The notes under the pieces were generated by a model that saw nothing but the letters and a program-made list of their open reading frames with translations, did not search any database and was not told where the DNA came from. DNA of 64,000 nucleotides from Niabella yanshanensis. GTDB lineage: Bacteria; Bacteroidota; Bacteroidia; Chitinophagales; Chitinophagaceae. The stretch is from assembly GCF_034424215.1 (NCBI RefSeq), contig NZ_CP139960.1, positions 4,960,001 through 5,024,000 on the forward strand, in the 5' to 3' direction. A program made the position numbers and the translations under genes. Positions 1 to 64,000 of this stretch are shown here, piece by piece; position 1 is the stretch's first letter; each line of letters opens with the position of its first letter.

Positions 1-2
1 AG

Positions 3-584
3 CGTTATCGCTACGGAATGGGCGTGTTTAAATTAGACTGGGCATTAAGCGGTCCAATTCCTTTTTTATCAGAAGAATGTAGAAAAGCGGCTACCATTCA
101 TATTGGCGGAGCATTTGAAGAAATCGCTTTATCTGAAAGCAGTGCATCTTCAGGAAAAATGATTGATAAGCCTTTCGTGCTTTTGGCACAACAGAGCTTA
201 TTTGACGTTTCGAGAGCTCCTGGTGGGCAACATACTGCCTGGGGATATTGCCATGTTCCCAACGGATCGGCCGTTGATATGACTGATATCATAGAACAAC
301 AGGTAGAACGCTTTGCTCCCGGATTCAAAAAACTGATATTAAGCAGGCATGCTATGAATGCGCAACAAATGGAGATATACAATCCTAATTATATAGGAGG
401 AGATATTAACGGCGGTATTATGGACATTCGGCAGCTGTACACACGTCCATCTTTAAGCCTTACACCTTACCGCACATCTGATCGACAAATATATATCTGC
501 TCCTCCTCAACACCACCTGGTGGAGGGGTTCACGGAATGTGCGGGTATCACGCTGCACAAACCATATTAAAGGATCTGTTTTAG
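3..584 (+). CDS. NAD(P)/FAD-dependent oxidoreductase, phytoene-desaturase (CrtI)-like, C-terminal part
   Basis: The reading frame is open to the left edge of the window, so this is the 3' end of a longer gene. The first methionine visible (position 18) lies inside a conserved stretch (YRYGMGVFKLDWAL) and is not the start. That stretch, the following GPIPF, and the C-terminal PGGGVHGMCGYHAA are typical of CrtI-like FAD flavoproteins annotated as phytoene dehydrogenase-related proteins. In that family the C-terminal glycine-rich motif helps close the FAD site. About 194 residues are present of a family length near 500, and the N-terminal Rossmann fold is outside the window. The substrate cannot be inferred; no carotenoid genes are visible nearby. 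The 236 bases after the stop hold no gene I can support, only a weak 5-bp hairpin at 644-661. Confidence 0.8.
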   Translation, partial: RYRYGMGVFKLDWALSGPIPFLSEECRKAATIHIGGAFEEIALSESSASSGKMIDKPFVLLAQQSLFDVSRAPGGQHTAWGYCHVPNGSAVDMTDIIEQQVERFAPGFKKLILSRHAMNAQQMEIYNPNYIGGDINGGIMDIRQLYTRPSLSLTPYRTSDRQIYICSSSTPPGGGVHGMCGYHAAQTILKDLF

Positions 585-820
585 TAAAACAACGGAGTGT
601 ATGGCAGAAGCAAAAGCACCGTAGCCCACTCTAGCCCTCTAAACCACTGTAAAAATAGTGGCGTGAATGTGCTTTCGGATCAACTTTCGACGAATGAGGT
701 GTTTTGCAAGTTCGGTACCTGTTTTTTTTAGATAAACCGGCCGGTAACTCTCTATAAAGTGACTTATTGAAGGCGGGAGCTCACAAGAAGTGTGGTGGTA
801 CATAGGATGCGGGATCGTTC

Positions 821-1525
821 CTAGAATAAAGGCGGAATGTTGTTTTCCTTATGTAGGATCCTGATATCATTAACCAACAAATGAGCGAGCCGGGTAGGTT
901 CGGGAATCCTGTATTTACGGGTACAGTTCTTAATAATAGCTACGCTTTGCTCAATGCTTACTTTATGACCCGGCGAAACAAAAACAGGTTTACATTTTAG
1001 TTTGGTGCGAAGTACGGTTCCGATACGTTCATGTTTATGAAACAAGGGACTTTCTGCAAAAGGGTTGTCGGCTGGCTCTATGTAAGTGCCGGTAAGCCGT
1101 GTTTTGGCACATCCTATAGAAGGAGTATCGGTAAGCAGCCCAAAATGGGTAGCGATACCCAATCGTCTTTCATGCGCAATGCCCTGCCCGTCCAGCACCA
1201 TAACATCTGGTTTTTGATCCAGCTTATTCCAGGCTTTTAAAAGGGCCGGTATTTCCCTGAAAGCCAATAAGCCTGATATATATGGAAAGCTTGTAGTAGC
1301 AACTATTGATACCCGGTCAACAGGTATCATTTCGGGGTATTTCAATATAATAATGCCGGCGTAAACGGTTTCCTCGAATTTATTAAAAGAGATATCAGCG
1401 CCTCCTATGAAACGGATAGGTATGTTGAGTGCTGTGATGTTGATTTTAGTTCTCAGCTCCTTTTGCAGCGCTACTGCTTCAGAAGCTGTTAATTGATCAT
1501 ATTGATCCGGGCTGATAAACTCCAT
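821..1525 (-). CDS. nfi: Endonuclease V (deoxyinosine 3' endonuclease)
   Basis: The 234-residue protein has the length and motif order of bacterial endonuclease V, which nicks DNA (or RNA) 3' to inosine for repair of deaminated adenine. Visible motifs are GGADISFN (Asp44), FREIPALL (Glu91), VLDGQGIAHERRLG (Asp112, His118) and CAKTRLTG (Lys141). They match the metal-binding Asp/Glu/Asp and the Lys of characterised family members. The DNA-strand-separating wedge, usually Pro-Tyr-Ile-Pro, reads Pro81-Tyr-Ile-Ser84 here. The start is ATG. The gene lies 12 bp downstream of the lipocalin gene on the same strand, so the two are probably co-transcribed. A cytoplasmic location is expected, since no signal peptide is present. 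Confidence 0.93.
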   Translation of the reverse strand: MEFISPDQYDQLTASEAVALQKELRTKINITALNIPIRFIGGADISFNKFEETVYAGIIILKYPEMIPVDRVSIVATTSFPYISGLLAFREIPALLKAWNKLDQKPDVMVLDGQGIAHERRLGIATHFGLLTDTPSIGCAKTRLTGTYIEPADNPFAESPLFHKHERIGTVLRTKLKCKPVFVSPGHKVSIEQSVAIIKNCTRKYRIPEPTRLAHLLVNDIRILHKENNIPPLF

Positions 1526-1537
1526 TTCTGTGTGTTA

Positions 1538-2080
1538 TTATTGTTGTTGTGTCCATATCAATTCAGAAGTGTCAAATCCGGCATTTTTAGCAATATCCAG
1601 GTATTTGTTTTTAATGCTGTCGGGCATTGTTTTCTCCCGGGAAAGTAACCACAGGTAATCCCTGTTCTTTCCGCAAACCAGGGCATACTGGTAGTTATCG
1701 TCAATAGCAATTACGTTGTAGCCTGCGTAAAAAGGACCGAAGAATGATACCTTTAACATAGCGATATCTTCATCCTTAACAAACTTAGCCTTCCCTATTG
1801 ATTGCTTTTGCTTATATTTTTTATGGTCGTATCCCGAATTTTTTACCCGGATGGTGCCGTCGCTGTTAGTGCTGTATTCGGCAGTTACCCTGCTCATGTT
1901 TTTCTCAAAACGAAAATCAAACCGGGCTATTTCATACCATTTTCCTAAATAGCGCTCTTTCTGAAAACCGGTAATAGCGGTAACGCCCTTAGGAATAGTT
2001 CTGCAACCTGCCAGGTAGGCGGCAGCCCCTGCTGCAACTAATATTCCTGCCCCAACCCATAAATATTGCTTTTTCTTCAT
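1538..2080 (-). CDS. Lipocalin family outer-membrane lipoprotein (Blc-like)
   Basis: The start is placed at the ATG at 2080 because the protein then opens with a lipoprotein signal peptide (MKKKQYLW, a hydrophobic core, then lipobox YLAGC with Cys26) and AAGG sits just upstream. An in-frame start 33 bp further upstream would add residues that do not fit a signal peptide. The lipocalin signature YLGKWYEIARFD (Gly46, Trp48) follows, then a run of beta strands as expected for the eight-stranded barrel. Bacterial Blc proteins bind fatty acids or lysophospholipids in the outer membrane and are usually envelope-stress genes. The length (about 180 aa) is normal. It precedes endonuclease V on the same strand, an arrangement with no obvious functional logic. 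Confidence 0.88.
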   Translation of the reverse strand: MKKKQYLWVGAGILVAAGAAAYLAGCRTIPKGVTAITGFQKERYLGKWYEIARFDFRFEKNMSRVTAEYSTNSDGTIRVKNSGYDHKKYKQKQSIGKAKFVKDEDIAMLKVSFFGPFYAGYNVIAIDDNYQYALVCGKNRDYLWLLSREKTMPDSIKNKYLDIAKNAGFDTSELIWTQQQ

Positions 2081-2162
2081 GTGCCTTAAAATTTGTAATG
2101 ATATATATTGCAATATTTAAGCCGAAACATGCAGTCGGGTATTATAAAGGGAGGGGTAAAAA

Positions 2163-2354
2163 TTAATAACAGTTTTTAAGACTTTCTTTTTTGTCTTTCT
2201 GAACCGATTTTTCGGCTTCCCTTCGGGCTTTCGCTTTTTCCGAGGGGGAAAGGTCAGGATTGCCGTTAATTTTTCTGATCCATTCTTCGAACTTGTTTTT
2301 TCGTATTTCCAGGTAATAGGCATGTCCGCCGGCATGAATATTCAATGGCATCAT
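2163..2354 (-). CDS. Small charged hypothetical protein
   Basis: This 63-residue frame begins with two consecutive ATG codons and encodes a soluble, Lys/Glu-rich and probably helical protein. Its composition (a KFEEWIRKIN segment, then LSPSEKAKARREAEKS) looks like a real coding sequence, unlike the overlapping frame at 2117-2335, which is Pro/Lys-rich with no structure. It lies 82 bp upstream of the lipocalin gene on the same strand and could lead that transcript. No Shine-Dalgarno sequence is present, which is usual here. I do not recognise a family, and function is unknown. Confidence 0.42.
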   Translation of the reverse strand: MMPLNIHAGGHAYYLEIRKNKFEEWIRKINGNPDLSPSEKAKARREAEKSVQKDKKESLKNCY

Positions 2355-2465
2355 GGGGTTAAATTTTCTTGAAAATAGTTCAAATAATCTGTTTAACTAT
2401 GGCATCAGTGAAATGAATGAAGATGCATCCAGGTTAGCTCTTTTCTCCTGTTACTCCTGGCTAAA

Positions 2466-2607
2466 GTTCACCGCAGGGAAGGAAGTGCGCGGAGACTGCG
2501 CAGAGAGAGTGACCTGGCAATACATAATTCAAAAACGGGTGCTCAGTTGCTGAGAAATTAATGGACGAGATTCATTTATCCCTGCTTCTCTGTTTTTCTG
2601 CGGTTAA
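2466..2607. repeat. Degenerate CCGCAG-rich inverted repeat unit
   Basis: The left arm begins GTTCACCGCAGGG and continues with purine-rich GCGCGGAGACTGCGCAGAGA. The right arm, read on the other strand, begins TTAACCGCAGAAA and continues with ACAGAGAAGCAGGG. The two arms face each other about 100 bp apart in the 305-bp gap between the small gene ending at 2354 and the DUF5995 gene. I see no coding potential in the gap; the frame at 2353-2553 has no recognisable protein. This resembles dispersed intergenic repeats seen in Bacteroidota genomes, but only one copy is in the window, so the family assignment is an inference. Confidence 0.35.
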
Positions 2608-2659
2608 TACTTTAACTACAGGGATGCAAAAGCCAGTGACTCATCTAAAAGAACTGCTG

Positions 2660-3418
2660 CTACATTACTATAGACTCAATCAATCCGATGGTCCGGGCCG
2701 GTACATCAAACTCTGTTTTCCTGATCAATTTTAGCAAATAGATGGCCCAGGGGCCGGGCTGTTCTATTTTCTTTCCCAACTTCATTACCAGGTGGTCCAT
2801 TGCTTCAATATGCTTACTCTGCTGATCCGGCGTCATATTAGCCAATAGTACGGCATTACTCCAGGAAGTGGCCCTGGCTTTATCGATACTGAAATTTAAA
2901 ACGGCCTCATGCCGGCCATTCATAACACGGGCCAAAAACCGCATCGGAGCCCATACCTGCGAAAGGCATTCCTGTACATCGTCGAAAAGGCCTGCAATAA
3001 TACTATTGATAGCGTTAAAATCTTTTTCAAGATCATCAATTTTGTCACCGGGAGCAATGGCCGCGGCTGCAATAGCCAGGTCGAGGTTGATATGTGTATT
3101 AATACCCAAAAGTAAATGCTGCAGTACAATATTATTAGTATTCGAACTGCTGGTAAAAGTATACTGCCATGAAGGTGAACAAGGCTGTTGCGCCAGAAAA
3201 CATTTCCATGCATCCGTGTATCTTGCGGCAAAGTGAACGTCCAGCTGCTCCATACGGGGGCCGTCTTCAAAAATCCCTTTAGCAATACCTTCTTTTACAG
3301 CCTGCGTCATTCGTAAATACAATGCCGCAAAATAGCCGGCCCTGAGATTGTTTATTTTACAATGGTTAACTATTAGCTGAAGATCAGCAATTACGGCGTT
3401 AATATTGGGGTAGGGCAT
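2660..3418 (-). CDS. DUF5995 family protein
   Basis: The protein has 252 residues and no signal peptide or membrane segment. The central motif HLLLGINTHINLDLAIAAA (from His101) is the hallmark of DUF5995: a conserved His-x5-Asn-x-His-x-Asn pattern in an otherwise helical protein, suggestive of a metal or phosphate site. No activity has been assigned to the family as far as I know. The gene stands alone, transcribed away from the PPOX gene. A -7-like box (TATCTTTA) lies about 20 bp upstream of the ATG. Confidence 0.8.
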   Translation of the reverse strand: MPYPNINAVIADLQLIVNHCKINNLRAGYFAALYLRMTQAVKEGIAKGIFEDGPRMEQLDVHFAARYTDAWKCFLAQQPCSPSWQYTFTSSSNTNNIVLQHLLLGINTHINLDLAIAAAAIAPGDKIDDLEKDFNAINSIIAGLFDDVQECLSQVWAPMRFLARVMNGRHEAVLNFSIDKARATSWSNAVLLANMTPDQQSKHIEAMDHLVMKLGKKIEQPGPWAIYLLKLIRKTEFDVPARTIGLIESIVM

Positions 3419-3436
3419 AATGCAGTATTGGTTATT

Positions 3437-3444
3437 TAAAGATA
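3437..3444 (-). promoter_or_regulatory. Candidate -7 box for the DUF5995 gene
   Basis: On the minus strand TATCTTTA fits the Bacteroidota -7 consensus TAnnTTTG except for the last base, and lies about 20 bp before the start codon. The expected TTG at -33 is not clear (a T-run is there instead), so this is a weak call. Confidence 0.33.
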
Positions 3445-3603
3445 CGATTATTTGGAAAATAATAAAAGCTAAAAAAAATAGCAGGCCAAATTGCTAAATA
3501 ATTTAGTTTTTATTTGTATTTTTACACAGGGGAAAGAAAAAAAGTTGAAGCAATTGGTTTGGCGCGCTTTATGCATAGGATAGGCAATAAAACTCTAAAC
3601 TTT

Positions 3604-4113
3604 ATGTCTACCGAAAATCTTACCCGGCAGGAAGCTGCTCAAAAATTAAAAGAGCTCTCAGAAAAAGCACGTGTTTGTATGTTTTGTACGCAGTTGGATG
3701 AACTGCCTTTAGCTGCGCGACCCATGTCTTTACAGGAGTGTGATGAAGAAGGAAACCTTTGGTTTATAAGCAGCGCAGATAGTAACAAAAATTTTGAAAT
3801 AGGTGAGGATAAAAGGGTGCAATTGTTTTTTATGAATAATAGCGATCACGAATACCTTTCGGTTTTTGGTGAAGCTTTTATTTATACAGACAGGGAAACT
3901 ATAGAAGACAAGTGGTCTCCCATCGCTAAAGCCTGGTTTGAAGAAGGAAAGGAGGATCCGAATGTGACGATCATCAGGGTAGCTCCCGGTGATACTTACT
4001 ACTGGGATACCAAAGCGGGAAAATTGGTGACACTGGCGAGTTTTGCCTGGGCAGCTGTAACAGGAAAAACCACCGATAACAGTGATGGCGTAGAAGGTAA
4101 ATTGAACGTATAG
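3604..4113 (+). CDS. Pyridoxamine 5'-phosphate oxidase-fold general stress protein
   Basis: The ATG at 3604 is chosen because the protein then begins MSTENLTRQEAAQKLKEL, the normal N-terminus of this family. An in-frame ATG at 3514 would add 30 unrelated residues. The 169-aa product has the split-barrel flavin-binding pattern of the general stress protein 26 type: an early segment around VCMFCT, GNLWFISSADSNK in the middle, and VQLFFMNNSDHEYLSVFGEA. It ends in the conserved YYWDTKAGKLVTLASFAWAAVTG tail (quoted in two parts: YYWDTKAGK and LASFAWAAVTG). Such proteins bind FMN or related flavins and are induced by stress, and their reaction is often undefined. The gene sits 51 bp upstream of the radical-SAM gene and may be co-transcribed with it. 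Confidence 0.88.
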   Translation: MSTENLTRQEAAQKLKELSEKARVCMFCTQLDELPLAARPMSLQECDEEGNLWFISSADSNKNFEIGEDKRVQLFFMNNSDHEYLSVFGEAFIYTDRETIEDKWSPIAKAWFEEGKEDPNVTIIRVAPGDTYYWDTKAGKLVTLASFAWAAVTGKTTDNSDGVEGKLNV

Positions 4114-4152
4114 TATGTGCTGTCGTTCATAAAACCTTCCTGCGTATTCGAT

Positions 4153-4158
4153 GGAGGA
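4153..4158 (+). promoter_or_regulatory. Strong Shine-Dalgarno (GGAGGA) fixing the radical-SAM start
   Basis: GGAGGA lies 6 bp before the ATG at 4165. A consensus Shine-Dalgarno is rare in this window, and it decides the start over the in-frame upstream ATG-less extension beginning at 4117. Confidence 0.7.
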
Positions 4159-4164
4159 GCATAT

Positions 4165-5418
4165 ATGAACGATAGATTACGTGAAAAATTAAACATTTTA
4201 GCAGATGCCGCCAAGTATGACGTGAGCTGCAGCAGTAGCGGCAGCAAACGAAAAAATGAAGGCGGCATCGGCAATGCTTCCAATGGTATTTGCCATACCT
4301 ATACAGAAGACGGACGTTGTGTATCATTGCTGAAAATTTTGCTAACCAATCATTGCATTTATGATTGTGCCTTTTGTGTATCCAGAAAAAGTAACGATGT
4401 TAAGCGTGCTGCTTTTACGATAGATGAAGTAGTGCAGCTCACCATGAACTTTTACCGGCGTAACTATATAGAAGGGTTGTTTTTAAGTTCCGGCATTTTT
4501 AAAAATGCTGATTATACCATGGAACGCCTCCTTCGTGTAGTTAAAAAGCTTCGTGTTGAAGAAAAATATAATGGATATATTCATTTAAAAACCATTCCGA
4601 AAGCCAGCGAGGAACTGATTAAAGAAGCGGGCTTGTACGTAGACCGGATGAGCATTAACCTGGAGATGCCTACCGAAGCCGGTTTAAAACTGGTAGCGCC
4701 TGACAAAAGCCATCTGGATGTTCAAAAACCGCTGAATTTTGTACAAAACCAAATTGCGCAATTCAGAGATGATAAGAAGCTGATTAAAAAGATACCCCGG
4801 TTTGTACCTGCTGGTCAAAGTACTCAGATGGTAGTGGGTGCTACACCCGAGTCGGATATGCAGATCATGCAAACGGCCAACGCATATTATAAAAAATTCT
4901 CTCTTAAAAGGGTATATTATAGTGGATTCATCCCCATACCTAATACAGCTGCGCTGTTACCACAATTAGGAACTCCACCACCGCTATTGCGTGAAAACCG
5001 GTTATATCAAACAGATTGGTTAATGCGTTTTTATGGTTTTGAGGTAAGGGAATTACTGAATGCAAGCCATCCAAACCTCGAAACTGATATTGATCCCAAG
5101 CTAAGCTGGGCCTTGCGTAATTTGCATCTTTTTCCCGTTGATATCAATACCGCCGATTATCAAATGATCGTAAGAGTACCCGGCATTGGCAGGCAAAGCG
5201 CTCAACATATTGTATCGGCACGCAAGTTTGGAAAACTGCATGTACATCAGCTTAAAAAAATAGGGATAGCTTATAATAGAGCCCAATATTTTATCTATTG
5301 TGCCGATTCCTACGCGAGCCTGCGTCACCTGCAACCTCATGAAATAAAGTCCTTAATTCTTGGCGGTGGGCACAGTAAGTATAAAAGTTTGCATGACACC
5401 CAATTGCACTTGTTTTAA
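4165..5418 (+). CDS. Putative DNA modification/repair radical SAM protein (TIGR03916 type)
   Basis: The start at 4165 is supported by the Shine-Dalgarno and by the family N-terminus MNDRLREKLNILADAAKYD. The radical-SAM cluster motif is Cys64-x3-Cys68-x2-Cys71 (CIYDCAFC), which binds a 4Fe-4S cluster for S-adenosylmethionine cleavage. Residues 90-330 form the TIM-barrel part (EGLFLSSGIF, MSINLEMPTE). The C-terminus carries a helix-hairpin-helix DNA-binding segment (VPGIGRQSAQHIVSARKFG), which supports action on nucleic acid. It resembles spore photoproduct lyase-like enzymes, but family members are uncharacterised. Eleven base pairs downstream lies its usual partner of the TIGR03915/DUF4130 type, so the two form a translationally linked pair. 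Confidence 0.9.
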   Translation: MNDRLREKLNILADAAKYDVSCSSSGSKRKNEGGIGNASNGICHTYTEDGRCVSLLKILLTNHCIYDCAFCVSRKSNDVKRAAFTIDEVVQLTMNFYRRNYIEGLFLSSGIFKNADYTMERLLRVVKKLRVEEKYNGYIHLKTIPKASEELIKEAGLYVDRMSINLEMPTEAGLKLVAPDKSHLDVQKPLNFVQNQIAQFRDDKKLIKKIPRFVPAGQSTQMVVGATPESDMQIMQTANAYYKKFSLKRVYYSGFIPIPNTAALLPQLGTPPPLLRENRLYQTDWLMRFYGFEVRELLNASHPNLETDIDPKLSWALRNLHLFPVDINTADYQMIVRVPGIGRQSAQHIVSARKFGKLHVHQLKKIGIAYNRAQYFIYCADSYASLRHLQPHEIKSLILGGGHSKYKSLHDTQLHLF

Positions 5419-5429
5419 AACAGCCATCT

Positions 5430-6194
5430 ATGGATTATCTTTTTGACGGGAGCTTTAAAGGTATGTTGACTGCTGTATTTGACTGTTTTGAAAGAAAGGA
5501 TTTTAATGCCCGGCTGTATCCATCTGCCAGTCATCAAAACTCAGTATTCGGTATTATTCATCATGTTAATACCAATGATGCCGGTGCGCAAAGAGTTTGG
5601 AAAGGATTAATGAGCCGCCTGCCTGCTATTGACGTCAGAAAGATATACGTGGCTTATTTATCGGAAATACCTGAAGTGTATGATAAATTGTTCCGGCTCA
5701 TGGTGGACGTATTTCGGAATAGCGGCGATGTCATGAAGAATTACGGCGATGGTGATATACTTTTTATAACGCAGGTAGCTAAAAAGGTAGAACGGGAAAA
5801 GCATCGTATGAAGGCCTTTATACGTTTTCAGAAGAGTAAGGATCAGTTATATTTTGCTACTATGGAACCTGACTTTAATGTACTTCCTCTGATCACCCGT
5901 TTTTTTAAAGAACGGTATGCAGATCAACAGTGGCTGATCTACGATAATAAACGGCGGTATGGCGCTTATTACGACACGAAAACGCTCAGTGAAATTGAAT
6001 TGAACGTGCTGGATATTACTACTGATGCCATGGCCACCGATGCTGTTACCCTGGATGAACAGGAGGCTTTATATGCGGCCTTGTGGAAGGATTACTTTAA
6101 AAGTACCAATATTGCATCAAGGAAAAATACCCGTTTACATGTACGGCACGTACCTAAACGATACTGGAGATACCTGACTGAGAAGCAGGTGTAA
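5430..6194 (+). CDS. TIGR03915/DUF4130 putative DNA metabolism protein
   Basis: The 254-aa cytoplasmic protein begins MDYLFDGSFKGMLTAVFDC and contains WLIYDNKRRYGAYYD and the C-terminal NTRLHVRHVPKRYWRYLTEK, motifs that define the DUF4130 partner of the radical-SAM protein upstream. The family is described as a putative DNA repair or metabolism protein and is sometimes fused to a uracil-DNA-glycosylase-like domain; no such fusion is present here. Near-invariant pairing with the radical-SAM gene implies one shared reaction, for which the partner probably supplies radical chemistry. Both genes are followed by the convergent DinB-like gene only 4 bp away. Confidence 0.87.
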   Translation: MDYLFDGSFKGMLTAVFDCFERKDFNARLYPSASHQNSVFGIIHHVNTNDAGAQRVWKGLMSRLPAIDVRKIYVAYLSEIPEVYDKLFRLMVDVFRNSGDVMKNYGDGDILFITQVAKKVEREKHRMKAFIRFQKSKDQLYFATMEPDFNVLPLITRFFKERYADQQWLIYDNKRRYGAYYDTKTLSEIELNVLDITTDAMATDAVTLDEQEALYAALWKDYFKSTNIASRKNTRLHVRHVPKRYWRYLTEKQV

Positions 6195-6198
6195 GCAA

Positions 6199-6714
6199 TC
6201 AGGATAGCGGTTGATGTTGCAGGATCTTAACCGTAACTATAAGTTGCCCTATATGCCGCATTGTATGCTCGGCAGCGTGCGTACAAAGTCCTATTACAGT
6301 AGAGGGCAGGGCCGCTCTTCCAACTGAACGGTAATGAGTGAGTGTATCAGGGATAAAGTTCTTCAATCGGTCCAAAGTTATTTTAATCTGCCTTTGACAT
6401 TGGTCTTCGAGGTTTGAAGACGACAGGTCCTGTATTTCGGTTTCTTTTTTTAGATAGGCCAACTGATTGTCAGTGAGCATATTGCCCTCGGCATAAGTAA
6501 GCAGGCGATCGAGCACTCCCGAAATATGCAGCAAGTGAAACCCGGGCGAAGCGCAACCTGCCGGTTGCGTCCATAAAAGCGCATCATTAAAATTTTGCAT
6601 AATAATTGTAAGTTCTTCACTGGCCTGGAGGAGTGCATGGGCAACGGGCTGTAATAGCGGCGTAATGCCTTCAATAAGTGCTCCTCTCAACCAAACTTCT
6701 TTATCTTGTTTCAA
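6199..6714 (-). CDS. DinB superfamily protein
   Basis: The protein is a four-helix bundle of 171 aa with His residues in the DinB pattern: SPGFHLLHISGVLDR (His60, His63) and HAAEHTMRHIGQL (His146, His150, His154), likely a metal site. DinB-like proteins of the YfiT/BshC-associated type are metal-dependent transferases or of unknown function. The frame opens with a TTG codon at 6714. The next ATG would remove the first helix, so TTG is the better start. It is convergent with the DUF4130 gene (4 bp apart) and divergent from the universal stress protein gene. Confidence 0.8.
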   Translation of the reverse strand: MKQDKEVWLRGALIEGITPLLQPVAHALLQASEELTIIMQNFNDALLWTQPAGCASPGFHLLHISGVLDRLLTYAEGNMLTDNQLAYLKKETEIQDLSSSNLEDQCQRQIKITLDRLKNFIPDTLTHYRSVGRAALPSTVIGLCTHAAEHTMRHIGQLIVTVKILQHQPLS

Positions 6715-6793
6715 AATAGTAGCTTTATATAAGACTAAAGTAGCCGAAATATTTAAAATATACCATAGGTTTCCGGTATTTAAAATAATTGAT

Positions 6794-7261
6794 ATGAAAA
6801 GTATAGTAGCAGCGCTAGATTTACAGGGTCAGACAGACCTGGTGGTTAATAAGGCAATCGATATGGCCGACAAATTTGGAGCAGACCTGCACCTGGTTCA
6901 TGTAGTAGCAGCAGTAGGTAGCTATGTTGCCACGAATATGGTGGATCCGCTGGGCGCTATGGAGACCGCTATTCTTCCTAATGAGGTAGACCTTATTGAG
7001 ACGTATAAGAATATCGCCGAAGAGCAATTAGAGAAAATTAAGAAGAATCTTAGTTCCCGCCCGGTAATAACAAAAGTGCTTTTAGGCACAGTAGAGGATG
7101 AGGTTGTTAATTATGCCAGGGAAATCGGGGCTGAGCTTATAGTGATCGGAACACATCAGCATAGCGGTTTATCAAGATTGTTGAACGGCGAAACTTCAGT
7201 GCGCATATTACATGAAGCTCAAATACCCATATTAGTTATTCCAACCATAGAAAATAAATAG
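6794..7261 (+). CDS. Universal stress protein, UspA family
   Basis: The ATG at 6794 gives the family N-terminus MKSIVAALDLQGQTDLVVNKAID; the longer frame would only add residues encoded by the DinB promoter region. The 155-aa protein is a single Usp domain with the alternating strands DLHLVHVVAAVG and AELIVIGTHQHSGLSRLLNG and the terminal strand IPILVIPT. The ATP-binding loop, normally Gly-x2-Gly-x9-Gly-Ser/Thr, is degenerate: GTHQHSG has Gln where the second Gly is expected, and GET replaces the usual Gly-Ser. Nucleotide binding is therefore uncertain. It ends 9 bp before the sulfatase ATG, so the two genes may share a transcript. Confidence 0.9.
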   Translation: MKSIVAALDLQGQTDLVVNKAIDMADKFGADLHLVHVVAAVGSYVATNMVDPLGAMETAILPNEVDLIETYKNIAEEQLEKIKKNLSSRPVITKVLLGTVEDEVVNYAREIGAELIVIGTHQHSGLSRLLNGETSVRILHEAQIPILVIPTIENK

Positions 7262-7270
7262 TTTATAACG

Positions 7271-8692
7271 ATGAAATTCAAATGGCTGCTTTCTTTTTTA
7301 CCTGTTTTATTAGCTGGGTTCTATTCTACATCAATTGCGCAACCAAAAAAGCCGAATATCATTTTAATACTGGCCGACGACCTGGGAGTCGGTGACCTGG
7401 GCGTATACGGACAGCAAAAGATCAAAACACCCAACCTCGACCGGCTCGCAAAAGACGGACTACAGTTTAACCAGTTTTATACCGGTACATCAGTATGCGC
7501 TCCGTCCCGCTCATCGTTAATGACAGGGCAACATACGGGGCACACGCCTGTCCGCGGTAACAAAGCTACCCAGCCGGAAGGTCAGTGGCCATTACCGCCA
7601 GGGGTAGTTACCATTGCCGGGCTTTTGAAAGAAGCAGGATACACTACCGGTGATTTTGGCAAATGGGGACTGGGTTTTGTGGGTACCTCGGGCGATCCAA
7701 ATCAGCAGGGATTTGATGAGTTTTATGGATATAACTGCCAGTCGCTGGCACATAATTATTTCCCGGAACATCTGTGGCATAACAGCTCAAAAATATCTTT
7801 ACCTAATACCATGCCGAACCAGACAGTTTATGCTGCGCAATTAATTCATGATAAAGCTCAGCAGTTTATTCAAAAAAACAGTCAACAACCGTTTTTTCTT
7901 TTTCTCTCTTATACACTTCCGCATGCCGCCTTACAATTACCCGCTAACGATTCACTACTAGCCTATTACATCAGAGCTTTTAAGGAAAAGCCGGTAACTG
8001 TTGCCACTGGGTGGCAGGGGAAGGGGTATCAGCCGCAGGCCTATCCCCATGCTGCTTATGCCGCAATGGTAGGGCGATTGGATCAATATGTGGGAGCAAT
8101 AAGAAAACAGGTGGAGGCTTTGGGCATAGCTGACAATACATTGATCCTTTTTGCCAGTGACAACGGGCCTCATAAAGAAGGGGGGAACGATCCGGTATTT
8201 TTTAATAGCAGCGCTGGTTTAAAAGGAATGAAACGCGATCTTTATGAAGGGGGTGTTCGTACGCCTTTTATTGCCTGGTGGCCAGGTACTATTAAAGCCG
8301 GTCGCCGCTCCGAATGGGTGGGCGCTTTCTGGGATCTCCTGCCGACTTTTGCAGATCTGGCGGGTGTTAAAGTTACTTCACCCACTGATGGCATATCCAT
8401 GGTGCCGGAATTAAAGAACCAGCCACAGAAAAGACATGACCACCTGTACTGGGAATTTCACGAACAGGGCGGCAAGCAGGCTGTTCGGCTGGGAAACTGG
8501 AAAGGCATACGTTTAAACGCTATGGCTCATCCTGATGGGCCTGTAGAATTGTATGATCTGCGATCTGACGCTGCCGAAAAGCACAATGTGGCGGCCGGAC
8601 ACCCGGAAATTGTAGCCCGCATTGCAGCGATCATGAAAAAAGAGCATGTTGAAAATGAGAACTTTCCTTTTTTTCAGCAGGCATCAAAATAA
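7271..8692 (+). CDS. Secreted sulfatase, family S1 (arylsulfatase A-like)
   Basis: The 473-aa protein has a signal peptide ending around SIAQ (residue 24). The alkaline-phosphatase-fold start NIILILADDLG provides metal ligands Asp36 and Asp37. The sulfatase signature SVCAPSRSSLMTG carries Cys76, the residue converted to formylglycine, with Pro78 and Arg80. ASDNGPH supplies the later metal-binding Asp-Asn. It should hydrolyse sulfate esters on a carbohydrate in the periplasm or at the surface; the maturation enzyme is not in the window. It is the first gene of the rhamnogalacturonan locus by position, yet land-plant pectin is not sulfated, so either the substrate is another rhamnose- or galactose-rich glycan or the gene merely neighbours the locus. 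It follows the Usp gene by 9 bp. Confidence 0.92.
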   Translation: MKFKWLLSFLPVLLAGFYSTSIAQPKKPNIILILADDLGVGDLGVYGQQKIKTPNLDRLAKDGLQFNQFYTGTSVCAPSRSSLMTGQHTGHTPVRGNKATQPEGQWPLPPGVVTIAGLLKEAGYTTGDFGKWGLGFVGTSGDPNQQGFDEFYGYNCQSLAHNYFPEHLWHNSSKISLPNTMPNQTVYAAQLIHDKAQQFIQKNSQQPFFLFLSYTLPHAALQLPANDSLLAYYIRAFKEKPVTVATGWQGKGYQPQAYPHAAYAAMVGRLDQYVGAIRKQVEALGIADNTLILFASDNGPHKEGGNDPVFFNSSAGLKGMKRDLYEGGVRTPFIAWWPGTIKAGRRSEWVGAFWDLLPTFADLAGVKVTSPTDGISMVPELKNQPQKRHDHLYWEFHEQGGKQAVRLGNWKGIRLNAMAHPDGPVELYDLRSDAAEKHNVAAGHPEIVARIAAIMKKEHVENENFPFFQQASK

Positions 8693-8709
8693 TTGTTGAC
8701 GAACTTTTT

Positions 8710-8753
8710 CAGGACAGTTCAGGACGCATGGTTCGGCCGGAAGTTATAATTTG
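8710..8753 (+). promoter_or_regulatory. Operator/promoter A: CAGGAY direct repeat plus -7 box (rhaM-GH105)
   Basis: CAGGAC-AGTT-CAGGAC (8710-8725) is a 10-bp-period direct repeat, so both half-sites face the same side of the helix. TGGTT follows at 8729-8733, and TAATTTG at 8747-8753 begins 21 bp after the repeat, the place of a Bacteroidota -7 box. The start codon of rhaM is 75 bp downstream of that box. The same arrangement occurs at three other promoters in this window. Binding by an activator at the -33 region is an inference. Confidence 0.7.
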
Positions 8754-8827
8754 TGTTTATTAAGTAACGATTGCTGTGATGTGAGAACCATCATCTGCAA
8801 TTCTTATATTGAATAATAACCAGAGAT

Positions 8828-9142
8828 ATGCAGCGTATTGCCTTTAAAATGAAATTGCTTCCGGGATTTGAAGCCGAGTACAAAAAGCGTCATGACGAAA
8901 TATGGCCTGAGTTAAGCGATCTTTTACATGAAACAGGCGTCAGCGATTATGCTATATTCCTGGATAATCAGACGCTTGATTTGCTGGGCGTATTAAAACT
9001 GGCGGATGGAAAAACCATGGATCAATTGCCTTCTCAGCCGGTTATGCAGAAGTGGTGGGCTTATATGGCTGATATTATGGAAACCCATCCCGGCAATGAG
9101 CCCTTGTCTGTTCCGTTACAGGAAGTGTTTTATATGCCTTAA
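8828..9142 (+). CDS. rhaM: L-rhamnose mutarotase
   Basis: The 104-residue protein matches the RhaM/YiiL family in length and motif positions: Tyr18 and His22 in [15 protein letters not shown], Tyr41 in SDYAIFLD, and a Trp pair at 76-77 in [12 protein letters not shown]. These correspond to the active-site His22, Tyr18 and Tyr41 of the characterised E. coli enzyme. It interconverts the alpha and beta anomers of L-rhamnose in the cytoplasm, feeding rhamnose isomerase. It heads a two-gene unit with GH105 (44-bp gap) behind operator A, which ties rhamnose uptake to rhamnogalacturonan breakdown. Rhamnose isomerase, kinase and aldolase genes are not in the window. Confidence 0.93.
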
Positions 9143-9186
9143 TTATTTTCAGTTTCTTTAGTACTTAAATCAAAAATTACATTACG

Positions 9187-10542
9187 ATGGCTGGTCAAAT
9201 TAAAATAGCCTTGCTGCTGGGCTTTGGTGTGTTTGCTGCAACACAGGCAGGTGCACAATACGTGAGTGGAACCGGTAACGATGCAACGATGCCACTACAC
9301 CTGATGAAACCGGACTATGATATACCTTATGGTGAAATCACACCTGAAAAAGTAAAGGTCACTTTGGATCGTGTGTTTAATTACCTGAATGCCGTAACGC
9401 CTGCCAGCCTGGCGAATAAGCAAACGGAAGCGGGTGTAGATATAGCTAAAGCTGATGAGCAGGCAATTTTGAAAAAAGGAGATTTCCGGCTTACCAGCTA
9501 TGAGTGGGGGGTGACCTATACGGGTATGCTGGAAGCTTCGGCCGCTACGGGTGATAAGCGTTATGCACAGTATTCAGTTAACAGGATCAATTTCCTGGGT
9601 GATGTTGTAAAACATTATAAAGCCTTGCAGGGAAAGCAGCCCGGTATTGCAACACCTGTAAGATCGGTTATGCAGCCCCATGCCCTGGATGATGCCGGGT
9701 CTTTATGCGCTGCTATGATTAAGGCCATCAGCGCCGGGGCCAGGGCAGAAGTAGTAAGACCGATGATCGATAATTTCATTCATTATATAATGACCAAAGA
9801 ATTCAGGTTGAGCGATGGAACTTTAGCGAGAAACAGGCCATTGCCTAATACCCTTTGGTTGGACGATCTGTACATGAGTTTACCGGCTTTAGCGCAAATG
9901 GGAAAATTGACGGGTGAAGCTAAATACTTTAATGAAGCTATAAAGCAATACCGGCTATTTGCCTCACGTATGTTTAATACAGATAATAATCTGTACATGC
10001 ATGGCTGGGTACAGGGTATGAACCCACATCCCCAATTTCATTGGGCCCGTGCTAATGGGTGGGCAATTATGACAAAGATTGAATTATTGGATGCTTTACC
10101 CGAAACGCATCCGGGAAGAAAAGAGGTGTTGGAAATGTTGAAAAAGCACGCTGCAGGTCTTGCTTCTTTGCAGGATAAAAAAGGCTTCTGGCACCAGCTT
10201 TTGAACAAAAATGATTCTTACCTGGAAACGTCGGCAACCGCTATCTATGCTTATTGTATAGCGCGTGCTATTAATAAAGGCTGGCTGGATACAAAAGCTT
10301 ATGGACCTATGGTGATACTGGCATGGAATGCTGTAGCTACTAAGGTTACAGATAATGGCCAGGTAGAAGGTACCTGTGTGGGAACAGGCATGGGCTTTGA
10401 TCCGGCCTTTTATTACTACCGGCCGGTAAACAATTTCGCGGCGCATGGTTATGGGCCCGTTTTACTGGCAGGGGCAGAGGTGTACCGCATGTTGAAGCAG
10501 CATCCATTCGAAATTAATGATAGCGCTGTGCAAATGAAATAA
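9187..10542 (+). CDS. GH105 unsaturated rhamnogalacturonyl hydrolase
   Basis: The 451-aa exported protein (signal peptide to about residue 24, ATQAGAQ) has the six-hairpin (alpha/alpha)6 barrel motifs of GH105/GH88: SYEWGVTYTG (Glu106), HALDDAGSLCAAM, the catalytic-region NTLWLDDLYMSLP (Asp226/Asp227), HWARANGWAIM and YLETSATAIYAY. GH105 enzymes hydrate and remove the 4,5-unsaturated uronic acid left at the non-reducing end by lyases. Given RhaM, GH106, CE12 and GH28 around it, unsaturated rhamnogalacturonan oligosaccharide is the probable substrate; other GH105 members act on ulvan. A short insert near residues 80-95 precedes the first barrel helix. A terminator follows. Confidence 0.93.
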   Translation: MAGQIKIALLLGFGVFAATQAGAQYVSGTGNDATMPLHLMKPDYDIPYGEITPEKVKVTLDRVFNYLNAVTPASLANKQTEAGVDIAKADEQAILKKGDFRLTSYEWGVTYTGMLEASAATGDKRYAQYSVNRINFLGDVVKHYKALQGKQPGIATPVRSVMQPHALDDAGSLCAAMIKAISAGARAEVVRPMIDNFIHYIMTKEFRLSDGTLARNRPLPNTLWLDDLYMSLPALAQMGKLTGEAKYFNEAIKQYRLFASRMFNTDNNLYMHGWVQGMNPHPQFHWARANGWAIMTKIELLDALPETHPGRKEVLEMLKKHAAGLASLQDKKGFWHQLLNKNDSYLETSATAIYAYCIARAINKGWLDTKAYGPMVILAWNAVATKVTDNGQVEGTCVGTGMGFDPAFYYYRPVNNFAAHGYGPVLLAGAEVYRMLKQHPFEINDSAVQMK

Positions 10543-10565
10543 CCCCGCTACAGGAATATTTTATG

Positions 10566-10592
10566 GCGCGCTACATACGGTGCGCTTTTTTT
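10566..10592 (+). terminator. Intrinsic terminator after GH105
   Basis: GCGCGC (10566-10571) pairs with GTGCGC (10580-10585), including one G-U pair, across an 8-nt loop, and seven T residues follow. It closes the rhaM-GH105 unit, so SusC1 needs its own promoter (operator B). Confidence 0.75.
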
Positions 10593-10670
10593 GTGCTTAA
10601 CAGTATAGGATATGGTTGGTATAATGTTTAATTATTGTTTGTATGCAAATGAATTGATTGTGAATTGGAG

Positions 10671-10714
10671 CAGGATGGTTCAGGACAGTTGGTTTTTCTT
10701 TATTAGCTACATTG
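10671..10714 (+). promoter_or_regulatory. Operator/promoter B: CAGGAY direct repeat plus -7 box (SusC1)
   Basis: CAGGAT-GGTT-CAGGAC (10671-10686) is followed by AGTTGGTT, with TGGTT at 10690-10694. TACATTG at 10708-10714 begins 21 bp after the repeat. The spacing is identical to operator A. The start codon of SusC1 is 44 bp downstream of the -7-like box. Confidence 0.7.
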
Positions 10715-10757
10715 TATAGTACTTCTAACGATTCTTTAATTTAAACCAAACAGTCAT

Positions 10758-13700
10758 ATGAAAAGAAGCAGGTATTCTTGTTGCTTATTGCTATGCGCAA
10801 TATTTTTTTGGGTGAACCCTCTTGTGTTGCGGGCCCAGCAAGCCACGAAAATTACAGGTACAGTATTAGATGAAAATGCCAGGCCGGTTGCGGGCGCTTC
10901 AGTACAACTAAAAGGCGGAACCCTCACAGTAGCCACGGGATCAGAAGGTGCGTTTGCCATTGATGTACCCATGAACGCAGTGTTGATTATTTCAAGTGTG
11001 GGTTACGAAACCCAGGAAGTAACGGTGACGCAGTCTCAGCTGAATGTGGTGCTCCGTCAGAAAGCTGCTGAAATGGATCAGGTAGTGGTGGTAGGCTACG
11101 GTACACGCAAGAAGAGTGATGTTACCGGTGCTATTGCCTCTGTCGGGGGAGATGATCTTCGCAGTGTACCTGTTACCAATCTTACACAGGCTTTGCAGGG
11201 CCGGGTTACCGGTGTAGTGGCTACGCCAAATAGTTTCCGGCCCGGTGGTGGAAGCACCATTCGTATCAGGGGTAACCGGTCGCTCAACGCAAGTAACGAA
11301 CCACTGTATGTAGTAGATGGTTTCCCGGTAACCTATACCATTGATGATATGAATCCTGCCGATATAGAGTCGGTAGATATCCTAAAAGACGCATCGGCAA
11401 CAGCTATTTACGGGGTGCGCGGCGCCAATGGGGTGGTGCAGATCACTACTAAAAAGGGTAAAGCCGGTAAGGTGAGTGTTACTTATATGGGTAGTAAATC
11501 TGTTGACCAGATCATCAGGCAGTCACCCATATATGATGGGGCCGGAATCGCCGATGCCTGGCGACAGGCTTTCTTTGCTGATAAGCAATATACCGCAGAC
11601 AGGGGTACGGCATCTGTTGCCAATCCGTTGTATTATTATCCAACGGCGGTGAATGATATAGCTCTTTTCTGGACACGTTTTGGCAGTATTGATCAATGGA
11701 ATTCTGTGAAAGATGCCTATACCTGGGATGTGTATGATCCGGCGAATAATATCTTCAGGGCCCGTAAACGACCCACAACAGATGCGGAGAGGGATTTATT
11801 AAGAGGGCTTGGGATCACTTCCCAGCTGGATAGTGTTGATATGTACGACCCTTCAAGAGTTAAGAGCTTCGATTGGCAAAATGAAGTAGGATTGAGGAAT
11901 GGCTCCACTGATAATCACAGCATTTCCGTAACAGGAGGAAGTGATAAGATCAGGTCTTCTTTAAATGCAGGCTACTTTAAGCAAACCGGTATTGAGTACG
12001 CCCAGGATTATACCCGATACTCTATTGGGAATTCGGTGGATTTTAAACCTGTTAAATTCTTAAATTTTGGTACTTCTATCAACTTTATACACAGTATTAC
12101 CAATACCAGCACCAGTTCCTACGGAAATGCCAACGGTATGATACCGTTGGTGACCCCTTATGACAGCGCCGGCAAGTGGGTACTATATCCCAACCGGGAT
12201 CAGCAGATAGTGAGTGCCATCAATGACCGCAATACAGTTATGGATCAAACAAAGGCCAACCGCGTTTTTGGTAATGTGTATGCGGAAGTGACATTATTTA
12301 AGGGACTGAAATACCGGACGATGTTTGGCGCTGATATCCGTAATACCAACAGGGGGACGTTTAACGGGTCTCAATCTTCAATCAGGCAGGGAAGTCCGGC
12401 CAATGCATCCCGTACTGATGTTCGAAGCTCCTCCTGGGTGTATGATAATATATTAACCTATAATACTACTATTAAATCAGATCATTCTATTAATGTTACA
12501 TTATTACATGAAATGCAGAGCCTGAACAGAACAGATACGGCTACCATGAGTGCTAATAATTTGATCTTTGAATCTCAGAAATGGTATTCTTTACAAAAAA
12601 ATACCGACGCAACAGTAACGGGCAGCGGCAATTTTTCCGAAGCTAAATACCTTTCTTATATGGCAAGGGTAGAGTATGGTTTCAGGAGTAAGTATTTACT
12701 TACCTTGAGCAACCGGTATGATAATTCATCTGTATTTGCGGTGAATAGCACCGGGGCCTGGTTCCCGTCAGCATCGCTGGCCTGGCAGTTAGATAGAGAA
12801 GGATTTTTTGCCTCGCAAAATATATTTGATTATGCAAAGTTGCGTTTAGGTATTGGTACGGTGGGTAATGCTTCCATTGCTCCCTATCGTACCGGCGGAC
12901 CTCTAGCCTCTACCAGTTACAGCTGGGGTAACGGTACTCCTGCTATTGGCGCTGCTCCTGCAACGTTTGCAGTTCCTGCACTTACCTGGGAAAAAACCAC
13001 TACAACGAATCTGGGTATAGAGTTCGGCATATTGAACAATAGGATTACCGGTACCATTGATCTGTATAATACGAATACTATTAATCAATTACAGGACAAA
13101 TCTATACCGGCAGCAAATGGAGTAGGTTACCTTTCTGTGAATTTGGGTAAGGTAAATAACCGTGGTATTGAAGTGGCCTTGAGTACCAGAAATATTGATA
13201 ACGATAATTTTAAATGGAGCACCGACTTTATGTTTTCCAGGAACAAAGAAAGACTGATGGATATCGACGGAACCGGTAATAGTAATTATGCGAATCTTTG
13301 GATATTAAATCAACCCCTGCAGGTTTACTGGAGTTATAAAAAAGAAGGTGTTTTCCAATATAGCGACACCGCATCAGGGGGAATCCTTTCGTCTTTATAC
13401 TGGATCAAAAACGGCAAAACCAATACCGCATTCCAGCCGGGCAGGATTAAAATACAGGATACCAATGGTGATTCTACCTTTAGCAATGCTGATAAAGTAG
13501 TATTAGGGTCTCACAACCCGGATTTTGTAGCCAGCATCAATAACACGTTCTCCTATAAAAATTTTGAACTCAACTTTTTGACCTACTTCCGGGTAGGCGG
13601 ATTGTACCGTGTACCAAGGCCGGGCCTGGTAGGCCGGTATCAATCTAACAGAGTAGATTACTGGACTCCTTCTAATCCCTCTAACGATTATCAGCAACCT

Positions 13701-14003
13701 ACTCAAACCAGTGATATCCCGCTTTATTGGGAGGCACTTACTTACAGGAAAGCAACTTTTATACGGGTAAGGAATATTACACTTACCTACCGGGTGCCTA
13801 AAACGCTTACTTCGAAAATCAATGCTAATAACCTGGCCGTGTATGTAACTGCGGTTAACCCCTTCCTGATACATAACGGCGATAAGGATTATGATCCCGA
13901 AACAGTTCCATATAGAGAGTTTCCTGGTAATACCACCAGCCAGGTAGGCCCCAGCTCTTATAGTTTCAAAAGCTATGTATTAGGAGTAAGAGTTGATTTG
14001 TAA
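10758..14003 (+). CDS. SusC/RagA family TonB-dependent outer-membrane transporter (SusC1)
   Basis: The 1081-residue protein has a signal peptide (about 1-26, LVLRAQ), a carboxypeptidase-regulatory-like beta-sandwich (about 31-105, ITGTVLDENARPVAGASV), the SusC hallmark VVVVGYGT (109-116), a plug domain with LYVVDGFPV and VDILKDASATAIYGVRGANG, and a long beta-barrel ending VLGVRVDL. SusC-type transporters import oligosaccharides across the outer membrane using TonB energy, with a SusD lid on top. The cognate SusD starts 29 bp downstream. It sits between GH105 and GH106, so rhamnogalacturonan oligosaccharides are the likely cargo. Expression is probably driven by operator B. Confidence 0.95.
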   Translation: MKRSRYSCCLLLCAIFFWVNPLVLRAQQATKITGTVLDENARPVAGASVQLKGGTLTVATGSEGAFAIDVPMNAVLIISSVGYETQEVTVTQSQLNVVLRQKAAEMDQVVVVGYGTRKKSDVTGAIASVGGDDLRSVPVTNLTQALQGRVTGVVATPNSFRPGGGSTIRIRGNRSLNASNEPLYVVDGFPVTYTIDDMNPADIESVDILKDASATAIYGVRGANGVVQITTKKGKAGKVSVTYMGSKSVDQIIRQSPIYDGAGIADAWRQAFFADKQYTADRGTASVANPLYYYPTAVNDIALFWTRFGSIDQWNSVKDAYTWDVYDPANNIFRARKRPTTDAERDLLRGLGITSQLDSVDMYDPSRVKSFDWQNEVGLRNGSTDNHSISVTGGSDKIRSSLNAGYFKQTGIEYAQDYTRYSIGNSVDFKPVKFLNFGTSINFIHSITNTSTSSYGNANGMIPLVTPYDSAGKWVLYPNRDQQIVSAINDRNTVMDQTKANRVFGNVYAEVTLFKGLKYRTMFGADIRNTNRGTFNGSQSSIRQGSPANASRTDVRSSSWVYDNILTYNTTIKSDHSINVTLLHEMQSLNRTDTATMSANNLIFESQKWYSLQKNTDATVTGSGNFSEAKYLSYMARVEYGFRSKYLLTLSNRYDNSSVFAVNSTGAWFPSASLAWQLDREGFFASQNIFDYAKLRLGIGTVGNASIAPYRTGGPLASTSYSWGNGTPAIGAAPATFAVPALTWEKTTTTNLGIEFGILNNRITGTIDLYNTNTINQLQDKSIPAANGVGYLSVNLGKVNNRGIEVALSTRNIDNDNFKWSTDFMFSRNKERLMDIDGTGNSNYANLWILNQPLQVYWSYKKEGVFQYSDTASGGILSSLYWIKNGKTNTAFQPGRIKIQDTNGDSTFSNADKVVLGSHNPDFVASINNTFSYKNFELNFLTYFRVGGLYRVPRPGLVGRYQSNRVDYWTPSNPSNDYQQPTQTSDIPLYWEALTYRKATFIRVRNITLTYRVPKTLTSKINANNLAVYVTAVNPFLIHNGDKDYDPETVPYREFPGNTTSQVGPSSYSFKSYVLGVRVDL

Positions 14004-14032
14004 GTTTTTTATAAAGGTTAAAACGTAATAAA

Positions 14033-16033
14033 ATGAAGAATCTAGTACTATATATAAAATGTGTTGTTGTAGTTCTTTTCTTATCAGCGGCACTATCGTG
14101 TAACAAGTTTATTAAAGAAGAATTAGTGAGTACGCTTACAGAAGACTACTATAAAACTGATGCGGGACTCGAAGACCTGGTAAAATCTGCCTATGCTCCT
14201 TTACAATGGAAGTTTACGGGTGAGCAATCTTATGCTATGTCCAATTTTGGAACGGACGAATTCCGTGAGGGCGATCAGTTTAATAATGTAAGATACAATG
14301 ATTATGATGCCAACCTGAATGCCAATGACCTGTTTGTGGACGGGCTTTGGACCAACAATTATGCTGGTATTCGCCGCTGTAACCAGGGTATAGAGCTGAT
14401 TTCCGCATACGATAATCCTGCATCTACCACGTTAGGTACGCAGGCCAAAAAAGATTTGAGAGTGGCCGAGCTAAAAGGATTGAGGGCGTTTTACTATTTT
14501 CATTTGCTGCAGCAATTGGGGGGTGTGCCGCTTGTATTGACCGTGCCTAAAGAGGCGCAGTACGAATTTCCCAGGGCCAGCGAAGCCGATGTGTATACAC
14601 AGGTTATTACAGACCTGAGAGCGGCAGCTGCGGTAACCGGTTTGCCCTGGCGTTATACGGCTGCCGACAGGGGACGTGTTACAAAAGCCATGGTGAACCA
14701 TTACCTGGCAAAGGTATATCTTACCAGAGGCAGCGCAGTAACAGAACAGCGCGGACAAAAAGCTACTGATATGGATAGCGCTATCTATTATGCCAATGAA
14801 GTGATCGTAAACAGCGGTCATGTATTGGAAGCCGATTTTGGCAATTTGTTCAATGCTGCATACCCCGATGGTACGATCGCTCCCTTAGGACAGGCTGGTA
14901 CGGCACCACTTAGCAGCAAGGCGAAAATTGAAGCTAACAATGCGAGCAATGAAATTATTTTTGCAGCACAATTCAGCTCCAATCTGTTATTGGTAGGTAG
15001 CGGTGCCAATAATCAAACCCATCTTTTTTATCCATCGCAGTACGACGCGGGAGTAACTGGTATGACCAGAGATTTTTTTAACGGACGACCATTTAGAAGA
15101 TTACGCCCTACCGATTATACTATTGATATTTTTGATAAGGTAAACGATTCCCGGTTTTTTAAAACCTTCCAGACTGTTTATTACCGCAACGCAGCAATAC
15201 CCGCGCAAAGCGCTTCACCGGGGTTGTACTGGACGGCTGCAAATGCGCCTGCTCCGGGCCTGGTTAATTTACCAAAAGTTATGTTGGGTGATACAGCCGG
15301 TTTGTACATTGTTAATCCCCGTAATCTTCCGCTGTTGACATCCCGGATAGCTGCCATGCGCTATTATGCAGTTTTTGCAAGAAATAAACAAACTACTTCC
15401 GGCGGTGAGATTACCAGCGATTTTAATAGTAATAAGTATCTTACTATGTGGAAACTATCCGACCCCATCCGTTTAACCAATACCAATAACGAGGCTAAGG
15501 GTATCAGGAACGGTACTTATGCCAGGTTGGCAGAAACCTATTTGATTATAGCGGAAGCTTATGGCCGGAAAGGAGATTACACGAATGCATTGATATATGT
15601 CAACAGGCTCCGGCAGCGGGCGGCTTATAAAGCAAATGAAACGCGTAGCCCCCAAATATGGCAATATATGGGCGGTCCTGACAATTTAGCCAATACAGAA
15701 GTTAATAATATGGCTACTACCGCATTGTTTACCACCAATGCACCCAGTGAACTGTATCCACCAACCGTCACATCAACACCTGACAGGTTTATTCATTTTA
15801 TGTTGAATGAAAGAACCCGTGAACTTTGTGGCGAGTTTTACCGCTGGGAAGACCTGGTTCGCACCGAAACATTGTTTGAAAGAACCAAATTGTACAATGC
15901 GGATATCAGTCCTTCCTTTGCTACATTCCATAAACGCAGACCTATTCCTTACCTGCAAATGGTAGCTCAGCAAATTGGCGGGCAACCGATGTCGCCCGAT
16001 CAGATGAAAAATTATCAAAATCCCGGATACTAA
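14033..16033 (+). CDS. RagB/SusD family glycan-binding lipoprotein (SusD1)
   Basis: The 666-aa protein has a lipoprotein signal peptide ending LSC-NK (Cys23). The N-terminal SusD-like domain contains TPR-type helices (ELKGLRAFYYFHLLQQLGGVPLV is the family motif around the third helix; here split as ELKGLRAFYYFHLL and GGVPLV). Late motifs are YARLAETYLIIAEAYGRKGD, the NRLRQRA segment, and the conserved C-terminal NERTRELCGEFYRWEDLVRT (split as NERTRELCGEFYRW). SusD proteins bind the glycan at the cell surface and cap the paired SusC. At 666 residues it is longer than the usual 500-600, with extra sequence near residues 280-470, perhaps for a bulky branched ligand. A strong terminator follows. 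Confidence 0.95.
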   Translation: MKNLVLYIKCVVVVLFLSAALSCNKFIKEELVSTLTEDYYKTDAGLEDLVKSAYAPLQWKFTGEQSYAMSNFGTDEFREGDQFNNVRYNDYDANLNANDLFVDGLWTNNYAGIRRCNQGIELISAYDNPASTTLGTQAKKDLRVAELKGLRAFYYFHLLQQLGGVPLVLTVPKEAQYEFPRASEADVYTQVITDLRAAAAVTGLPWRYTAADRGRVTKAMVNHYLAKVYLTRGSAVTEQRGQKATDMDSAIYYANEVIVNSGHVLEADFGNLFNAAYPDGTIAPLGQAGTAPLSSKAKIEANNASNEIIFAAQFSSNLLLVGSGANNQTHLFYPSQYDAGVTGMTRDFFNGRPFRRLRPTDYTIDIFDKVNDSRFFKTFQTVYYRNAAIPAQSASPGLYWTAANAPAPGLVNLPKVMLGDTAGLYIVNPRNLPLLTSRIAAMRYYAVFARNKQTTSGGEITSDFNSNKYLTMWKLSDPIRLTNTNNEAKGIRNGTYARLAETYLIIAEAYGRKGDYTNALIYVNRLRQRAAYKANETRSPQIWQYMGGPDNLANTEVNNMATTALFTTNAPSELYPPTVTSTPDRFIHFMLNERTRELCGEFYRWEDLVRTETLFERTKLYNADISPSFATFHKRRPIPYLQMVAQQIGGQPMSPDQMKNYQNPGY

Positions 16034-16054
16034 GTAGGGATTCCAATAAGTATT

Positions 16055-16107
16055 AATGCCGCTAATCCCCTGGTTATTCTTCAGGAAGGGTTAGCGGCAT
16101 TTTTATT
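16055..16107 (+). terminator. Intrinsic terminator after SusD1
   Basis: AATGCCGCTAATCCC (16055-16069) pairs with GGGTTAGCGGCATT (16088-16101) with one bulged T, and TTTTTATT follows. The stem lies between convergent genes and mainly serves the SusCD1 transcript. Confidence 0.88.
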
Positions 16108-16158
16108 GGTAATACCTGTTATATCTAACAGGTCACTATCCCTGCAAAGCGAAATGCT

Positions 16159-17883
16159 TTACTCCTGCATTACCTGGATGATTTTGGATGCACTCGTTAT
16201 ACCATCTTTATCTACCTGTACCAGGCGGGCAAACAGTTTCCCGTTCTCTATATTCGATAATGTTTCTTTTTTGTTACAGGAAACAATCAGCACAAAAAGC
16301 AATACTGGGGTGATCATTACAAACATTCGCCTGCGGCCTTTGAAGGCCAGGGAGGCCAGGAAAAACAGACCCATTCCCAGACTCAGCGAGGTTAAAGGAA
16401 TACTACTTTGATACGTCAATGGAATAGAGCTGTTGCCTCCAGCAGCAAGGGTTGGTATCTTTTGCACGGTTGTCCACTTTATGCCGTCTTGTGAAACTTG
16501 TATCAAAAAATGATCGTTGTTGACTTCTGCTTCTGTGCTCCAGTCAAATACCAGCTGCCCATTTTTAATGGCGGCGCTCCAATTCCCAAACAAAACCGGG
16601 AGTACGGTCTGTGATTCAAAAACGCCCATATCAATGGCACTACCGGCGATGCGCGGATTACCCGCCAGGTCCAATATTTCGGTATTGTTAGCCGAATTCC
16701 AAAATTGATTGCTTCCTCCATTAATGCCCGGACTGGCGTCAGACAGGGTAAAGTCGCCCCCGGCCAGATCGGTAAAAAGCGGATCGGAATTGAAGTTGCC
16801 TGTTCCGGCAGGCACGGTAGCCGTTTGTACAATGCTAAAGCTAATGTCAAATGGAGCGCCTCCCAGGCTATCTATTATCCGCACGGCGTTAGGTGCACTG
16901 TTCCACACAATGCTATTGGCCAGTGTTATTTGAGCGCCTGGGATTGCCCTGTGGTATATGCCGTGGCCCCCAAGGCTGGCTGTATTATTGACAATTGTGG
17001 TGTTTACCAGTGCAAGTGCATTGATTTGGCTTATGATAGCTCCGCCATATTTTGCGGTATTACCGGTAAATAGTGTATTGGTTAATGTATAGCTTCCCGT
17101 AGGCCCCATAGCAGCAAAATAGAAACCGCCCCCCCATTCGGTTGCAATATTGTCCCTGACAGTAATATTGGAGAGTGAAAGAGCACTTCGAATATCTCCG
17201 CCGCCCGCGTAGTCGGCCCTGTTACCGCTGATTTCCACGTTGCTTACCTTTAAAGTATTTGAATCGAGGACTGCGAACAGCCCGCCACCGCCGTTTCTTG
17301 TATGACCGATGTTGGTGCTCTTAATGGAGACTGCTGTTTGCAAAGAAGGCGCGTTTGCCATACCTCCTGTTATTCTCAGGCCATCGATACGCGTGTTTTG
17401 CAGGTTCACAGTAATCAGCACATGGTATACATTGTCCGCATAGTCATTAGGAACGCCTATGTCGCCACTCAAAATGGTAGGATAAGTTTTCCAGTTGCGC
17501 TCATTCATTCCGGGGTTGCCTGTAGCAGGAAACCCTCCGTACAGGTGGACCCGATCTATAGCTACAAAGGCGTTATCCCGTCCCCCGTCATTCTGGAAGC
17601 GGCTGTTGTCAGCATCGTACAACGGCTTATAAGTGCCTTCTGCAATAAATATACGCAACGAGTCGCCTGCGAGCCAGTTATCGTCGGCTATATACTGCTC
17701 CCTGGCCCATTTTAAGGCATCGGCCAATTCGGGTACTGCGTTAGCCCAGGACGATCCGTTGCCGGTTCCGCCTGATACATTTTTTTTGACGTAAAGAATT
17801 TTTTCTGCCGAAGGAGTGATTTGAGCCTGAAGTATTGCTGTATAACATAGGCTAAAAAGGAGTAGCGAATAAATTTTTTTCAT
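16159..17883 (-). CDS. Secreted right-handed beta-helix protein with membrane-hairpin C-terminus
   Basis: The 574-aa protein has a signal peptide (LQAQ, about residue 21), then YVKKNVSGGTGNGSSWANA and repeated strand-turn units with NGGGG, GNRADYAGGG, ATEWGGG and TAKYGGA. This is typical of a parallel beta-helix (choice-of-anchor Q type) found in pectin lyase-fold proteins. From about residue 436 a fibronectin-III-like domain begins (NGQLVFDWSTEAEVNNDHF). It is interrupted by two hydrophobic segments (499-514 and 520-536) around KGRRR, the second ending in a lipobox-like VSC (Cys536), before the domain resumes with LVQVDKDGITSASKIIQV. The only oppositely oriented gene inside this locus. A catalytic role is not evident; a surface-anchored glycan-binding or lyase-like role is possible. 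Confidence 0.8.
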   Translation of the reverse strand: MKKIYSLLLFSLCYTAILQAQITPSAEKILYVKKNVSGGTGNGSSWANAVPELADALKWAREQYIADDNWLAGDSLRIFIAEGTYKPLYDADNSRFQNDGGRDNAFVAIDRVHLYGGFPATGNPGMNERNWKTYPTILSGDIGVPNDYADNVYHVLITVNLQNTRIDGLRITGGMANAPSLQTAVSIKSTNIGHTRNGGGGLFAVLDSNTLKVSNVEISGNRADYAGGGDIRSALSLSNITVRDNIATEWGGGFYFAAMGPTGSYTLTNTLFTGNTAKYGGAIISQINALALVNTTIVNNTASLGGHGIYHRAIPGAQITLANSIVWNSAPNAVRIIDSLGGAPFDISFSIVQTATVPAGTGNFNSDPLFTDLAGGDFTLSDASPGINGGSNQFWNSANNTEILDLAGNPRIAGSAIDMGVFESQTVLPVLFGNWSAAIKNGQLVFDWSTEAEVNNDHFLIQVSQDGIKWTTVQKIPTLAAGGNSSIPLTYQSSIPLTSLSLGMGLFFLASLAFKGRRRMFVMITPVLLFVLIVSCNKKETLSNIENGKLFARLVQVDKDGITSASKIIQVMQE

Positions 17884-18150
17884 TTTGGTGGGCTGGTTGT
17901 TTAGTGACTAATTTATAATAAATGAACTCACGCAATCCTGATAACAGAATGACAGGAGAAAATCTTAAATGAAGGTCAAAATTATTCTGATTAAGAGCGC
18001 TGATATAAACGATCCGGGCTGAAGATCAATTATTTAGAAAGCCGCAAAATAAAACAAAAAAGTTACTTAGGGAAATCAGATGTAATCCCAATTTATGCTA
18101 TCGTTATACCGACCCAAAGTGGGGACATCTGCTACAAAGTGAGTGACCTG

Positions 18151-18170
18151 CCGGCCGGCCAGGCGGCCGG
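18151..18170. other. GC-rich hairpin in the GH106 upstream region
   Basis: CCGGCC (18151-18156) pairs with GGCCGG (18165-18170) over an 8-nt loop in an otherwise AT-rich gap. The 506-bp gap 17884-18389 separates the divergent beta-helix and GH106 genes. It contains this hairpin, a second one at 18220-18243 and operator C, and I see no gene in it. No T-run follows, so a terminator role is doubtful. Confidence 0.45.
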
Positions 18171-18219
18171 TTCTAAATGATCTATAAAAAGAAGCACCGC
18201 TTAAAGCGAAAATTCGAAT

Positions 18220-18243
18220 AGCACCTGGAATTAAGCAGGTGCT
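18220..18243. other. Perfect 8-bp hairpin just upstream of operator C
   Basis: AGCACCTG (18220-18227) and CAGGTGCT (18236-18243) form an exact inverted repeat with an 8-nt loop, 10 bp before the CAGGAT repeat. It might be a protein-binding site or block read-through into the GH106 promoter. The sequence shows only the symmetry. Confidence 0.5.
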
Positions 18244-18253
18244 CCAATGACAA

Positions 18254-18297
18254 CAGGATAGTTCAGGATTGATGGTTGATGCAGAACCTTAATTTTA
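18254..18297 (+). promoter_or_regulatory. Operator/promoter C: CAGGAY direct repeat plus -7 box (GH106 operon)
   Basis: CAGGAT-AGTT-CAGGAT (18254-18269) is followed by TGGTT at 18273-18277 and TAATTTTA at 18290-18297, which starts 20 bp after the repeat. The layout matches operators A and B, and the GH106 start is 93 bp downstream of the box. Confidence 0.7.
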
Positions 18298-18389
18298 CGC
18301 TTACGCTTGATAATATTGACAAAGATTGTATTGCTTTTGTGCGGTAATGACTGTAACAGGATACCATTTTCAAATGCTAAACAGTACTT

Positions 18390-21239
18390 ATGATTTTTAA
18401 ACGGATAAATTTGAGGCCACTGTTATGCAGTGTTGCCTTCGTTGTGATGACGGCTAGCGGCATAAAAGCTCAGCTAGCCTGGCCGGTTATTCGCCAGCAA
18501 CATAAACCCTGGACCCGCTGGTGGTGGGAAGGGAGCGCTGTAAACGAAAAAGGGCTTACCTGGAACCTGGATCAATACCAGAAAGCCGGGCTGGGCGGCG
18601 TGGAAATTACACCCATCTATGGTGTTTATGGTGAAGAGCAGAATTTTGTAAATTTTCTTTCACCCCGGTGGATGCAATTGTTTTCCCATACTTTGAATGA
18701 AAGTAAGCGTTTGGGTCTTGGTGTAGATCTGGCGAATGGTACCGGCTGGCCATTTGGCGGTCCCTGGGTGAAGGATGCAGATGCCAGTAAGGCTATTTTT
18801 CATAAGGTATATACATTGGAGGCCGGCGGCAGGTTGGCAGAACCGGTGACCTTTGAAAGGGAAGGTTTTGTACGTACTGCAAACGGCAAAAAACTTGCGA
18901 TCAAAGCTGTTAACCATCCAATAACTGGCAATAAAAACCTGCAGGAACTGGCTTTAGACCAGGTACAGTTTCCCGGAACATTACCACTGGTCACTTTAAT
19001 GGCTTATAATGAAAATTCGAAACCAATAGATCTTACCAGCAAAGTGTCAACCGAAGGTGTATTACAATGGACGGCACCTGCGGGATCAGGTAAATGGACC
19101 TTGTATGCCTTATTTGAAGGCCTGCATGGCAAGATGGTGGAGAGAGCCGCTCCGGGAGGCGAAGGCTACGCGATAGATCATTTTTCAAAAACGGCTGCCC
19201 AAAACTATTTTAAAAGATTTGATGAAGCTTTTAAGGGTTATGATATCAGCTATCTCCGTTCGTTTTTTAATGACTCTTATGAAGTAGATGATGCACGCGG
19301 AGAGGCCAACTGGACGCCTGAATTCTTTAATGAATTTTATAAACGTAAAGGGTATGATTTGCGTACACAGTTACCCGCATTATTCAATAAGTCAAACGAT
19401 CTTAAGTCTTCTGGAGTGATCTATGATTACCGGTCAGTGATCGACGAGCTGCTCCTGGAGCACTTCACTAAAGAATGGAAAAAGTGGGGGGAAGGGAAAG
19501 GAAAAATGTTGCGCAATCAAAGCCATGGCTCTCCTGCTAATACCTTAGATCTGTATAGTGTTGTAGATATACCCGAAACGGAAGGTAATGATGTGTTAAG
19601 GTTTAAATTTGCTACCTCTGCAGCTAACGTTACAGGCAAAACCCTCGTTTCATCCGAATCTGCCACCTGGCTCAACGAACATTTTCTTTCTTCATGGGGC
19701 GATGTGAAAAAGGCATTGGACCTTTTTTTCCTGGGAGGCGTCAATCATATCTTCTATCATGGAACGGCGTATTCGCCGCAGGAGGCCAAATGGCCCGGAT
19801 GGCTGTTTTATGCGGCTGTTCATTTTCAACCCGAGAGTCCGCAATGGAAGCATTTCCATGCCCTGAATCAATATGTAGCAAGGGTGCAGTCTTTTTTGCA
19901 AAGCGGCCGGCCTGATAACGACCTGCTACTGTATTATCCCATCGCCGATCGTTATTCACAGCCGGGTAATACGTTGTTGCAGCATTTTGATGGCATGGAA
20001 AAGAATTTTGTCGACACGGATTTCGAGCATGTTGCTAGAGAAATGATTGAAAAAGGATATAGCTTTGATTTTTTCTCGGACCGGCAGTTACATCAATTTG
20101 AATTTCAAAATAAGCATATTGTTGCAGGCGGTAATCAGTTTAAAGCTATTCTATTGCCGGCTATTGATAAGATACCTGGATCGTCGATGACAACCATACT
20201 AAACCTGGTAAGGTCTGGCGCTACATTGTTGGTACACCGGCATTTGCCGCAAAATGTACCAGGATTTAATAAAGCATCTGAAAGAACCGCCGCACTGCAT
20301 CAGTTACTTGCTACCTTAAATTTTGATGATAATCCACAAGTACAAACTGCCAGGTTAGGAAAAGGTTGGGTATATAGAAGTGACGATTTGAGCAAACTTA
20401 CCCGTTTTGCAAAAGCCCGGCAGGAAAAACCATTGGCCGATTCTGTTTATATGTTACGCCGTAAGAACGGGCAGGGGCATTTTTATTTTATAAATAATCG
20501 TACGGGGCAAACAGTAAATGAATGGATAAAGCTGGCTGATCCGGCCGCTACAGCTGCTTTGTTCGATCCTGCAAGTGGCACCAAAGGCATTGCCCGCATA
20601 AGACAGGTTGCGGATGGCGGTATCGAGGTATGGACACAGCTGGAACCACATGGGTCTGTAATTATTGAAACTTACCAGTCTGAAAAAACAGGCTCTTTAT
20701 TTCCTTACCAGGAACCTGCCGGTAATACAGCGGCTCTTAACGGGAAATGGAAGCTTGAGTTTTTACAGGGAGGGCCCGGTTTGCCAACCGCGACTACCCT
20801 TGGTCGGTTGGGTTCCTGGACAGAAGTAAATGATGAGGCGGCGAAAAGTTTTTCGGGGATAGCCAGGTACACATTGCAGTTCAATCGTCCTTCAGGTGAA
20901 GCACCCCGATATCTTTTAAACCTCGGAAAAGTAAACGAAACGGCTGAAGTGATTCTTAATGGTACAACAGTAGCAACCCTGATCGGGCCGTCTTTTACAG
21001 TGACAATACCGGCTACAGCCTTCCATTCAACCAACCAACTTGAAATAGTAGTGGCTAACTTAATGGCCAATCGTATTGCTTACATGGATCGTAATAGTAT
21101 GCCCTGGAAAATATTTTACAATACCAATATGCCGGCCAGGAAAGCAGGGAATATAAAAGATGGTTTATTTAACGCAGCGCATTGGAAGCCGTTTCCTTCG
21201 GGGCTTTCAGGCCCTGTTACCTTAACGCCACTAAAATAG
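18390..21239 (+). CDS. GH106 alpha-L-rhamnosidase
   Basis: The 949-residue protein has a signal peptide (to about residue 28, GIKAQ) and the GH106 N-terminal pattern: PWTRWWWEGSAVNEKGLTW, then LGGVEITPIYGVYG, and LGLGVDLANGTGWPFGGP. Next come TIM-barrel segments (SYLRSFFNDSYEVDDARGEA, then RNQSHGSPANTLDLYSVVDI) and a C-terminal beta-sandwich with galactose-binding-like strands (RYLLNLGKVNETAEVILNG). GH106 enzymes remove alpha-L-rhamnose from rhamnogalacturonan side chains or backbone ends by inversion. It leads an operon with three propeller glycosidases and the CE12 esterase, behind operator C. This is the main rhamnose-releasing activity in the locus and agrees with the nearby rhaM. Confidence 0.92.
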   Translation: MIFKRINLRPLLCSVAFVVMTASGIKAQLAWPVIRQQHKPWTRWWWEGSAVNEKGLTWNLDQYQKAGLGGVEITPIYGVYGEEQNFVNFLSPRWMQLFSHTLNESKRLGLGVDLANGTGWPFGGPWVKDADASKAIFHKVYTLEAGGRLAEPVTFEREGFVRTANGKKLAIKAVNHPITGNKNLQELALDQVQFPGTLPLVTLMAYNENSKPIDLTSKVSTEGVLQWTAPAGSGKWTLYALFEGLHGKMVERAAPGGEGYAIDHFSKTAAQNYFKRFDEAFKGYDISYLRSFFNDSYEVDDARGEANWTPEFFNEFYKRKGYDLRTQLPALFNKSNDLKSSGVIYDYRSVIDELLLEHFTKEWKKWGEGKGKMLRNQSHGSPANTLDLYSVVDIPETEGNDVLRFKFATSAANVTGKTLVSSESATWLNEHFLSSWGDVKKALDLFFLGGVNHIFYHGTAYSPQEAKWPGWLFYAAVHFQPESPQWKHFHALNQYVARVQSFLQSGRPDNDLLLYYPIADRYSQPGNTLLQHFDGMEKNFVDTDFEHVAREMIEKGYSFDFFSDRQLHQFEFQNKHIVAGGNQFKAILLPAIDKIPGSSMTTILNLVRSGATLLVHRHLPQNVPGFNKASERTAALHQLLATLNFDDNPQVQTARLGKGWVYRSDDLSKLTRFAKARQEKPLADSVYMLRRKNGQGHFYFINNRTGQTVNEWIKLADPAATAALFDPASGTKGIARIRQVADGGIEVWTQLEPHGSVIIETYQSEKTGSLFPYQEPAGNTAALNGKWKLEFLQGGPGLPTATTLGRLGSWTEVNDEAAKSFSGIARYTLQFNRPSGEAPRYLLNLGKVNETAEVILNGTTVATLIGPSFTVTIPATAFHSTNQLEIVVANLMANRIAYMDRNSMPWKIFYNTNMPARKAGNIKDGLFNAAHWKPFPSGLSGPVTLTPLK

Positions 21240-21280
21240 AGATATTGAGACAATTGAAATACTTACGCTTTGTGCGGGAT

Positions 21281-22873
21281 ATGACAGTAAGGATTTTGCT
21301 CCTGTCCGGGTTCTGTTTGGGTATGTCTGCAGATATGGCTGCACAGCTGCGCAACATTAAAAATAACGTGTTCTGGAATACAAAGGAGGGACAGCCCATT
21401 TATAGCCAGGGTGGGGGCATATTCAGGTTTAAAGACCCGGTAACGGGTGAGGAGAAGTATTATTGGTATGGAGTGCATTACAGGGAAGCGGCTCAATACA
21501 GGCAGGATCCCTCCGTAACCTTACCTCATGCTACCTTTCAGTCGGTAACCTGTTACTCATCAACCGACCTGGTCAATTGGAAGACCGAAGGCAACGTGGT
21601 GAGCCGTGGCGATCTGGAAAAAGTAAGCAGGGTTACATGGGTAGGTCGTTTAGGCGTAGGGTACGTGAAAGATGTAAATAAGTACGCGATGTTTGTGCAG
21701 TTTGGTAACCAGGTATTGGTGGCATTATCTGAGACGCCCGCAGGTACCTTTAGCTGGCACCGGTTAATTGATATGAAGCCGATCATTGGCACTCCTAATA
21801 CAGGAGATCAAACCGTTTTTACCGATCCGGATACTGGTAAGTGCTACCTGGTGTATTCTTATGGCAGGGGGCGCAACCGCATTTATGTTTCCGAAATTGG
21901 TGTTAAAGATAAAAAGGTAGCGCTGCTGGATTGTACCGAAGTGTTTAAAGGAGCCAGCCGGGAAGGGAATTGCATGTTTAAATACAAGGGCAGGTATTAT
22001 ATGGCGGCTTCCAATATTTACGGATGGGATGCCTCTTTTGCTTATTACCTGGTTGCTGATAATATACGGGGACCTTATCTGCCGGCAAACGATATGATGG
22101 TAATGGAAGGCAGCGAGAAGGATTATGCACATGTAACGCAAACGGGATTTTTTGTAAACGTGACAGGAAGCCAAAAAGAAACCGTGCTATATTGCGGCGA
22201 TCGCTGGGCTAATTTTGCGGGCAACGGGTTAGGATATAACCAATGGTTACCACTTTCATTCAGGGATGATACACCTTACTTCAATTCATTAAGCTCCTGG
22301 AACCTGGATGCAATAACCGGTTCGTGGGAAGTAGCCGCAGATAATAATTACGTATCCAATGGTAGTTTTGAAGCCGACCGTAACCGGATTCCCAGCCACG
22401 TAAAACCGGTTCAAGCCTTCCTGCTGGGTTGGACCACCGAAGTGATGGAAGGAAATAAAGTGTCTTTGGATAGCAGCAGTTCACCGGTGCTGAATTATTT
22501 TAACACACAGCCCGACAGAAAGAAGGTGACCGGTGAAAAGAGTCTTTACATCAGCGATAAAATCCCATTTAAAAGGAAGGTGTCACAAACGATTAGTTCT
22601 ACACCCTATGTAACATTAAAAGATGGATCATATACCCTTACGGCAATGATCAAATGTAGTCCGGGGAACTCTAAGATTAAAATGTATGCACAAACCGGGG
22701 ATAGTAGCCCTGCTTTGAATTATATTACGGCTGATGAGGGGTGGAAAAAGATAAGGATTGAGAAGATAAAAGTGTCTGGCGGGAAAGTGGAGATTGGCTT
22801 TGTGGGTGAAGGTCAGGCCCATGCATTTTGTTGTGTAGATGATGTTACTTTAATTGAGGAAACTGGTTTATGA
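21281..22873 (+). CDS. GH43-type five-bladed beta-propeller glycosidase with C-terminal beta-sandwich
   Basis: The start is set at the ATG at 21281, giving signal peptide MTVRILLLSGFCLGMSADMAA (first 21 residues, quoted only in part: ILLLSGFCLGM). The upstream in-frame ATG lies inside GH106. The propeller shows WNTKEGQPIYSQGGGIF, YYWYGVHY, TVFTDPDTGKCYLVYS and EGNCMFKYKGRYYMAAS. The QGGGI/YYWYG pattern resembles GH43 subfamilies 24 and 34 (exo-galactanase type), in which the usual N-terminal catalytic base Asp is absent. The Glu in SREGN and the Asp in FTDPD would be the acid and helper residues. Residues from about 370 to 530 look like a carbohydrate-binding beta-sandwich. A galactan side-chain activity is an inference. 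It overlaps the next gene by 4 bp (ATGA). Confidence 0.8.
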   Translation: MTVRILLLSGFCLGMSADMAAQLRNIKNNVFWNTKEGQPIYSQGGGIFRFKDPVTGEEKYYWYGVHYREAAQYRQDPSVTLPHATFQSVTCYSSTDLVNWKTEGNVVSRGDLEKVSRVTWVGRLGVGYVKDVNKYAMFVQFGNQVLVALSETPAGTFSWHRLIDMKPIIGTPNTGDQTVFTDPDTGKCYLVYSYGRGRNRIYVSEIGVKDKKVALLDCTEVFKGASREGNCMFKYKGRYYMAASNIYGWDASFAYYLVADNIRGPYLPANDMMVMEGSEKDYAHVTQTGFFVNVTGSQKETVLYCGDRWANFAGNGLGYNQWLPLSFRDDTPYFNSLSSWNLDAITGSWEVAADNNYVSNGSFEADRNRIPSHVKPVQAFLLGWTTEVMEGNKVSLDSSSSPVLNYFNTQPDRKKVTGEKSLYISDKIPFKRKVSQTISSTPYVTLKDGSYTLTAMIKCSPGNSKIKMYAQTGDSSPALNYITADEGWKKIRIEKIKVSGGKVEIGFVGEGQAHAFCCVDDVTLIEETGL

Positions 22874-23910
22874 ACTATCGGGTTATAGAAATGATACAAT
22901 GGATGAAAAGAACAGTGACTCTATCAGTGCTGCTATTAGTAACCGGTGCCAATGTTGCCGGACAGAAGAATCAGGCCGCTCCGAAGCCTGTATACGATGA
23001 CCCGGTGTATCATGGCGCCGCAGATCCAGTTATTGTTTATAATAAAAAGAAACAACGCTGGTGGATGTTTTATACGAACCGGCGGGCTTCGATAGCGGAT
23101 ACCACCGTGCAATGGGTGCATGGCACCCGCATCGGTATTGCTCAGAGTAAAGATGGCAAAACATGGCAGTACCTGGATACCGCTAATATTAATTACAGGC
23201 CCGATCCGGGTTATACCCATTGGGCTCCCGATATCATTGAACATAATGGTAGCTGGCACATGTACCTCACCTATGTTCCGGGCACTTTCAGTGGCTGGTC
23301 GCACCCACGTATTATTGTGCACCTGACCAGCGCTGATTTGATGAATTGGAAGTATCAATCGGTGCTGAAGCTGGTAAATGAAAAAGTTATTGATGCTTCG
23401 GTTTATAAAGTCAATGATTCATTATGGCGTATGTGGTACAACAATGAAAAGGATGGAAAAAGTATCTATTACGCTGAGAGTAAAGATCTGTATAACTGGC
23501 AGGATAGGGGGAAGGCCATAGCCGCAAGAGGAGAGGGGCCGAAAGTGTTTTATTGGGAAAGCCGGTTTTTTATGATCATTGATGCCTGGAAAGGCATGGA
23601 AGTGTTTTCAAGCCCTGATCTGTTGAACTGGACAAAGCAAGCTTCGAGGATATTGGAGCATCCTGGAAAAGGAAAAGACGATCAGGCTATCGGTGGCCAT
23701 TGTGATGTGGTGGTAAACGGCGACAAGGCCTATGTTTATTATTTTACGCATCCCGGCCGTAGAAAGGATCAACCTTCGGTAAAAGGTAGCTTTGAGGATA
23801 AGAGAAGTGTGATACAGGTAGCGGAATTAAAATACAGGAATGGAGAAGTCTCCTGCGACAGAGATGAACCGGTTATTGTTCAATTAAAACCTTTAAAAAC
23901 TAAGAAGTGA
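22870..23910 (+). CDS. GH43-like beta-propeller glycosidase
   Basis: The start ATG at 22870 overlaps the previous stop (ATGA), so translation is coupled. In-frame ATGs at 22891 or 22903 would give a tighter signal peptide (MKRTVTLSVLLLVTGANVAG). The 346-aa protein has the three GH43-type acidic residues in order: Asp in GAADPVIVY, Asp in VIDASVYKV, and Glu in RGEGPKVFYW, along with THWAPDIIEHNGSWHMYLTY. These support a retained catalytic centre of an arabinanase, arabinofuranosidase or galactosidase type in the periplasm or at the surface. Its position in the GH106 operon points to arabinan/galactan side chains of rhamnogalacturonan I. Confidence 0.8.
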   Translation: MNYRVIEMIQWMKRTVTLSVLLLVTGANVAGQKNQAAPKPVYDDPVYHGAADPVIVYNKKKQRWWMFYTNRRASIADTTVQWVHGTRIGIAQSKDGKTWQYLDTANINYRPDPGYTHWAPDIIEHNGSWHMYLTYVPGTFSGWSHPRIIVHLTSADLMNWKYQSVLKLVNEKVIDASVYKVNDSLWRMWYNNEKDGKSIYYAESKDLYNWQDRGKAIAARGEGPKVFYWESRFFMIIDAWKGMEVFSSPDLLNWTKQASRILEHPGKGKDDQAIGGHCDVVVNGDKAYVYYFTHPGRRKDQPSVKGSFEDKRSVIQVAELKYRNGEVSCDRDEPVIVQLKPLKTKK

Positions 23911-23921
23911 AAATAAAAGTA

Positions 23922-24857
23922 ATGAAGATAAAGCTCGTATTACTGTGGAGTATAATGATACTGGCGGGCTGGGCAAATGCTCAGTCGCCCATATACATGT
24001 TCAGCTATTTTAAGAATAACGGGCAGGACGGCTTACACCTGGCTTATAGCAAGGATGGTTATAAATGGGATGCCTTGAATAAAGATGAATCCTTTTTGAA
24101 ACCAACGGCAGGTAAAGATAAGCTGATGCGTGATCCTTGCATCATAAGAGGAACCGACGGTTTGTTTCATATGGTATGGACTGTTAGCTGGAATGAGAAG
24201 GGGATCGGGTATGCCTCGTCAAAAGACCTGGTGAACTGGAGCGAACAACGGTATATACCTCTTATGGAAGATGTGAATGCTTTAAACTGCTGGGCGCCGG
24301 AAATCAGTTACGATGCAAAGAAAAAACAGTACATGATCTATTGGGCAACAACCATACCGGGGAAGTATCCCCAAACAGACTCATCGGGCGATGGTAAATA
24401 TAACCACCGGATGTATTATGTTTTCACAAAAGACTTTAACACATTTACCCGGCCGGAAATTTTATATGATAAAGGTTTTACAGTCATAGATGCTACGATT
24501 CAGCAAAAAAATAGCCGGTACATTATGTTTCTCAAAGACGAAACCAAACTGCCGGTAGCGGAGAAGAATATTAAAATTGCTACCAGTAAAAAAATACATA
24601 CAGGATATTCTGCGCCTTCTGCGCCGATAACAGGGGATTACTGGGCAGAAGGGCCTACTGTGCTGCTAAAAGACAATGAATGGATCGTGTATTTTGACAA
24701 GTACAGAGATCATCGATATGGAGCAGTGTCTTCGAAAGATTTAAAAACCTGGACTGATATATCAGATAGCATACAGATGCCTAAAGGAATCAGGCATGGC
24801 ACTGTTTTTACCATTACCTCGAAAGAATTTGATGAATGGTTTAAGAATTATCGGTAA
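23922..24857 (+). CDS. GH43-like beta-propeller glycosidase
   Basis: Two starts are possible: a GTG at 23907 overlapping the previous stop (GTGA), or the ATG at 23922, chosen because it begins directly with the signal peptide MKIKLVLLWSIMILAGWANA. The propeller carries MRDPCIIRG (Asp), NCWAPEISYD, VIDATIQQ (Asp) and YWAEGPTVL (Glu), so the base/helper/acid trio of GH43-fold enzymes is complete. About 312 residues form a single domain. It is the third propeller in a row in this operon, and each may cut a different side-chain linkage. It precedes the acetylesterase by 56 bp. The exact substrate cannot be read from the sequence. Confidence 0.8.
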   Translation: MKIKLVLLWSIMILAGWANAQSPIYMFSYFKNNGQDGLHLAYSKDGYKWDALNKDESFLKPTAGKDKLMRDPCIIRGTDGLFHMVWTVSWNEKGIGYASSKDLVNWSEQRYIPLMEDVNALNCWAPEISYDAKKKQYMIYWATTIPGKYPQTDSSGDGKYNHRMYYVFTKDFNTFTRPEILYDKGFTVIDATIQQKNSRYIMFLKDETKLPVAEKNIKIATSKKIHTGYSAPSAPITGDYWAEGPTVLLKDNEWIVYFDKYRDHRYGAVSSKDLKTWTDISDSIQMPKGIRHGTVFTITSKEFDEWFKNYR

Positions 24858-24913
24858 ATGCTATAGAGAATGTCTATAGAATAATCACTAAAATCTATAA
24901 TTAAATATTCGAA

Positions 24914-25687
24914 ATGAAAAAAGTATTTTACCTGCTGCTGTTCTGTTCCTTAACCTTCCTGTCTTTTGTGGTATTTAAAGAAAAACCTGTGTTATATATT
25001 ATTGGCGATTCAACCGTTAAGAACGGTAGTGGTAAAGGCGCTGATGCACTTTGGGGTTGGGGCAGTTTAATAGGTGAATATTTTGATACTACCCGGCTTG
25101 CCATAGAAAACAGGGCCATCGGGGGCAGAAGCAGCCGCACTTTTATCACGGAAGGAAGATGGGATGCCATCCTGAAAACTTTGAACAAAGGAGATTATGT
25201 GATCATGCAATTCGGGCATAATGATGCCGGTCCTTTGGACGATACTTCGAGAGCCAGGGGTACTATTAAAGGCATCGGCAACGAAAGCAGAGATATTTAT
25301 AATCCTATCAGGAAGGTGAATGAAACTGTTTATACCTACGGGCATTATATGCGTCGCTACATTCGGGAAGCCAGGGACAAAGGGGCTATTCCAATAGTGT
25401 GTTCTCCTGTTCCCAGGAATAATTTTAAGGACGGTAAAGCGAAACGAGGAGACCAGGACTACGCGCTTTGGGCGAAACAGGTAGCGGCAGCAGAAGGCGC
25501 TTGGTTTATAGATCTGAATACGTCGATAGCCGATGCTTACGATGCCATGGGATCTGAAGCGGTTGCCAGGTTTTTTCCAAAAGATCATACCCATCCTAAT
25601 AAGGAAGGGTCCACGTTAAATGCAGCCAGGGTTGTGCAGGGTATTGAGGCACTAAAGAGCTGTGATCTTCAAAACTACCTGAAATAG
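24914..25687 (+). CDS. CE12-like rhamnogalacturonan acetylesterase (SGNH hydrolase)
   Basis: The 257-aa protein has a short N-terminal hydrophobic segment (signal peptide or anchor; no clear cleavage motif). SGNH blocks are IIGDSTVK (Ser33, nucleophile), ENRAIGGRSSRTF (Gly), FGHNDAGP (Asn) and DHTHPNKEG (Asp224, His227), in the pattern of CE12 rhamnogalacturonan acetylesterases. These remove acetyl groups from galacturonate residues of rhamnogalacturonan I so that glycosidases and lyases can act. Its place after GH106 and the three propellers fits this. A hairpin that may end the operon follows the stop by 8 bp. Confidence 0.9.
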   Translation: MKKVFYLLLFCSLTFLSFVVFKEKPVLYIIGDSTVKNGSGKGADALWGWGSLIGEYFDTTRLAIENRAIGGRSSRTFITEGRWDAILKTLNKGDYVIMQFGHNDAGPLDDTSRARGTIKGIGNESRDIYNPIRKVNETVYTYGHYMRRYIREARDKGAIPIVCSPVPRNNFKDGKAKRGDQDYALWAKQVAAAEGAWFIDLNTSIADAYDAMGSEAVARFFPKDHTHPNKEGSTLNAARVVQGIEALKSCDLQNYLK

Positions 25688-25694
25688 CCGGACG

Positions 25695-25722
25695 CCCGGT
25701 CATACATATCCAATTGACCGGG
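25695..25722 (+). terminator. Stem-loop at the end of the GH106-CE12 operon
   Basis: CCCGGTCA (25695-25702) and TGACCGGG (25715-25722) form a perfect 8-bp stem with a 12-nt loop. No T-run follows, so termination may be weak or need a factor. The next gene has its own promoter. Confidence 0.55.
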
Positions 25723-25735
25723 GGCAAAACATCGG

Positions 25736-25766
25736 TTGTTCTCTTAAATTTTGACAGCTATCTTTG
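25736..25766 (+). promoter_or_regulatory. Bacteroidota-type promoter of the beta-lactamase-like gene
   Basis: TTG (25736-25738) and TATCTTTG (25759-25766, an exact TAnnTTTG box) are 20 bp apart, as in the Bacteroidota primary sigma promoter. Transcription would begin near 25770-25774, at or after the first in-frame ATG (25768), so the real start codon should be the ATG at 25789. It lacks the CAGGAY repeat, so this gene is probably outside the pectin regulon. Confidence 0.65.
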
Positions 25767-25788
25767 AATGAACTTCAATAGCTATATT

Positions 25789-26685
25789 ATGAGAGTAATT
25801 TTTCTTATACCATTTGTCTTGATTTTTTCGGGGGTAACCGGGCAGAAGGTCGACAAAAAACTGGACGTCGCATTAAAAAAAGAGATTGCAGGTTTTAACG
25901 GTGATATCGGCATTTATGTACATCACTTAAAGAAGAACCGGATGGTGGCTATTAATGCAGATACTGTTTTCCCAACGGCAAGCATTGTAAAAGTGCCGAT
26001 ATTAGTGGGCGTTTTTGATAAGATAGCGAGCGGGGAATTGAAGCTATCGCAGGAATTTATTTATGATACATCACGTCTTTATGGTGGTTCGGGACTGATG
26101 CAGTTTTATAAGGACAGTGCAAAAACAGATCTTTCTACAATGATATCGCTGATGCTCACTTATAGTGATAATATAACCTCGATTTGGTTACAGCAATTAA
26201 GCGGAGGCGGAATGGCTATTAACAAGATGATGGATGACCTGGGATTGAAAAATACAAAAGTTAATTCCCGTACCGAAGGCCGCCTGGAGATCTGGAAGAA
26301 ATATGGTTGGGGACAAACTACTCCCCGGGAAATGTCTAAATTATTTCAATTGATAAGAGAGGGCAAAGTAATTGATGCACGCCATTCCGACAAAATGTAT
26401 CGATATCTGAAAAACCAGTTTTATAATGGAAGATCACTGGCTCAATTCCCTTCAACGGTAAATACCATTTCAAAAACCGGATCGGTTAATGAAGCGCGGG
26501 GAGAAGTAGTGCTGGTTAACGCACCCGGCGGGGATATTGTTTTTTGTGTGCTCACTAAAAATAATAAGGATCAAAGCTGGACAGATTCCAACGAGGCGGA
26601 AGTGCTTACAAGAAAGATAGCCGCTTTGATCTGGAATCATTATGAGCCGGGGCATACGTTTAAAAGTTACCCGGTAATCGAATGA
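25789..26685 (+). CDS. Class A beta-lactamase-like serine hydrolase
   Basis: The start at 25789 is preferred because the promoter box lies immediately upstream of the earlier ATG and because the signal peptide then begins MRVIFLIPFVLIFSGVTGQ. The 298-aa protein has all class A elements: Ser65-x-x-Lys68 (TASIVKVP), Ser126-Asp127-Asn128 (YSDNITS), Arg161-x-Glu163 of the omega loop with the usual spacing, and Lys229-Thr-Gly (ISKTGSV). It would be a periplasmic beta-lactamase or a related peptidoglycan or ester hydrolase. The canonical ELN after the Glu is not obvious, so the substrate spectrum is uncertain. It lies among pectin genes under its own promoter and shows no mobile element beside it. 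Confidence 0.88.
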   Translation: MRVIFLIPFVLIFSGVTGQKVDKKLDVALKKEIAGFNGDIGIYVHHLKKNRMVAINADTVFPTASIVKVPILVGVFDKIASGELKLSQEFIYDTSRLYGGSGLMQFYKDSAKTDLSTMISLMLTYSDNITSIWLQQLSGGGMAINKMMDDLGLKNTKVNSRTEGRLEIWKKYGWGQTTPREMSKLFQLIREGKVIDARHSDKMYRYLKNQFYNGRSLAQFPSTVNTISKTGSVNEARGEVVLVNAPGGDIVFCVLTKNNKDQSWTDSNEAEVLTRKIAALIWNHYEPGHTFKSYPVIE

Positions 26686-26838
26686 AGTGAAACATAAGTG
26701 GAAAAACCATTAAGGGATGAAGATAATTAAGGGTTTGCGGCATTGTTTGGATTATCGGGCCATGTAAATAGCGAGCTTAATGGACCTTCATTTGTTAATG
26801 TTAAAAAAAACAGACCTTTAAATATATTAATTGTATTT

Positions 26839-29295
26839 ATGAAGTGTATAAGAATTTTGTTACTGGCTTTGAACTGTATGGCGGTTTTTGCCGGTAATGG
26901 ACAAGTGAGAACTGTAGACGTACTTTCTGAGGACTGGAAATTTTCACGTTTGAAGCAGGAGGGCGCTTTTGATATTTCGTTTAATGATCAGAGTTGGCAG
27001 ACTGTTTCGGTGCCACACGATTGGGCAATATACGGTCCCTTCGATAAGGAAATAGATAAGCAGGTGGTAGCGATAGAGCAGAATGGAGAAAAAATACCGA
27101 CAGAGAAAACCGGCCGCACCGGATCATTGCCTTATATAGGAGAAGGCTGGTATAGGAAAGAATTTGAGTTGCCGTACTTTAAAGCCGGCAAAAAAGTGAT
27201 CCTGCTATTTGAGGGTGCCATGAGCGAGCCTCAGGTATATGTTAATGGAAAAAAAGTTGGAACGTGGAACTATGGCTACAGCTATTTTTATTTTGATATC
27301 ACCAACCAGGTAATGACTGGCCGCAAAAACCTGCTCGCTGTCCACCTGGCGAATAAGGGAGCCTCTTCACGCTGGTATCCGGGTGCCGGTTTGTACAGGA
27401 AGGTATCTGTTATCGTAAAGAATAAGGAAAGTATTGACCAATGGGGTACCTATATTACTACACCTGTGGTTACAGCCGATGAAGCAAAGGTGAAAATTAA
27501 GACACGTGTTTCAGCTGCCAACAGTTTTCTTGTTACAGATATTATGGATGATAGTGGTAAGCTGGTGAGTAAGGATACTGCCCGGAAAATATTTGGCAAT
27601 GAGTTTGAACAGGATCTTGCGGTTTTGAGGCCACGCTTATGGAGTCCTGAAACCCCCGTATTATACAAGGCTGTATCGCGCCTGTATGCAGATAACGAAT
27701 TAAAAGATGAGGTGAGTACCAGCTTTGGAATAAGGACGATCAGCTATACAGCTGACAAGGGTTTCCAGCTAAACGGGATGACGAGGAAATTCAAGGGCGT
27801 ATGCCTGCATCATGACCTGGGGCCTTTGGGTGCAGCAGTCAGTAAGGCAGCTCTGAGGCGGCAACTGCGGATATTGAAAGATATGGGTTGCGATGCGATA
27901 CGCAGTTCGCATAATATGCCTTCACTTGAACAACTGGAGCTCTGTGATGAAATGGGTTTTATGTTCCTGGCAGAAAGTTTTGACGAATGGGCGCGGCCTA
28001 AAGTGAAAAATGGCTACAATCTTTATTTTGAAAAAGACATGGAAAAGGATGTGGTGAATCTGGTACAGGCCACACGTAAGCATCCGAGCATCGTAATGTG
28101 GAGTGCCGGTAACGAGGTCCCCGATCAATGGGGTTTTGAGGGTGCAAAAAGAGCTAAGCGCATACAGGATATTTTTCACAGGGAAGATCCTACGCGACCA
28201 GTAACAGTGGGTATGGACCAGGTGCAGAATGCCATGAAATATGGATTTGGTGCTGTGTTGGATATTCCCGGCTTAAACTACCGGCTTAAACTGTATGAAG
28301 AGGCTTATAAAACATTTCCCCAGGGATTCTTATTAGGATCTGAAACAGCGTCAACGGTGAGTTCGCGGGGGGTATATAAATTCCCGGTTATAAAGGCTGC
28401 GCAGCAGCAATATGATGATCATCAATCATCTTCCTACGACCTGGAATACTGTAGCTGGTCGAACCTGCCGGATGATGATTTTGTCATGCAGGATGATAAA
28501 CCCTGGGTGATAGGGGAGTTTGTGTGGACAGGTTTTGATTATTTGGGAGAGCCTACACCTTATGACAATAAATGGCCTTCGCGTAGTTCTTATTTTGGGA
28601 TTAACGACCTGGCGGGTATACCTAAGGACCGGTACTATTTATACCGTAGCAGGTGGAATACTCAGTCGCCTACCTTGCATATCTTACCGCACTGGAACTG
28701 GTCTGCAAAGAACCGATCGGAGAAGGGCAGGGAGGGTGAAGTGACGCCTGTATTTGTGTATACCAGCTACGATAGTGCCGAACTGTTTGTAAACGGCAAA
28801 AGTATGGGCGTTCAGAAAAAGCACCATGCGACTCCACAAAACCGCTACCGTTTAATGTGGACTGATGTTAAGTATGAGCCGGGTTCTGTTAAAGTAATTG
28901 CGTTTGGTAAAGATGGGAAACCTGCAGCAGAGCAACTAATGGTAACTGCGGGTAAACCTCACCATCTGAAGCTGGAAGCTGACCGAAGTGCTATTGTTGC
29001 ATATGGACGGGATATCAGTTTTATAACAATTTCGATTGTTGACAAAGATGGGAATCTTTGCCCCGTTTCTGATCAGTCGCTTCAATTTAACGTAAAGGGG
29101 AACGGAACTTTTAAAGCAGTATGCAATGGAGATGCAACTTCCCTGGAGCCCTTTCATTTACCAACTATGAAAACTTTTGGAGGTAAGCTGGTAGTGTTGG
29201 TACAATCGTCAAAAAAGGCAGGCGCTATAGAGCTGAACGTGAATGGGAGGGGATTGAAAAAAGGCCATCTTTCGTTAAAAGCAGTTAATTTATAA
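26839..29295 (+). CDS. GH2 family glycosidase (beta-galactosidase-like)
   Basis: The ATG at 26839 is chosen because it opens the signal peptide MKCIRILLLALNCMAVFAGN; the longer frame from 26743 adds 32 unrelated residues. The 818-aa protein has the GH2 layout: an N-terminal sugar-binding jelly roll (VPHDWAIYGPF, GEGWYRKEFELP), an Ig-like domain, and a TIM barrel with GVCLHHDLGPLGAAV, DAIRSSHNMPSLEQL, the acid/base Glu426 in SAGNEVPDQW and the nucleophile Glu560 in GEFVWTGFDYLGEPTPYD. C-terminal beta-sandwich domains follow (DUF4982-like, then an Ig-like domain). It should release beta-linked galactose or a related sugar from side chains. No CAGGAY operator is seen upstream. Confidence 0.9.
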   Translation: MKCIRILLLALNCMAVFAGNGQVRTVDVLSEDWKFSRLKQEGAFDISFNDQSWQTVSVPHDWAIYGPFDKEIDKQVVAIEQNGEKIPTEKTGRTGSLPYIGEGWYRKEFELPYFKAGKKVILLFEGAMSEPQVYVNGKKVGTWNYGYSYFYFDITNQVMTGRKNLLAVHLANKGASSRWYPGAGLYRKVSVIVKNKESIDQWGTYITTPVVTADEAKVKIKTRVSAANSFLVTDIMDDSGKLVSKDTARKIFGNEFEQDLAVLRPRLWSPETPVLYKAVSRLYADNELKDEVSTSFGIRTISYTADKGFQLNGMTRKFKGVCLHHDLGPLGAAVSKAALRRQLRILKDMGCDAIRSSHNMPSLEQLELCDEMGFMFLAESFDEWARPKVKNGYNLYFEKDMEKDVVNLVQATRKHPSIVMWSAGNEVPDQWGFEGAKRAKRIQDIFHREDPTRPVTVGMDQVQNAMKYGFGAVLDIPGLNYRLKLYEEAYKTFPQGFLLGSETASTVSSRGVYKFPVIKAAQQQYDDHQSSSYDLEYCSWSNLPDDDFVMQDDKPWVIGEFVWTGFDYLGEPTPYDNKWPSRSSYFGINDLAGIPKDRYYLYRSRWNTQSPTLHILPHWNWSAKNRSEKGREGEVTPVFVYTSYDSAELFVNGKSMGVQKKHHATPQNRYRLMWTDVKYEPGSVKVIAFGKDGKPAAEQLMVTAGKPHHLKLEADRSAIVAYGRDISFITISIVDKDGNLCPVSDQSLQFNVKGNGTFKAVCNGDATSLEPFHLPTMKTFGGKLVVLVQSSKKAGAIELNVNGRGLKKGHLSLKAVNL

Positions 29296-29380
29296 GGAAG
29301 GATGCCTGTTTGAGCATTCAGTGGATTTAAAGGGTACTATATTTGTTCACTTTATAATTCATCAGTTAATCCGGTTAATT

Positions 29381-29686
29381 ATGTTCAGGAAAATAACTTC
29401 TTTGGTTGTGGTAATGCTGTGTCTATCTATAATAGGGCATTCCCAGAGTTTTAGTAAAACAATGGCGCAGCAGAAAGCAACTATTAAGGCTGCTTATAAA
29501 AAGAAGAAACTAACACATAAAGAGTATAATAAGTTGATGGATGAACAGCAGATCATCCAAAATGCCATAGAAAAATATAAAGGTGACGGCTATTTGTCTT
29601 CTGACGAGAAGAATAAAATAGCTGCCAAGCAACAACGCGCCACTAACCGGATCAGGAAGTACCAGAATAATAACGAACGCTATTAG
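29381..29686 (+). CDS. Small secreted helical protein, unknown function
   Basis: The ATG at 29381 begins a signal peptide (MFRKITSLVVVMLCLSIIGHSQ). The mature protein of about 80 residues is very rich in Lys, Gln and Asn and predicted helical (IKAAYKKKKLTHKEYNKLMD, then DEKNKIAAKQQRATNRIRKY). The repeated K-x2-Y/N pattern could form a helical hairpin, and I see no clear EF-hand. It ends 30 bp from the convergent response-regulator gene. No family recognised. Being exported and basic, it might bind polyanions such as pectin or peptidoglycan, but that is speculation. Confidence 0.6.
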   Translation: MFRKITSLVVVMLCLSIIGHSQSFSKTMAQQKATIKAAYKKKKLTHKEYNKLMDEQQIIQNAIEKYKGDGYLSSDEKNKIAAKQQRATNRIRKYQNNNERY

Positions 29687-29716
29687 GCGGAGGCTGTAGA
29701 ACGACGGTCTTATCCA

Positions 29717-30460
29717 TTATATCATTTCAAGTCTTTCTTTGAGCAGGTCAAAATAAGTACAAGGGATAGATTGTCCGTTGATGAAAAGAACCTCGCTGCC
29801 TTTACTGCTTCTGTCAATTGACTTGATATGAGCCAGGTTAGCTATAAATGATTTATGGATGCGAAGAAATGTTTTCACTGGAGCCAGGTCATCTTCTAAT
29901 TGCTTCAGTAGCTTTGAGGTAACAATTTCAGCACCATCCATCAAAACCAGTCGCACATAATTTCCGAGGGCCTGGATATATAACAGGTCTTCTGAATTGA
30001 CAATTTCGGCGCCGGTTCTTGTACTGATGTAAAGGCGCTTACTGATTCTTCTTTCGCCGTTTATTGCGTTTTTCAGATCTTCTATTTCAGACCTGATCCA
30101 TCCGGTACCTTTACGGGCTACTTTTTCTACTGCTTTTTGCAATCTTGGCCCCGATACGGGTTTTAGTAAATAATCAGTAGCGGCGTAATCAAAAGCTTTT
30201 AAAGAATGCTGTTCGGAGGCGGTTACGAAAATCACAGCCGTGGGCCTGCTTTCCAGGGTCTCCAAAAGATCAAAGCCCGTTTCTTTGCCCAGGCTTATAT
30301 CTAAAAATAATATATCGGGCGTTGAAGCTTGCAGTAGTTCGATGGCTGCCTGGTAAGACTCTGCCATGTGCGTAACGCGCACGTGAGGGCAAAATATTGC
30401 TAATAGTTCTTTGAGGCTTTCCCTGGCCGTCAGTTCATCATCAATAATTAGGGCGTCCAT
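29717..30460 (-). CDS. LytTR-family response regulator
   Basis: The 247-aa protein has a receiver domain (1-120) with the acidic pair Asp7-Asp8, phosphoacceptor Asp54 in FLDISLG, Thr in VTASEQH and Lys in DYLLKPVSG, joined to a C-terminal LytTR DNA-binding domain (about 140-247). The latter shows YIQALGNYVRLVLMDG, the TFLRIHKSFIANLAHIKSID segment and the final FDLLKERLEMI. LytTR regulators bind direct repeats. The gene overlaps the sensor kinase by 13 bp, so they are co-translated. Placed between two pectin loci, it is the natural candidate to bind the CAGGAY direct repeats, although no binding site can be proven from sequence. Confidence 0.93.
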   Translation of the reverse strand: MDALIIDDELTARESLKELLAIFCPHVRVTHMAESYQAAIELLQASTPDILFLDISLGKETGFDLLETLESRPTAVIFVTASEQHSLKAFDYAATDYLLKPVSGPRLQKAVEKVARKGTGWIRSEIEDLKNAINGERRISKRLYISTRTGAEIVNSEDLLYIQALGNYVRLVLMDGAEIVTSKLLKQLEDDLAPVKTFLRIHKSFIANLAHIKSIDRSSKGSEVLFINGQSIPCTYFDLLKERLEMI

Positions 30461-33276
30461 AAATTTTTGGTTTTAGACAATATCAGCTTAAATATAGTTC
30501 CGCGCTCATTTTCTCCGGTTTCATGTGTAAGAGATGCTATGAGCCCTTTTCTTTTTTGCAAAGTTTGTACCCGCTTTTGCAGAATATACAAGGCGTGGCC
30601 TTCTTTTAAAATATTTTGTGTTATGCCAACGCCGTTGTCAATTATTTGCACCTGAAGACAGTCCTGGGCCTGTATGGTAATACTACGGATATCTACTGCA
30701 ATCTTTCCCTCCGTACCCATATTTTTTACGCCATGCTCTATGGCATTTTCAATAATGGGTTGCAGCATCATAGCCGGGATGGATATATTTTCCTGGTCAA
30801 TCCCTGTCTCAATATTTATCCCGAAAGAAAAAGGCGGCGTAAAACGAATCTGCTGGATAGCAATATATTTTTTTATAAAATCCAGCTCCTTTTTTAAAGT
30901 AGTCTCCATTTTATCGGAGTTTTTCAAAATATCCCGCATCAGGCTGCTAAAACGATCCAGATATTCTAACGACTTTAGTTTTTCGTTTTTCAGAATATGA
31001 GATTGCAGCGGTGTTAACGCATTAAAAACAAAATGGGGGTTGAGTTGGCTGAAAAAGGCCTGAGACTGTAATTGAAGCATTGCGTATTGCTCATTTATCT
31101 TCTTTTCTTTCCCTTTTATAGAATAACGTACTACCCACCTGATCAATTGCCATAAAATAAATGCTACAACGATTCCCAGGACGGATCTGAACCATAATGT
31201 TTGATGCCATAGAGGCGTTATCGACAATGCATAATTCAGCGTCTGGTAAACATGATTTTTGTCGCTGCCTATCGATAGCTTTACGTTGTAGTTTCCAGGT
31301 TCGGCAGTGTTTACATAAAATGAGCGATCAGCAACCTGGCCAGGCCCTGCGATGATTTTGTTATCTTTTTCAATTTGATAGGTGATATAATACGATTTTG
31401 GAGTGAAGTCAAGTATTTCAATAATCATCCTTACCAGCTTTTCTTCGTTATATTGAAATTCGACTTTCTTTTCAGTGTATCTTGCTACCCTGTCGGTTAA
31501 TTTGTCGGGGTACAAATAGGCAGAGATATTATTTCTTGTTTTGCTAAGTACCAGTTGTTCGTTTAGTGCGAAGACTCCTTTATTGGTAGCCAGCCAGATC
31601 GTGTCATTTTCTACGTCGAAATGATGGATGATAATATCGCTTCCCAATAATTGTGCATTAAACGAGCCGGCAACCCTTCCATTCTTCTTATCGATATACG
31701 CCAGGCCGTTTTTAGTTAGTAATTGGTAGTACTGATCACCGAAATATTCGATTTGCATACATTGATTGTCCGGCAGGCCTTTCTTTTCATTGATGAGAAA
31801 ATACTTTTCACCTCGCTTAATATACAATCCTTCATCCGTACAGGCAAGAATGTCATCGTCGTATTTCCTCACCTTACTGACCTTTGCTTTAATTTTGGTT
31901 GGGGTATTATTAATATACATACCATTGGCGCCGCCTTTTATGTAAACAGAATCGGATAATGGCAACATCGTATAGAAGTTGATCTGGCTGGTGTCAGAAA
32001 ATAACACTTTTAAATTGAGGTCGGAGGTAAACTTCATAATTGCCCCCGGGTTAGTAGTGTATATCTCTCCATTGTATATATGACGATCTTTGGTTGCAAT
32101 CTTTCGTTCCAGGCTGCTGGGGGCTTTGCCGGTTATAAAATTACTGTTGCTACCCAGCATTACAGCCTTTTCCCGGTAGCTTTGAAATAACATAACCGGA
32201 TTAAAATTCGATGTAGTATCGCCAATCCACTTCTTATGAAACCGCCCATTTTTAAACTGGTCAACTACCAGTTGTTTGTAGCCGATGTCTAAAACCCGTT
32301 TTTTATATTTGATATACCAGGTATCGTTACTATGGAGCTTATGAGTAGTAGTGAATTTTTGAACGCCCTGCTCTTCTTTAATAAAAACGAATACCCCATC
32401 ATGTAAAGTGGATATCCATATATTTCCTTTGCTGTCTTTTAGCAGATCGCCTACCTCCACATTGGGTAATACACTTTGCCATTTATTTTGATCGGAACCG
32501 GTACTGTAATTTTTGTATTTTATAAGGCCGCCTGATTGAAGAAATCCTACATAGAGGTCCTTATCTTCCCGGAGAAAGGACGATACTTTCTTTAAACGGC
32601 TGCTGTCTTTTCCGGCTGTATAAAATGTTTTGAGATTTTTATTTTGCAATTCGTAAATCTCGCTATCAGCGAATATTTTTTGACCTTGAAACCGAATCCA
32701 TGCTGAAGAGAACCTGTAATCAATGGCCGATAGGTCGCCGTGTAAAAGGTATCGGATAAAATAGTCACTGTGGGTTTGCAGTACAGGTAGCTTCTTTTTG
32801 CTAAGATCAAGTATTAGAAAAGCACCCCGGGATTTGGATAAATAAAGCTTGTTACCCAGTACGTTCATTATGGTAAATGGCGTAGCATGGCGGGAGGCGT
32901 ATGCTGGTAAAGCAACCTCATTGATAGCCAGGGTCAACATATCCACTTCATACAGTTTACCAGCATAAGAGCTGGCATATAATTTATTTTGATACCTGCA
33001 TATGTTCACTATTTCCTGTTCGTCACCTGGAATTTTCAGGGTTTCAAAGGACTTGCCGTTAAAAATTAAAATGCCTTTATCGCTTACCATCCATATAAAG
33101 CCGTAGCTGTCTTCAAGTAGCCTGTAAACGGTATTCGTTCCCAGAACCGAACCATCATACTGGTAATAATTAGGCTTGAAAGACCATTGTCCGGATATTT
33201 TCAATGCGAAGCAGCAGAATAAGGATCCTGTGAGAATAATGAATTTTAGAAAGTATGATTTGCAGGATATGCGCAT
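30448..33276 (-). CDS. LytS-type sensor histidine kinase with periplasmic beta-propeller
   Basis: Starting at the ATG at 33276, which opens the signal/anchor segment MRISCKSYFLKFIILTGSLF, the 942-aa protein has a long periplasmic part of about 690 residues. This part is built of propeller-like repeats (VYRLLEDSYGFIWMVSDKG, GNIWISTLHDGV, DTIWLATNKGVF), then a Y_Y_Y-like domain (about 580-680) and one membrane helix (about residues 690-715). The cytoplasmic kinase is of the LytS/YehU type: phosphoacceptor His748 in QLNPHFVFNALTPLQ, and an ATP-binding N-box MMLQPIIENAIEHGV with G-box IDNGVGI. It resembles the sensor half of hybrid two-component glycan regulators, but here split from its regulator. 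A likely ligand is a pectin oligosaccharide. It overlaps the regulator gene. Confidence 0.92.
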   Translation of the reverse strand: MRISCKSYFLKFIILTGSLFCCFALKISGQWSFKPNYYQYDGSVLGTNTVYRLLEDSYGFIWMVSDKGILIFNGKSFETLKIPGDEQEIVNICRYQNKLYASSYAGKLYEVDMLTLAINEVALPAYASRHATPFTIMNVLGNKLYLSKSRGAFLILDLSKKKLPVLQTHSDYFIRYLLHGDLSAIDYRFSSAWIRFQGQKIFADSEIYELQNKNLKTFYTAGKDSSRLKKVSSFLREDKDLYVGFLQSGGLIKYKNYSTGSDQNKWQSVLPNVEVGDLLKDSKGNIWISTLHDGVFVFIKEEQGVQKFTTTHKLHSNDTWYIKYKKRVLDIGYKQLVVDQFKNGRFHKKWIGDTTSNFNPVMLFQSYREKAVMLGSNSNFITGKAPSSLERKIATKDRHIYNGEIYTTNPGAIMKFTSDLNLKVLFSDTSQINFYTMLPLSDSVYIKGGANGMYINNTPTKIKAKVSKVRKYDDDILACTDEGLYIKRGEKYFLINEKKGLPDNQCMQIEYFGDQYYQLLTKNGLAYIDKKNGRVAGSFNAQLLGSDIIIHHFDVENDTIWLATNKGVFALNEQLVLSKTRNNISAYLYPDKLTDRVARYTEKKVEFQYNEEKLVRMIIEILDFTPKSYYITYQIEKDNKIIAGPGQVADRSFYVNTAEPGNYNVKLSIGSDKNHVYQTLNYALSITPLWHQTLWFRSVLGIVVAFILWQLIRWVVRYSIKGKEKKINEQYAMLQLQSQAFFSQLNPHFVFNALTPLQSHILKNEKLKSLEYLDRFSSLMRDILKNSDKMETTLKKELDFIKKYIAIQQIRFTPPFSFGINIETGIDQENISIPAMMLQPIIENAIEHGVKNMGTEGKIAVDIRSITIQAQDCLQVQIIDNGVGITQNILKEGHALYILQKRVQTLQKRKGLIASLTHETGENERGTIFKLILSKTKNLWTP

Positions 33277-33321
33277 AATGATACAATCAACTGTGATTGT
33301 TGCAGGCAATCATGTTCAATT

Positions 33322-33348
33322 TTCACCATTGGGTGAATTAGCAATATA
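33322..33348 (-). promoter_or_regulatory. Candidate promoter with hairpin operator of the sensor kinase
   Basis: On the minus strand TATATTG (33348-33342), a -7-like box of the same form as at operators A and B, is followed by the inverted repeat TTCACC-CAAT-GGTGAA (33337-33322), which would fall at the 5' end of the mRNA about 45 bp before the ATG. No CAGGAY repeat is present, so the kinase is probably not in the same regulon. Weak evidence. The rest of the gap 33277-33778 holds only the long inverted repeat and AT-rich sequence. Confidence 0.35.
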
Positions 33349-33585
33349 GCACATAGTTTTTATTAAAGAAGTAGAATTGGTTTTTTTTCTGAAATCATAC
33401 GTGATCTGTCAAATTGCCTCTTTCACTAAATAAAATGCTCGTTTTACACAATTGATTAAAAAGATGTCTTAAATCAATATATTTTGCAGCAGATTATAAA
33501 AAGACACTCAAGCAGAGGACTAAGTTCCTTGATAAATTAAAACTAACTGCTTATATATTTTTAATATGTGTTAGTTGAACACACT

Positions 33586-33656
33586 CAATGGCCAAACCTA
33601 TGTTAACACCATGACTGTTTACATCTCATTAAAAAAACATGGATGTTTGGCCGTTG
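33586..33656. repeat. Imperfect long inverted repeat between kinase and pectin operon 2
   Basis: The left arm CAATGGCCAAACCTATGT (33586-33603) and the right arm ACATGGATGTTTGGCCGTTG (33637-33656) are inverse copies around an exact GGCCAAAC/GTTTGGCC core, with a 2-bp insertion in the right arm. Total length is 71 bp. It lies beyond the stop of the last gene of operon 2 and upstream of the kinase. It could be a miniature element or a regulatory palindrome; no gene is inside. Confidence 0.5.
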
Positions 33657-33778
33657 CTAACAAATTTAGAATAAAACCGGTTGCAGCATCAGGTATCGTT
33701 GAAGTGATTCAAGAGTAGCTGATGTGTCATTACTATAATATATATATATGATTGGTGTAGATGGTTTTAGGTAGTTTT

Positions 33779-34852
33779 TTATTTCCAGGCAACAGAGCAC
33801 TTACCTATTGCATAGAAATTTCGTCCATTTACTTTCATCATTGCGGTATAGACTACGGTAAAAGTCCCATCTTTTTCAGGGATCGCGCATAAAGGTGTTC
33901 TGGTGTAGTGATCTCCCGGCTCGGCCCAGGTTTTTCCGGGCGACTGTATTTTGATGCGTGTTTCTTTGCCCCAACAGATACCATCGCCGGAAAGACTATA
34001 GCCAATTTCCTGGTCGCCGAAGGAATCGAATATCATCAGGTAAGAACTGTCTTTTAACTGATATACAATCTCGTTTTCCATAAATACACCTGCAACCCCA
34101 ATAGGGTTAAAGCCCTCCGGCATGCGCTTCCAGGGGCCGTTCAGTTTTTGTGCAAAAGCCATTCCTGTTGGCCAGCCTCCTTTAGGTGTGTGATAGTGTC
34201 CGTCATACATTGCATACCAGGTATTGCCAGCTTTGTAAGGGAAAAAAGAAGCTACAGCCTGTTGTCCTTCCCAGGCTTGTGATTCAGCGTCCGGCTCCAG
34301 CATAATGCCCATATCAGCATAAGGTCCGCCAATACCATCTTTACCTTTTATTACCGACATGGCTCTCCAAATTCTTCCCTGGTAGTCGTTGCCCGTTATT
34401 TCACCCTTAGTGCTGTCACCACCGCGGTAAGCCACATAAAATATGTTCCAGGCGTTTTCTTCTTCATTAAAGATTACGGAGTTTACCCAAACCTCTGCAC
34501 GGGGATTATTGTGGGTGCGTCCGGGAATACTGGATACGATGGTTGCCTGTCTTTTCCAGTTCACGGCATCGGCGCTGGTCCAATGCGCGATACGCAGATC
34601 ACGATGCGGTCTTTCAAACATTTCGTTAACGAACATGTGATAAACATTGTCAAGCTTCACTACCTGCCCCGTCTCGAAACCCGACCGGTTATTGGTAGCC
34701 AGCACGTCCGGATGCGAGGAGCCGATAACAGGGCCCTTATGTTCGGAAACCATTTTTAAGATCTTGCCCTTTACTTCCTGCGCCAATGCTGGCAGAGAAC
34801 CAAAAATTAGTGTGAAGGCAATACATAAACCGGATAAGCAATGGTTCTTCAT
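33779..34852 (-). CDS. Secreted beta-propeller glycosidase-like protein (GH43/GH32 fold)
   Basis: The 357-aa protein has a signal peptide (LPALAQ, about residue 25) and a five-bladed propeller pattern of paired aromatic strands: VYHMFVNEMF, AWNIFYVAYRGG, TWYAMYDGHY and SSYLMIFDSFGDQEIGYSLS. Possible acidic catalytic residues occur in SSHPDVLA, EVWVNSVIF and FMENEIVYQ, but the GH43 Asp/Asp/Glu set cannot be assigned by eye, so the family is left open. It is the last gene of operon 2, 6 bp downstream of a GH28 gene, and may act on side chains of pectin oligosaccharides. About 500 bp to the right lies only the kinase regulatory region. Confidence 0.7.
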   Translation of the reverse strand: MKNHCLSGLCIAFTLIFGSLPALAQEVKGKILKMVSEHKGPVIGSSHPDVLATNNRSGFETGQVVKLDNVYHMFVNEMFERPHRDLRIAHWTSADAVNWKRQATIVSSIPGRTHNNPRAEVWVNSVIFNEEENAWNIFYVAYRGGDSTKGEITGNDYQGRIWRAMSVIKGKDGIGGPYADMGIMLEPDAESQAWEGQQAVASFFPYKAGNTWYAMYDGHYHTPKGGWPTGMAFAQKLNGPWKRMPEGFNPIGVAGVFMENEIVYQLKDSSYLMIFDSFGDQEIGYSLSGDGICWGKETRIKIQSPGKTWAEPGDHYTRTPLCAIPEKDGTFTVVYTAMMKVNGRNFYAIGKCSVAWK

Positions 34853-34858
34853 GTTGCA

Positions 34859-36493
34859 TTATTTAGAAGATGAATGGGCATCGGATTTTTGCCAGGTATT
34901 TTTGTCCCAGCCTGTTGGTTTAGATGGGGCGCTGTTTCTAAAGCGGATTTGACGGGATAAAGGCCCTTCTACTTTAAGCTGCAGTTTATTAGACGGGCTT
35001 ATAATGGTTACTTTGTTGAAAAGTATATTCCGGGCATCTAAAAGGTCTACAACCGGATTTTGAACCGAGAGCAGTGCATTGCTGATGGTTAAGCCCTGAA
35101 CATCAGCAGCCGCAATCAGGTTGTCTGTGGTCGATCTTATTTTGTTAATAAGAACATTAGCCAGCGGGCTTTCGGGTATAGCAATGGCTTTTATAAATTG
35201 TGTGGTATTTTCTATAAGAATATTTTCAGCTTTAATATTCCTGAATACCGGCGTCAGCGCATCCTTAGCCCTGGGCGGATAGCGTGAAGCTGCGGCGCCA
35301 ACATGAGTGGCGCTCCCCAGCATGTCCCATTCAAAGGCATAGCGGGAGCCACTGATCCGTATTCTTTCATAGAAAAGATTTTCGCCACCACCACCACGGG
35401 GTCTGCGCGTTTTAAAACGTATTGCAGATCTGGCGTTTTCAAATACACAATCGTGTACATATAAATTACGGATCATAGAAGCGGTTTCGCTGCCACAGGT
35501 AATACCTCCATGGCCTTCCAACACGAGTCCGTTTCTTACTACTACATTTTCGGTAGGCCTGTTCACACGCAAGCCGTCGTAACCACGCCCGGCCTTGATA
35601 GTGAACGCATCATCACCGGTACTTAGAGTACAGTATTCAATTAACACATTTCTTGATGATTCAATGTCAATGCCATCGCCCCGGGGTATGCCTATCGAAT
35701 GAACTGAAATGCCCCGAATAATAACGCTGTCACAATAAACCGGTACAATATTCCAGAATGCAGTGTTCTCTAATGAAATACCTTCTATTAACACATTGTT
35801 GCAGTTGATAGGAGATATAAACATGGGAGGGAAAATAAACGCCCCGTTGCGTCCTTCGTATATGCGTTGAACTACGGGTGTGGTATGCGCCACAACATTT
35901 TCAATCACATCCCTGGTCATAATCTGTTTACGCACAGAACCTCCTTTGGCAGGACCAATCAGTTTTCCTTTCCCTGTAACAGCTATATTTCGCTGGCCGT
36001 TGGCATAAATGCATGCGCCGAGCGACATCACTTCTATGCCTTCATTACGCGTAAAAACAGCGGGCCTGTAATCTTCTACTTCACCGCTGAAGTATAATTC
36101 AGCGCCTTCCGAAATTTCCAGGTTGATATTGCTTAAAAGCGTAATGCGGCCCGTATGCCATTTGCCTTTTGGGATCATTACTTTTCCGCCTCCCAGGTTA
36201 CTGAGCTGCTCAATAGTTTGCTGAATGATATCCGTTACTTTAGATCCTTCTTTGGCACCGTTTTCGGTAATAGTGATGGTGCGTGCGGGAAAAACCGGTC
36301 TTTTCAATTGAGGCATTTTAAAGGGAGCATTAATAGGAGCTATTTCTGCGGGAAGCGCCGCCACACCTACCTGTTCTCTAACAGGAACACTGTCGGTTCT
36401 CCTGTCCTGAATCCTGTAATCACGGGCATTTAAAGATGCCGCTGTCAGTATAAAAATAACTAAACCAAATACCCTGTTTAAACCCCAAAACAT
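34859..36493 (-). CDS. GH28 polygalacturonase-like glycosidase
   Basis: The 544-residue protein has a signal peptide (LNARDY) and a parallel beta-helix with GH28 motifs: IPRGDGIDIESSRNVLIEY (NTD-like Asp), STGDDAFTIKAGRG (GDD), LEGHGGITCGSE (GHG with the His) and AIRFKTRRPRGGGG (RIK-like). All four GH28 active-site blocks are present, so it is likely active as an exo-polygalacturonase or rhamnogalacturonase. The N-terminal 90 residues before ITITENGAKEGSKV are longer than usual. It is separated from the upstream DUF4450 gene by 127 bp, which may hold an extra promoter, but no CAGGAY repeat is there. Confidence 0.9.
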   Translation of the reverse strand: MFWGLNRVFGLVIFILTAASLNARDYRIQDRRTDSVPVREQVGVAALPAEIAPINAPFKMPQLKRPVFPARTITITENGAKEGSKVTDIIQQTIEQLSNLGGGKVMIPKGKWHTGRITLLSNINLEISEGAELYFSGEVEDYRPAVFTRNEGIEVMSLGACIYANGQRNIAVTGKGKLIGPAKGGSVRKQIMTRDVIENVVAHTTPVVQRIYEGRNGAFIFPPMFISPINCNNVLIEGISLENTAFWNIVPVYCDSVIIRGISVHSIGIPRGDGIDIESSRNVLIEYCTLSTGDDAFTIKAGRGYDGLRVNRPTENVVVRNGLVLEGHGGITCGSETASMIRNLYVHDCVFENARSAIRFKTRRPRGGGGENLFYERIRISGSRYAFEWDMLGSATHVGAAASRYPPRAKDALTPVFRNIKAENILIENTTQFIKAIAIPESPLANVLINKIRSTTDNLIAAADVQGLTISNALLSVQNPVVDLLDARNILFNKVTIISPSNKLQLKVEGPLSRQIRFRNSAPSKPTGWDKNTWQKSDAHSSSK

Positions 36494-36620
36494 ATCTTTT
36501 TTATTTTTCTAAGGTTGGAAAGATACGGATGTATTTAACTTTATTACCTGATTTTTAATGCCCAATTCTTTCCGGATTTTACCTTTATATTTCCTGCTTT
36601 CTACCGCTTGTTATAGCATC

Positions 36621-39600
36621 TCAGGGACGCTGAAGTGTGAGGCTCATTAAGCCTATAACTACCTCATTGGTTAGCGTTTTTAATGTAAGGGAACTTAGTT
36701 TTTTCCCCGGATTCAAGGGGAGGTCCAGAACAGTACCCGCTCCACCTTCAATGCCCATATTGGTGAAGCCTTTAACAGAACTATAGTTATTGTAATCCCT
36801 GGTTAATTCGCCAGTTCTGAATATCAGGCGATAGGGCTTAGGGCCACTTTTAAAGGCAAACCCGTCATCCATATAATCCTGTTCTATAGGCCACCAGTTC
36901 ACGGGGTTAACCAGCTCCAGCGAATCTTTAGAACCGTCCTGGTAATGAACATAAATAATACCATTTATCATCTGGCTTTGCTGATGATTAGTAGTGCCTG
37001 CCATCAGTAAATAAGCATGAGAAGCCGAACCGCTTAGAGGTAGCTTAACGGACTCCGGAAAGTTGTCCCATTGAGAAGTGTAGGCAATGTTTTTATCAGT
37101 GCCTAATTTAAAGGGAATCTGGCCCAGGTTAACCTGTTCCTTGTCCTTTATACCGGCATCACTGATCTCCGGTTGTATTAACGGGTAACACCAGTTTCCA
37201 ATGCCCTGCCAGGGAATTTGCAAAGTAACACCGGCTGTGCGCGGCGACAGGTATTGATGCTTAAAGGTATTGATAACGTTATCGTTAAGAATGCCTGCGA
37301 GATTTATTGCCTCATAATTACCCGAACTTTTTACTTCCCAGTCCAGGAAATTTGCGCTACTGGCGGAGCCCGCTTCCCATTGAATCACGACTTTATTAGT
37401 CCCCGTAACAAGCGACGATTCTTGAACAGCATGAGTTGTTATTTGACCTCTTTTAACGGCGATAGCATCGGCGTGCCCGTTGACCAATATGCGTCCTTTT
37501 TTATCCGATAGGCTATTATTGATAATCTGTAGCTGTATATTGGAACCAGATATGGTAGATCTTATTTCTACTGCAGGATTTACATTTACAGTAATGGGCT
37601 GTATCCATTTGGCCTCGCCCTGCTGTAAGGAAATCCATACAGTATGATTGCCGGTTTGATCACCTACTAGTGTTGCGATTTTTGGTTTGTTATCAATTGT
37701 TTTGAAAGACTGCTCTTCGTCCGTAATAGATTGTATTTCGGCCTTTTTATAAAGAAGCTGAAAAGGGGCGCTCTCAACAGCTGTATGGTTGTTCGACGAT
37801 TTCTCAATTAAATCACCTTCCCATTCCACTTTAATATTATAAGCGGCGGATTGTTCCGCTGCTATTTCAATAGCCGGATTGTGTAATGCGTCATTGACCC
37901 AATTATAGGTAGCTTTTTTACCATTTATCCAGATATTTTTGATTTTATCTCTGCGGGCCGGTATTCTCAGGCTGAGGTTCATTAATTTATTATAAGATTG
38001 GGTTATGGAGTAGGCTGATATATTACCGTCCTCTTTAAAGTTAAAAGAAATATTAGGTAGGGAAAGCCCGGCGAATTTCCAGTGAGAGGGGAAACCCGGC
38101 TGTATCTTCAACCTGTTATTCAGCGCGTCAGGATGAATTCCAAAAAGACCTTCTGTGAGGGTTCTGGCAGCTACACCTACCGGGTCAGCAAAATCGCGGT
38201 ATAGTTCGCCTCTTACTGCATCATAAAAAGAAAGTTGCTGAAACCCACCAGGGCTGGAGCTGAGATACATACTTTCCACGATGCTGCTTTTCCAGAGGTT
38301 AAATGCATTGTCATTCTCGTGAGATTGCCAGTAGGCCAATGAAGTATGGAGGTTTTCGGCCAGTGCAACATTATTGATACTCCAGGTGTAAGGCTGCCAG
38401 TTGGTTGTTGAGAGTAAGAACATATTATCAAACGGCAGATCTTTGGCCTTAACCGGGATATGGGGTATGGTTTGATCTATATAGCGCAGCATCCGGAATT
38501 GCTGTGCTGCTGTAGCGGTTCCTTCGTCAATTGCGTGATAAATGGTCCAAAGCCCCGGCGTTGAATGAAGTAGCTGTAATCCCTGCAGGTCTTTATATTC
38601 AGCAAATACGCCCTTGTCTTTTGCCCAAAGCTTTTCGTTCATTGCTGTGACAATCTTATTGGCTTCTTCCTGAAAAGATCCGGGGTTTTCATTCAGGAGT
38701 TTGGCAAGTTGGGCTGCCATTTTATTAGCCCGGTAATTATATGCGGAAGAATGGGTAACACCGCCACCGCTATATTGGAGTGCGTCGCTGGCCCAGATAC
38801 AGGCATATGCATCATATAGACCGTCACCATCGGCATCGTAATTTCTTTTCTCCCATTGCAGGTGCAGTTTTAAAGCAGGCCAGATTTTCCTTACATAAGT
38901 AAGATCGCCGGTGTGCTGTAAGTGAGTTAGCAACTGATCCATAAAAACCAGGTTCATATCGTAATGGTGAGGTCGTACATCTCCATTCGGGTTTCGACAG
39001 ATGTATCCATTGCTGAACATGGAGGTTCCCATTTTTTCGAGTTGCCTTGCAAAGTGCAAAGTCGTGTCGGGTGTTACAGGCCCTGGGGGAATTTGAGTGA
39101 CCTGCGATTTCAGGTAGCTGTCGAAATGCATTCTTGCGCGGTCGTACCATCCCAAGGCATCGGCGGCGTAGGCTCCACGCCAGGCCGGGAGTCTCATACG
39201 CCATGCAATAGCGCCATGCATATAGCTGGGCTCTTCCCATATGGCATCTGCCGCAATAGCTAAAGCACTACCCAACGGATTGATAAAGTCATCCGGGGTA
39301 TGCAGCGTTACCCTCTCGGCTATCTTTTTACGGGCAGCTTCAGCCCGGGTAAATAATATGGGAGCCTCACTATATTTTCTTTTTTTATCCTGGCTTTCAA
39401 TAACCCAGTAATAAACACTATTTGAAGGTATTTTTATAGAAGCGGTTACCAGGGGTGTTGTAGAGCGGGCATCCGAGCCAGTCAATGCGATTGGATTTTC
39501 CTGCCGGTTAGCGTCTGCTAATCTCAGAACAGCATGCTCGGGGAAGAAACCGCTTATGAGCTTGGGTTTGTCTTTCGCTGCCGTATCGAATTGCTTTTTG

Positions 39601-40277
39601 CCATATTGGATTTCATAGCGCTCGTCTTCGCTTAATGGTTTGGTGAAGCCATAATATAATCGGAAATTATTTTTTTGAAGCTGGTATTGGTTGTCCTTGC
39701 AATAGGCAGGTTGCAGGTAAAAAGATGATTCAGGGTCGGCGCCTATATCGCCATCACGACTAAACTTTTTACCAGTAGCACCCCCATAAGCAATCACCAA
39801 CGATAATGAGGCAGGAGTGTTGGCTGATTTTGTTTGTATAATCATTCCGTCAGCATCTGCCAGTGCTAATACTATAATCGTAAGAGTACCATTGTTCAAC
39901 AGGGGGTCTTTAATCTCATAGATCATGGATCCTGGTCTGTATACGGTTTTGATATGTGCAGCTTCAGAGATCCATTTACTTTTTCCATTAACAGTAATAC
40001 CAATCTTACAATTACCGCCCATTCCGGGCATATACATGGCGAACTCCGGCAGATCGCCTGCTTCTACACGGAAGCCAGTATTGGTACCATACAGCGCCCG
40101 GTTAAATTTTTTGGTGCCGCTATGCAAAACAAAATCGTAGCCCTCTGGTTTGTAATGAAGGGTTCTTTCTTTGTTGTGCCACAGTGTAGCGCTTGTTTGT
40201 GCAGAAAGGGTGCTAATAAAACAGGTCAGCAATGCACTTGTAAATAAGAACGATGTATATGTTAGTCTCAAACTCAT
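36621..40277 (-). CDS. Large DUF4450 six-hairpin glycosidase
   Basis: The 1218-aa protein has a signal peptide (STLSAQ, about residue 26) and an N-terminal DUF4450 region recognised by ERTLHYKPEGYDFVLHSG, FNRALYGTNTGFRVEAGDLP and AMYMPGMGGNCKIG. An (alpha/alpha)6-like domain follows (about 350-760), with MRLPAWRGAYAADALGWYDR, DADGDGLYDAYACIWASDA and NMFLLSTTNWQPYTWSINN. C-terminal beta-sandwich domains come next. Proteins of this architecture occur in Bacteroidota pectin loci and are treated as glycoside hydrolases, but I know of no firm activity for this one. Asp/Glu in the barrel (Trp-rich GWYDR, DADGDG, IWASDA) are candidate acids. It overlaps the upstream propeller gene by 4 bp (ATGA). 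Confidence 0.75.
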   Translation of the reverse strand: MSLRLTYTSFLFTSALLTCFISTLSAQTSATLWHNKERTLHYKPEGYDFVLHSGTKKFNRALYGTNTGFRVEAGDLPEFAMYMPGMGGNCKIGITVNGKSKWISEAAHIKTVYRPGSMIYEIKDPLLNNGTLTIIVLALADADGMIIQTKSANTPASLSLVIAYGGATGKKFSRDGDIGADPESSFYLQPAYCKDNQYQLQKNNFRLYYGFTKPLSEDERYEIQYGKKQFDTAAKDKPKLISGFFPEHAVLRLADANRQENPIALTGSDARSTTPLVTASIKIPSNSVYYWVIESQDKKRKYSEAPILFTRAEAARKKIAERVTLHTPDDFINPLGSALAIAADAIWEEPSYMHGAIAWRMRLPAWRGAYAADALGWYDRARMHFDSYLKSQVTQIPPGPVTPDTTLHFARQLEKMGTSMFSNGYICRNPNGDVRPHHYDMNLVFMDQLLTHLQHTGDLTYVRKIWPALKLHLQWEKRNYDADGDGLYDAYACIWASDALQYSGGGVTHSSAYNYRANKMAAQLAKLLNENPGSFQEEANKIVTAMNEKLWAKDKGVFAEYKDLQGLQLLHSTPGLWTIYHAIDEGTATAAQQFRMLRYIDQTIPHIPVKAKDLPFDNMFLLSTTNWQPYTWSINNVALAENLHTSLAYWQSHENDNAFNLWKSSIVESMYLSSSPGGFQQLSFYDAVRGELYRDFADPVGVAARTLTEGLFGIHPDALNNRLKIQPGFPSHWKFAGLSLPNISFNFKEDGNISAYSITQSYNKLMNLSLRIPARRDKIKNIWINGKKATYNWVNDALHNPAIEIAAEQSAAYNIKVEWEGDLIEKSSNNHTAVESAPFQLLYKKAEIQSITDEEQSFKTIDNKPKIATLVGDQTGNHTVWISLQQGEAKWIQPITVNVNPAVEIRSTISGSNIQLQIINNSLSDKKGRILVNGHADAIAVKRGQITTHAVQESSLVTGTNKVVIQWEAGSASSANFLDWEVKSSGNYEAINLAGILNDNVINTFKHQYLSPRTAGVTLQIPWQGIGNWCYPLIQPEISDAGIKDKEQVNLGQIPFKLGTDKNIAYTSQWDNFPESVKLPLSGSASHAYLLMAGTTNHQQSQMINGIIYVHYQDGSKDSLELVNPVNWWPIEQDYMDDGFAFKSGPKPYRLIFRTGELTRDYNNYSSVKGFTNMGIEGGAGTVLDLPLNPGKKLSSLTLKTLTNEVVIGLMSLTLQRP

Positions 40278-41332
40278 GACTCAATTTTAAAAATAAAAGA
40301 GGAGGCCGTCATAAATTGACCACCCTGGCTGGCTGTAAACAGATAGGTGGGCTTGCCATTCTTCAACAATAATTGAGGGCGTTCAAACCGGCCATACCGG
40401 GAGAGGTGAGAAGGAGCTGGCGGCTGATTGATATATTTATCTGCTTCATAAAAGGCAATTTCCGGCTTACCCCATTTTTTCCCGTCCCTGGTTTTCATGA
40501 TAATGCCGTACTGATGGTTATAGTAGCCCATATCTCTGGCTAACATATGAAACTTGTTCTTTTCGTACCATACAAAGGCATCTTCAAGCTGGGCATTATT
40601 TCCCCTGGATGAAAAATCAATAACCGGGTTGCCAGTATATTTTTTAAACGGACCTTCAGGTTGATCAGCAATGGCCAAACCATATTTCCGGTTGCCTCTT
40701 ATAGGTCCGCTGGCCGATTCATAGTCTTTTGTGTTCCAGGATTTATAGTATAAAAGATATTGCCGGTTGTGATAAATTACCGAGGGGTTGGTGGTACAAT
40801 GATCGTCCCATCTGCCAGCTTCGCCCGGCTGTAATATAGGCGTATCCATTCTTTGCCAGGGACCATATAACGAGTCGGCTATAGCCAGGCCCACCCGCTT
40901 GGTATTGGTTTTGCCGTTGCTATTACCCATATAATACAGGTAATATTTTCCGTTGAATGAAGTGATAAAGGGATTATGACAGGTAGTGGCATCCCAGTTA
41001 CCCGGCCGGGGCTGCAGTATAGTGCCGGTAACTGTAAACTTTGATTCGGGAGTGTCTGCCACAGCATGGGCTATTTCGCAACCATTGATCCATCCGCTCA
41101 TTTTCTTTTTGGCATCCCATCTTGAAAAGAATATGTGAATTTTACCATCAGGGCCTTTGATAGGAGTGTTACACCAGACATAATATCCTTCGAGTTCCAG
41201 CGCCCGGCCCACTGGCTTCAGTCTTTTTGCGAAGTCACTGACAGGAGGAGCCGGATCTGGAAATGACTGAGGCAACATAAAGAGACCCATGCCCATTAAA
41301 CTGCTTTGTTGTATAAAAGCTCTTCGTTTCAT
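40274..41332 (-). CDS. Beta-propeller glycosidase with twin-arginine-like signal
   Basis: The 352-aa protein begins MKRRAFIQQSSLMGMGLFML, which looks like a Tat-type signal (Arg-Arg, then a hydrophobic stretch) followed by a mature propeller. Repeats are YYVWCNTPIKGPDGKIHIFF, TTCHNPFITSFNGKYYLYYMG, CTTNPSVIYHNRQYLLYYKS and LEDAFVWYEKNKFHMLARDM. The spacing resembles GH43/GH32-fold enzymes, with an Asp/Glu-rich LEDAFVW blade, but I cannot assign the family. It lies between PL1 and DUF4450 in the pectin operon, with a 10-bp gap to PL1. Tat export of a glycosidase in this operon is unusual, since all other members have Sec signals. Confidence 0.72.
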   Translation of the reverse strand: MKRRAFIQQSSLMGMGLFMLPQSFPDPAPPVSDFAKRLKPVGRALELEGYYVWCNTPIKGPDGKIHIFFSRWDAKKKMSGWINGCEIAHAVADTPESKFTVTGTILQPRPGNWDATTCHNPFITSFNGKYYLYYMGNSNGKTNTKRVGLAIADSLYGPWQRMDTPILQPGEAGRWDDHCTTNPSVIYHNRQYLLYYKSWNTKDYESASGPIRGNRKYGLAIADQPEGPFKKYTGNPVIDFSSRGNNAQLEDAFVWYEKNKFHMLARDMGYYNHQYGIIMKTRDGKKWGKPEIAFYEADKYINQPPAPSHLSRYGRFERPQLLLKNGKPTYLFTASQGGQFMTASSFIFKIES

Positions 41333-41342
41333 TAAAGTCTAT

Positions 41343-42746
41343 TTATGATAGTTTTTTTTCAGCTAATCCGTTAATATATACTTCGACATTGTAATAGCCC
41401 TTATGCGTTTTATTCATTTGCAAGGCGTCTGAGGCGTTGTTGGGATTCAACCCCATTTTCTTTTCAACTTCATCCGGGATACCATCATGGTCGCTATCCT
41501 TTAAAGGTTGAGTCGTCTCGAATTGACCCAGCCCGCCATTGGACAGCGGGAGGTCATTTTCTTTAAAAATCAATGTACCTTTTTTCCCTTTAGATATAAC
41601 TTCCGATATGATCAGATCATCCACCTCGTCCCGGGAGGGTAAAACGGAGCCTGCCTGGCGGATCACCTGTTCGAATGCTTCGCTCGCACTGGCGATGTTA
41701 TTACTAAAGGGATAAGAAAATGGCTCTTTGGCAAAATTGGAATCACGCAGACCCGGGTAGCCATTGCTGTCCGCGCTTAATAAGGATCCGTTCAGTACTC
41801 CGTCTTTATTATCATCGTAGTAGTTGCCGGCTGCATGAAGATAGAAAGTGCCGGTTCCTCTTGATAGCGGTGATTCCCTGGGCGGGGTGGCAGGACCGGC
41901 TACAAAATAGTTGTTAATGATATTTACTTTGGACACGCCCGCCGAACCTCCCATGATATAACCATCACCGGAAACCGAATGTCCATAAGTGTTTCCCGAA
42001 TTGCCCCAGTTGTATACTACGTTATTCACAAATTCGTTATAGCCTTTTACTTTAGGATTTCTTGTTTTATTGCTGGCATATAAGCTCTTTACGATGCTCA
42101 CATGCCCGTTCATGGTTTGAATCAATCCACCAGCCGAATGGTTATGAATGTTTAATCCCTGGCTTACAATGCAATGCTGCAGGGTGATGCTATCGGGCTC
42201 AAAGCCTCTGCGGTCCCAATTGATAGAAAAAACCTCGTCCTGCCCCCAGGAGAAGGATACATGATCGAAGATAATATGTTTGCCATTCGCAACACCCGAT
42301 GCATCGTCATTACGCGTAGCGCCTACATTAGCACCCAGCCTGATCCGTATGTACCGTATGATGGAATGATTGGCACCTGTAAAGGAAACTTTTCTGCCGT
42401 ATAAGGTAATGCCTTTACCCGGAGCCGTCTGGCCTGCTATGGTAGTATAAGGCGATACGGTTATATTGGACTGCAGCTTTATGATACCGCTCACTGTGAA
42501 AACTACAAACCTTCCTGGTCTACTTACAGCATCCCTGAAAGAGCCGGGACCATTGTCACCTAAATTGCTCACCACATATAGGGATGGGTTATGGTAACCC
42601 CTCGCACCTTGTGCGAACTGTCCAAATCCTTCGGCACCGGGAAATGCCTTTGCCGGATCAATATTCTTTAAATGTACACCGGCCCTGGTATTCCCTGTTA
42701 TGCCAAGTAAAAGAAGAGCCCATAATAATGCGATCGAAAGTTTCAT
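41343..42746 (-). CDS. PL1 family pectate lyase
   Basis: The 467-aa protein has a signal peptide (TGNTRAG, about residue 22) and the PL1 beta-helix: FPGAEGFGQFAQGARG, VVSNLGDNGPGSFRDAVSRP, TTIAGQTAPGKGITLYG, HIIFDHVSFSWGQDEVFS and NVVYNWGNSGNTYGHSVSGD. This is the pattern of Bacteroidota PL1 subfamily 2-like pectate lyases, which cleave polygalacturonate by beta-elimination with calcium. A short calcium-type repeat near the C-terminus (DSDHDGIPDEVEKKMGLNP) resembles thrombospondin type 3 or dockerin-like loops. The unsaturated products would be handled by PL22 in this operon and GH105. The gap to the upstream GH28 gene is 14 bp. Confidence 0.92.
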   Translation of the reverse strand: MKLSIALLWALLLLGITGNTRAGVHLKNIDPAKAFPGAEGFGQFAQGARGYHNPSLYVVSNLGDNGPGSFRDAVSRPGRFVVFTVSGIIKLQSNITVSPYTTIAGQTAPGKGITLYGRKVSFTGANHSIIRYIRIRLGANVGATRNDDASGVANGKHIIFDHVSFSWGQDEVFSINWDRRGFEPDSITLQHCIVSQGLNIHNHSAGGLIQTMNGHVSIVKSLYASNKTRNPKVKGYNEFVNNVVYNWGNSGNTYGHSVSGDGYIMGGSAGVSKVNIINNYFVAGPATPPRESPLSRGTGTFYLHAAGNYYDDNKDGVLNGSLLSADSNGYPGLRDSNFAKEPFSYPFSNNIASASEAFEQVIRQAGSVLPSRDEVDDLIISEVISKGKKGTLIFKENDLPLSNGGLGQFETTQPLKDSDHDGIPDEVEKKMGLNPNNASDALQMNKTHKGYYNVEVYINGLAEKKLS

Positions 42747-42760
42747 TACAGTTATAGAAA

Positions 42761-44191
42761 TTAATTCGTGAGGGTTAGATTCATGTTCTCTGATTTTTCA
42801 ACTGCCAGGGGAGCCCCGTCGCTCCCTTTTATGGAAACATTTTTGAACTTCCAGCCTTTGGCATTACTGATGGTACCAGCCTTAGCTCCTGTTATTTCAA
42901 TATCGGAGAAATTGAAATGGGTTGCCGGCGATTGAGGAATTCCATTACAGTAAATGATATGATTGGTAATGCCTGTGGCTTTTATATTGGAAACATATAT
43001 GTTTCTGAACACTGGAATCCCTCTGGAAGATGGATCTACTTTTTGTAATAATGTCTTCCAATGTTGAGGAATAGAATCATAGTTGTAGCCAGCCGGAAGC
43101 AACGAATTACTATAAGCTGGATTCCAGTTCATGGTAAAATGAAAGGCATTGCGTACGCTATCCATTTTTATATTATGCAGGTAAATGTTTTCTACTGTAC
43201 CCCCGCGGGTGGTAGTAGATTTAATATGGAAGCCTTGTCCTGTTTTGAAGGCCTGCAGATCATAGGCCAATACATTTCGGATACCACCCGAGGTTTCGCT
43301 GCCAAGGGTTAGCAAGCCTCCGCCTTTACGCGCAATACATTTGCGGATCACTACATATTCTGTAGGACGGTTTACCCGGAGGCCATCCCAATCGCGGCCG
43401 GCTTTTAAACAAAAATCATCGTCGTTGCAGTCGATGTCACAGTTCTCAATCAATACCCAGCTGGACGAGTCTACATCGATACCGTCTGTACTGGGACCAT
43501 GACCGTCTTCATTGTTCCGTATGACGACACCGTCTACTGTTAATCTCGTGGAATAAAGCAACTGCACCGTCCAGAATCCTGCATTTTTAAAAGTGATCTC
43601 CTTTAATGTAATGTCGGAAGCATTTTGTGTAAGAAAGGTGCGTACGCGTTTGGCATCATAGTCTACGATCCATCTTAATCCCTTAGGTTCGTATTCTTTT
43701 CTCATTGCCCAGTACTTGTCCCAGCAAAATTTACCACGGGCATTCACGATGCCTTTACCGGTAACCGCAACATTAGATGCATCAATGATATTGATCAGCG
43801 CAGCCGGCCATTTCATTTCGATGCCCGCTATACGGGTATCGATTTCGGGGTAGTCGCTCAGATGCTGTGAGCCGAGCAAAAGCACTCCTGCATCAATTTT
43901 AAGATGTACATTGGATTTAAGAAAGATGGAGCCTGTTACATAAGTGCCGGGTTTAAATGCTACGATGCCACCGCCGGCTTTGGCGCAGGCATCAATAGCT
44001 TTTTGAATAGCTGCGGTGTTGATCGTAACTGTATCAGACTTTGCTCCAAAATTATTGGTGTAGTATATTTTTTTTCCAGCCGGGAATTTTTTGGCACCCA
44101 CTTCTTTGGCCCAGGGAAGATCGGGTAATTGCGCCTGGCTATACAAACTGGCTATTAACAAGGCTAATAGCATTGTGCAAACTCTGATCAT
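42761..44191 (-). CDS. GH28-family glycosidase with altered active-site motif
   Basis: The 476-aa protein has a signal peptide (LYSQAQ) and GH28 beta-helix motifs: GPSTDGIDVDSSSWVLIEN (NTDG-like), DIDCNDDDFCLKAGRDWDG (DDD) and GQGFHIKSTTTRGG (RIK becomes HIK). The Gly-His-Gly block is absent: the matching place reads RKGGGLLTLGSETSGG. The conserved His that helps the catalytic water or base network is therefore replaced by Gly. Activity may be reduced or specialised (for example, exo-action on modified galacturonate). It lies 2 bp from the PL22 gene, so the pair is tightly linked. The other GH28 of this operon keeps the His. Confidence 0.85.
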   Translation of the reverse strand: MIRVCTMLLALLIASLYSQAQLPDLPWAKEVGAKKFPAGKKIYYTNNFGAKSDTVTINTAAIQKAIDACAKAGGGIVAFKPGTYVTGSIFLKSNVHLKIDAGVLLLGSQHLSDYPEIDTRIAGIEMKWPAALINIIDASNVAVTGKGIVNARGKFCWDKYWAMRKEYEPKGLRWIVDYDAKRVRTFLTQNASDITLKEITFKNAGFWTVQLLYSTRLTVDGVVIRNNEDGHGPSTDGIDVDSSSWVLIENCDIDCNDDDFCLKAGRDWDGLRVNRPTEYVVIRKCIARKGGGLLTLGSETSGGIRNVLAYDLQAFKTGQGFHIKSTTTRGGTVENIYLHNIKMDSVRNAFHFTMNWNPAYSNSLLPAGYNYDSIPQHWKTLLQKVDPSSRGIPVFRNIYVSNIKATGITNHIIYCNGIPQSPATHFNFSDIEITGAKAGTISNAKGWKFKNVSIKGSDGAPLAVEKSENMNLTLTN

Positions 44192-44193
44192 AT

Positions 44194-45426
44194 TTATCTT
44201 TTGGAAGATTTAATTTCAACTGCATAGATATTTTCCCTTCCTTCGAAATTGGCCCGGAAAATGACCCATTGCTGATCGGGTGAAAAATGTATGTTGGGTT
44301 CTAAACGGTATTGGTGGTGCTTCATGTTCACCAGTTTTTCAGCTTGGAAGCGATCGCCATTAGGGCGGAAATAATAGATCCATTGTCCATCAGGAGCTTT
44401 TGCCACCGAACCGGGATCTCCGCCGTCTCCTGCAAATACTTTGTTGTTTGCCGAGCTTGTGTAATGCACCGACCACTCATTTCTTTGCAGTTCATACCTG
44501 GTAGTTTTACCTGTGGCCAGTTCTACACCTGACACGAAAAAAGTAGATCCGCGTGGCTGCTGCAGATCAAACCATATATAGCGCCCATCTTTGCTGAACC
44601 ATTCATGTCCTGCAATCTCCATTGGGATGGTTCGTTTATGGATTAGTTTTATTGCTTTGCTGTTGACGTCAATGGTCCAGATCCGGTCAACTTTGTGCCA
44701 GGGGCCTTCATGACAGAACATTAACAACGATGGATCAGTGGGGGAGAACTGTATATGATTCAACCAGGCACTATCTGTAAATATTTTATTGAGCGTACCG
44801 TTATTAATATCAATTGTGAACAGGGTTCGGGGTAGCTTAGCTTCGTAGATCAGGTTAAAGTAACTGCTTTTCGCGGGGTTCTGCTTTAAGATATCTTTTT
44901 CAGTATCACTGGTTTTGGCGCCTGCCAATAGTGTGCCATCTGCATTGATGGTAGTGATACCCGCTTTAAAGTCATCAGGAAATACATATACCAGCCTGTT
45001 TTTTTTTGTTGACAGGTTTACTGCAAATACACTGTCTTTTACCTGGTAAAAAGCTTCATTGCGTTGAGGTGATACAATCTCCCCGGTAATAGGTGATGCG
45101 TGATTGGTAAGCCGCTCCGCCTGCAATGTTTTCAGGTCCAGCAGGTACAATTGGCGATCCCGGGCGTTGCTGTTGTAGGTTTCCTGCTTTGCTGCTGGAT
45201 CAACGGTTTTTTCGGTGCTATAGTACACCATTTTATCTCCAACAAAGGGATTGTTATGGAAATAAAAACTCAGGTTGCTCCTGTTGTTATTGGTAAGGCG
45301 CACTATTTTATGATCTGTGTCAGCATCAATCCAGCTATCCGGCATATCAGGCCCTGTTTTTTGCTTTTGTTGAGCAATAGAAGCATGAGCATAAATAGCC
45401 AGCAATATCAGTATTTTGAATTTCAT
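44194..45426 (-). CDS. PL22 oligogalacturonate lyase
   Basis: The ATG at 45426 is the real start, 10 bp after the SusD2 stop; the in-frame extension to 45546 runs through the end of SusD2. The 410-aa protein has a signal peptide (AHASIAQQ, about residue 19) and a seven-bladed propeller of the PL22 type, with MFCHEGPWHKVDRIWTID, EIAGHEWFSKDGRYIW and HHQYRLEPNIHFSPDQQW. These His/Gln clusters form the metal site in characterised oligogalacturonate lyases. It degrades short unsaturated galacturonides to 5-keto-4-deoxyuronate. The export signal is notable, since many PL22 enzymes are cytoplasmic. Confidence 0.87.
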   Translation of the reverse strand: MKFKILILLAIYAHASIAQQKQKTGPDMPDSWIDADTDHKIVRLTNNNRSNLSFYFHNNPFVGDKMVYYSTEKTVDPAAKQETYNSNARDRQLYLLDLKTLQAERLTNHASPITGEIVSPQRNEAFYQVKDSVFAVNLSTKKNRLVYVFPDDFKAGITTINADGTLLAGAKTSDTEKDILKQNPAKSSYFNLIYEAKLPRTLFTIDINNGTLNKIFTDSAWLNHIQFSPTDPSLLMFCHEGPWHKVDRIWTIDVNSKAIKLIHKRTIPMEIAGHEWFSKDGRYIWFDLQQPRGSTFFVSGVELATGKTTRYELQRNEWSVHYTSSANNKVFAGDGGDPGSVAKAPDGQWIYYFRPNGDRFQAEKLVNMKHHQYRLEPNIHFSPDQQWVIFRANFEGRENIYAVEIKSSKR

Positions 45427-45436
45427 ACCTGTTTTT

Positions 45437-46933
45437 TTAATATCCATCATTTTGAGGGTACAGATCCGGAGCTGCATCCAGTTCGGGTTGAGGAACAGGA
45501 TAAATGATATAGTTTTTGTTAAACGGCTGCATTTGATGCTGAACATCTTCGGCGGTGATCCATGCAGGTATTATCTGGTCGATTTTTCCCATCCTGATGA
45601 GATCATACCAGCGGGAACCTTCGCCCACAAACTCTTTTCTTCTTTCTTCAAAGAGGCGATCCAGCGAGACACTCGAAATAGGGGAGAGCCCGGCCCTGAC
45701 TCTTATTTGATTTACTGCCTCATCCACATCAGCCTGCGAACCGGCAGCACCCTTGAGAATACACTCCGCTTTAAGTAACAATACATCTGTGTAACGCAGC
45801 ACAATAAAGTTAATGGGCCAGTCTAACCTGTTAGCAGGTGTTTTGCTTACGTCAATATACTTTTTAATAAAAGATCGGGTTTCTGCTACGCCATTGAAAG
45901 TATAACCGGTTTGAATCGTGAAAGCCTTCCTTGTATCTTCCGCTTCGAAGCTATTTAACAGGCTGGAAGAAACCGGGCGAATCATTAAACCTCCTTGCGT
46001 AGGTTTGCCTTGCGACTGAAACCAGGTATCGGGTGCAAGTAGCCAGGGAAAAGTAGATCCAAGCACAGGAGTGAAGCCTGTGGCGTATTGTACGTCAAAT
46101 ATCACTTCGCTGTTATTCTCATTCGCGTACGAGAAGATGTCTGGGAACGATTGGGAAAACGTATATTTTCCGCTGGCAATAATTTCATTGAGTAATGTCA
46201 GCGCCTGTGAATACTCGTTCAGTCCCATGCCGGGGCCATTTATATCGTAGGTCGGGGCGCTTCTCATCAGGTGCACTAACGCTAAGATTCCTTTTGCAGA
46301 GAATTTTGTTGCCCGGCCCCTGTCGGCTGCGGGATAAGTTTCGGGAAGATTGTCGGCTGCAAATTGTAAGTCCTGAAGAATCAATTCATACACTTTATTG
46401 ACTTCTGATCGTTGAAGTTGCCGTGCTTCTTCGGGTGATACTGCTTCTTCCGTTACAGGTACTCTTCCGAAAATTTTTACGAGGTCGAAATAATAGAAGG
46501 CGCGTAGAAATCTGGCTTCAGCCTCGTAACGCCTGCGAAGCACTTCATCGGTTACAATGCTACCCCTGTTCTGTAAAGCAAGAAGAAATTCGTTGGCGCG
46601 ATAAATTCCTACAAAATTTGTATTCCATGCTTCTATCACATAAGGGTTACCTGCAATAGTTTTGTGAAAACTATTGATGCCTTCCCAGTCCCTCACACCG
46701 CCGTCTGAAACGGCATAAAGGTTGTCTGACCTTGTTTCAGATAAGTTTAAGATGCGATCGGGGTAAGTGCGCAATGAATTATATACCGCATTCAACCCCT
46801 GTGTGAAATCGGCTGGCTGTGTGTAGAAATTTTGTGTACTTAGATTTGAAATGGGTTGCTGATCCAGGTCTTTAGCACAACCTGTTGCAATGATGGTTCC
46901 CAGAAATATGATTAGGTATGTATAATATTTCAT
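45437..46933 (-). CDS. RagB/SusD family glycan-binding lipoprotein (SusD2)
   Basis: The 498-aa lipoprotein has lipobox TGC (Cys19). SusD features are QPISNLSTQNFYTQPADFTQG, EARFLRAFYYFDLVKIFGRVP, LLLKAECILKGAAGSQADVD and the C-terminal RLFEERRKEFVGEGSRWYD. It binds oligosaccharide at the cell surface together with SusC2. It lies 22 bp downstream of SusC2 and 10 bp upstream of PL22. The following enzymes (PL22, GH28, PL1) indicate homogalacturonan-type oligosaccharides as cargo. Confidence 0.95.
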   Translation of the reverse strand: MKYYTYLIIFLGTIIATGCAKDLDQQPISNLSTQNFYTQPADFTQGLNAVYNSLRTYPDRILNLSETRSDNLYAVSDGGVRDWEGINSFHKTIAGNPYVIEAWNTNFVGIYRANEFLLALQNRGSIVTDEVLRRRYEAEARFLRAFYYFDLVKIFGRVPVTEEAVSPEEARQLQRSEVNKVYELILQDLQFAADNLPETYPAADRGRATKFSAKGILALVHLMRSAPTYDINGPGMGLNEYSQALTLLNEIIASGKYTFSQSFPDIFSYANENNSEVIFDVQYATGFTPVLGSTFPWLLAPDTWFQSQGKPTQGGLMIRPVSSSLLNSFEAEDTRKAFTIQTGYTFNGVAETRSFIKKYIDVSKTPANRLDWPINFIVLRYTDVLLLKAECILKGAAGSQADVDEAVNQIRVRAGLSPISSVSLDRLFEERRKEFVGEGSRWYDLIRMGKIDQIIPAWITAEDVQHQMQPFNKNYIIYPVPQPELDAAPDLYPQNDGY

Positions 46934-46955
46934 TTTTTCTGCTTTTGATTAGGGA

Positions 46956-49900
46956 TTAAAAACTGAAGTTTACGCCAAATACCAGCGAGCGGGGAAGGGG
47001 TAGCCCTCCGTAATCGCCGGCTTCGGGATAATTATTATCACCACTCAAATTGGTGTTATTAGCTTCAGGATTCAGGCCGCCTTTATATTTATCGTATCCC
47101 CAAAAGTTTTCAGCCGTTATAAACAACCGGGCTGCCTGAATAACCGCGTTATTTTTGAATACGCCGCCAAGATTGTAGCCCAACGTTACATTTCTCACCC
47201 TGATATAGTCTGAAGAATAAAGCCAGTCGGTATTTTTAATACGACCGAATGTAGAATAGGCTTTGCCTACTACACCCTCGCCAGGATCGGATGCAGACCG
47301 CCATCTGTCTCTATAAAATCCAAGAGCGTTATCCGTAAATCCCTGTCCGGTTCGTCCCAGAGCTCTTCCCAGTAATGAATATACAGATCCGCCGTGCTGA
47401 CCCTGAACGAGCACGGAAAGGTCAAAGTTTTTGTATTTAAAGGTGTTAGTCATCCCCCACATAAAATCCGGATTAGGGTGGCCTACTATCTGCCTGTCGT
47501 TGGCGTCGATAACACCGTCACCGTTAAAATCTACATATCTGGGATCTCCTTCTACCTGTGAGCCATATTTTGCTGCACCATTGGCAATGTCATCGGCTGT
47601 TAGTATACCATCCTGTTTTACCACATAAATACTATAAAGAGGTTCTCCCACTCTGAGGATAGCGTGTGAGATATCGAATGAGGAAGGAATCAGTAATTGT
47701 TGCTGACCACCAGGTAAAGAGATCAACTCGTTTCGATTCAATGTAAGATTAATATTGCTATTCCATTGAAAATCGCTTCTGACAACATTCCTGGTATTCA
47801 GGTCAAATTCCCATCCGGTATTCTTAACCTCACCCGCGTTGGCTAAAACCTGCCCCGAACCAGTAACAGCTAATACCGGAACATAAAACAGCAGGTCTCT
47901 GGTTTTTTTATTATAATATTCTGCAGAAAGGCTAATGCGATTGCGAAGAATGCTAAGGTCTACCCCTATATTAACCATCTGAGATTTTTCCCATCTCAAT
48001 TCTGCGTTGGTAATACCCGAAGGCGCGAATCCTGTAACCTGGTTACCGTTGAAAGTATAGCCATAGTTTCCCAATGTGGCAATGCTGCCGTAGTCGGGAA
48101 TATTATAGTTGCCTGATGTACCAAAGCTGGCACGTAATTTCAGATCACTAATAAAATCCACATCAGACATGAATGACTCACCACTTACCCGCCAGCCGGC
48201 CGAGAATGAAGGGAATACCCCCCATTTTGTATTAGCCCCGAATCTGGAGGAACCATCTCTTCTCATGCTGGCCGATAGGAGGTATTTATTATCGTATCCA
48301 TATTGGAGGCGGGCCAGGTAAGAGAGAAGTATATTCATCGACTCGGTGGCAGATCCGGTTACTGCTACTGCATCGCTTAGCGTAGTTATCGAACCTGACC
48401 TGAAACCTCCCTGCGAAGACATATTCGAGTTTTCTAACTTGTCCGAGTTGTAAGTAAATCCAGCGACAAAAGAAACATCATGCAGGTTGTTGTAGATCTT
48501 GTTGTATGAAATAGTATTTTCATTAACGAAGGTTCTTTTTCTTATGGTATTGTAAGAGCCTGAAGTCAGGGTGGAAAGCTGTGCGAGTCGTGTAGGAAGA
48601 CTGCTCGCTATTATATATGGATTATAACTTTTTGCAGTAATATCCGTATTGTCCAAATTGACAGTTGTTCTCAGGTTCAGACCCGGAATGATTGAATAAT
48701 CTGCATAAACGGTACCCAGTGTTCTGTATCGTTTGGTTTCTCCAATGGTATATTGAAGTTTTGCATAAGGGCTGTTCGTTGACACGCTCCATCTGTATTG
48801 TCCATTTAGTCCTGTATTGGCATATAAACCCATGGTATCCTCCTGCACTGGTGTGAAGCTGAGTGCCTGGTGTAAAATGTTGTCTTTACCCTCTACGCCT
48901 GGGTCGTGGTTAATGCTATAAGTAGGACTGATGTTTACTCCAAACTTCAATTTTTTAATTGCAGTTACTTCTACGTTGGCGCGGGCTGAGTAACTCGTGT
49001 AATCGGTAAATTTTACCATGCCCTCTTGCCGGTTATAGTTACCGGAGATAAAGTATTTCACGTGTTCAGTGCCGCCACTTGCCGACAACTGATGATTTTG
49101 TGTCAGTCCCTTTCTGAAGATTTCATCTTGCATGCTGTACAATGCCAGGCCCGGATAACCCTCCTGGAACCAGCGGTCGTCTGTCATCAGGCTTGTGTTT
49201 ACCTGACCCGCAGCCAGCCCAAGTATTTGTCTTCTTTCTTCATTGGTTTGACTGGCTGTCCGGTTTGCGCCTGATGCCACCCATTGCGCATTGATCATTT
49301 CTGTAGAACGATCAATCCATTCCCGGGGCGTTAGCATATCAAGTCCGCGGCTTCTTTCCATGTAACCTACAACGCTGTTGATACTGATGGTTGATTTTCC
49401 TGTTTTACCTTTTTTAGTGGTAATCAAAACTACTCCGTTACCTGCACGGGAGCCGTATATAGCAGCAGAAGCTGCATCCTTTAGTACCTGTATCGATTCG
49501 ATATCGTTGGGATTAATATTGTCGAGTGGGTTGCCGCTTGCATAATTCCCAGACGCGTTTGGACCTGCGGGTGTCAACGGGAACCCGTCAATTACATATA
49601 ATGGTTCATTTCCTGCAGAGATAGAACTGGTTCCGCGAACCTGCACGCTCAAACCTTTACCCAAGGCACCGGTGGTCTGGCGTACTCTTACCCCGGACAG
49701 TTGCCCAACAAGAGCCTGGTCAACACGTTGTACCGGCCGCTCTTCAAAATTGGCATTCAGCGTGCTTACAGCGCCGGTTACATTTCGCTTTTTCTGCGTT
49801 CCGTATCCAATGACCACCACTTCACTCATTTGTTGCTGCGTTGACGTTAAAACGATCACCATCGCTTCCGTTGTGGCCTTTACGGTTTTTGTCTGATAGT

Positions 49901-50123
49901 TGACATGTGTAATAGTTAACTCCGCAGTAGCCAGGTCTCCGGTGGTTAAAGAAAAATTGCCCCCGGCATCTGTGGTGGTGGTACTGCCCGTATTTAGTGT
50001 CACAGTAGCACCGCTTACCGCCGTATTTTTGTCGTCGGTAATGGTTCCTTTGATTTGGGCTGATTGTGCTGTAGCCATAAAGCTGGCGCACAGCAGAAGT
50101 ACCAGGACTGGAATTGTTTTCAT
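46956..50123 (-). CDS. SusC/RagA family TonB-dependent outer-membrane transporter (SusC2)
   Basis: The 1055-aa protein has a signal peptide (MATAQ, about residue 20), a carboxypeptidase-like beta-sandwich (about 22-95), the SusC motif VVVIGYGT (102-109), a plug (LYVIDGFPL, QVLKDAASAAIYGSRAGNG) and a barrel ending VFGVNFSF. It imports oligogalacturonides with SusD2. It opens operon 2, which runs through nine genes to 33779 with gaps of 2-22 bp and one overlap, plus the 127-bp gap before the final GH28. Operator D lies 67-110 bp upstream of the ATG. Confidence 0.95.
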   Translation of the reverse strand: MKTIPVLVLLLCASFMATAQSAQIKGTITDDKNTAVSGATVTLNTGSTTTTDAGGNFSLTTGDLATAELTITHVNYQTKTVKATTEAMVIVLTSTQQQMSEVVVIGYGTQKKRNVTGAVSTLNANFEERPVQRVDQALVGQLSGVRVRQTTGALGKGLSVQVRGTSSISAGNEPLYVIDGFPLTPAGPNASGNYASGNPLDNINPNDIESIQVLKDAASAAIYGSRAGNGVVLITTKKGKTGKSTISINSVVGYMERSRGLDMLTPREWIDRSTEMINAQWVASGANRTASQTNEERRQILGLAAGQVNTSLMTDDRWFQEGYPGLALYSMQDEIFRKGLTQNHQLSASGGTEHVKYFISGNYNRQEGMVKFTDYTSYSARANVEVTAIKKLKFGVNISPTYSINHDPGVEGKDNILHQALSFTPVQEDTMGLYANTGLNGQYRWSVSTNSPYAKLQYTIGETKRYRTLGTVYADYSIIPGLNLRTTVNLDNTDITAKSYNPYIIASSLPTRLAQLSTLTSGSYNTIRKRTFVNENTISYNKIYNNLHDVSFVAGFTYNSDKLENSNMSSQGGFRSGSITTLSDAVAVTGSATESMNILLSYLARLQYGYDNKYLLSASMRRDGSSRFGANTKWGVFPSFSAGWRVSGESFMSDVDFISDLKLRASFGTSGNYNIPDYGSIATLGNYGYTFNGNQVTGFAPSGITNAELRWEKSQMVNIGVDLSILRNRISLSAEYYNKKTRDLLFYVPVLAVTGSGQVLANAGEVKNTGWEFDLNTRNVVRSDFQWNSNINLTLNRNELISLPGGQQQLLIPSSFDISHAILRVGEPLYSIYVVKQDGILTADDIANGAAKYGSQVEGDPRYVDFNGDGVIDANDRQIVGHPNPDFMWGMTNTFKYKNFDLSVLVQGQHGGSVYSLLGRALGRTGQGFTDNALGFYRDRWRSASDPGEGVVGKAYSTFGRIKNTDWLYSSDYIRVRNVTLGYNLGGVFKNNAVIQAARLFITAENFWGYDKYKGGLNPEANNTNLSGDNNYPEAGDYGGLPLPRSLVFGVNFSF

Positions 50124-50189
50124 ATGATACCTGATTATTTAATAATTAATTGCTGCAACTGGCATGCAATTCAAATGGCATTATCAAAT

Positions 50190-50233
50190 CTAAGGTAGAG
50201 TTAATATTCAAAGCTGCATCCTGCGCCATCCTG
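50190..50233 (-). promoter_or_regulatory. Operator/promoter D: CAGGAY direct repeat plus -7 box (SusC2 operon)
   Basis: On the minus strand CAGGAT-GGCG-CAGGAT (50233-50218) is followed 20 bp later by TACCTTAG (50197-50190), close to TAnnTTTG. Spacing matches operators A-C; the four bases between half-sites differ (GGCG instead of RGTT) and the TGGTT element is replaced by AGCTTT. The start of SusC2 is 66 bp downstream of the box. Confidence 0.6.
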
Positions 50234-50285
50234 ATCTACAGTTACGATAAACAGCGAATATGCTGATATTGAATTAATAGAAGTA

Positions 50286-52424
50286 TTAGGGCATTTTTTG
50301 AAGTCCTTCAAATTTTACTTTCCATTTGCCGTCTTTAGGAATTCCGGGTAATGTTCCTTTTGCCTGATCATAACCTGCGCACATCATAGCGATGGCTGTT
50401 AACAAACCTCCGTTGCCTGGCAAATAGATTGTCAATCTTCCTTCCTGGTAATTATGGCCGTTGGGCAAGTATGTATTCGTTTGAATATCCATTAGCAAAG
50501 CCTGTACGGCTTTCTCCGGATCGCCCAGCCTTGTAGCGGTCATAGCGGTCATGGGAAAATCCCATCCCCAGGTCTCCTGCCAGCTCCAGTTGTTCCAGAT
50601 CCAGTCAAAAGTATTGTGCATTAGATCTGTGTTCAGTATAGGCGTTTGAGGCATCATGCCTAGTGCACCAAACACAGAAGGGTGATCGGTTTTGTATTCG
50701 GGGTTGGTATAAGAATCTGTTCCACTTTCAGTAAATAAATATTTGTTGTCCTGTACAGGCAGTGGTGATAACCTTTTTACCACATCATCCCATTTAGGGT
50801 TTCGGGGTAATCCCAGGCGCTCTCGCCACTGCTGCGCAATATTCAGGGCCCAATGCCAGTATACCAACTCGTAGGTAGGGTTGAAGGTTTCCTCGGCCTT
50901 GAAACGTTCCTGTGCAGGTATGAGGCCTTTTCCCAAAACATATTTTTGTTTAACAGAATCAAAGCGTGCGAAAGAAGCCATGAAATCGGCAGTGCCGAAT
51001 ACCAGGTCTTTGTATTTATTCAATATGGATTTATCCTGTTGAGCGCGATACAGTAACTCTGTAAAATAAATAAAATGCGGTTGCTGCCAGATCAGGAATG
51101 AGCCAATAGATGAAGGTACTTCCCGTCCTTTATTATCGGTCATCTTTTGCCAGCGAATACCTTCATAACCTTGCCTTTTCGCAATGCCTTTTGCAATATC
51201 CTGTACTTTAAAGTACCAATCCACACTTTTTTGCATCAGTGCCGGGCGCCCCCATAAAGCAAAATGCACCCCATGCCACCAATGCATTTCCAGGTGAGGC
51301 TTACCGTACCAGCTGTTGTAAGTAAGGCCGGTTTCCTGTGGCGGGTAATTGTCTGCACACTGAATGCGGGTGAGATATTGAGAAAGGATGATACGACGCT
51401 CTAATTCAAAAGCCCTTTTGTCGATACTGCCCGAAAAGTCTATAGCGCCGCCGCTTTTCCAGAACTGCTGCCAACCCTGTGTGCTGCTTTGTTGTGTAGC
51501 AATGAAAGAGGGTAGAGTGGGCTGTACCTGAGGGCTAAATGAACAACTGTATTCGAAGCTGCTGCTGCCATTTGGCGTAATTGTGAAATAATGTGCCTGC
51601 TTCTCTTTAAAAACAGCTTTGCCGGTCCATTGCGATTGCACATAATAGCTGGTAGTATCCAATATGTGTTTGATCGTTGCGGTGTTGGCGGTGTTACTGG
51701 TGGAGATAGATTGATGCTTGTCTGAAGCCTCCCAGTGATTACCCCTGTCGCCCCAATCTCCGCTGGGGTAGGGGAGCCTCACTCTTATAGCAATGCGGCC
51801 TTTTTGCAGTAGAGGCGAATTTACCTTTACGGCTATGGCATCTTTGCTATGGTGGCCATAAGTAATCACCTGAACGGGTATGCCTTCTATTGAGAAGGAG
51901 CTGGTGATGCTGCCATTCCACATATTCAATGACTGCTGTATATTTTTAATGTCAGCCAGCGTAGCTAACGATCCGTCTTTTTTAGTTATATCGAAACCTA
52001 TATTGGCCAGGTGTAGTCTGTGCTCATTGATACGGAAATAATCAGCCGTTTTTTTGCTGATCTCAGGGCCCTGGTTATTTTGTACGGCATAAGTTACGTC
52101 GCGTCCGTTTAAATGGTATGTTTTTAAAGCATCCTCATGTTGGTAATTATGAATATTGGGAAAAGCATGCCACCCCCAGGCGCTCTGTGTGCCAAGCGGT
52201 ACACCGTTGGCGTAATCATCCGGGAAAGATTGCAGGCCGGTTACATCTACTGTGAAGGCAAAGGAGCCATTGCCCACCGAAAGGGAGGCCAGGGTGTCTG
52301 CCTTATTGAGACGAACCGTATGACGCTCTACCAGCTGTTGACGGTTAATGCCGCTGGTTTTTTGAGCGCGTACAGCAATAGCGAATAATGTAACTGCTAA
52401 AAGAAGGGTGCTGCGAAACTTCAT
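50286..52424 (-). CDS. Unassigned six-hairpin (alpha/alpha)6 glycosidase (GH65/GH95-like fold)
   Basis: The 712-aa protein has a signal peptide (IAVRAQ, about residue 20), an N-terminal beta-sandwich of about 290 residues (LSVGNGSFAFTVDVTGLQSF), and a helical barrel with YNSWYGKPHLEMHWWHGVHF, GYEGIRWQKMTDNKGREVPS, EETFNPTYELVYWHWALNIA and NNWSWQETWGWDFPMTAMTA. A possible acid is Glu in HLEMHWW or EETFNPTYEL. The fold order (super-beta-sandwich, linker, barrel) recalls GH65 and GH95, but the key motifs do not match either well, and I cannot name the substrate. It ends the third locus, 120 bp downstream of SusD3, and lies 162 bp from the oppositely purposed operator D. Confidence 0.7.
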   Translation of the reverse strand: MKFRSTLLLAVTLFAIAVRAQKTSGINRQQLVERHTVRLNKADTLASLSVGNGSFAFTVDVTGLQSFPDDYANGVPLGTQSAWGWHAFPNIHNYQHEDALKTYHLNGRDVTYAVQNNQGPEISKKTADYFRINEHRLHLANIGFDITKKDGSLATLADIKNIQQSLNMWNGSITSSFSIEGIPVQVITYGHHSKDAIAVKVNSPLLQKGRIAIRVRLPYPSGDWGDRGNHWEASDKHQSISTSNTANTATIKHILDTTSYYVQSQWTGKAVFKEKQAHYFTITPNGSSSFEYSCSFSPQVQPTLPSFIATQQSSTQGWQQFWKSGGAIDFSGSIDKRAFELERRIILSQYLTRIQCADNYPPQETGLTYNSWYGKPHLEMHWWHGVHFALWGRPALMQKSVDWYFKVQDIAKGIAKRQGYEGIRWQKMTDNKGREVPSSIGSFLIWQQPHFIYFTELLYRAQQDKSILNKYKDLVFGTADFMASFARFDSVKQKYVLGKGLIPAQERFKAEETFNPTYELVYWHWALNIAQQWRERLGLPRNPKWDDVVKRLSPLPVQDNKYLFTESGTDSYTNPEYKTDHPSVFGALGMMPQTPILNTDLMHNTFDWIWNNWSWQETWGWDFPMTAMTATRLGDPEKAVQALLMDIQTNTYLPNGHNYQEGRLTIYLPGNGGLLTAIAMMCAGYDQAKGTLPGIPKDGKWKVKFEGLQKMP

Positions 52425-52544
52425 AATAATCTTTGTTTTGAACGAACAGTTGGTTCGTCTAAATGTTTTGAATGTTTACCTATTTCTTAAAGCAGTTAAT
52501 TTTGGTTGTTGGTTATTCAGCTTCTTCAGCTGGTAAAATATGTT

Positions 52545-54215
52545 TTATTGCCATTTGAAGGGCAGGTACCAGTTCTCTTTATTTAGGAGTTTGGCTCTTA
52601 CTGTTGCTGCCGAAGGATCATTTTGCTTCCTCAATTTGTCATAAACCTTATCGGCAAGAAAAGCCGGATCATTTCTACGTAAAGCAATACGTAACAAATC
52701 AGACCAGCGACGTCCTTCAAATGCCAGCTCCAGCCCTGCTTCATCAATGATCATGTTTTCAATGGCAATAGTGCTGTCTGCTGAGATAGGAACTGTGTAC
52801 AGGTTGGCGCGGCCTCTCAAACCATTGTTTAAATACCAATCGGCAGCTATCTGCGGATTATCACTCTTGCGTGCGTCAAATAAATAAGGCGCGCCTTCAT
52901 CTGTGATCCTGTTGCCTAAGGTAGGTTGAATACCCTGGTTTACCAAAGCATTGGCAATCGCGCGATGTCCATCCCTGTTCGCAGCTTCCGCAAAGGCCAG
53001 GTGTAAAGCTGCAGCCCGGTATAAGAACCATTTTTCTGTATTGGCATTATATCCATATTTGGCTACCTGCGGTTCGTTGCCAACCAAGGTATAACTGAAT
53101 TTTGGACCACGTGCATCATAAGGGAAATTGTTCTTCTGAACCTGTGCATTCCAACTGTCAACCGATTGTTGCGATGGTTTGAGCAGGAAGTTTGTGGTGA
53201 AAAGTTTTGTAAATGGATTATTGGGCTGGAATAGCGTATTGTAGGGCAGGTACCATACCCACTCGTACCCGAATAGACGGTCTTCTGCGCGGGCAAATAT
53301 AGAGCGCCAGCCCTGGCTGTTACTGTTGATCAGCGAATACTCATCCATTTCGTTGTACCGAAGGTAGCCTACTGCCAGATCGTTATTATCTCCTTTTGAG
53401 GCGCCTGTTATGCGATAAGTAAAGAAATCGCCTGTTCCACCGGTTTCCATTACCTCTTTGAGCACAGTGGCTGCTTTGTTGTAGTCGCCGCCTTTTCCTC
53501 TCCACAGGTATAGTTCACCCAACATCACTTTTTTGTTAATGAAGAACTTAGAGGTACTATACCCGTCAACAGTCGTTACCAGGTCTGTTCCTGCTGCATA
53601 AGGGTCCATATAAGCTAATGACTCCTGCGCATCGATCAACGAATCTAATAAAGCATTGAAAGAAATGGGTTTCGCAGCATCTGTCTGCATTAAAGCTTCC
53701 AAAGAGCTTGCAGAGGGAATGTGACTGGATATGTAAGGCACGTTACCAAAATGAATACCCAGTTGCAGGTATACCCAGGCTCTCAGTGAAGCAACATCGG
53801 CATAACGCATATTGTATTCAGTCTGGTTCAGGGTTTTGTTAGCCAGCATCTGCCCGAAGTTGTACAGCAGGTCGTTACAATTCAATATAACGTCATAATA
53901 GGGTTTGGGATTGGCGTAAGGATTGCCAGCTTTAACATCGTGCTTATTTAACTGAATCAGGTTTTCGTTGGCGTTGGCAGTAGTGGTCAATAAATCAGCT
54001 CTTAGCTCATTTAACACCACATAACTTTCGGCCAGCGTCAGAAAACGTCCATATAAACCAATGATAGCGGCATCAGCATCGTATATGTTACGATACATTT
54101 TTTTTTCTTCCAGTACACCTGGAGCATCCACATCTATCAACTTTTTGCAGGAGGCCAGCATGGCTATGCAAAGAGCAAAAGCAGTTAATAATTGTATAGA
54201 GCTATATCTTTTCAT
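52545..54215 (-). CDS. RagB/SusD family glycan-binding lipoprotein (SusD3)
   Basis: The ATG at 54215 gives a clean lipoprotein signal peptide (MKRYSSIQLLTAFALCIAML, then ASC with Cys23); the ATG 24 bp upstream adds MTRTKKRI. The 556-aa protein has SusD helices (SLRAWVYLQLGIHFGNVPYI, FLYRAAALHLAFAEAANRDG) and the C-terminal AFEGRRWSDLLRIALRRND pattern. It pairs with the divergent SusC3 whose stop is 38 bp upstream, and is followed by the six-hairpin glycosidase. It probably presents the same glycan to SusC3. Confidence 0.92.
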   Translation of the reverse strand: MKRYSSIQLLTAFALCIAMLASCKKLIDVDAPGVLEEKKMYRNIYDADAAIIGLYGRFLTLAESYVVLNELRADLLTTTANANENLIQLNKHDVKAGNPYANPKPYYDVILNCNDLLYNFGQMLANKTLNQTEYNMRYADVASLRAWVYLQLGIHFGNVPYISSHIPSASSLEALMQTDAAKPISFNALLDSLIDAQESLAYMDPYAAGTDLVTTVDGYSTSKFFINKKVMLGELYLWRGKGGDYNKAATVLKEVMETGGTGDFFTYRITGASKGDNNDLAVGYLRYNEMDEYSLINSNSQGWRSIFARAEDRLFGYEWVWYLPYNTLFQPNNPFTKLFTTNFLLKPSQQSVDSWNAQVQKNNFPYDARGPKFSYTLVGNEPQVAKYGYNANTEKWFLYRAAALHLAFAEAANRDGHRAIANALVNQGIQPTLGNRITDEGAPYLFDARKSDNPQIAADWYLNNGLRGRANLYTVPISADSTIAIENMIIDEAGLELAFEGRRWSDLLRIALRRNDPAFLADKVYDKLRKQNDPSAATVRAKLLNKENWYLPFKWQ

Positions 54216-54253
54216 TATTCGTTTTTTTGTTCTTGTCAACTAATAGAATGTGG

Positions 54254-57200
54254 TTACAAACCAAATCTTACACCCAGCTGTACATATTTGTATTGAGGTT
54301 CCAAAAAGCTGTCTACACCTTGTCCATAGATACCAGATGCAGCGCTAAATTCAGGATCATAACCCAGGTATTTGGTAAAGGTTACCAGGTTATTCCCCGT
54401 TGCATAAATATGTATGTATTTTAAGGCTGTAGGCTTGATAGGAACTTTGTAAGAAAGGGAAACCGTTTTAAGTCTCAGGTAGGAGGCATCTTCTATCCAC
54501 CTGTCAGAAAATCTGCTATTGCCCATCGGGTCTCCCCAGGAAGCTTTAGGAATATCAGTTTGCTGGCCATCCGCTCTCCAGCGACGCATCACTGCTTCGG
54601 TTTGGTTGGCATAACCACTCTGGGATTCCAGTTGCCTACGTGCATAGTTATATGCCTCACCACCTACATTAAAAGTAGCTAACGCATCGAGTGTCCAGTT
54701 ATCATAAGTAAGTCTGGTATTAATTCCACCAAAGAAATCAGGATTCGGGTTACCGAATACCTGCATATCGTTTTCATCAATGATCTTGTCTCCATTATCG
54801 CTGAATATCACATCGCCGCCACGGAAGGGAGTCAATGATCCGTCGGCATTTCTAATACTTAAGCCACTGGCTGCCGCCGCCGCATCTGAAGCAAACACAC
54901 CATTGGTTTTATACCCGTAAAACACATTGGGAGCGCTACCCATACCGGTGATAGTATTACCTCCCGCATAGCTGGTAATAAAGCTGCCGGCAGGCAATTC
55001 TGTCACGCTGGTTTTATAGGCTGCAATGTTAAAGCCCAGTTGCCATTTTAATTTATTTTGGTTGATCAGTAAGCCCGTGATGGCGGTCTCCCAGCCATTG
55101 GTTTTCATAGCGCCGTTGTTTTTTATAATGTACTCCTGGCCGGTAATAGCAGGTCCGGGTTCGTATACAATCATATTACTGGTTTTGTTGCTGTATACAT
55201 CGGCTGTTATTTGTAAGCGTTCATTAAATAATGCCAGGTCCAGGCCCAGGTTTAATTTAGATACCTGTTCCCATTGTAACCGCTCATCAGCAATACCACC
55301 GCGCACCAGGCCAGCTACACCCAACAGGTTTTGCGATACATAATAGCTGCGTGCTGTATAGTTGCCGATGTCGTCATTACCGGTTATTCCGTATGATACC
55401 CTCAACTTGGCAAGGTTGATGGCCGGTGCTGCTGCCATGAAATCTTCTGAAGAAATCAGCCAGGCGGCGCCTACCGATGGGAACACCCCGAACCGGCGGC
55501 CGCCGATTTCAATACCTGCATCTTCAATTTTATGACCAAATCGCGAAGAGGCATCCAAAGCGCTGGCGACGGTGATAAAATATTTATCTGCCATGTTGTA
55601 GTCTGCATTCAGGTACATATTCAACCAGGTGGCTGATCCAAGGCTGCCGCCTATTTGACGAAGCGAGTTTAAGCCATAGCCTACTCCGGTAAGCTGGTCG
55701 GTAGCTGAATTGAAACCTAAGCCATAGTCCTGTTCACCATTTGTTTTGTTGTAACGTACCCCTGCTTTAATATTAAGTTGGTTCCGCTTATTAAAAGCCC
55801 TGTAATAGCTGATCCTGGTATCATTGAAGGTATTGAACGCTTTGATGACCTGTGCCCCCGACCGGTTGCGCGCCAATGTGCCGTTAAATAAAGTATCCGG
55901 CGCTATTCCTCTTTCGGGAATAAAAAAGTTCTCCCGGTTTTTCTGACTGGTAATGGCAATCGTAGTTCCCAGTGTGAGGCTGTTGGATAGCTGGTAGTTA
56001 AAAGTAACACCACCCACGAACCTGTAGCTGGTATTATTACCGGTCATGTCCCGTATAATAGCAGCAGGGTTGCTAAAACCCAGCGTATCTCTGCCGGCTA
56101 GTAATGGAGATTCCAGACCATTATCAGCAATTACATGGATAGGTAAAAACGGCGCTTTCACCAAAGAAGTGTAAATAGGATTGGTGGTGGGGTTAATGCC
56201 CTGGTTCTTTAGGTCTGAGCTGCTTCTGAAATACCCGATATTAGCAGATGCTGTTAATCTTTTGCTCAGGTTCAGGTCGGCATTAAACCTCATATTGTAG
56301 CGGTTGAGGCCTGTTTCCTCCAAAGGCGATTTACTGTTTAAGTAGCCGATAGACAGCCCATATTTGGCGATATTGTCACCGCCGGTAATTTTTAAGTAAG
56401 CATTTTGCGTATATCGCTGACTAAAGACCTGGTTTTGCCAGTCGGTATTAGAGTGGTACCTGTAGTACTCGGGGTTATTAACGTCATCGTTCATGTAGGG
56501 CAGCTGTTGGATTTCTGAAGCTGACAAACCTTTAGATTGCAACATTTCTGACAAATAGCTTCTGTAATTACCTGCTCCCATTACCGGAATGGCTGCAGGA
56601 GCTAAAGACACCCCCCCATAAACTGCTGCATCAATTTTAGTGGCTTCTTCACGGGCTCTTGCAGTTGTGATAATGATCACGCCGTTGGCAGCTTTAGCAC
56701 CGTATAAAGAAGAACCATCTTTTAGAACTGTAATATCATCAATATCTTTCAGATCGATAAAGGAGAGTGGGTTATTATAGTGTCCAGACACGAGGGAATT
56801 ACCATAAGTACCATTGTCATAGTATACTCCATCCACAATGATCATGGGCTGGTTGGACGCGAAAAGGGAACTATAGCCTCTTAAAAAAAGGTCAGCTCCT
56901 ATACCCGGTGTTCCTGATCTGCGAATGGACTGAAGCCCTGCTACGCGTCCCTGCAGGTAAGCATCAGGTGTTTCAGGGATGTTGGCCCAGGCACCGTCTG
57001 TTTTAATTGTAGTGGCCGCATTTGCTATTTTACTACGTATCATGGTGCCGGAGGGGAGCGTGATGTCTTCGTAAAAAGACGGGAAGCCGGTTTTCTGCAG
57101 TTCTATAATAATATTCTTATTGCCTTTTAAAGCAATCTCTTTTGCCTGGTAACTTTCAGCAGTTACTAATAAAGTTATATCGCTCCATGGGGCGTCGATG

Positions 57201-57436
57201 GTGAAACGGCCGGAAGTATCGCTTATAGCGGCTGCAAATTCTTTATAGGTAATGTTGGCGCCCACTATCGGTTTGCCGGTAGTCGCATCGTTAATGGTTC
57301 CGGAAACGGGATTAGCCATTTTTGAAGTAGCAGCCAAAGCAGGCTGGGGCGTTTGCTCCTGCGCATAGGCCGTACTACATAACACCGGGAAACACATTAC
57401 CGGCAGGATCTTCACTATATTAAATAATCTTCGCAT
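54254..57436 (-). CDS. SusC-like TonB-dependent transporter lacking the usual VVVxGYG motif (SusC3)
   Basis: The 1060-aa protein has a signal peptide (STAYAQ, about residue 25), a beta-sandwich (VSGTINDATTGKPIVGANIT), a plug with PMIIVDGVYYDNGTYGN and ITVLKDGSSLYGAKAANGVI, and a barrel ending YVQLGVRFGL. Between sandwich and plug, where other SusC proteins have VVVIGYGTQ, it reads FYEDITLPSGTMIRSKIANA. The TonB-contact motif is thus replaced. It is nevertheless a full-length transporter. It follows a FAS1 lipoprotein gene by 49 bp and belongs to a tandem arrangement with SusC4/SusD4. Either it uses another TonB partner or the pair acts as a docking or adhesion platform. Confidence 0.88.
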   Translation of the reverse strand: MRRLFNIVKILPVMCFPVLCSTAYAQEQTPQPALAATSKMANPVSGTINDATTGKPIVGANITYKEFAAAISDTSGRFTIDAPWSDITLLVTAESYQAKEIALKGNKNIIIELQKTGFPSFYEDITLPSGTMIRSKIANAATTIKTDGAWANIPETPDAYLQGRVAGLQSIRRSGTPGIGADLFLRGYSSLFASNQPMIIVDGVYYDNGTYGNSLVSGHYNNPLSFIDLKDIDDITVLKDGSSLYGAKAANGVIIITTARAREEATKIDAAVYGGVSLAPAAIPVMGAGNYRSYLSEMLQSKGLSASEIQQLPYMNDDVNNPEYYRYHSNTDWQNQVFSQRYTQNAYLKITGGDNIAKYGLSIGYLNSKSPLEETGLNRYNMRFNADLNLSKRLTASANIGYFRSSSDLKNQGINPTTNPIYTSLVKAPFLPIHVIADNGLESPLLAGRDTLGFSNPAAIIRDMTGNNTSYRFVGGVTFNYQLSNSLTLGTTIAITSQKNRENFFIPERGIAPDTLFNGTLARNRSGAQVIKAFNTFNDTRISYYRAFNKRNQLNIKAGVRYNKTNGEQDYGLGFNSATDQLTGVGYGLNSLRQIGGSLGSATWLNMYLNADYNMADKYFITVASALDASSRFGHKIEDAGIEIGGRRFGVFPSVGAAWLISSEDFMAAAPAINLAKLRVSYGITGNDDIGNYTARSYYVSQNLLGVAGLVRGGIADERLQWEQVSKLNLGLDLALFNERLQITADVYSNKTSNMIVYEPGPAITGQEYIIKNNGAMKTNGWETAITGLLINQNKLKWQLGFNIAAYKTSVTELPAGSFITSYAGGNTITGMGSAPNVFYGYKTNGVFASDAAAAASGLSIRNADGSLTPFRGGDVIFSDNGDKIIDENDMQVFGNPNPDFFGGINTRLTYDNWTLDALATFNVGGEAYNYARRQLESQSGYANQTEAVMRRWRADGQQTDIPKASWGDPMGNSRFSDRWIEDASYLRLKTVSLSYKVPIKPTALKYIHIYATGNNLVTFTKYLGYDPEFSAASGIYGQGVDSFLEPQYKYVQLGVRFGL

Positions 57437-57485
57437 AGTCTGTTATAAGTGATAATAGTCGTAAATATTAACCAATCAGTTTTAT

Positions 57486-59021
57486 TTAAAACACAGGTTC
57501 AAATCTTATGTAATTCACCGTTAAATTAAACGGACGGGCAGTTGCAGTTGCAGGTGCTACGACCCTGATATACCTGGTAGCGGGATTCAGAGTATATGCT
57601 ATCCCGGCGGGGCTGCTGGTGGGGTAGGACAATAACCAGTTGTATTCATCATTGGTAAATTCGCCAAGGTAGAATTCAGTGTAAGTATTGGGTGTTACAT
57701 GGACAGAATTTTCAAACCTGAGTGCCAGCGTATCTGCCTGCCGGTTGAATACCCGAACCGTATGGCTCAGCGTTGAGTCTGTGCCATACGTGCCATCGCC
57801 CTGAGGTGAAATTACTTTATCATTTAAAGACATTATGTATACTTTATATTTGGTTGTGTAAAGCTGATTGGTATAATACAATACGTACCTGTTGGCGCCA
57901 CTGCTACCCATATTCAGGTATATGTCCTTAAAAGCAGATCCTGTAAGCGGGTTCATCCGGTCCCGGTAAAAAATAGTAGCCGAATTGGGAACCGAAAAAG
58001 CATAAGGGTTTTCTCCTTCGACATACACCACCGGTATCTTTTCCTGTAAAGCAATACCAGAGGAGTTCATTACGTATGCGATACCGTTGCTTAACTTCTT
58101 TACGGAAACGATGGAGGAACGGTCCATTGTGATCTTTACACCGAACTTTGATTCAAGAACTGCCGGCAAATTGGCTTCGGTATATAGTCCTCTCACTGCA
58201 AAATCCTTCACAGCAGCCCATGACGTATTGCTGTTGGCTGTATCAGCATCCGCTCCATTAAAATAGGGGCGCAGCCTCGTTTTTTCCGCATTAAATGCAT
58301 CATTCGTCAGCAGTATATAGGTAAAGAGACTGTCTTCGTTAGCTACATCCAACACTTTTGTTTTAAAAGTATTAATATTGACAATACCTGTACCTGGTTT
58401 ATATACCGGCTCGCCTGTAGCAGGATTAATACTGTCTAACTCTGCCAGGTTGGGGTCCTGACCAACATAATTGAGCGTGGATATATAATCATTCTGCAGG
58501 AAGCTGCTTTTGGTATCCAGTATGTATTCCCATACGCTTTGCAGCGGAGCGATGGCTTTATCAATTTTATGTAAGACTCCGTTACGTACATAAATGTCGC
58601 TTTCTGTAATATTCGCTTCGTCAAATTTCCGGGATATAAAGAACACCTTTTTGCCATTAAGCAGGGGCACCCTTAGAGAATCAACAGCATCACGCGTGAA
58701 GTAAGCATTCGTTGATATGTGATTTTGCAAGAATGCTTTTAATTGAGCCGGGTTGGATGTTACAGAGCCGGGCAGGGATGCCAATGCTTCATTACCGGGT
58801 GCAAAAACCGTCAGGTTTTTAGAAGCGTTGAGCAGGCTGTCCAGCCCGCTTTGCTGCACATAATTGGCGAAGCTGCTTAACTGGGGATCTTTTTTGATAT
58901 GTTCCATCAATGTTTCAGATAGCTGCTGCTCGGGAAGCGCAATATGATCTTCCCATTTTTTACATGCTTCCATTGTTATAAGAAAAGTGATACCAGCTAC
59001 CCAAAACGACAATCTTTTCAT
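57486..59021 (-). CDS. FAS1 (fasciclin) domain lipoprotein
   Basis: The 511-aa protein has a lipoprotein signal ending MEAC (Cys20). A FAS1 domain (about 50-165) is recognised by LDSLLNASKNLTVFAPGNEA, the FLQNHIST segment and DIYVRNGVLHKIDKAIAPL. The rest (about 170-511) shows a second, weaker FAS1-like stretch (LDVANEDSLFTYILLTNDAF) and a C-terminal beta-sandwich. FAS1 domains mediate adhesion or carbohydrate binding in other organisms. It lies between the second FAS1 gene and SusC3 and probably acts as a surface glycan-binding lipoprotein in this uptake system. Confidence 0.87.
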   Translation of the reverse strand: MKRLSFWVAGITFLITMEACKKWEDHIALPEQQLSETLMEHIKKDPQLSSFANYVQQSGLDSLLNASKNLTVFAPGNEALASLPGSVTSNPAQLKAFLQNHISTNAYFTRDAVDSLRVPLLNGKKVFFISRKFDEANITESDIYVRNGVLHKIDKAIAPLQSVWEYILDTKSSFLQNDYISTLNYVGQDPNLAELDSINPATGEPVYKPGTGIVNINTFKTKVLDVANEDSLFTYILLTNDAFNAEKTRLRPYFNGADADTANSNTSWAAVKDFAVRGLYTEANLPAVLESKFGVKITMDRSSIVSVKKLSNGIAYVMNSSGIALQEKIPVVYVEGENPYAFSVPNSATIFYRDRMNPLTGSAFKDIYLNMGSSGANRYVLYYTNQLYTTKYKVYIMSLNDKVISPQGDGTYGTDSTLSHTVRVFNRQADTLALRFENSVHVTPNTYTEFYLGEFTNDEYNWLLSYPTSSPAGIAYTLNPATRYIRVVAPATATARPFNLTVNYIRFEPVF

Positions 59022-59039
59022 CTGATTTTTTTTTATTCG

Positions 59040-59104
59040 GCTTCAGTACTTCTGTATGAAGCAAGAGAGTTATAAAAGCGGTCCCGGTTATTGAAACCGC
59101 TTTT
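59040..59104 (-). other. Two hairpins between the FAS1 genes
   Basis: AAAAGCGGT/ACCGCTTTT (59074-59082 with 59096-59104) forms a perfect 9-bp stem, and GCTTCA/TGAAGC (59040-59045 with 59057-59062) a second 6-bp stem, in the 106-bp gap between the two co-directional FAS1 genes. Read on the minus strand the first stem ends in TTTTATAA. They may attenuate or process the transcript. Confidence 0.55.
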
Positions 59105-59127
59105 GATTGATCTATAATTATTAATCT

Positions 59128-60831
59128 TTAGTAAACTATGGTGCCGTCCGGGTCAAAGCGCGGACTGGTTTGACTGGGCCAATCAATAGGAATGAAATGG
59201 ACCATATCAAAATTACAGTCGGCATTTTGGCCGGATAATAATTCAAATTTGATTTTATGGCGGCCTGTGGAGGTAACATCAACGATCCCCAGCATACGCC
59301 CCACGGTTGAACCTGAAGGTTTGGTGCCCGCCCACCATTTCCAGCCCAGTGCTGCGAGATTTGCTTCATCCTTGGGCTGTACGGAAGATATCTTTTTATG
59401 GAACTCGATCAGGGCACTGGTAAGCGGTGTGCCGTTAAACGATGCCTGAACGGCGCTCACGGTGCTGTTTTGGGTATAGTAACAGAACCAAACCTTATAC
59501 TTTCCTTTTACCAGCAGGGGAGTAGTAAATTCTATCCAGCTGTTGCCAGAGCAGGTTCCTGTATTTTCGGTGTTACTTGAGGAACGGCCCATACCCATTT
59601 GCCAGTAATCTTTCAGGTAACCACCCGATGCTACGCGATATTTCAGGCAGCTTCTTTCCCATTTCAGATCTTTGAAGGTATTACCATCGCCAAAATCAAA
59701 TAAGTAGGTTTTCTTCCCATAGATGGCGCTAAGTCTTGTTAGTTCAGGTTGTGTGGAACAAAGATCCCAATAAACGGCAAATGGTTTTCTTTCCTTAATG
59801 GCAATGCCCCCCATGGCATGGTGTAATACACCATTGATCGCACTCCTATCGCTGGTTGCTATATCCAGTTCTACGCCCGGCTCATGTACCAAACCATTGA
59901 TGGTAGTATAGCTATCATCGTTGATCAGCACTTTGTTATTGATGAATTTATTGGTCAACACTTCCAGAGGAGCTAAGGTTTCATGAGAAGTAGCGGTTAC
60001 AATATCTGCCAGGAACTTGATATCCGGTAATATATGGTAGGCTGTATAGAGGTATAACCCATCAGTGGGAGAAGCTGGGTTGCCCGATTTGGAATACCTG
60101 GCTTTAAGCGCTTCAAAGTTATTAATGCCGGAGTCCAGGTAAGTCTGGTTTTTTTCGGCAATCACAGTGTACCATAAAGTGTCCCCATTGGCCACGGCCT
60201 GTGTATTCAGCTTATTGAAGAGGCCGGTTGCTTTTAAAGCCTCTGTGAAGATGGAGTATTCGGGATCCTGTTCGAGTAATTTCGCTAATGTCAGCTCTGT
60301 TGGCTGCAGTACATTGTCAATTACATGTATAATGCCGTTACCCAACTCAATGTTTTGTTGTAATACTTTCCCCTGACGGTTGACAATATAGGATGAAACA
60401 CCGTCTACATTGGTTACGCTGGTAATCAGGTACTGGCCATAGTCTGTAATAGAGGATAGTTTGCCATCGTTAAAATTATACGTGTATACTTTTTCTCCAA
60501 GAAGATGAAACTTCAGGATGTCCTGCAGTTGCTCTTTTGTGAAAGATTCCAGGGAAGCTATATTTTTCTCACGCATGTACTTGTCTATCGCCTCGTTGGT
60601 AGGCGCAAAAAAAGTATAAGTGCCATAAGTATTGAAAGCGGTAGTGTACCCTGCTTTGTCAATTAGCGTGACGAGTTTGGAAAAACGCGATAACGAATCA
60701 TTCTGCAGGTATTGCAGAATATTGGGATCGTTGGACGTGGCTTCCTGCAACTGCGTTTTCTGGCAGCTGTTTAAAAACAGGCCTGAAGCCGCTGCAAGCA
60801 TTACGATAAGTAAGTAGGCAAACTTTTTCAT
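59128..60831 (-). CDS. Two-domain FAS1 (fasciclin) lipoprotein
   Basis: The 567-aa lipoprotein has lipobox NSC (Cys23). FAS1 domain 1 (about 40-180) contains GTYTFFAPTNEAIDKYMREK, LQDILKFHLLGEKVYTYN and NGIIHVIDNVLQPTELTL. FAS1 domain 2 (about 185-350) contains LLEQDPEYSIFTEALKATGL, DGLYLYTAYHILPDIKFLAD and INGVLHHAMGGIAI. A C-terminal beta-sandwich follows (WIEFTTPLLVKGKYKVWFCY), resembling a carbohydrate-binding module. It is 10 bp downstream of SusD4 and begins the FAS1 pair. It is probably surface-exposed and helps capture or organise the substrate for the SusCD complex. Confidence 0.88.
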   Translation of the reverse strand: MKKFAYLLIVMLAAASGLFLNSCQKTQLQEATSNDPNILQYLQNDSLSRFSKLVTLIDKAGYTTAFNTYGTYTFFAPTNEAIDKYMREKNIASLESFTKEQLQDILKFHLLGEKVYTYNFNDGKLSSITDYGQYLITSVTNVDGVSSYIVNRQGKVLQQNIELGNGIIHVIDNVLQPTELTLAKLLEQDPEYSIFTEALKATGLFNKLNTQAVANGDTLWYTVIAEKNQTYLDSGINNFEALKARYSKSGNPASPTDGLYLYTAYHILPDIKFLADIVTATSHETLAPLEVLTNKFINNKVLINDDSYTTINGLVHEPGVELDIATSDRSAINGVLHHAMGGIAIKERKPFAVYWDLCSTQPELTRLSAIYGKKTYLFDFGDGNTFKDLKWERSCLKYRVASGGYLKDYWQMGMGRSSSNTENTGTCSGNSWIEFTTPLLVKGKYKVWFCYYTQNSTVSAVQASFNGTPLTSALIEFHKKISSVQPKDEANLAALGWKWWAGTKPSGSTVGRMLGIVDVTSTGRHKIKFELLSGQNADCNFDMVHFIPIDWPSQTSPRFDPDGTIVY

Positions 60832-60841
60832 CCTCGTTAAT

Positions 60842-62353
60842 TTATTGTTTATAAAATGGATTTTGAATTAACTGCTTGTTCGTTTGCAGTTCGTAAAAAT
60901 ATATGGGGAAATAGTGACTATTGTGATCGAGCATTTTAGCCTGCGCCGTCCTCACTGAACTGGCGGGCACAATACCTGCAACCATCTCCTGCAGGTAGGC
61001 AATATTGGAGTAGTTATTTTTCTTTACATACCGCAATACATCATACCAGCGTTTACCTTCGAACGCAAACTCCCTTGCACGCTCCTCCAGGACATACAGC
61101 GATAACTCCTCTTTGTTTGTGATATCGGGATTGTTATTGGTGGCTTCAGGTGCAAAGGCCCTGTTGCGTACCTGGTTCACCAGCGCGAGTACTTCTTCAC
61201 CGCGTCCGTCCATTTGAGCTAATGCTTCTGCCTTCATCAGCAATATATCCGCATAACGATAGAAAAACCAATGGGTGTATGAGTCGGCTTGTGCAATCAT
61301 ATCTTCGTTGTTAGTGCCAATATACTTCCAAATCGCATTATCCTCGGCTCTTACGGAAGCTCCATTGGAACGGATGTCCGGCGCTTCTGTGAGCAGGTTA
61401 AGCTCGGTAGTAAATACCTGATCCATTACCCGGTTAGCTGCGATATACCTGCGGGTGGCCGGAAGCGCATGCATCGCATAAAACGGGTTCAGTTTCTGCT
61501 GGTTGAACTGTATTTCAAAGATACTTTCATTGGAGTTGCCGGTTCTATACAAGATGTTGTACCAGGCTGCGCTGGAGGCGATCAGGCCAAACCGGCGGGA
61601 GTTGATCACTTTGTCGCAGGCAGTAACGGCCGCCGTGTAATTTTCCATCCATAAGGCTACATCCGCCTGAATAGTGTTAATGGTGTACCGGGTAATGCGA
61701 CCCTTATCGCGCACATCGCCATAAGTAGTAACCGCATGAGGCTCAGCTTCAGCGAGGTCTTTTACAATCTGCGCCAGCACTTCCTGTTGAGTACTTTTAG
61801 CTAACTGAACAATGTCTTCATCACTTGCTGTCGATATCAGTTTAAGAGGCACGTCACCAAAGCTTCTTACCAGGTAGAAATACATCATCGCTCTTAGCGC
61901 CTTGGCTTCTGCCAGGTATCCGTTCAGGGCTTCCTGCGTAAAGGTCTGGTCTTTCTGCAACACCGATGGGGCATAGTCCAAAACTGTATTGCAATAGTTG
62001 ATGATATTATAAATAGGTCGCCAGTCTACAAGCGTATTATTTTGCTGGGTACTGATATTAAATATTTCGTTTTCTTCTGCACGGGTACCGAGAGAAGGTG
62101 TGATCATATCGGCTCTTATTTCTCCCCAAATGAAAAAAGTTTCCGCAGGTCCCCTGGTGCTTGCGCTGCTTCCACCGTCCATTAAAGATGCATAGCAACC
62201 AATTACAGCAGCGTGCACCTGCTCTTTGGTTTGCCAGTAATTTTCCCTGATAATTCCATCAGGAGGAATTAAATCGAACTTTTTGGCACAGGAAGAAAAC
62301 CCTGCAATAAAGCATACACTTAAAATAAACAGGTATATCGGATTTTTCATCAT
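60842..62353 (-). CDS. RagB/SusD family glycan-binding lipoprotein (SusD4)
   Basis: The 503-aa lipoprotein has lipobox SSC (Cys22). SusD motifs are FDLIPPDGIIRENYWQTKEQ, LAEAKALRAMMYFYLVRSFG, YADILLMKAEALAQMDGRGE and LEERAREFAFEGKRWYDVLR. It pairs with SusC4, whose stop lies 25 bp upstream, and leads into the two FAS1 genes. Together with SusC3/SusD3 it makes a double SusCD system. The glycan is unknown because the only enzyme in this locus visible here is the unassigned six-hairpin protein. Confidence 0.95.
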   Translation of the reverse strand: MMKNPIYLFILSVCFIAGFSSCAKKFDLIPPDGIIRENYWQTKEQVHAAVIGCYASLMDGGSSASTRGPAETFFIWGEIRADMITPSLGTRAEENEIFNISTQQNNTLVDWRPIYNIINYCNTVLDYAPSVLQKDQTFTQEALNGYLAEAKALRAMMYFYLVRSFGDVPLKLISTASDEDIVQLAKSTQQEVLAQIVKDLAEAEPHAVTTYGDVRDKGRITRYTINTIQADVALWMENYTAAVTACDKVINSRRFGLIASSAAWYNILYRTGNSNESIFEIQFNQQKLNPFYAMHALPATRRYIAANRVMDQVFTTELNLLTEAPDIRSNGASVRAEDNAIWKYIGTNNEDMIAQADSYTHWFFYRYADILLMKAEALAQMDGRGEEVLALVNQVRNRAFAPEATNNNPDITNKEELSLYVLEERAREFAFEGKRWYDVLRYVKKNNYSNIAYLQEMVAGIVPASSVRTAQAKMLDHNSHYFPIYFYELQTNKQLIQNPFYKQ

Positions 62354-62378
62354 TTCGTTTTTTCTTAGTGTTTATACA

Positions 62379-64000
62379 TTAAAATGAAGCGGTTAAACCA
62401 AGCGTGAACATTTTTACCGGTGGGGTCATCGAATTATCAGTAGCTACACGAAAGGGGTCTGAACCTCTCATAGAAACCTCGGGATCCTGGCCGGTGTACT
62501 TCGTCAACGTCAGCAGGTTTTCACCTGTTACATACGCACTCAGGTTTTTCAATCCCATTTTAGTAAGCAAAGTCTTGTCAAAGTTGTAACGAAGCGTTAC
62601 TGTTCTGAACCTTAAAAATGAGCCATCCTCAACGTACCTTGATGATCCAAGCCAGTTATAACCCGCCTGGTATAGTGCCCGGGGAATGTCGGTAACGTCC
62701 CCCTCTTTACGCCATCTTCTTTGTACTGCAGTACTTTGGTTGTCATAACCGAACATATTGGTGGTTGCCATTTCTGTTCCGTTAATGATTTCGTAACCCG
62801 TACGGAAATTAAAGAAGGTGGATAAACGCAATTTGTTTTTATAACCCAGGTTGATACCAAAGCCACCAAATACTTTGGGGTTACTATTGCCCAGGTAAAC
62901 GATATCGCGGTAGTCGATCGTACCATCCTTGTTTACATCTTCGTACATAGCGTCACCCGGCTGAAATACATAATCCACAATAGGGTAGTTGAAACGCATA
63001 TATACCTGTTCTCCATTCGGACGAACGATAACATTGCCGGCAGCATCGCGGGCCAGCGTGGCATCCCTATCCTGATATACACCCAGGTACCTGTACCCAT
63101 AGAACGATCCAAAAGGATTGTTAATTTGCATATAGGTAATATATTGCCCGTTGGCAGCACTGTTCCCTTTTTCCAATGGATAATATTCAGATATTTCTCG
63201 GATCATGTTCTGGGCAGAAGAGATATTAAAGTTGAAGTCTACCTGCCATGTTTTGCTGGTGTAAGGTTTGGTATTGATGTTCAGCTCCCAGCCCTGGTTA
63301 TCCATCGTGCCCACGTTCATATTTACTGCCTTGTATCCGTTGATAGATGATATCTGGAGGTCTTTAAAGAACAGGTCTATTGTGCGGTTACGGTATACTT
63401 CTACGTCGAGGTTGACCCGGTTCTTGAACATTGCGAGGGAAAGCCCCAGGTTAGTGCCCACAACAGTTTCCCATTTCAATTGTGTCAGGCCCATCCGGCT
63501 GGGATAAATACCCGATTCACCCATAAAATCCCAATCGAAATTGTCGTACAGGTTATAAAAAGTATAATCGTCTTTAGGTGCGTTACCACTACGGCCATAA
63601 CTGAACCGTAAACTTAAATCGTCAATCTGCTTTACATTTTCCAGGAACTTTTCTCCCGATACACGCCACCTGGCCGACAGGGTAGGGAAGAGGCCATAAC
63701 GCTCAGATCTGGCCAGCTTGGAAGTAACATCACCACGCAAACCTGCGTTGATAATATAACGGTCCATAAACGCGTATACTCCATTTACCAGAACGTTGGC
63801 ATTCGCTGTTTTATTGGTGCGGGCAGATAAATTAGAAAGCGCCCCGTTAACCCGGGAAGGAACAGAAGGATCCTGTAACTCGGATGATGGCGTGTTGGAG
63901 GTGCGCGCCTGGTAGGAAACACTGGTTCCATCATAGGTCATCATATTCACCAAACCTGTAAAATTATGATTCTTGTTTTCAAACTGCGGGGTCCATACTA
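62379..64000 (-). CDS. SusC/RagA family TonB-dependent transporter, C-terminal part (SusC4)
   Basis: The frame is open to the right edge, so the 5' part is missing. The first in-frame start-like codon (TTG at 63953) is internal: codons through to 63998 stay open and continue barrel sequence. About 540 residues of beta-barrel are present, with FPTLSARWRVSGEKFLENV, LRFSYGRSGNAPKDDYTFYN, VEVYRNRTIDLFFKDLQISS and the terminal MFTLGLTASF, all typical of SusC proteins. The N-terminal sandwich, TonB motif and plug lie beyond the window, as must the promoter of this third locus. Confidence 0.93.
   Translation of the reverse strand, partial: VWTPQFENKNHNFTGLVNMMTYDGTSVSYQARTSNTPSSELQDPSVPSRVNGALSNLSARTNKTANANVLVNGVYAFMDRYIINAGLRGDVTSKLARSERYGLFPTLSARWRVSGEKFLENVKQIDDLSLRFSYGRSGNAPKDDYTFYNLYDNFDWDFMGESGIYPSRMGLTQLKWETVVGTNLGLSLAMFKNRVNLDVEVYRNRTIDLFFKDLQISSINGYKAVNMNVGTMDNQGWELNINTKPYTSKTWQVDFNFNISSAQNMIREISEYYPLEKGNSAANGQYITYMQINNPFGSFYGYRYLGVYQDRDATLARDAAGNVIVRPNGEQVYMRFNYPIVDYVFQPGDAMYEDVNKDGTIDYRDIVYLGNSNPKVFGGFGINLGYKNKLRLSTFFNFRTGYEIINGTEMATTNMFGYDNQSTAVQRRWRKEGDVTDIPRALYQAGYNWLGSSRYVEDGSFLRFRTVTLRYNFDKTLLTKMGLKNLSAYVTGENLLTLTKYTGQDPEVSMRGSDPFRVATDNSMTPPVKMFTLGLTASF

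Follow-up and report, generated by a model that had tools for sequence, protein, structure and literature searches.

The direct repeat CAGGAY-N4-CAGGAY is probably the operator of a conserved Bacteroidota rhamnose-glycan regulon at which, judging from sequence comparisons, an AraR-like GntR protein would activate transcription from a class II position. The window analysed here is a 64-kb stretch of DNA from Niabella yanshanensis. An exact-pattern scan of both strands finds four copies of the repeat and no fifth, and the coordinates and strands that the initial annotation had assigned to them are borne out. Dinucleotide shuffles of the window contained a mean of 0.03 exact sites, matching the earlier estimate of about 0.03 per window by chance, and none of 100 shuffles reached four. 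When up to three mismatches were allowed and a TAnnTT box was required at 36–38 bp, the hits with fewer than three mismatches were the same four operators. Their -7 boxes start 37, 37, 36 and 36 bp from the start of the site, which places them 21 or 20 bp after the repeat as had been described. The features of the window are as follows.

8710..8725, + strand: operator 1, CAGGACAGTTCAGGAC, upstream of rhaM-GH105 and within the gap 8693-8827
8747..8753, + strand: -7 box TAATTTG, 37 bp from the start of operator 1
8828..9142, + strand: rhaM, L-rhamnose mutarotase (PF05336)
9187..10542, + strand: GH88-family protein (PF07470), called GH105 in the initial annotation and in this analysis
10671..10686, + strand: operator 2, CAGGATGGTTCAGGAC, upstream of SusC1/SusD1
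10708..10714, + strand: -7 box TACATTG, 37 bp from the start of operator 2
10758..16033, + strand: SusC1 (10758-14003) and SusD1 (14033-16033)
18254..18269, + strand: operator 3, CAGGATAGTTCAGGAT, upstream of the GH106 operon
18290..18297, + strand: -7 box TAATTTTA, 36 bp from the start of operator 3
18390..25687, + strand: apparent operon of a GH106 alpha-L-rhamnosidase, GH43-type proteins and a GDSL esterase
29717..30460, - strand: LytTR response regulator, weighed as reader of the operator and rejected
30448..33309, - strand: Reg_prop/His_kinase sensor, partner of the LytTR regulator
44194..50123, - strand: SusC2, SusD2 and an oligogalacturonate-lyase-like protein
50190..50197, - strand: -7 box TACCTTAG, 36 bp from the start of operator 4
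50218..50233, - strand: operator 4, CAGGATGGCGCAGGAT, upstream of the SusC2 operon

The complete home genome (G000) contains 13 exact sites, 11 of which have TAnnTT exactly 36 or 37 bp from the site start. An even spread of hits inside genes, which had been named as the outcome that would speak against an operator, was not observed. Rather, 12 of the 13 sites fall in gaps and have genes of glycan degradation or import downstream of them; the only ORF that overlaps one of these gap sites, of 106 aa, runs on the opposite strand. The remaining exact site (G000:2948764) falls within a 982-aa ORF and is without a -7 box. A common operator with fixed spacing to a -7 box, upstream of degradation operons, is supported by these data.

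The element is also conserved in related genomes, recurring in Niabella, Pedobacter, Pontibacter, Arenibacter and other Bacteroidota, and the full element was found in 29 of the 392 genomes surveyed. Likely chance sites were kept in these counts, namely those of G132 and G302, which lie within 382-aa ORFs homologous to each other, and of G219 (inside a 532-aa ORF, though the genome is GntR-positive), and the single sites of G200, G248 and G270 were counted without inspection of their context. An ORF on the same strand starts within 700 bp of 104 of the 106 unique full elements, most of these contexts having been fetched by the motif or by GH105. Since the reversed pattern contains TAG, it is a control that is biased low in coding DNA, and the argument therefore rests on gap position and the box. 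At the level of titles and abstract openings no surveyed paper names the operator; supplements, RegPrecise or full texts may mention it.

The name of pectin operator holds insofar as the sites do lie upstream of pectin operons, but it is too narrow. An ulvan locus also carries the element, and the operator cannot be solely one for pectin because copies, most of them degenerate, stand ahead of L-rhamnose operons. When one fixed rule is applied throughout, the element is found at 14 of the 18 loci that have rhamnose genes, versus 6 of 155 other ORFs there and 0.1% of shuffles. In the home genome, the GntR gene is separated by a gap containing a copy from a divergent operon leading to rhaT and a rhamnulokinase-like gene.

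The operator is built of 10-bp units, DCAGGAYRS, that follow one another in tandem, as a rule as a pair. The unbiased version of the spacing test used 80 loci picked by protein and not by motif. In these loci, 48 CAGGAY pairs are spaced by 10 bp versus at most 5 at any other spacing, and 38 of the 48 have a -7 box; with 5 pairs at distance 21, the period of approximately 21 bp expected of an HTCS-type site is not seen. Among all 165 unique exact sites, a set biased by the many loci that were fetched by motif, TAnnTT lies 37 bp from the site start in 98 cases and 36 bp from it in another 25 (123/165). Alignment of 98 sites gave a spacer consensus of R-S-N-D and no outstanding column between the repeat and the box. 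The RGTT spacer and TGGTT proposed earlier as shared features are not general, RGTT being present in three of the four window sites.

If the TAnnTTTG -7 box is numbered from -12 to -5 (PMC6847099), the centre of the operator is predicted at -41.5 for a spacing of 37 and at -40.5 for a spacing of 36. The repeat itself would extend from -49 to -34, or one base closer to the start at a spacing of 36, where a -33 TTTG would otherwise sit. This TTTG is absent from all 98 aligned sites, partly by construction as the operator occupies its place. The arrangement is that of a sigma-ABfr promoter, with a TAnnTTTG-like -7 box at a fixed distance and the -33 TTTG replaced by a putative activator site. Both the predicted centre, near -41, and the missing TTTG fit a class II position and are suggestive of activation from there.

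The most likely candidate for the reader is an AraR-like protein with a GntR helix and a LacI-type sensor, usually encoded beside, and often divergent from, L-rhamnose genes (home copy G000:51603-52643). The initial annotation named no likely regulator, and this protein is proposed here. Its N-terminal GntR winged helix is recognized by PF00392 over the cut-off in L371:7604-8644 and L297:1045-2076, and there is a match at 5.2e-11 between profile A2 and the DNA-binding domain of AraR (4egy). A C-terminal GalR/LacI-type sensor is seen in the AlphaFold model of L188:16491-17528 (pLDDT = 86.7), for which Foldseek identified SghR, LacI, PurR and RbsR as similar. PF13377 exceeds its cut-off of 26.5 bits in L159:16193-17344 (29.4 bits), falls just short of it in L297 (26.2 bits) and stays below it in the home protein (20.6 bits).

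The GntR protein is present in 24 of the 29 full-element genomes versus 32 of the 363 others (56/392 overall; Fisher p = 2.5e-18). Among rhaM-positive genomes the element occurs in 21 of 46 with the GntR protein versus 1 of 30 without it (p = 5e-5). In G391, the GntR gene is the last of an apparent operon behind the only full site of the genome. Shared ancestry and lifestyle can also produce such co-occurrence: rhaM tracks the element as well (22/29 full-element genomes, p = 7e-12) and, less fully, so does the AraC-type protein considered below. There are 32 GntR-bearing genomes without an exact element; of 17 loci drawn from such genomes, one of them the second paralog of the home genome, a diverged copy lies within 500 bp before the GntR gene in 4. 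The same rule found no copy before the GntR gene in the other 13 of these 17 loci and in 7 of 13 loci from element genomes. In the close set, the one full element of G018 is accompanied by no better GntR hit than a 28%-identical paralog, and G017 has one element and no GntR hit. The home genome encodes two close GntR homologs, one of which does not adjoin labelled rhamnose genes, and an isomerase and a bifunctional aldolase were not found in the home-genome stretches read. G025 was considered as a counter-example, with 11 exact sites and no GntR hit at E <= 1e-30, and was dismissed as it has no full elements; the one exact site examined there lies within an ORF.

Other regulator families were weighed as readers. 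The LytTR response regulator and Reg_prop sensor kinase of the window (29717-33309) are both encoded inside the pectin locus and LytTR proteins do bind direct repeats, yet it is highly improbable that they read this operator. LytTR repeats are approximately 21 bp apart as opposed to 10 here, and close orthologs exist in only 2 of 38 relatives (G003 and G012); 17 genomes in this set carry the full element, and in 14 of them there are distant paralogs only. An AraC-type protein, that of L132, has homologs (E <= 1e-20) in 12 of the 29 element genomes (p = 3.6e-9) and is absent from G045 and G415. The AraC genes that neighbour the sites of L158, L167 and L307 are not orthologous to each other by the comparison made, and the 54 AraC-type places in the home genome all lie outside the window. 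The AraC gene near the L057 site, which encodes an Ada-like fusion, stood outside that orthology comparison. A hand-made pattern for a LuxR/SusR-like helix gave one match among the loci scanned with it, beside the likely chance site of G219. ECF sigma factors are near some loci, inconsistently so.

It is unlikely, but a matter of some weight, that the repeat is a genuine activator operator with another conserved, unlinked reader, for example of the OmpR/PhoB or DeoR type, and that the GntR protein acts elsewhere. OmpR/PhoB-type proteins use tandem sites of 10–11 bp. Direct repeats of 10–11 bp are also described for DeoR-family RhaR proteins (PMC3870299). Further, 11 copies of a LacI-like palindrome, GCAANCGNTTGC, are found close to full elements, at a small number of fixed offsets; this palindrome could be the site of the GntR protein instead of the tandem operator, which is not palindromic. 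Against an unlinked reader, the GntR protein matches the phyletic distribution of the element more closely than the single AraC protein compared, and in loci selected through its own gene it is the only regulator found recurring beside element-bearing rhamnose genes. Home-built AraC and LytTR profiles had no match in the 20 GntR loci; as these rhamnose loci were chosen via the GntR gene, the linkage indicates that the protein belongs to rhamnose and leaves room for other readers. Quite doubtful is a role for the same GntR protein in repression, in which it would occlude the -33 region until rhamnose or a derivative binds and releases it. LacI-type sensors usually release DNA with ligand, and AraR is named a repressor in its database entry. 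NanR is likewise a repressor (PMC8012715), and the missing -33 TTTG is less telling given that the -33 motif is weak in F. johnsoniae anyway (PMC6847099). However, a plain repressor requires neither the absence of TTTG nor a box spacing that is nearly invariant.

With the AraR-like GntR protein as activator, digestion of rhamnogalacturonan or ulvan would yield L-rhamnose or a catabolic product that may serve as the signal. The protein, its winged helix on the tandem repeat and its LacI-type domain binding the sugar, could then activate from the class II position, substituting for the contact that sigma makes at -33, and one cytoplasmic signal would turn on rhamnose catabolism and distant polysaccharide loci jointly. 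More tentatively, this could be a class-wide, perhaps phylum-wide, Bacteroidota rhamnose regulon in which the activator, AraR-like and thus of a kind that represses elsewhere, sits on tandem 10-bp repeats near -41.5, some promoters add a LacI-type protein at a fixed upstream offset, and the single signal overrides one-sensor-per-locus logic. The usual account of how the Bacteroidota control their polysaccharide loci assigns each locus a local sensor of its own (HTCS, SusR, or ECF sigma/anti-sigma; in part PMC3878776). If the proposal is true, a second, global layer would couple rhamnose catabolism to pectin and ulvan degradation, and regulon members would be predictable from sequence alone. 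The operator could also be turned into a compact promoter inducible by rhamnose for use in Niabella, Pedobacter and their relatives. The candidate regulator is named and directly testable.

Several known systems provide a comparison. HTCS_Rgu-1/-2 of Bacteroides thetaiotaomicron likewise have direct-repeat operators before rhamnogalacturonan loci with SusC/SusD genes; these are 12–16 bp sequences repeated at approximately 21 bp and read by AraC-type hybrid two-component proteins encoded in the locus (PMC3878776). The operator described here has a 10-bp period and is shared between distant loci and rhamnose operons. The RhaR regulons (AraC in Bacteroides, DeoR and LacI elsewhere) also target rhamnose catabolic genes. 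While their DeoR-type sites share the 10–11 bp period, AraC-type sites have a period of 21 bp, and the candidate here is a GntR/LacI chimera; no GntR-type rhamnose regulator is described in the available part of the RhaR literature (PMC3870299). The nearest characterised relative of the candidate is AraR, a repressor by entry name whose operator is palindromic, in contrast to a tandem direct repeat at a predicted activator position. As in the AraR subfamily, including B. subtilis AraR, a GntR winged helix is joined to a GalR/LacI-type sensor for control of sugar utilisation (PMC4494728). E. coli NanR has another sensor domain and a shorter repeat period than the operator here. It is a GntR-family protein that binds cooperatively to tandem (GGTATA)3 repeats, but it represses, from an operator that lies downstream of the polymerase site (PMC8012715), and together with FarR and NagQ it provides precedent for tandem sites among GntR proteins (PMC4494728, PMC8012715).

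Within the window, the operator CAGGAY-N4-CAGGAY has exactly four matches, at the coordinates proposed in the initial annotation:

8710-8725, upstream of rhaM-GH105
10671-10686, upstream of SusC1
18254-18269, upstream of the GH106 operon
50218-50233, minus strand, upstream of the SusC2 operon

Shuffles predict 0.03 exact sites per window, in agreement with the rarity claimed for these four. In a scan allowing up to three mismatches, they alone combined fewer than three mismatches with a TAnnTT -7 box at 36–38 bp from the site start. The home genome, scanned whole (one contig of 5,543,186 bp; the window is 4,960,001–5,024,000), contains 13 exact sites versus 3 for the reversed pattern. The initial annotation had called for such a scan, and 12 of the 13 are found in gaps rather than spread inside genes, with rhaM, GH28, GH106, GH88-family, GH2, fasciclin-domain or SusC genes downstream; an ORF of 106 aa on the opposite strand overlaps one of the 12. 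The thirteenth lies within an ORF of 982 aa and lacks the box. TAnnTT follows 11 of the 13 sites at 36 or 37 (a full element), and at the twelfth, 5028242, the box position reads TAATATTG instead. Elsewhere in the home genome, two operators flank a gene (L057:8230-9087) for an Ada-like fusion of an AraC helix and a methylguanine methyltransferase domain.

Spacing was analyzed in 80 GH105 loci (GH88-family, PF07470; 1.63 Mb), the best 80 of more by protein similarity. Since the motif played no part in this choice, the test is unbiased. CAGGAY pairs 10 bp apart numbered 48, versus at most five at every other distance from 6 to 60 bp, and the box started at 37 in 33 of the 48 and at 36 in five. 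Exact sites were present in 33 of the 80 loci and full elements in 28, from genera including Niabella, Pedobacter, Paradesertivirga, Hufsiella, Arcticibacter, Pontibacter, Parapedobacter, Segetibacter and Arenibacter. Of the 47 remaining loci, 20 (five from Hymenobacter) combine a box with a site that has one or two mismatches, and 27 have no such version; therefore, the element is common rather than universal. The full element is present in 17 of the 39 close-set genomes (the home genome and 38 relatives) and in 29 of 392 across the phylum, all but three of the 29 from the home class. The reversed control matched once in the 392.

An alignment of 98 sites with offset 37 gave the repeat unit DCAGGAYRS, present twice, in which CAGGAY is invariant because the sites were picked by it. 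There is little conservation between the repeat and the box. In genome G045, arrays of CAGGAY at a 10-bp period stand upstream of glycan-degradation genes, with four units at L305:6579-6614 and three at L306:9717-9742.

Where ORFs had been called, in loci mostly fetched via the motif or GH105, a same-strand ORF starts within 700 bp of 104 of the 106 unique full elements, and 90 of these 104 match the labelled set, chiefly GH105, SusC, GH106, fasciclin-domain and rhaM. The initial annotation described a pectin operator. Pectin-degradation genes do stand behind the sites, but ulvan and L-rhamnose genes have copies too, and the sugar common to the operator's genes is rhamnose. In genome G426, an ulvan-lyase-domain gene and the gene for a PL28 ulvan lyase each follow an exact operator, with the box at 37 and 38, respectively; a GH78 rhamnosidase gene follows a copy with one mismatch.

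L307:3342-15297, ulvan-lyase genes (PL28 and PLH30-trefoil proteins) after exact operators

An AraC gene (L307:3342-4226) sits between these genes and the GH78 gene.

L-rhamnose genes are preceded by mostly degenerate copies. Two proteins of the G020 reference set, the bifunctional rhamnulose-1-phosphate aldolase/dehydrogenase and RhaT, passed their NCBIfam cut-offs; the isomerase and kinase matched below theirs. A copy with at most two mismatches and a box at 35–38, within 450 bp, was found at 14 of 18 rhamnose-gene loci versus 6 of 155 other ORFs and 0.1% of shuffles. Among the loci missed by this rule, L371 of the home genome has a copy ahead of its first gene, which is unlabelled and encodes a class II aldolase; L386 has one visible in the raw sequence; L388 has one with three mismatches; and L372 begins within the operon. 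The genus g40 loci, where a pectinesterase-like gene stands beside SusC and no rhamnose gene was recognised, are the poorest fit to the rhamnose reading.

The obvious local candidate for the reader of the operator lies within the pectin locus:

29717-33309 of the window, LytTR response regulator and Reg_prop histidine kinase

In the close set, G003 and G012 alone have close orthologs of this pair, with a frame that appears split, and of the 17 full-element genomes, 14 have nothing beyond distant paralogs. The AraC proteins examined were also a poor fit. A candidate that does fit is an AraR-like protein with an N-terminal GntR winged helix and a C-terminal LacI-type sensor domain, both confirmed by structure-model and profile searches. 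It is present in 24 of the 29 element genomes versus 32 of 363 others (p = 2.5e-18; 392 genomes), and in all 16 genomes with at least two elements. The control rhaM is present in 22 of the 29 (p = 7e-12) and an AraC protein in 12 (p = 3.6e-9); among rhaM-positive genomes, the element occurs in 21 of the 46 that carry the GntR protein versus 1 of the 30 that lack it. The element genomes that lack it are G132 and G302, whose site is inside an ORF, and G200, G248 and G270, which have single sites and fall outside the home class. The sole site of G219, which carries the protein, is likewise inside an ORF. Of the 17 element genomes in the close set, 15 carry the protein; a search of G017 (one element) gave no match, and the nearest match in G018 (one element) is a 28%-identical paralog.

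Of 20 GntR loci, selected by the GntR gene itself, 17 contain both aldolase and isomerase and an eighteenth, the home locus, has rhaT. In G391, the GntR gene is last in an apparent operon downstream of the genome's sole full element. Some GntR-bearing genomes without exact sites retain the tandem and its spacing but with altered bases, for example CATAAC-N4-CATAAC. By a looser rule, a copy was found in 10 of 30 500-bp regions before GntR genes versus 1.5% of shuffles (6 of 13 from element genomes and 4 of 17 from others).

In F. johnsoniae, TAnnTTTG covers -12 to -5 (PMC6847099). With this placement, offset 37 puts the operator at a predicted -49 to -34, centered at -41.5 and coinciding with the expected place of the -33 element; offset 36 shifts it by one base. 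A center at -41.5 is the classical class II activator position. An activator bound there would contact polymerase; its binding, the direction of control and the ligand are inferences. Such an activator needs near-invariant spacing to the -7 box, as found over many genera. A repressor would have no need of it but might read the operator instead.

Two further motifs are located near the operators. A LacI-like palindrome, GCAANCGNTTGC, has 11 exact copies within -150 to +170 of 123 unique full elements and 25 in the 3.76 Mb searched. Relative to the operator, it starts at -31 (seven), -13 (three) or -52 (one), and these fixed offsets suggest that a second, phased regulator may act.

L012, L153, L154, L159, L162, L164, L165, L166, L167 and L290, loci with GCAANCGNTTGC near operators

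The home rhamnose region contains a LacI-family gene (L390:6897-8024). Among 122 full elements, 16 have the word AACGATTG in the 200 bp that follow them, versus an expectation of 0.7. Its position varies, for the most part inside what is presumed to be the 5' leader, and the reverse word occurs once in the same span. AACGATTG is perhaps an RNA element.

8766-8773 of the window, AACGATTG
L001, L002, L005, L006, L012, L155, L162, L163, L233 and L250, loci with AACGATTG in leaders

At the level of titles and abstract openings, the literature listed gave no name for this operator. HTCS operators have a period of about 21 bp (PMC3878776) and AraC-type RhaR sites one of 21 bp (PMC3870299), unlike the 10 bp here, whereas DeoR-type RhaR sites have a period of 10–11 bp (PMC3870299). 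Direct repeats bound by GntR proteins have precedents in NanR, FarR and NagQ (PMC4494728, PMC8012715).
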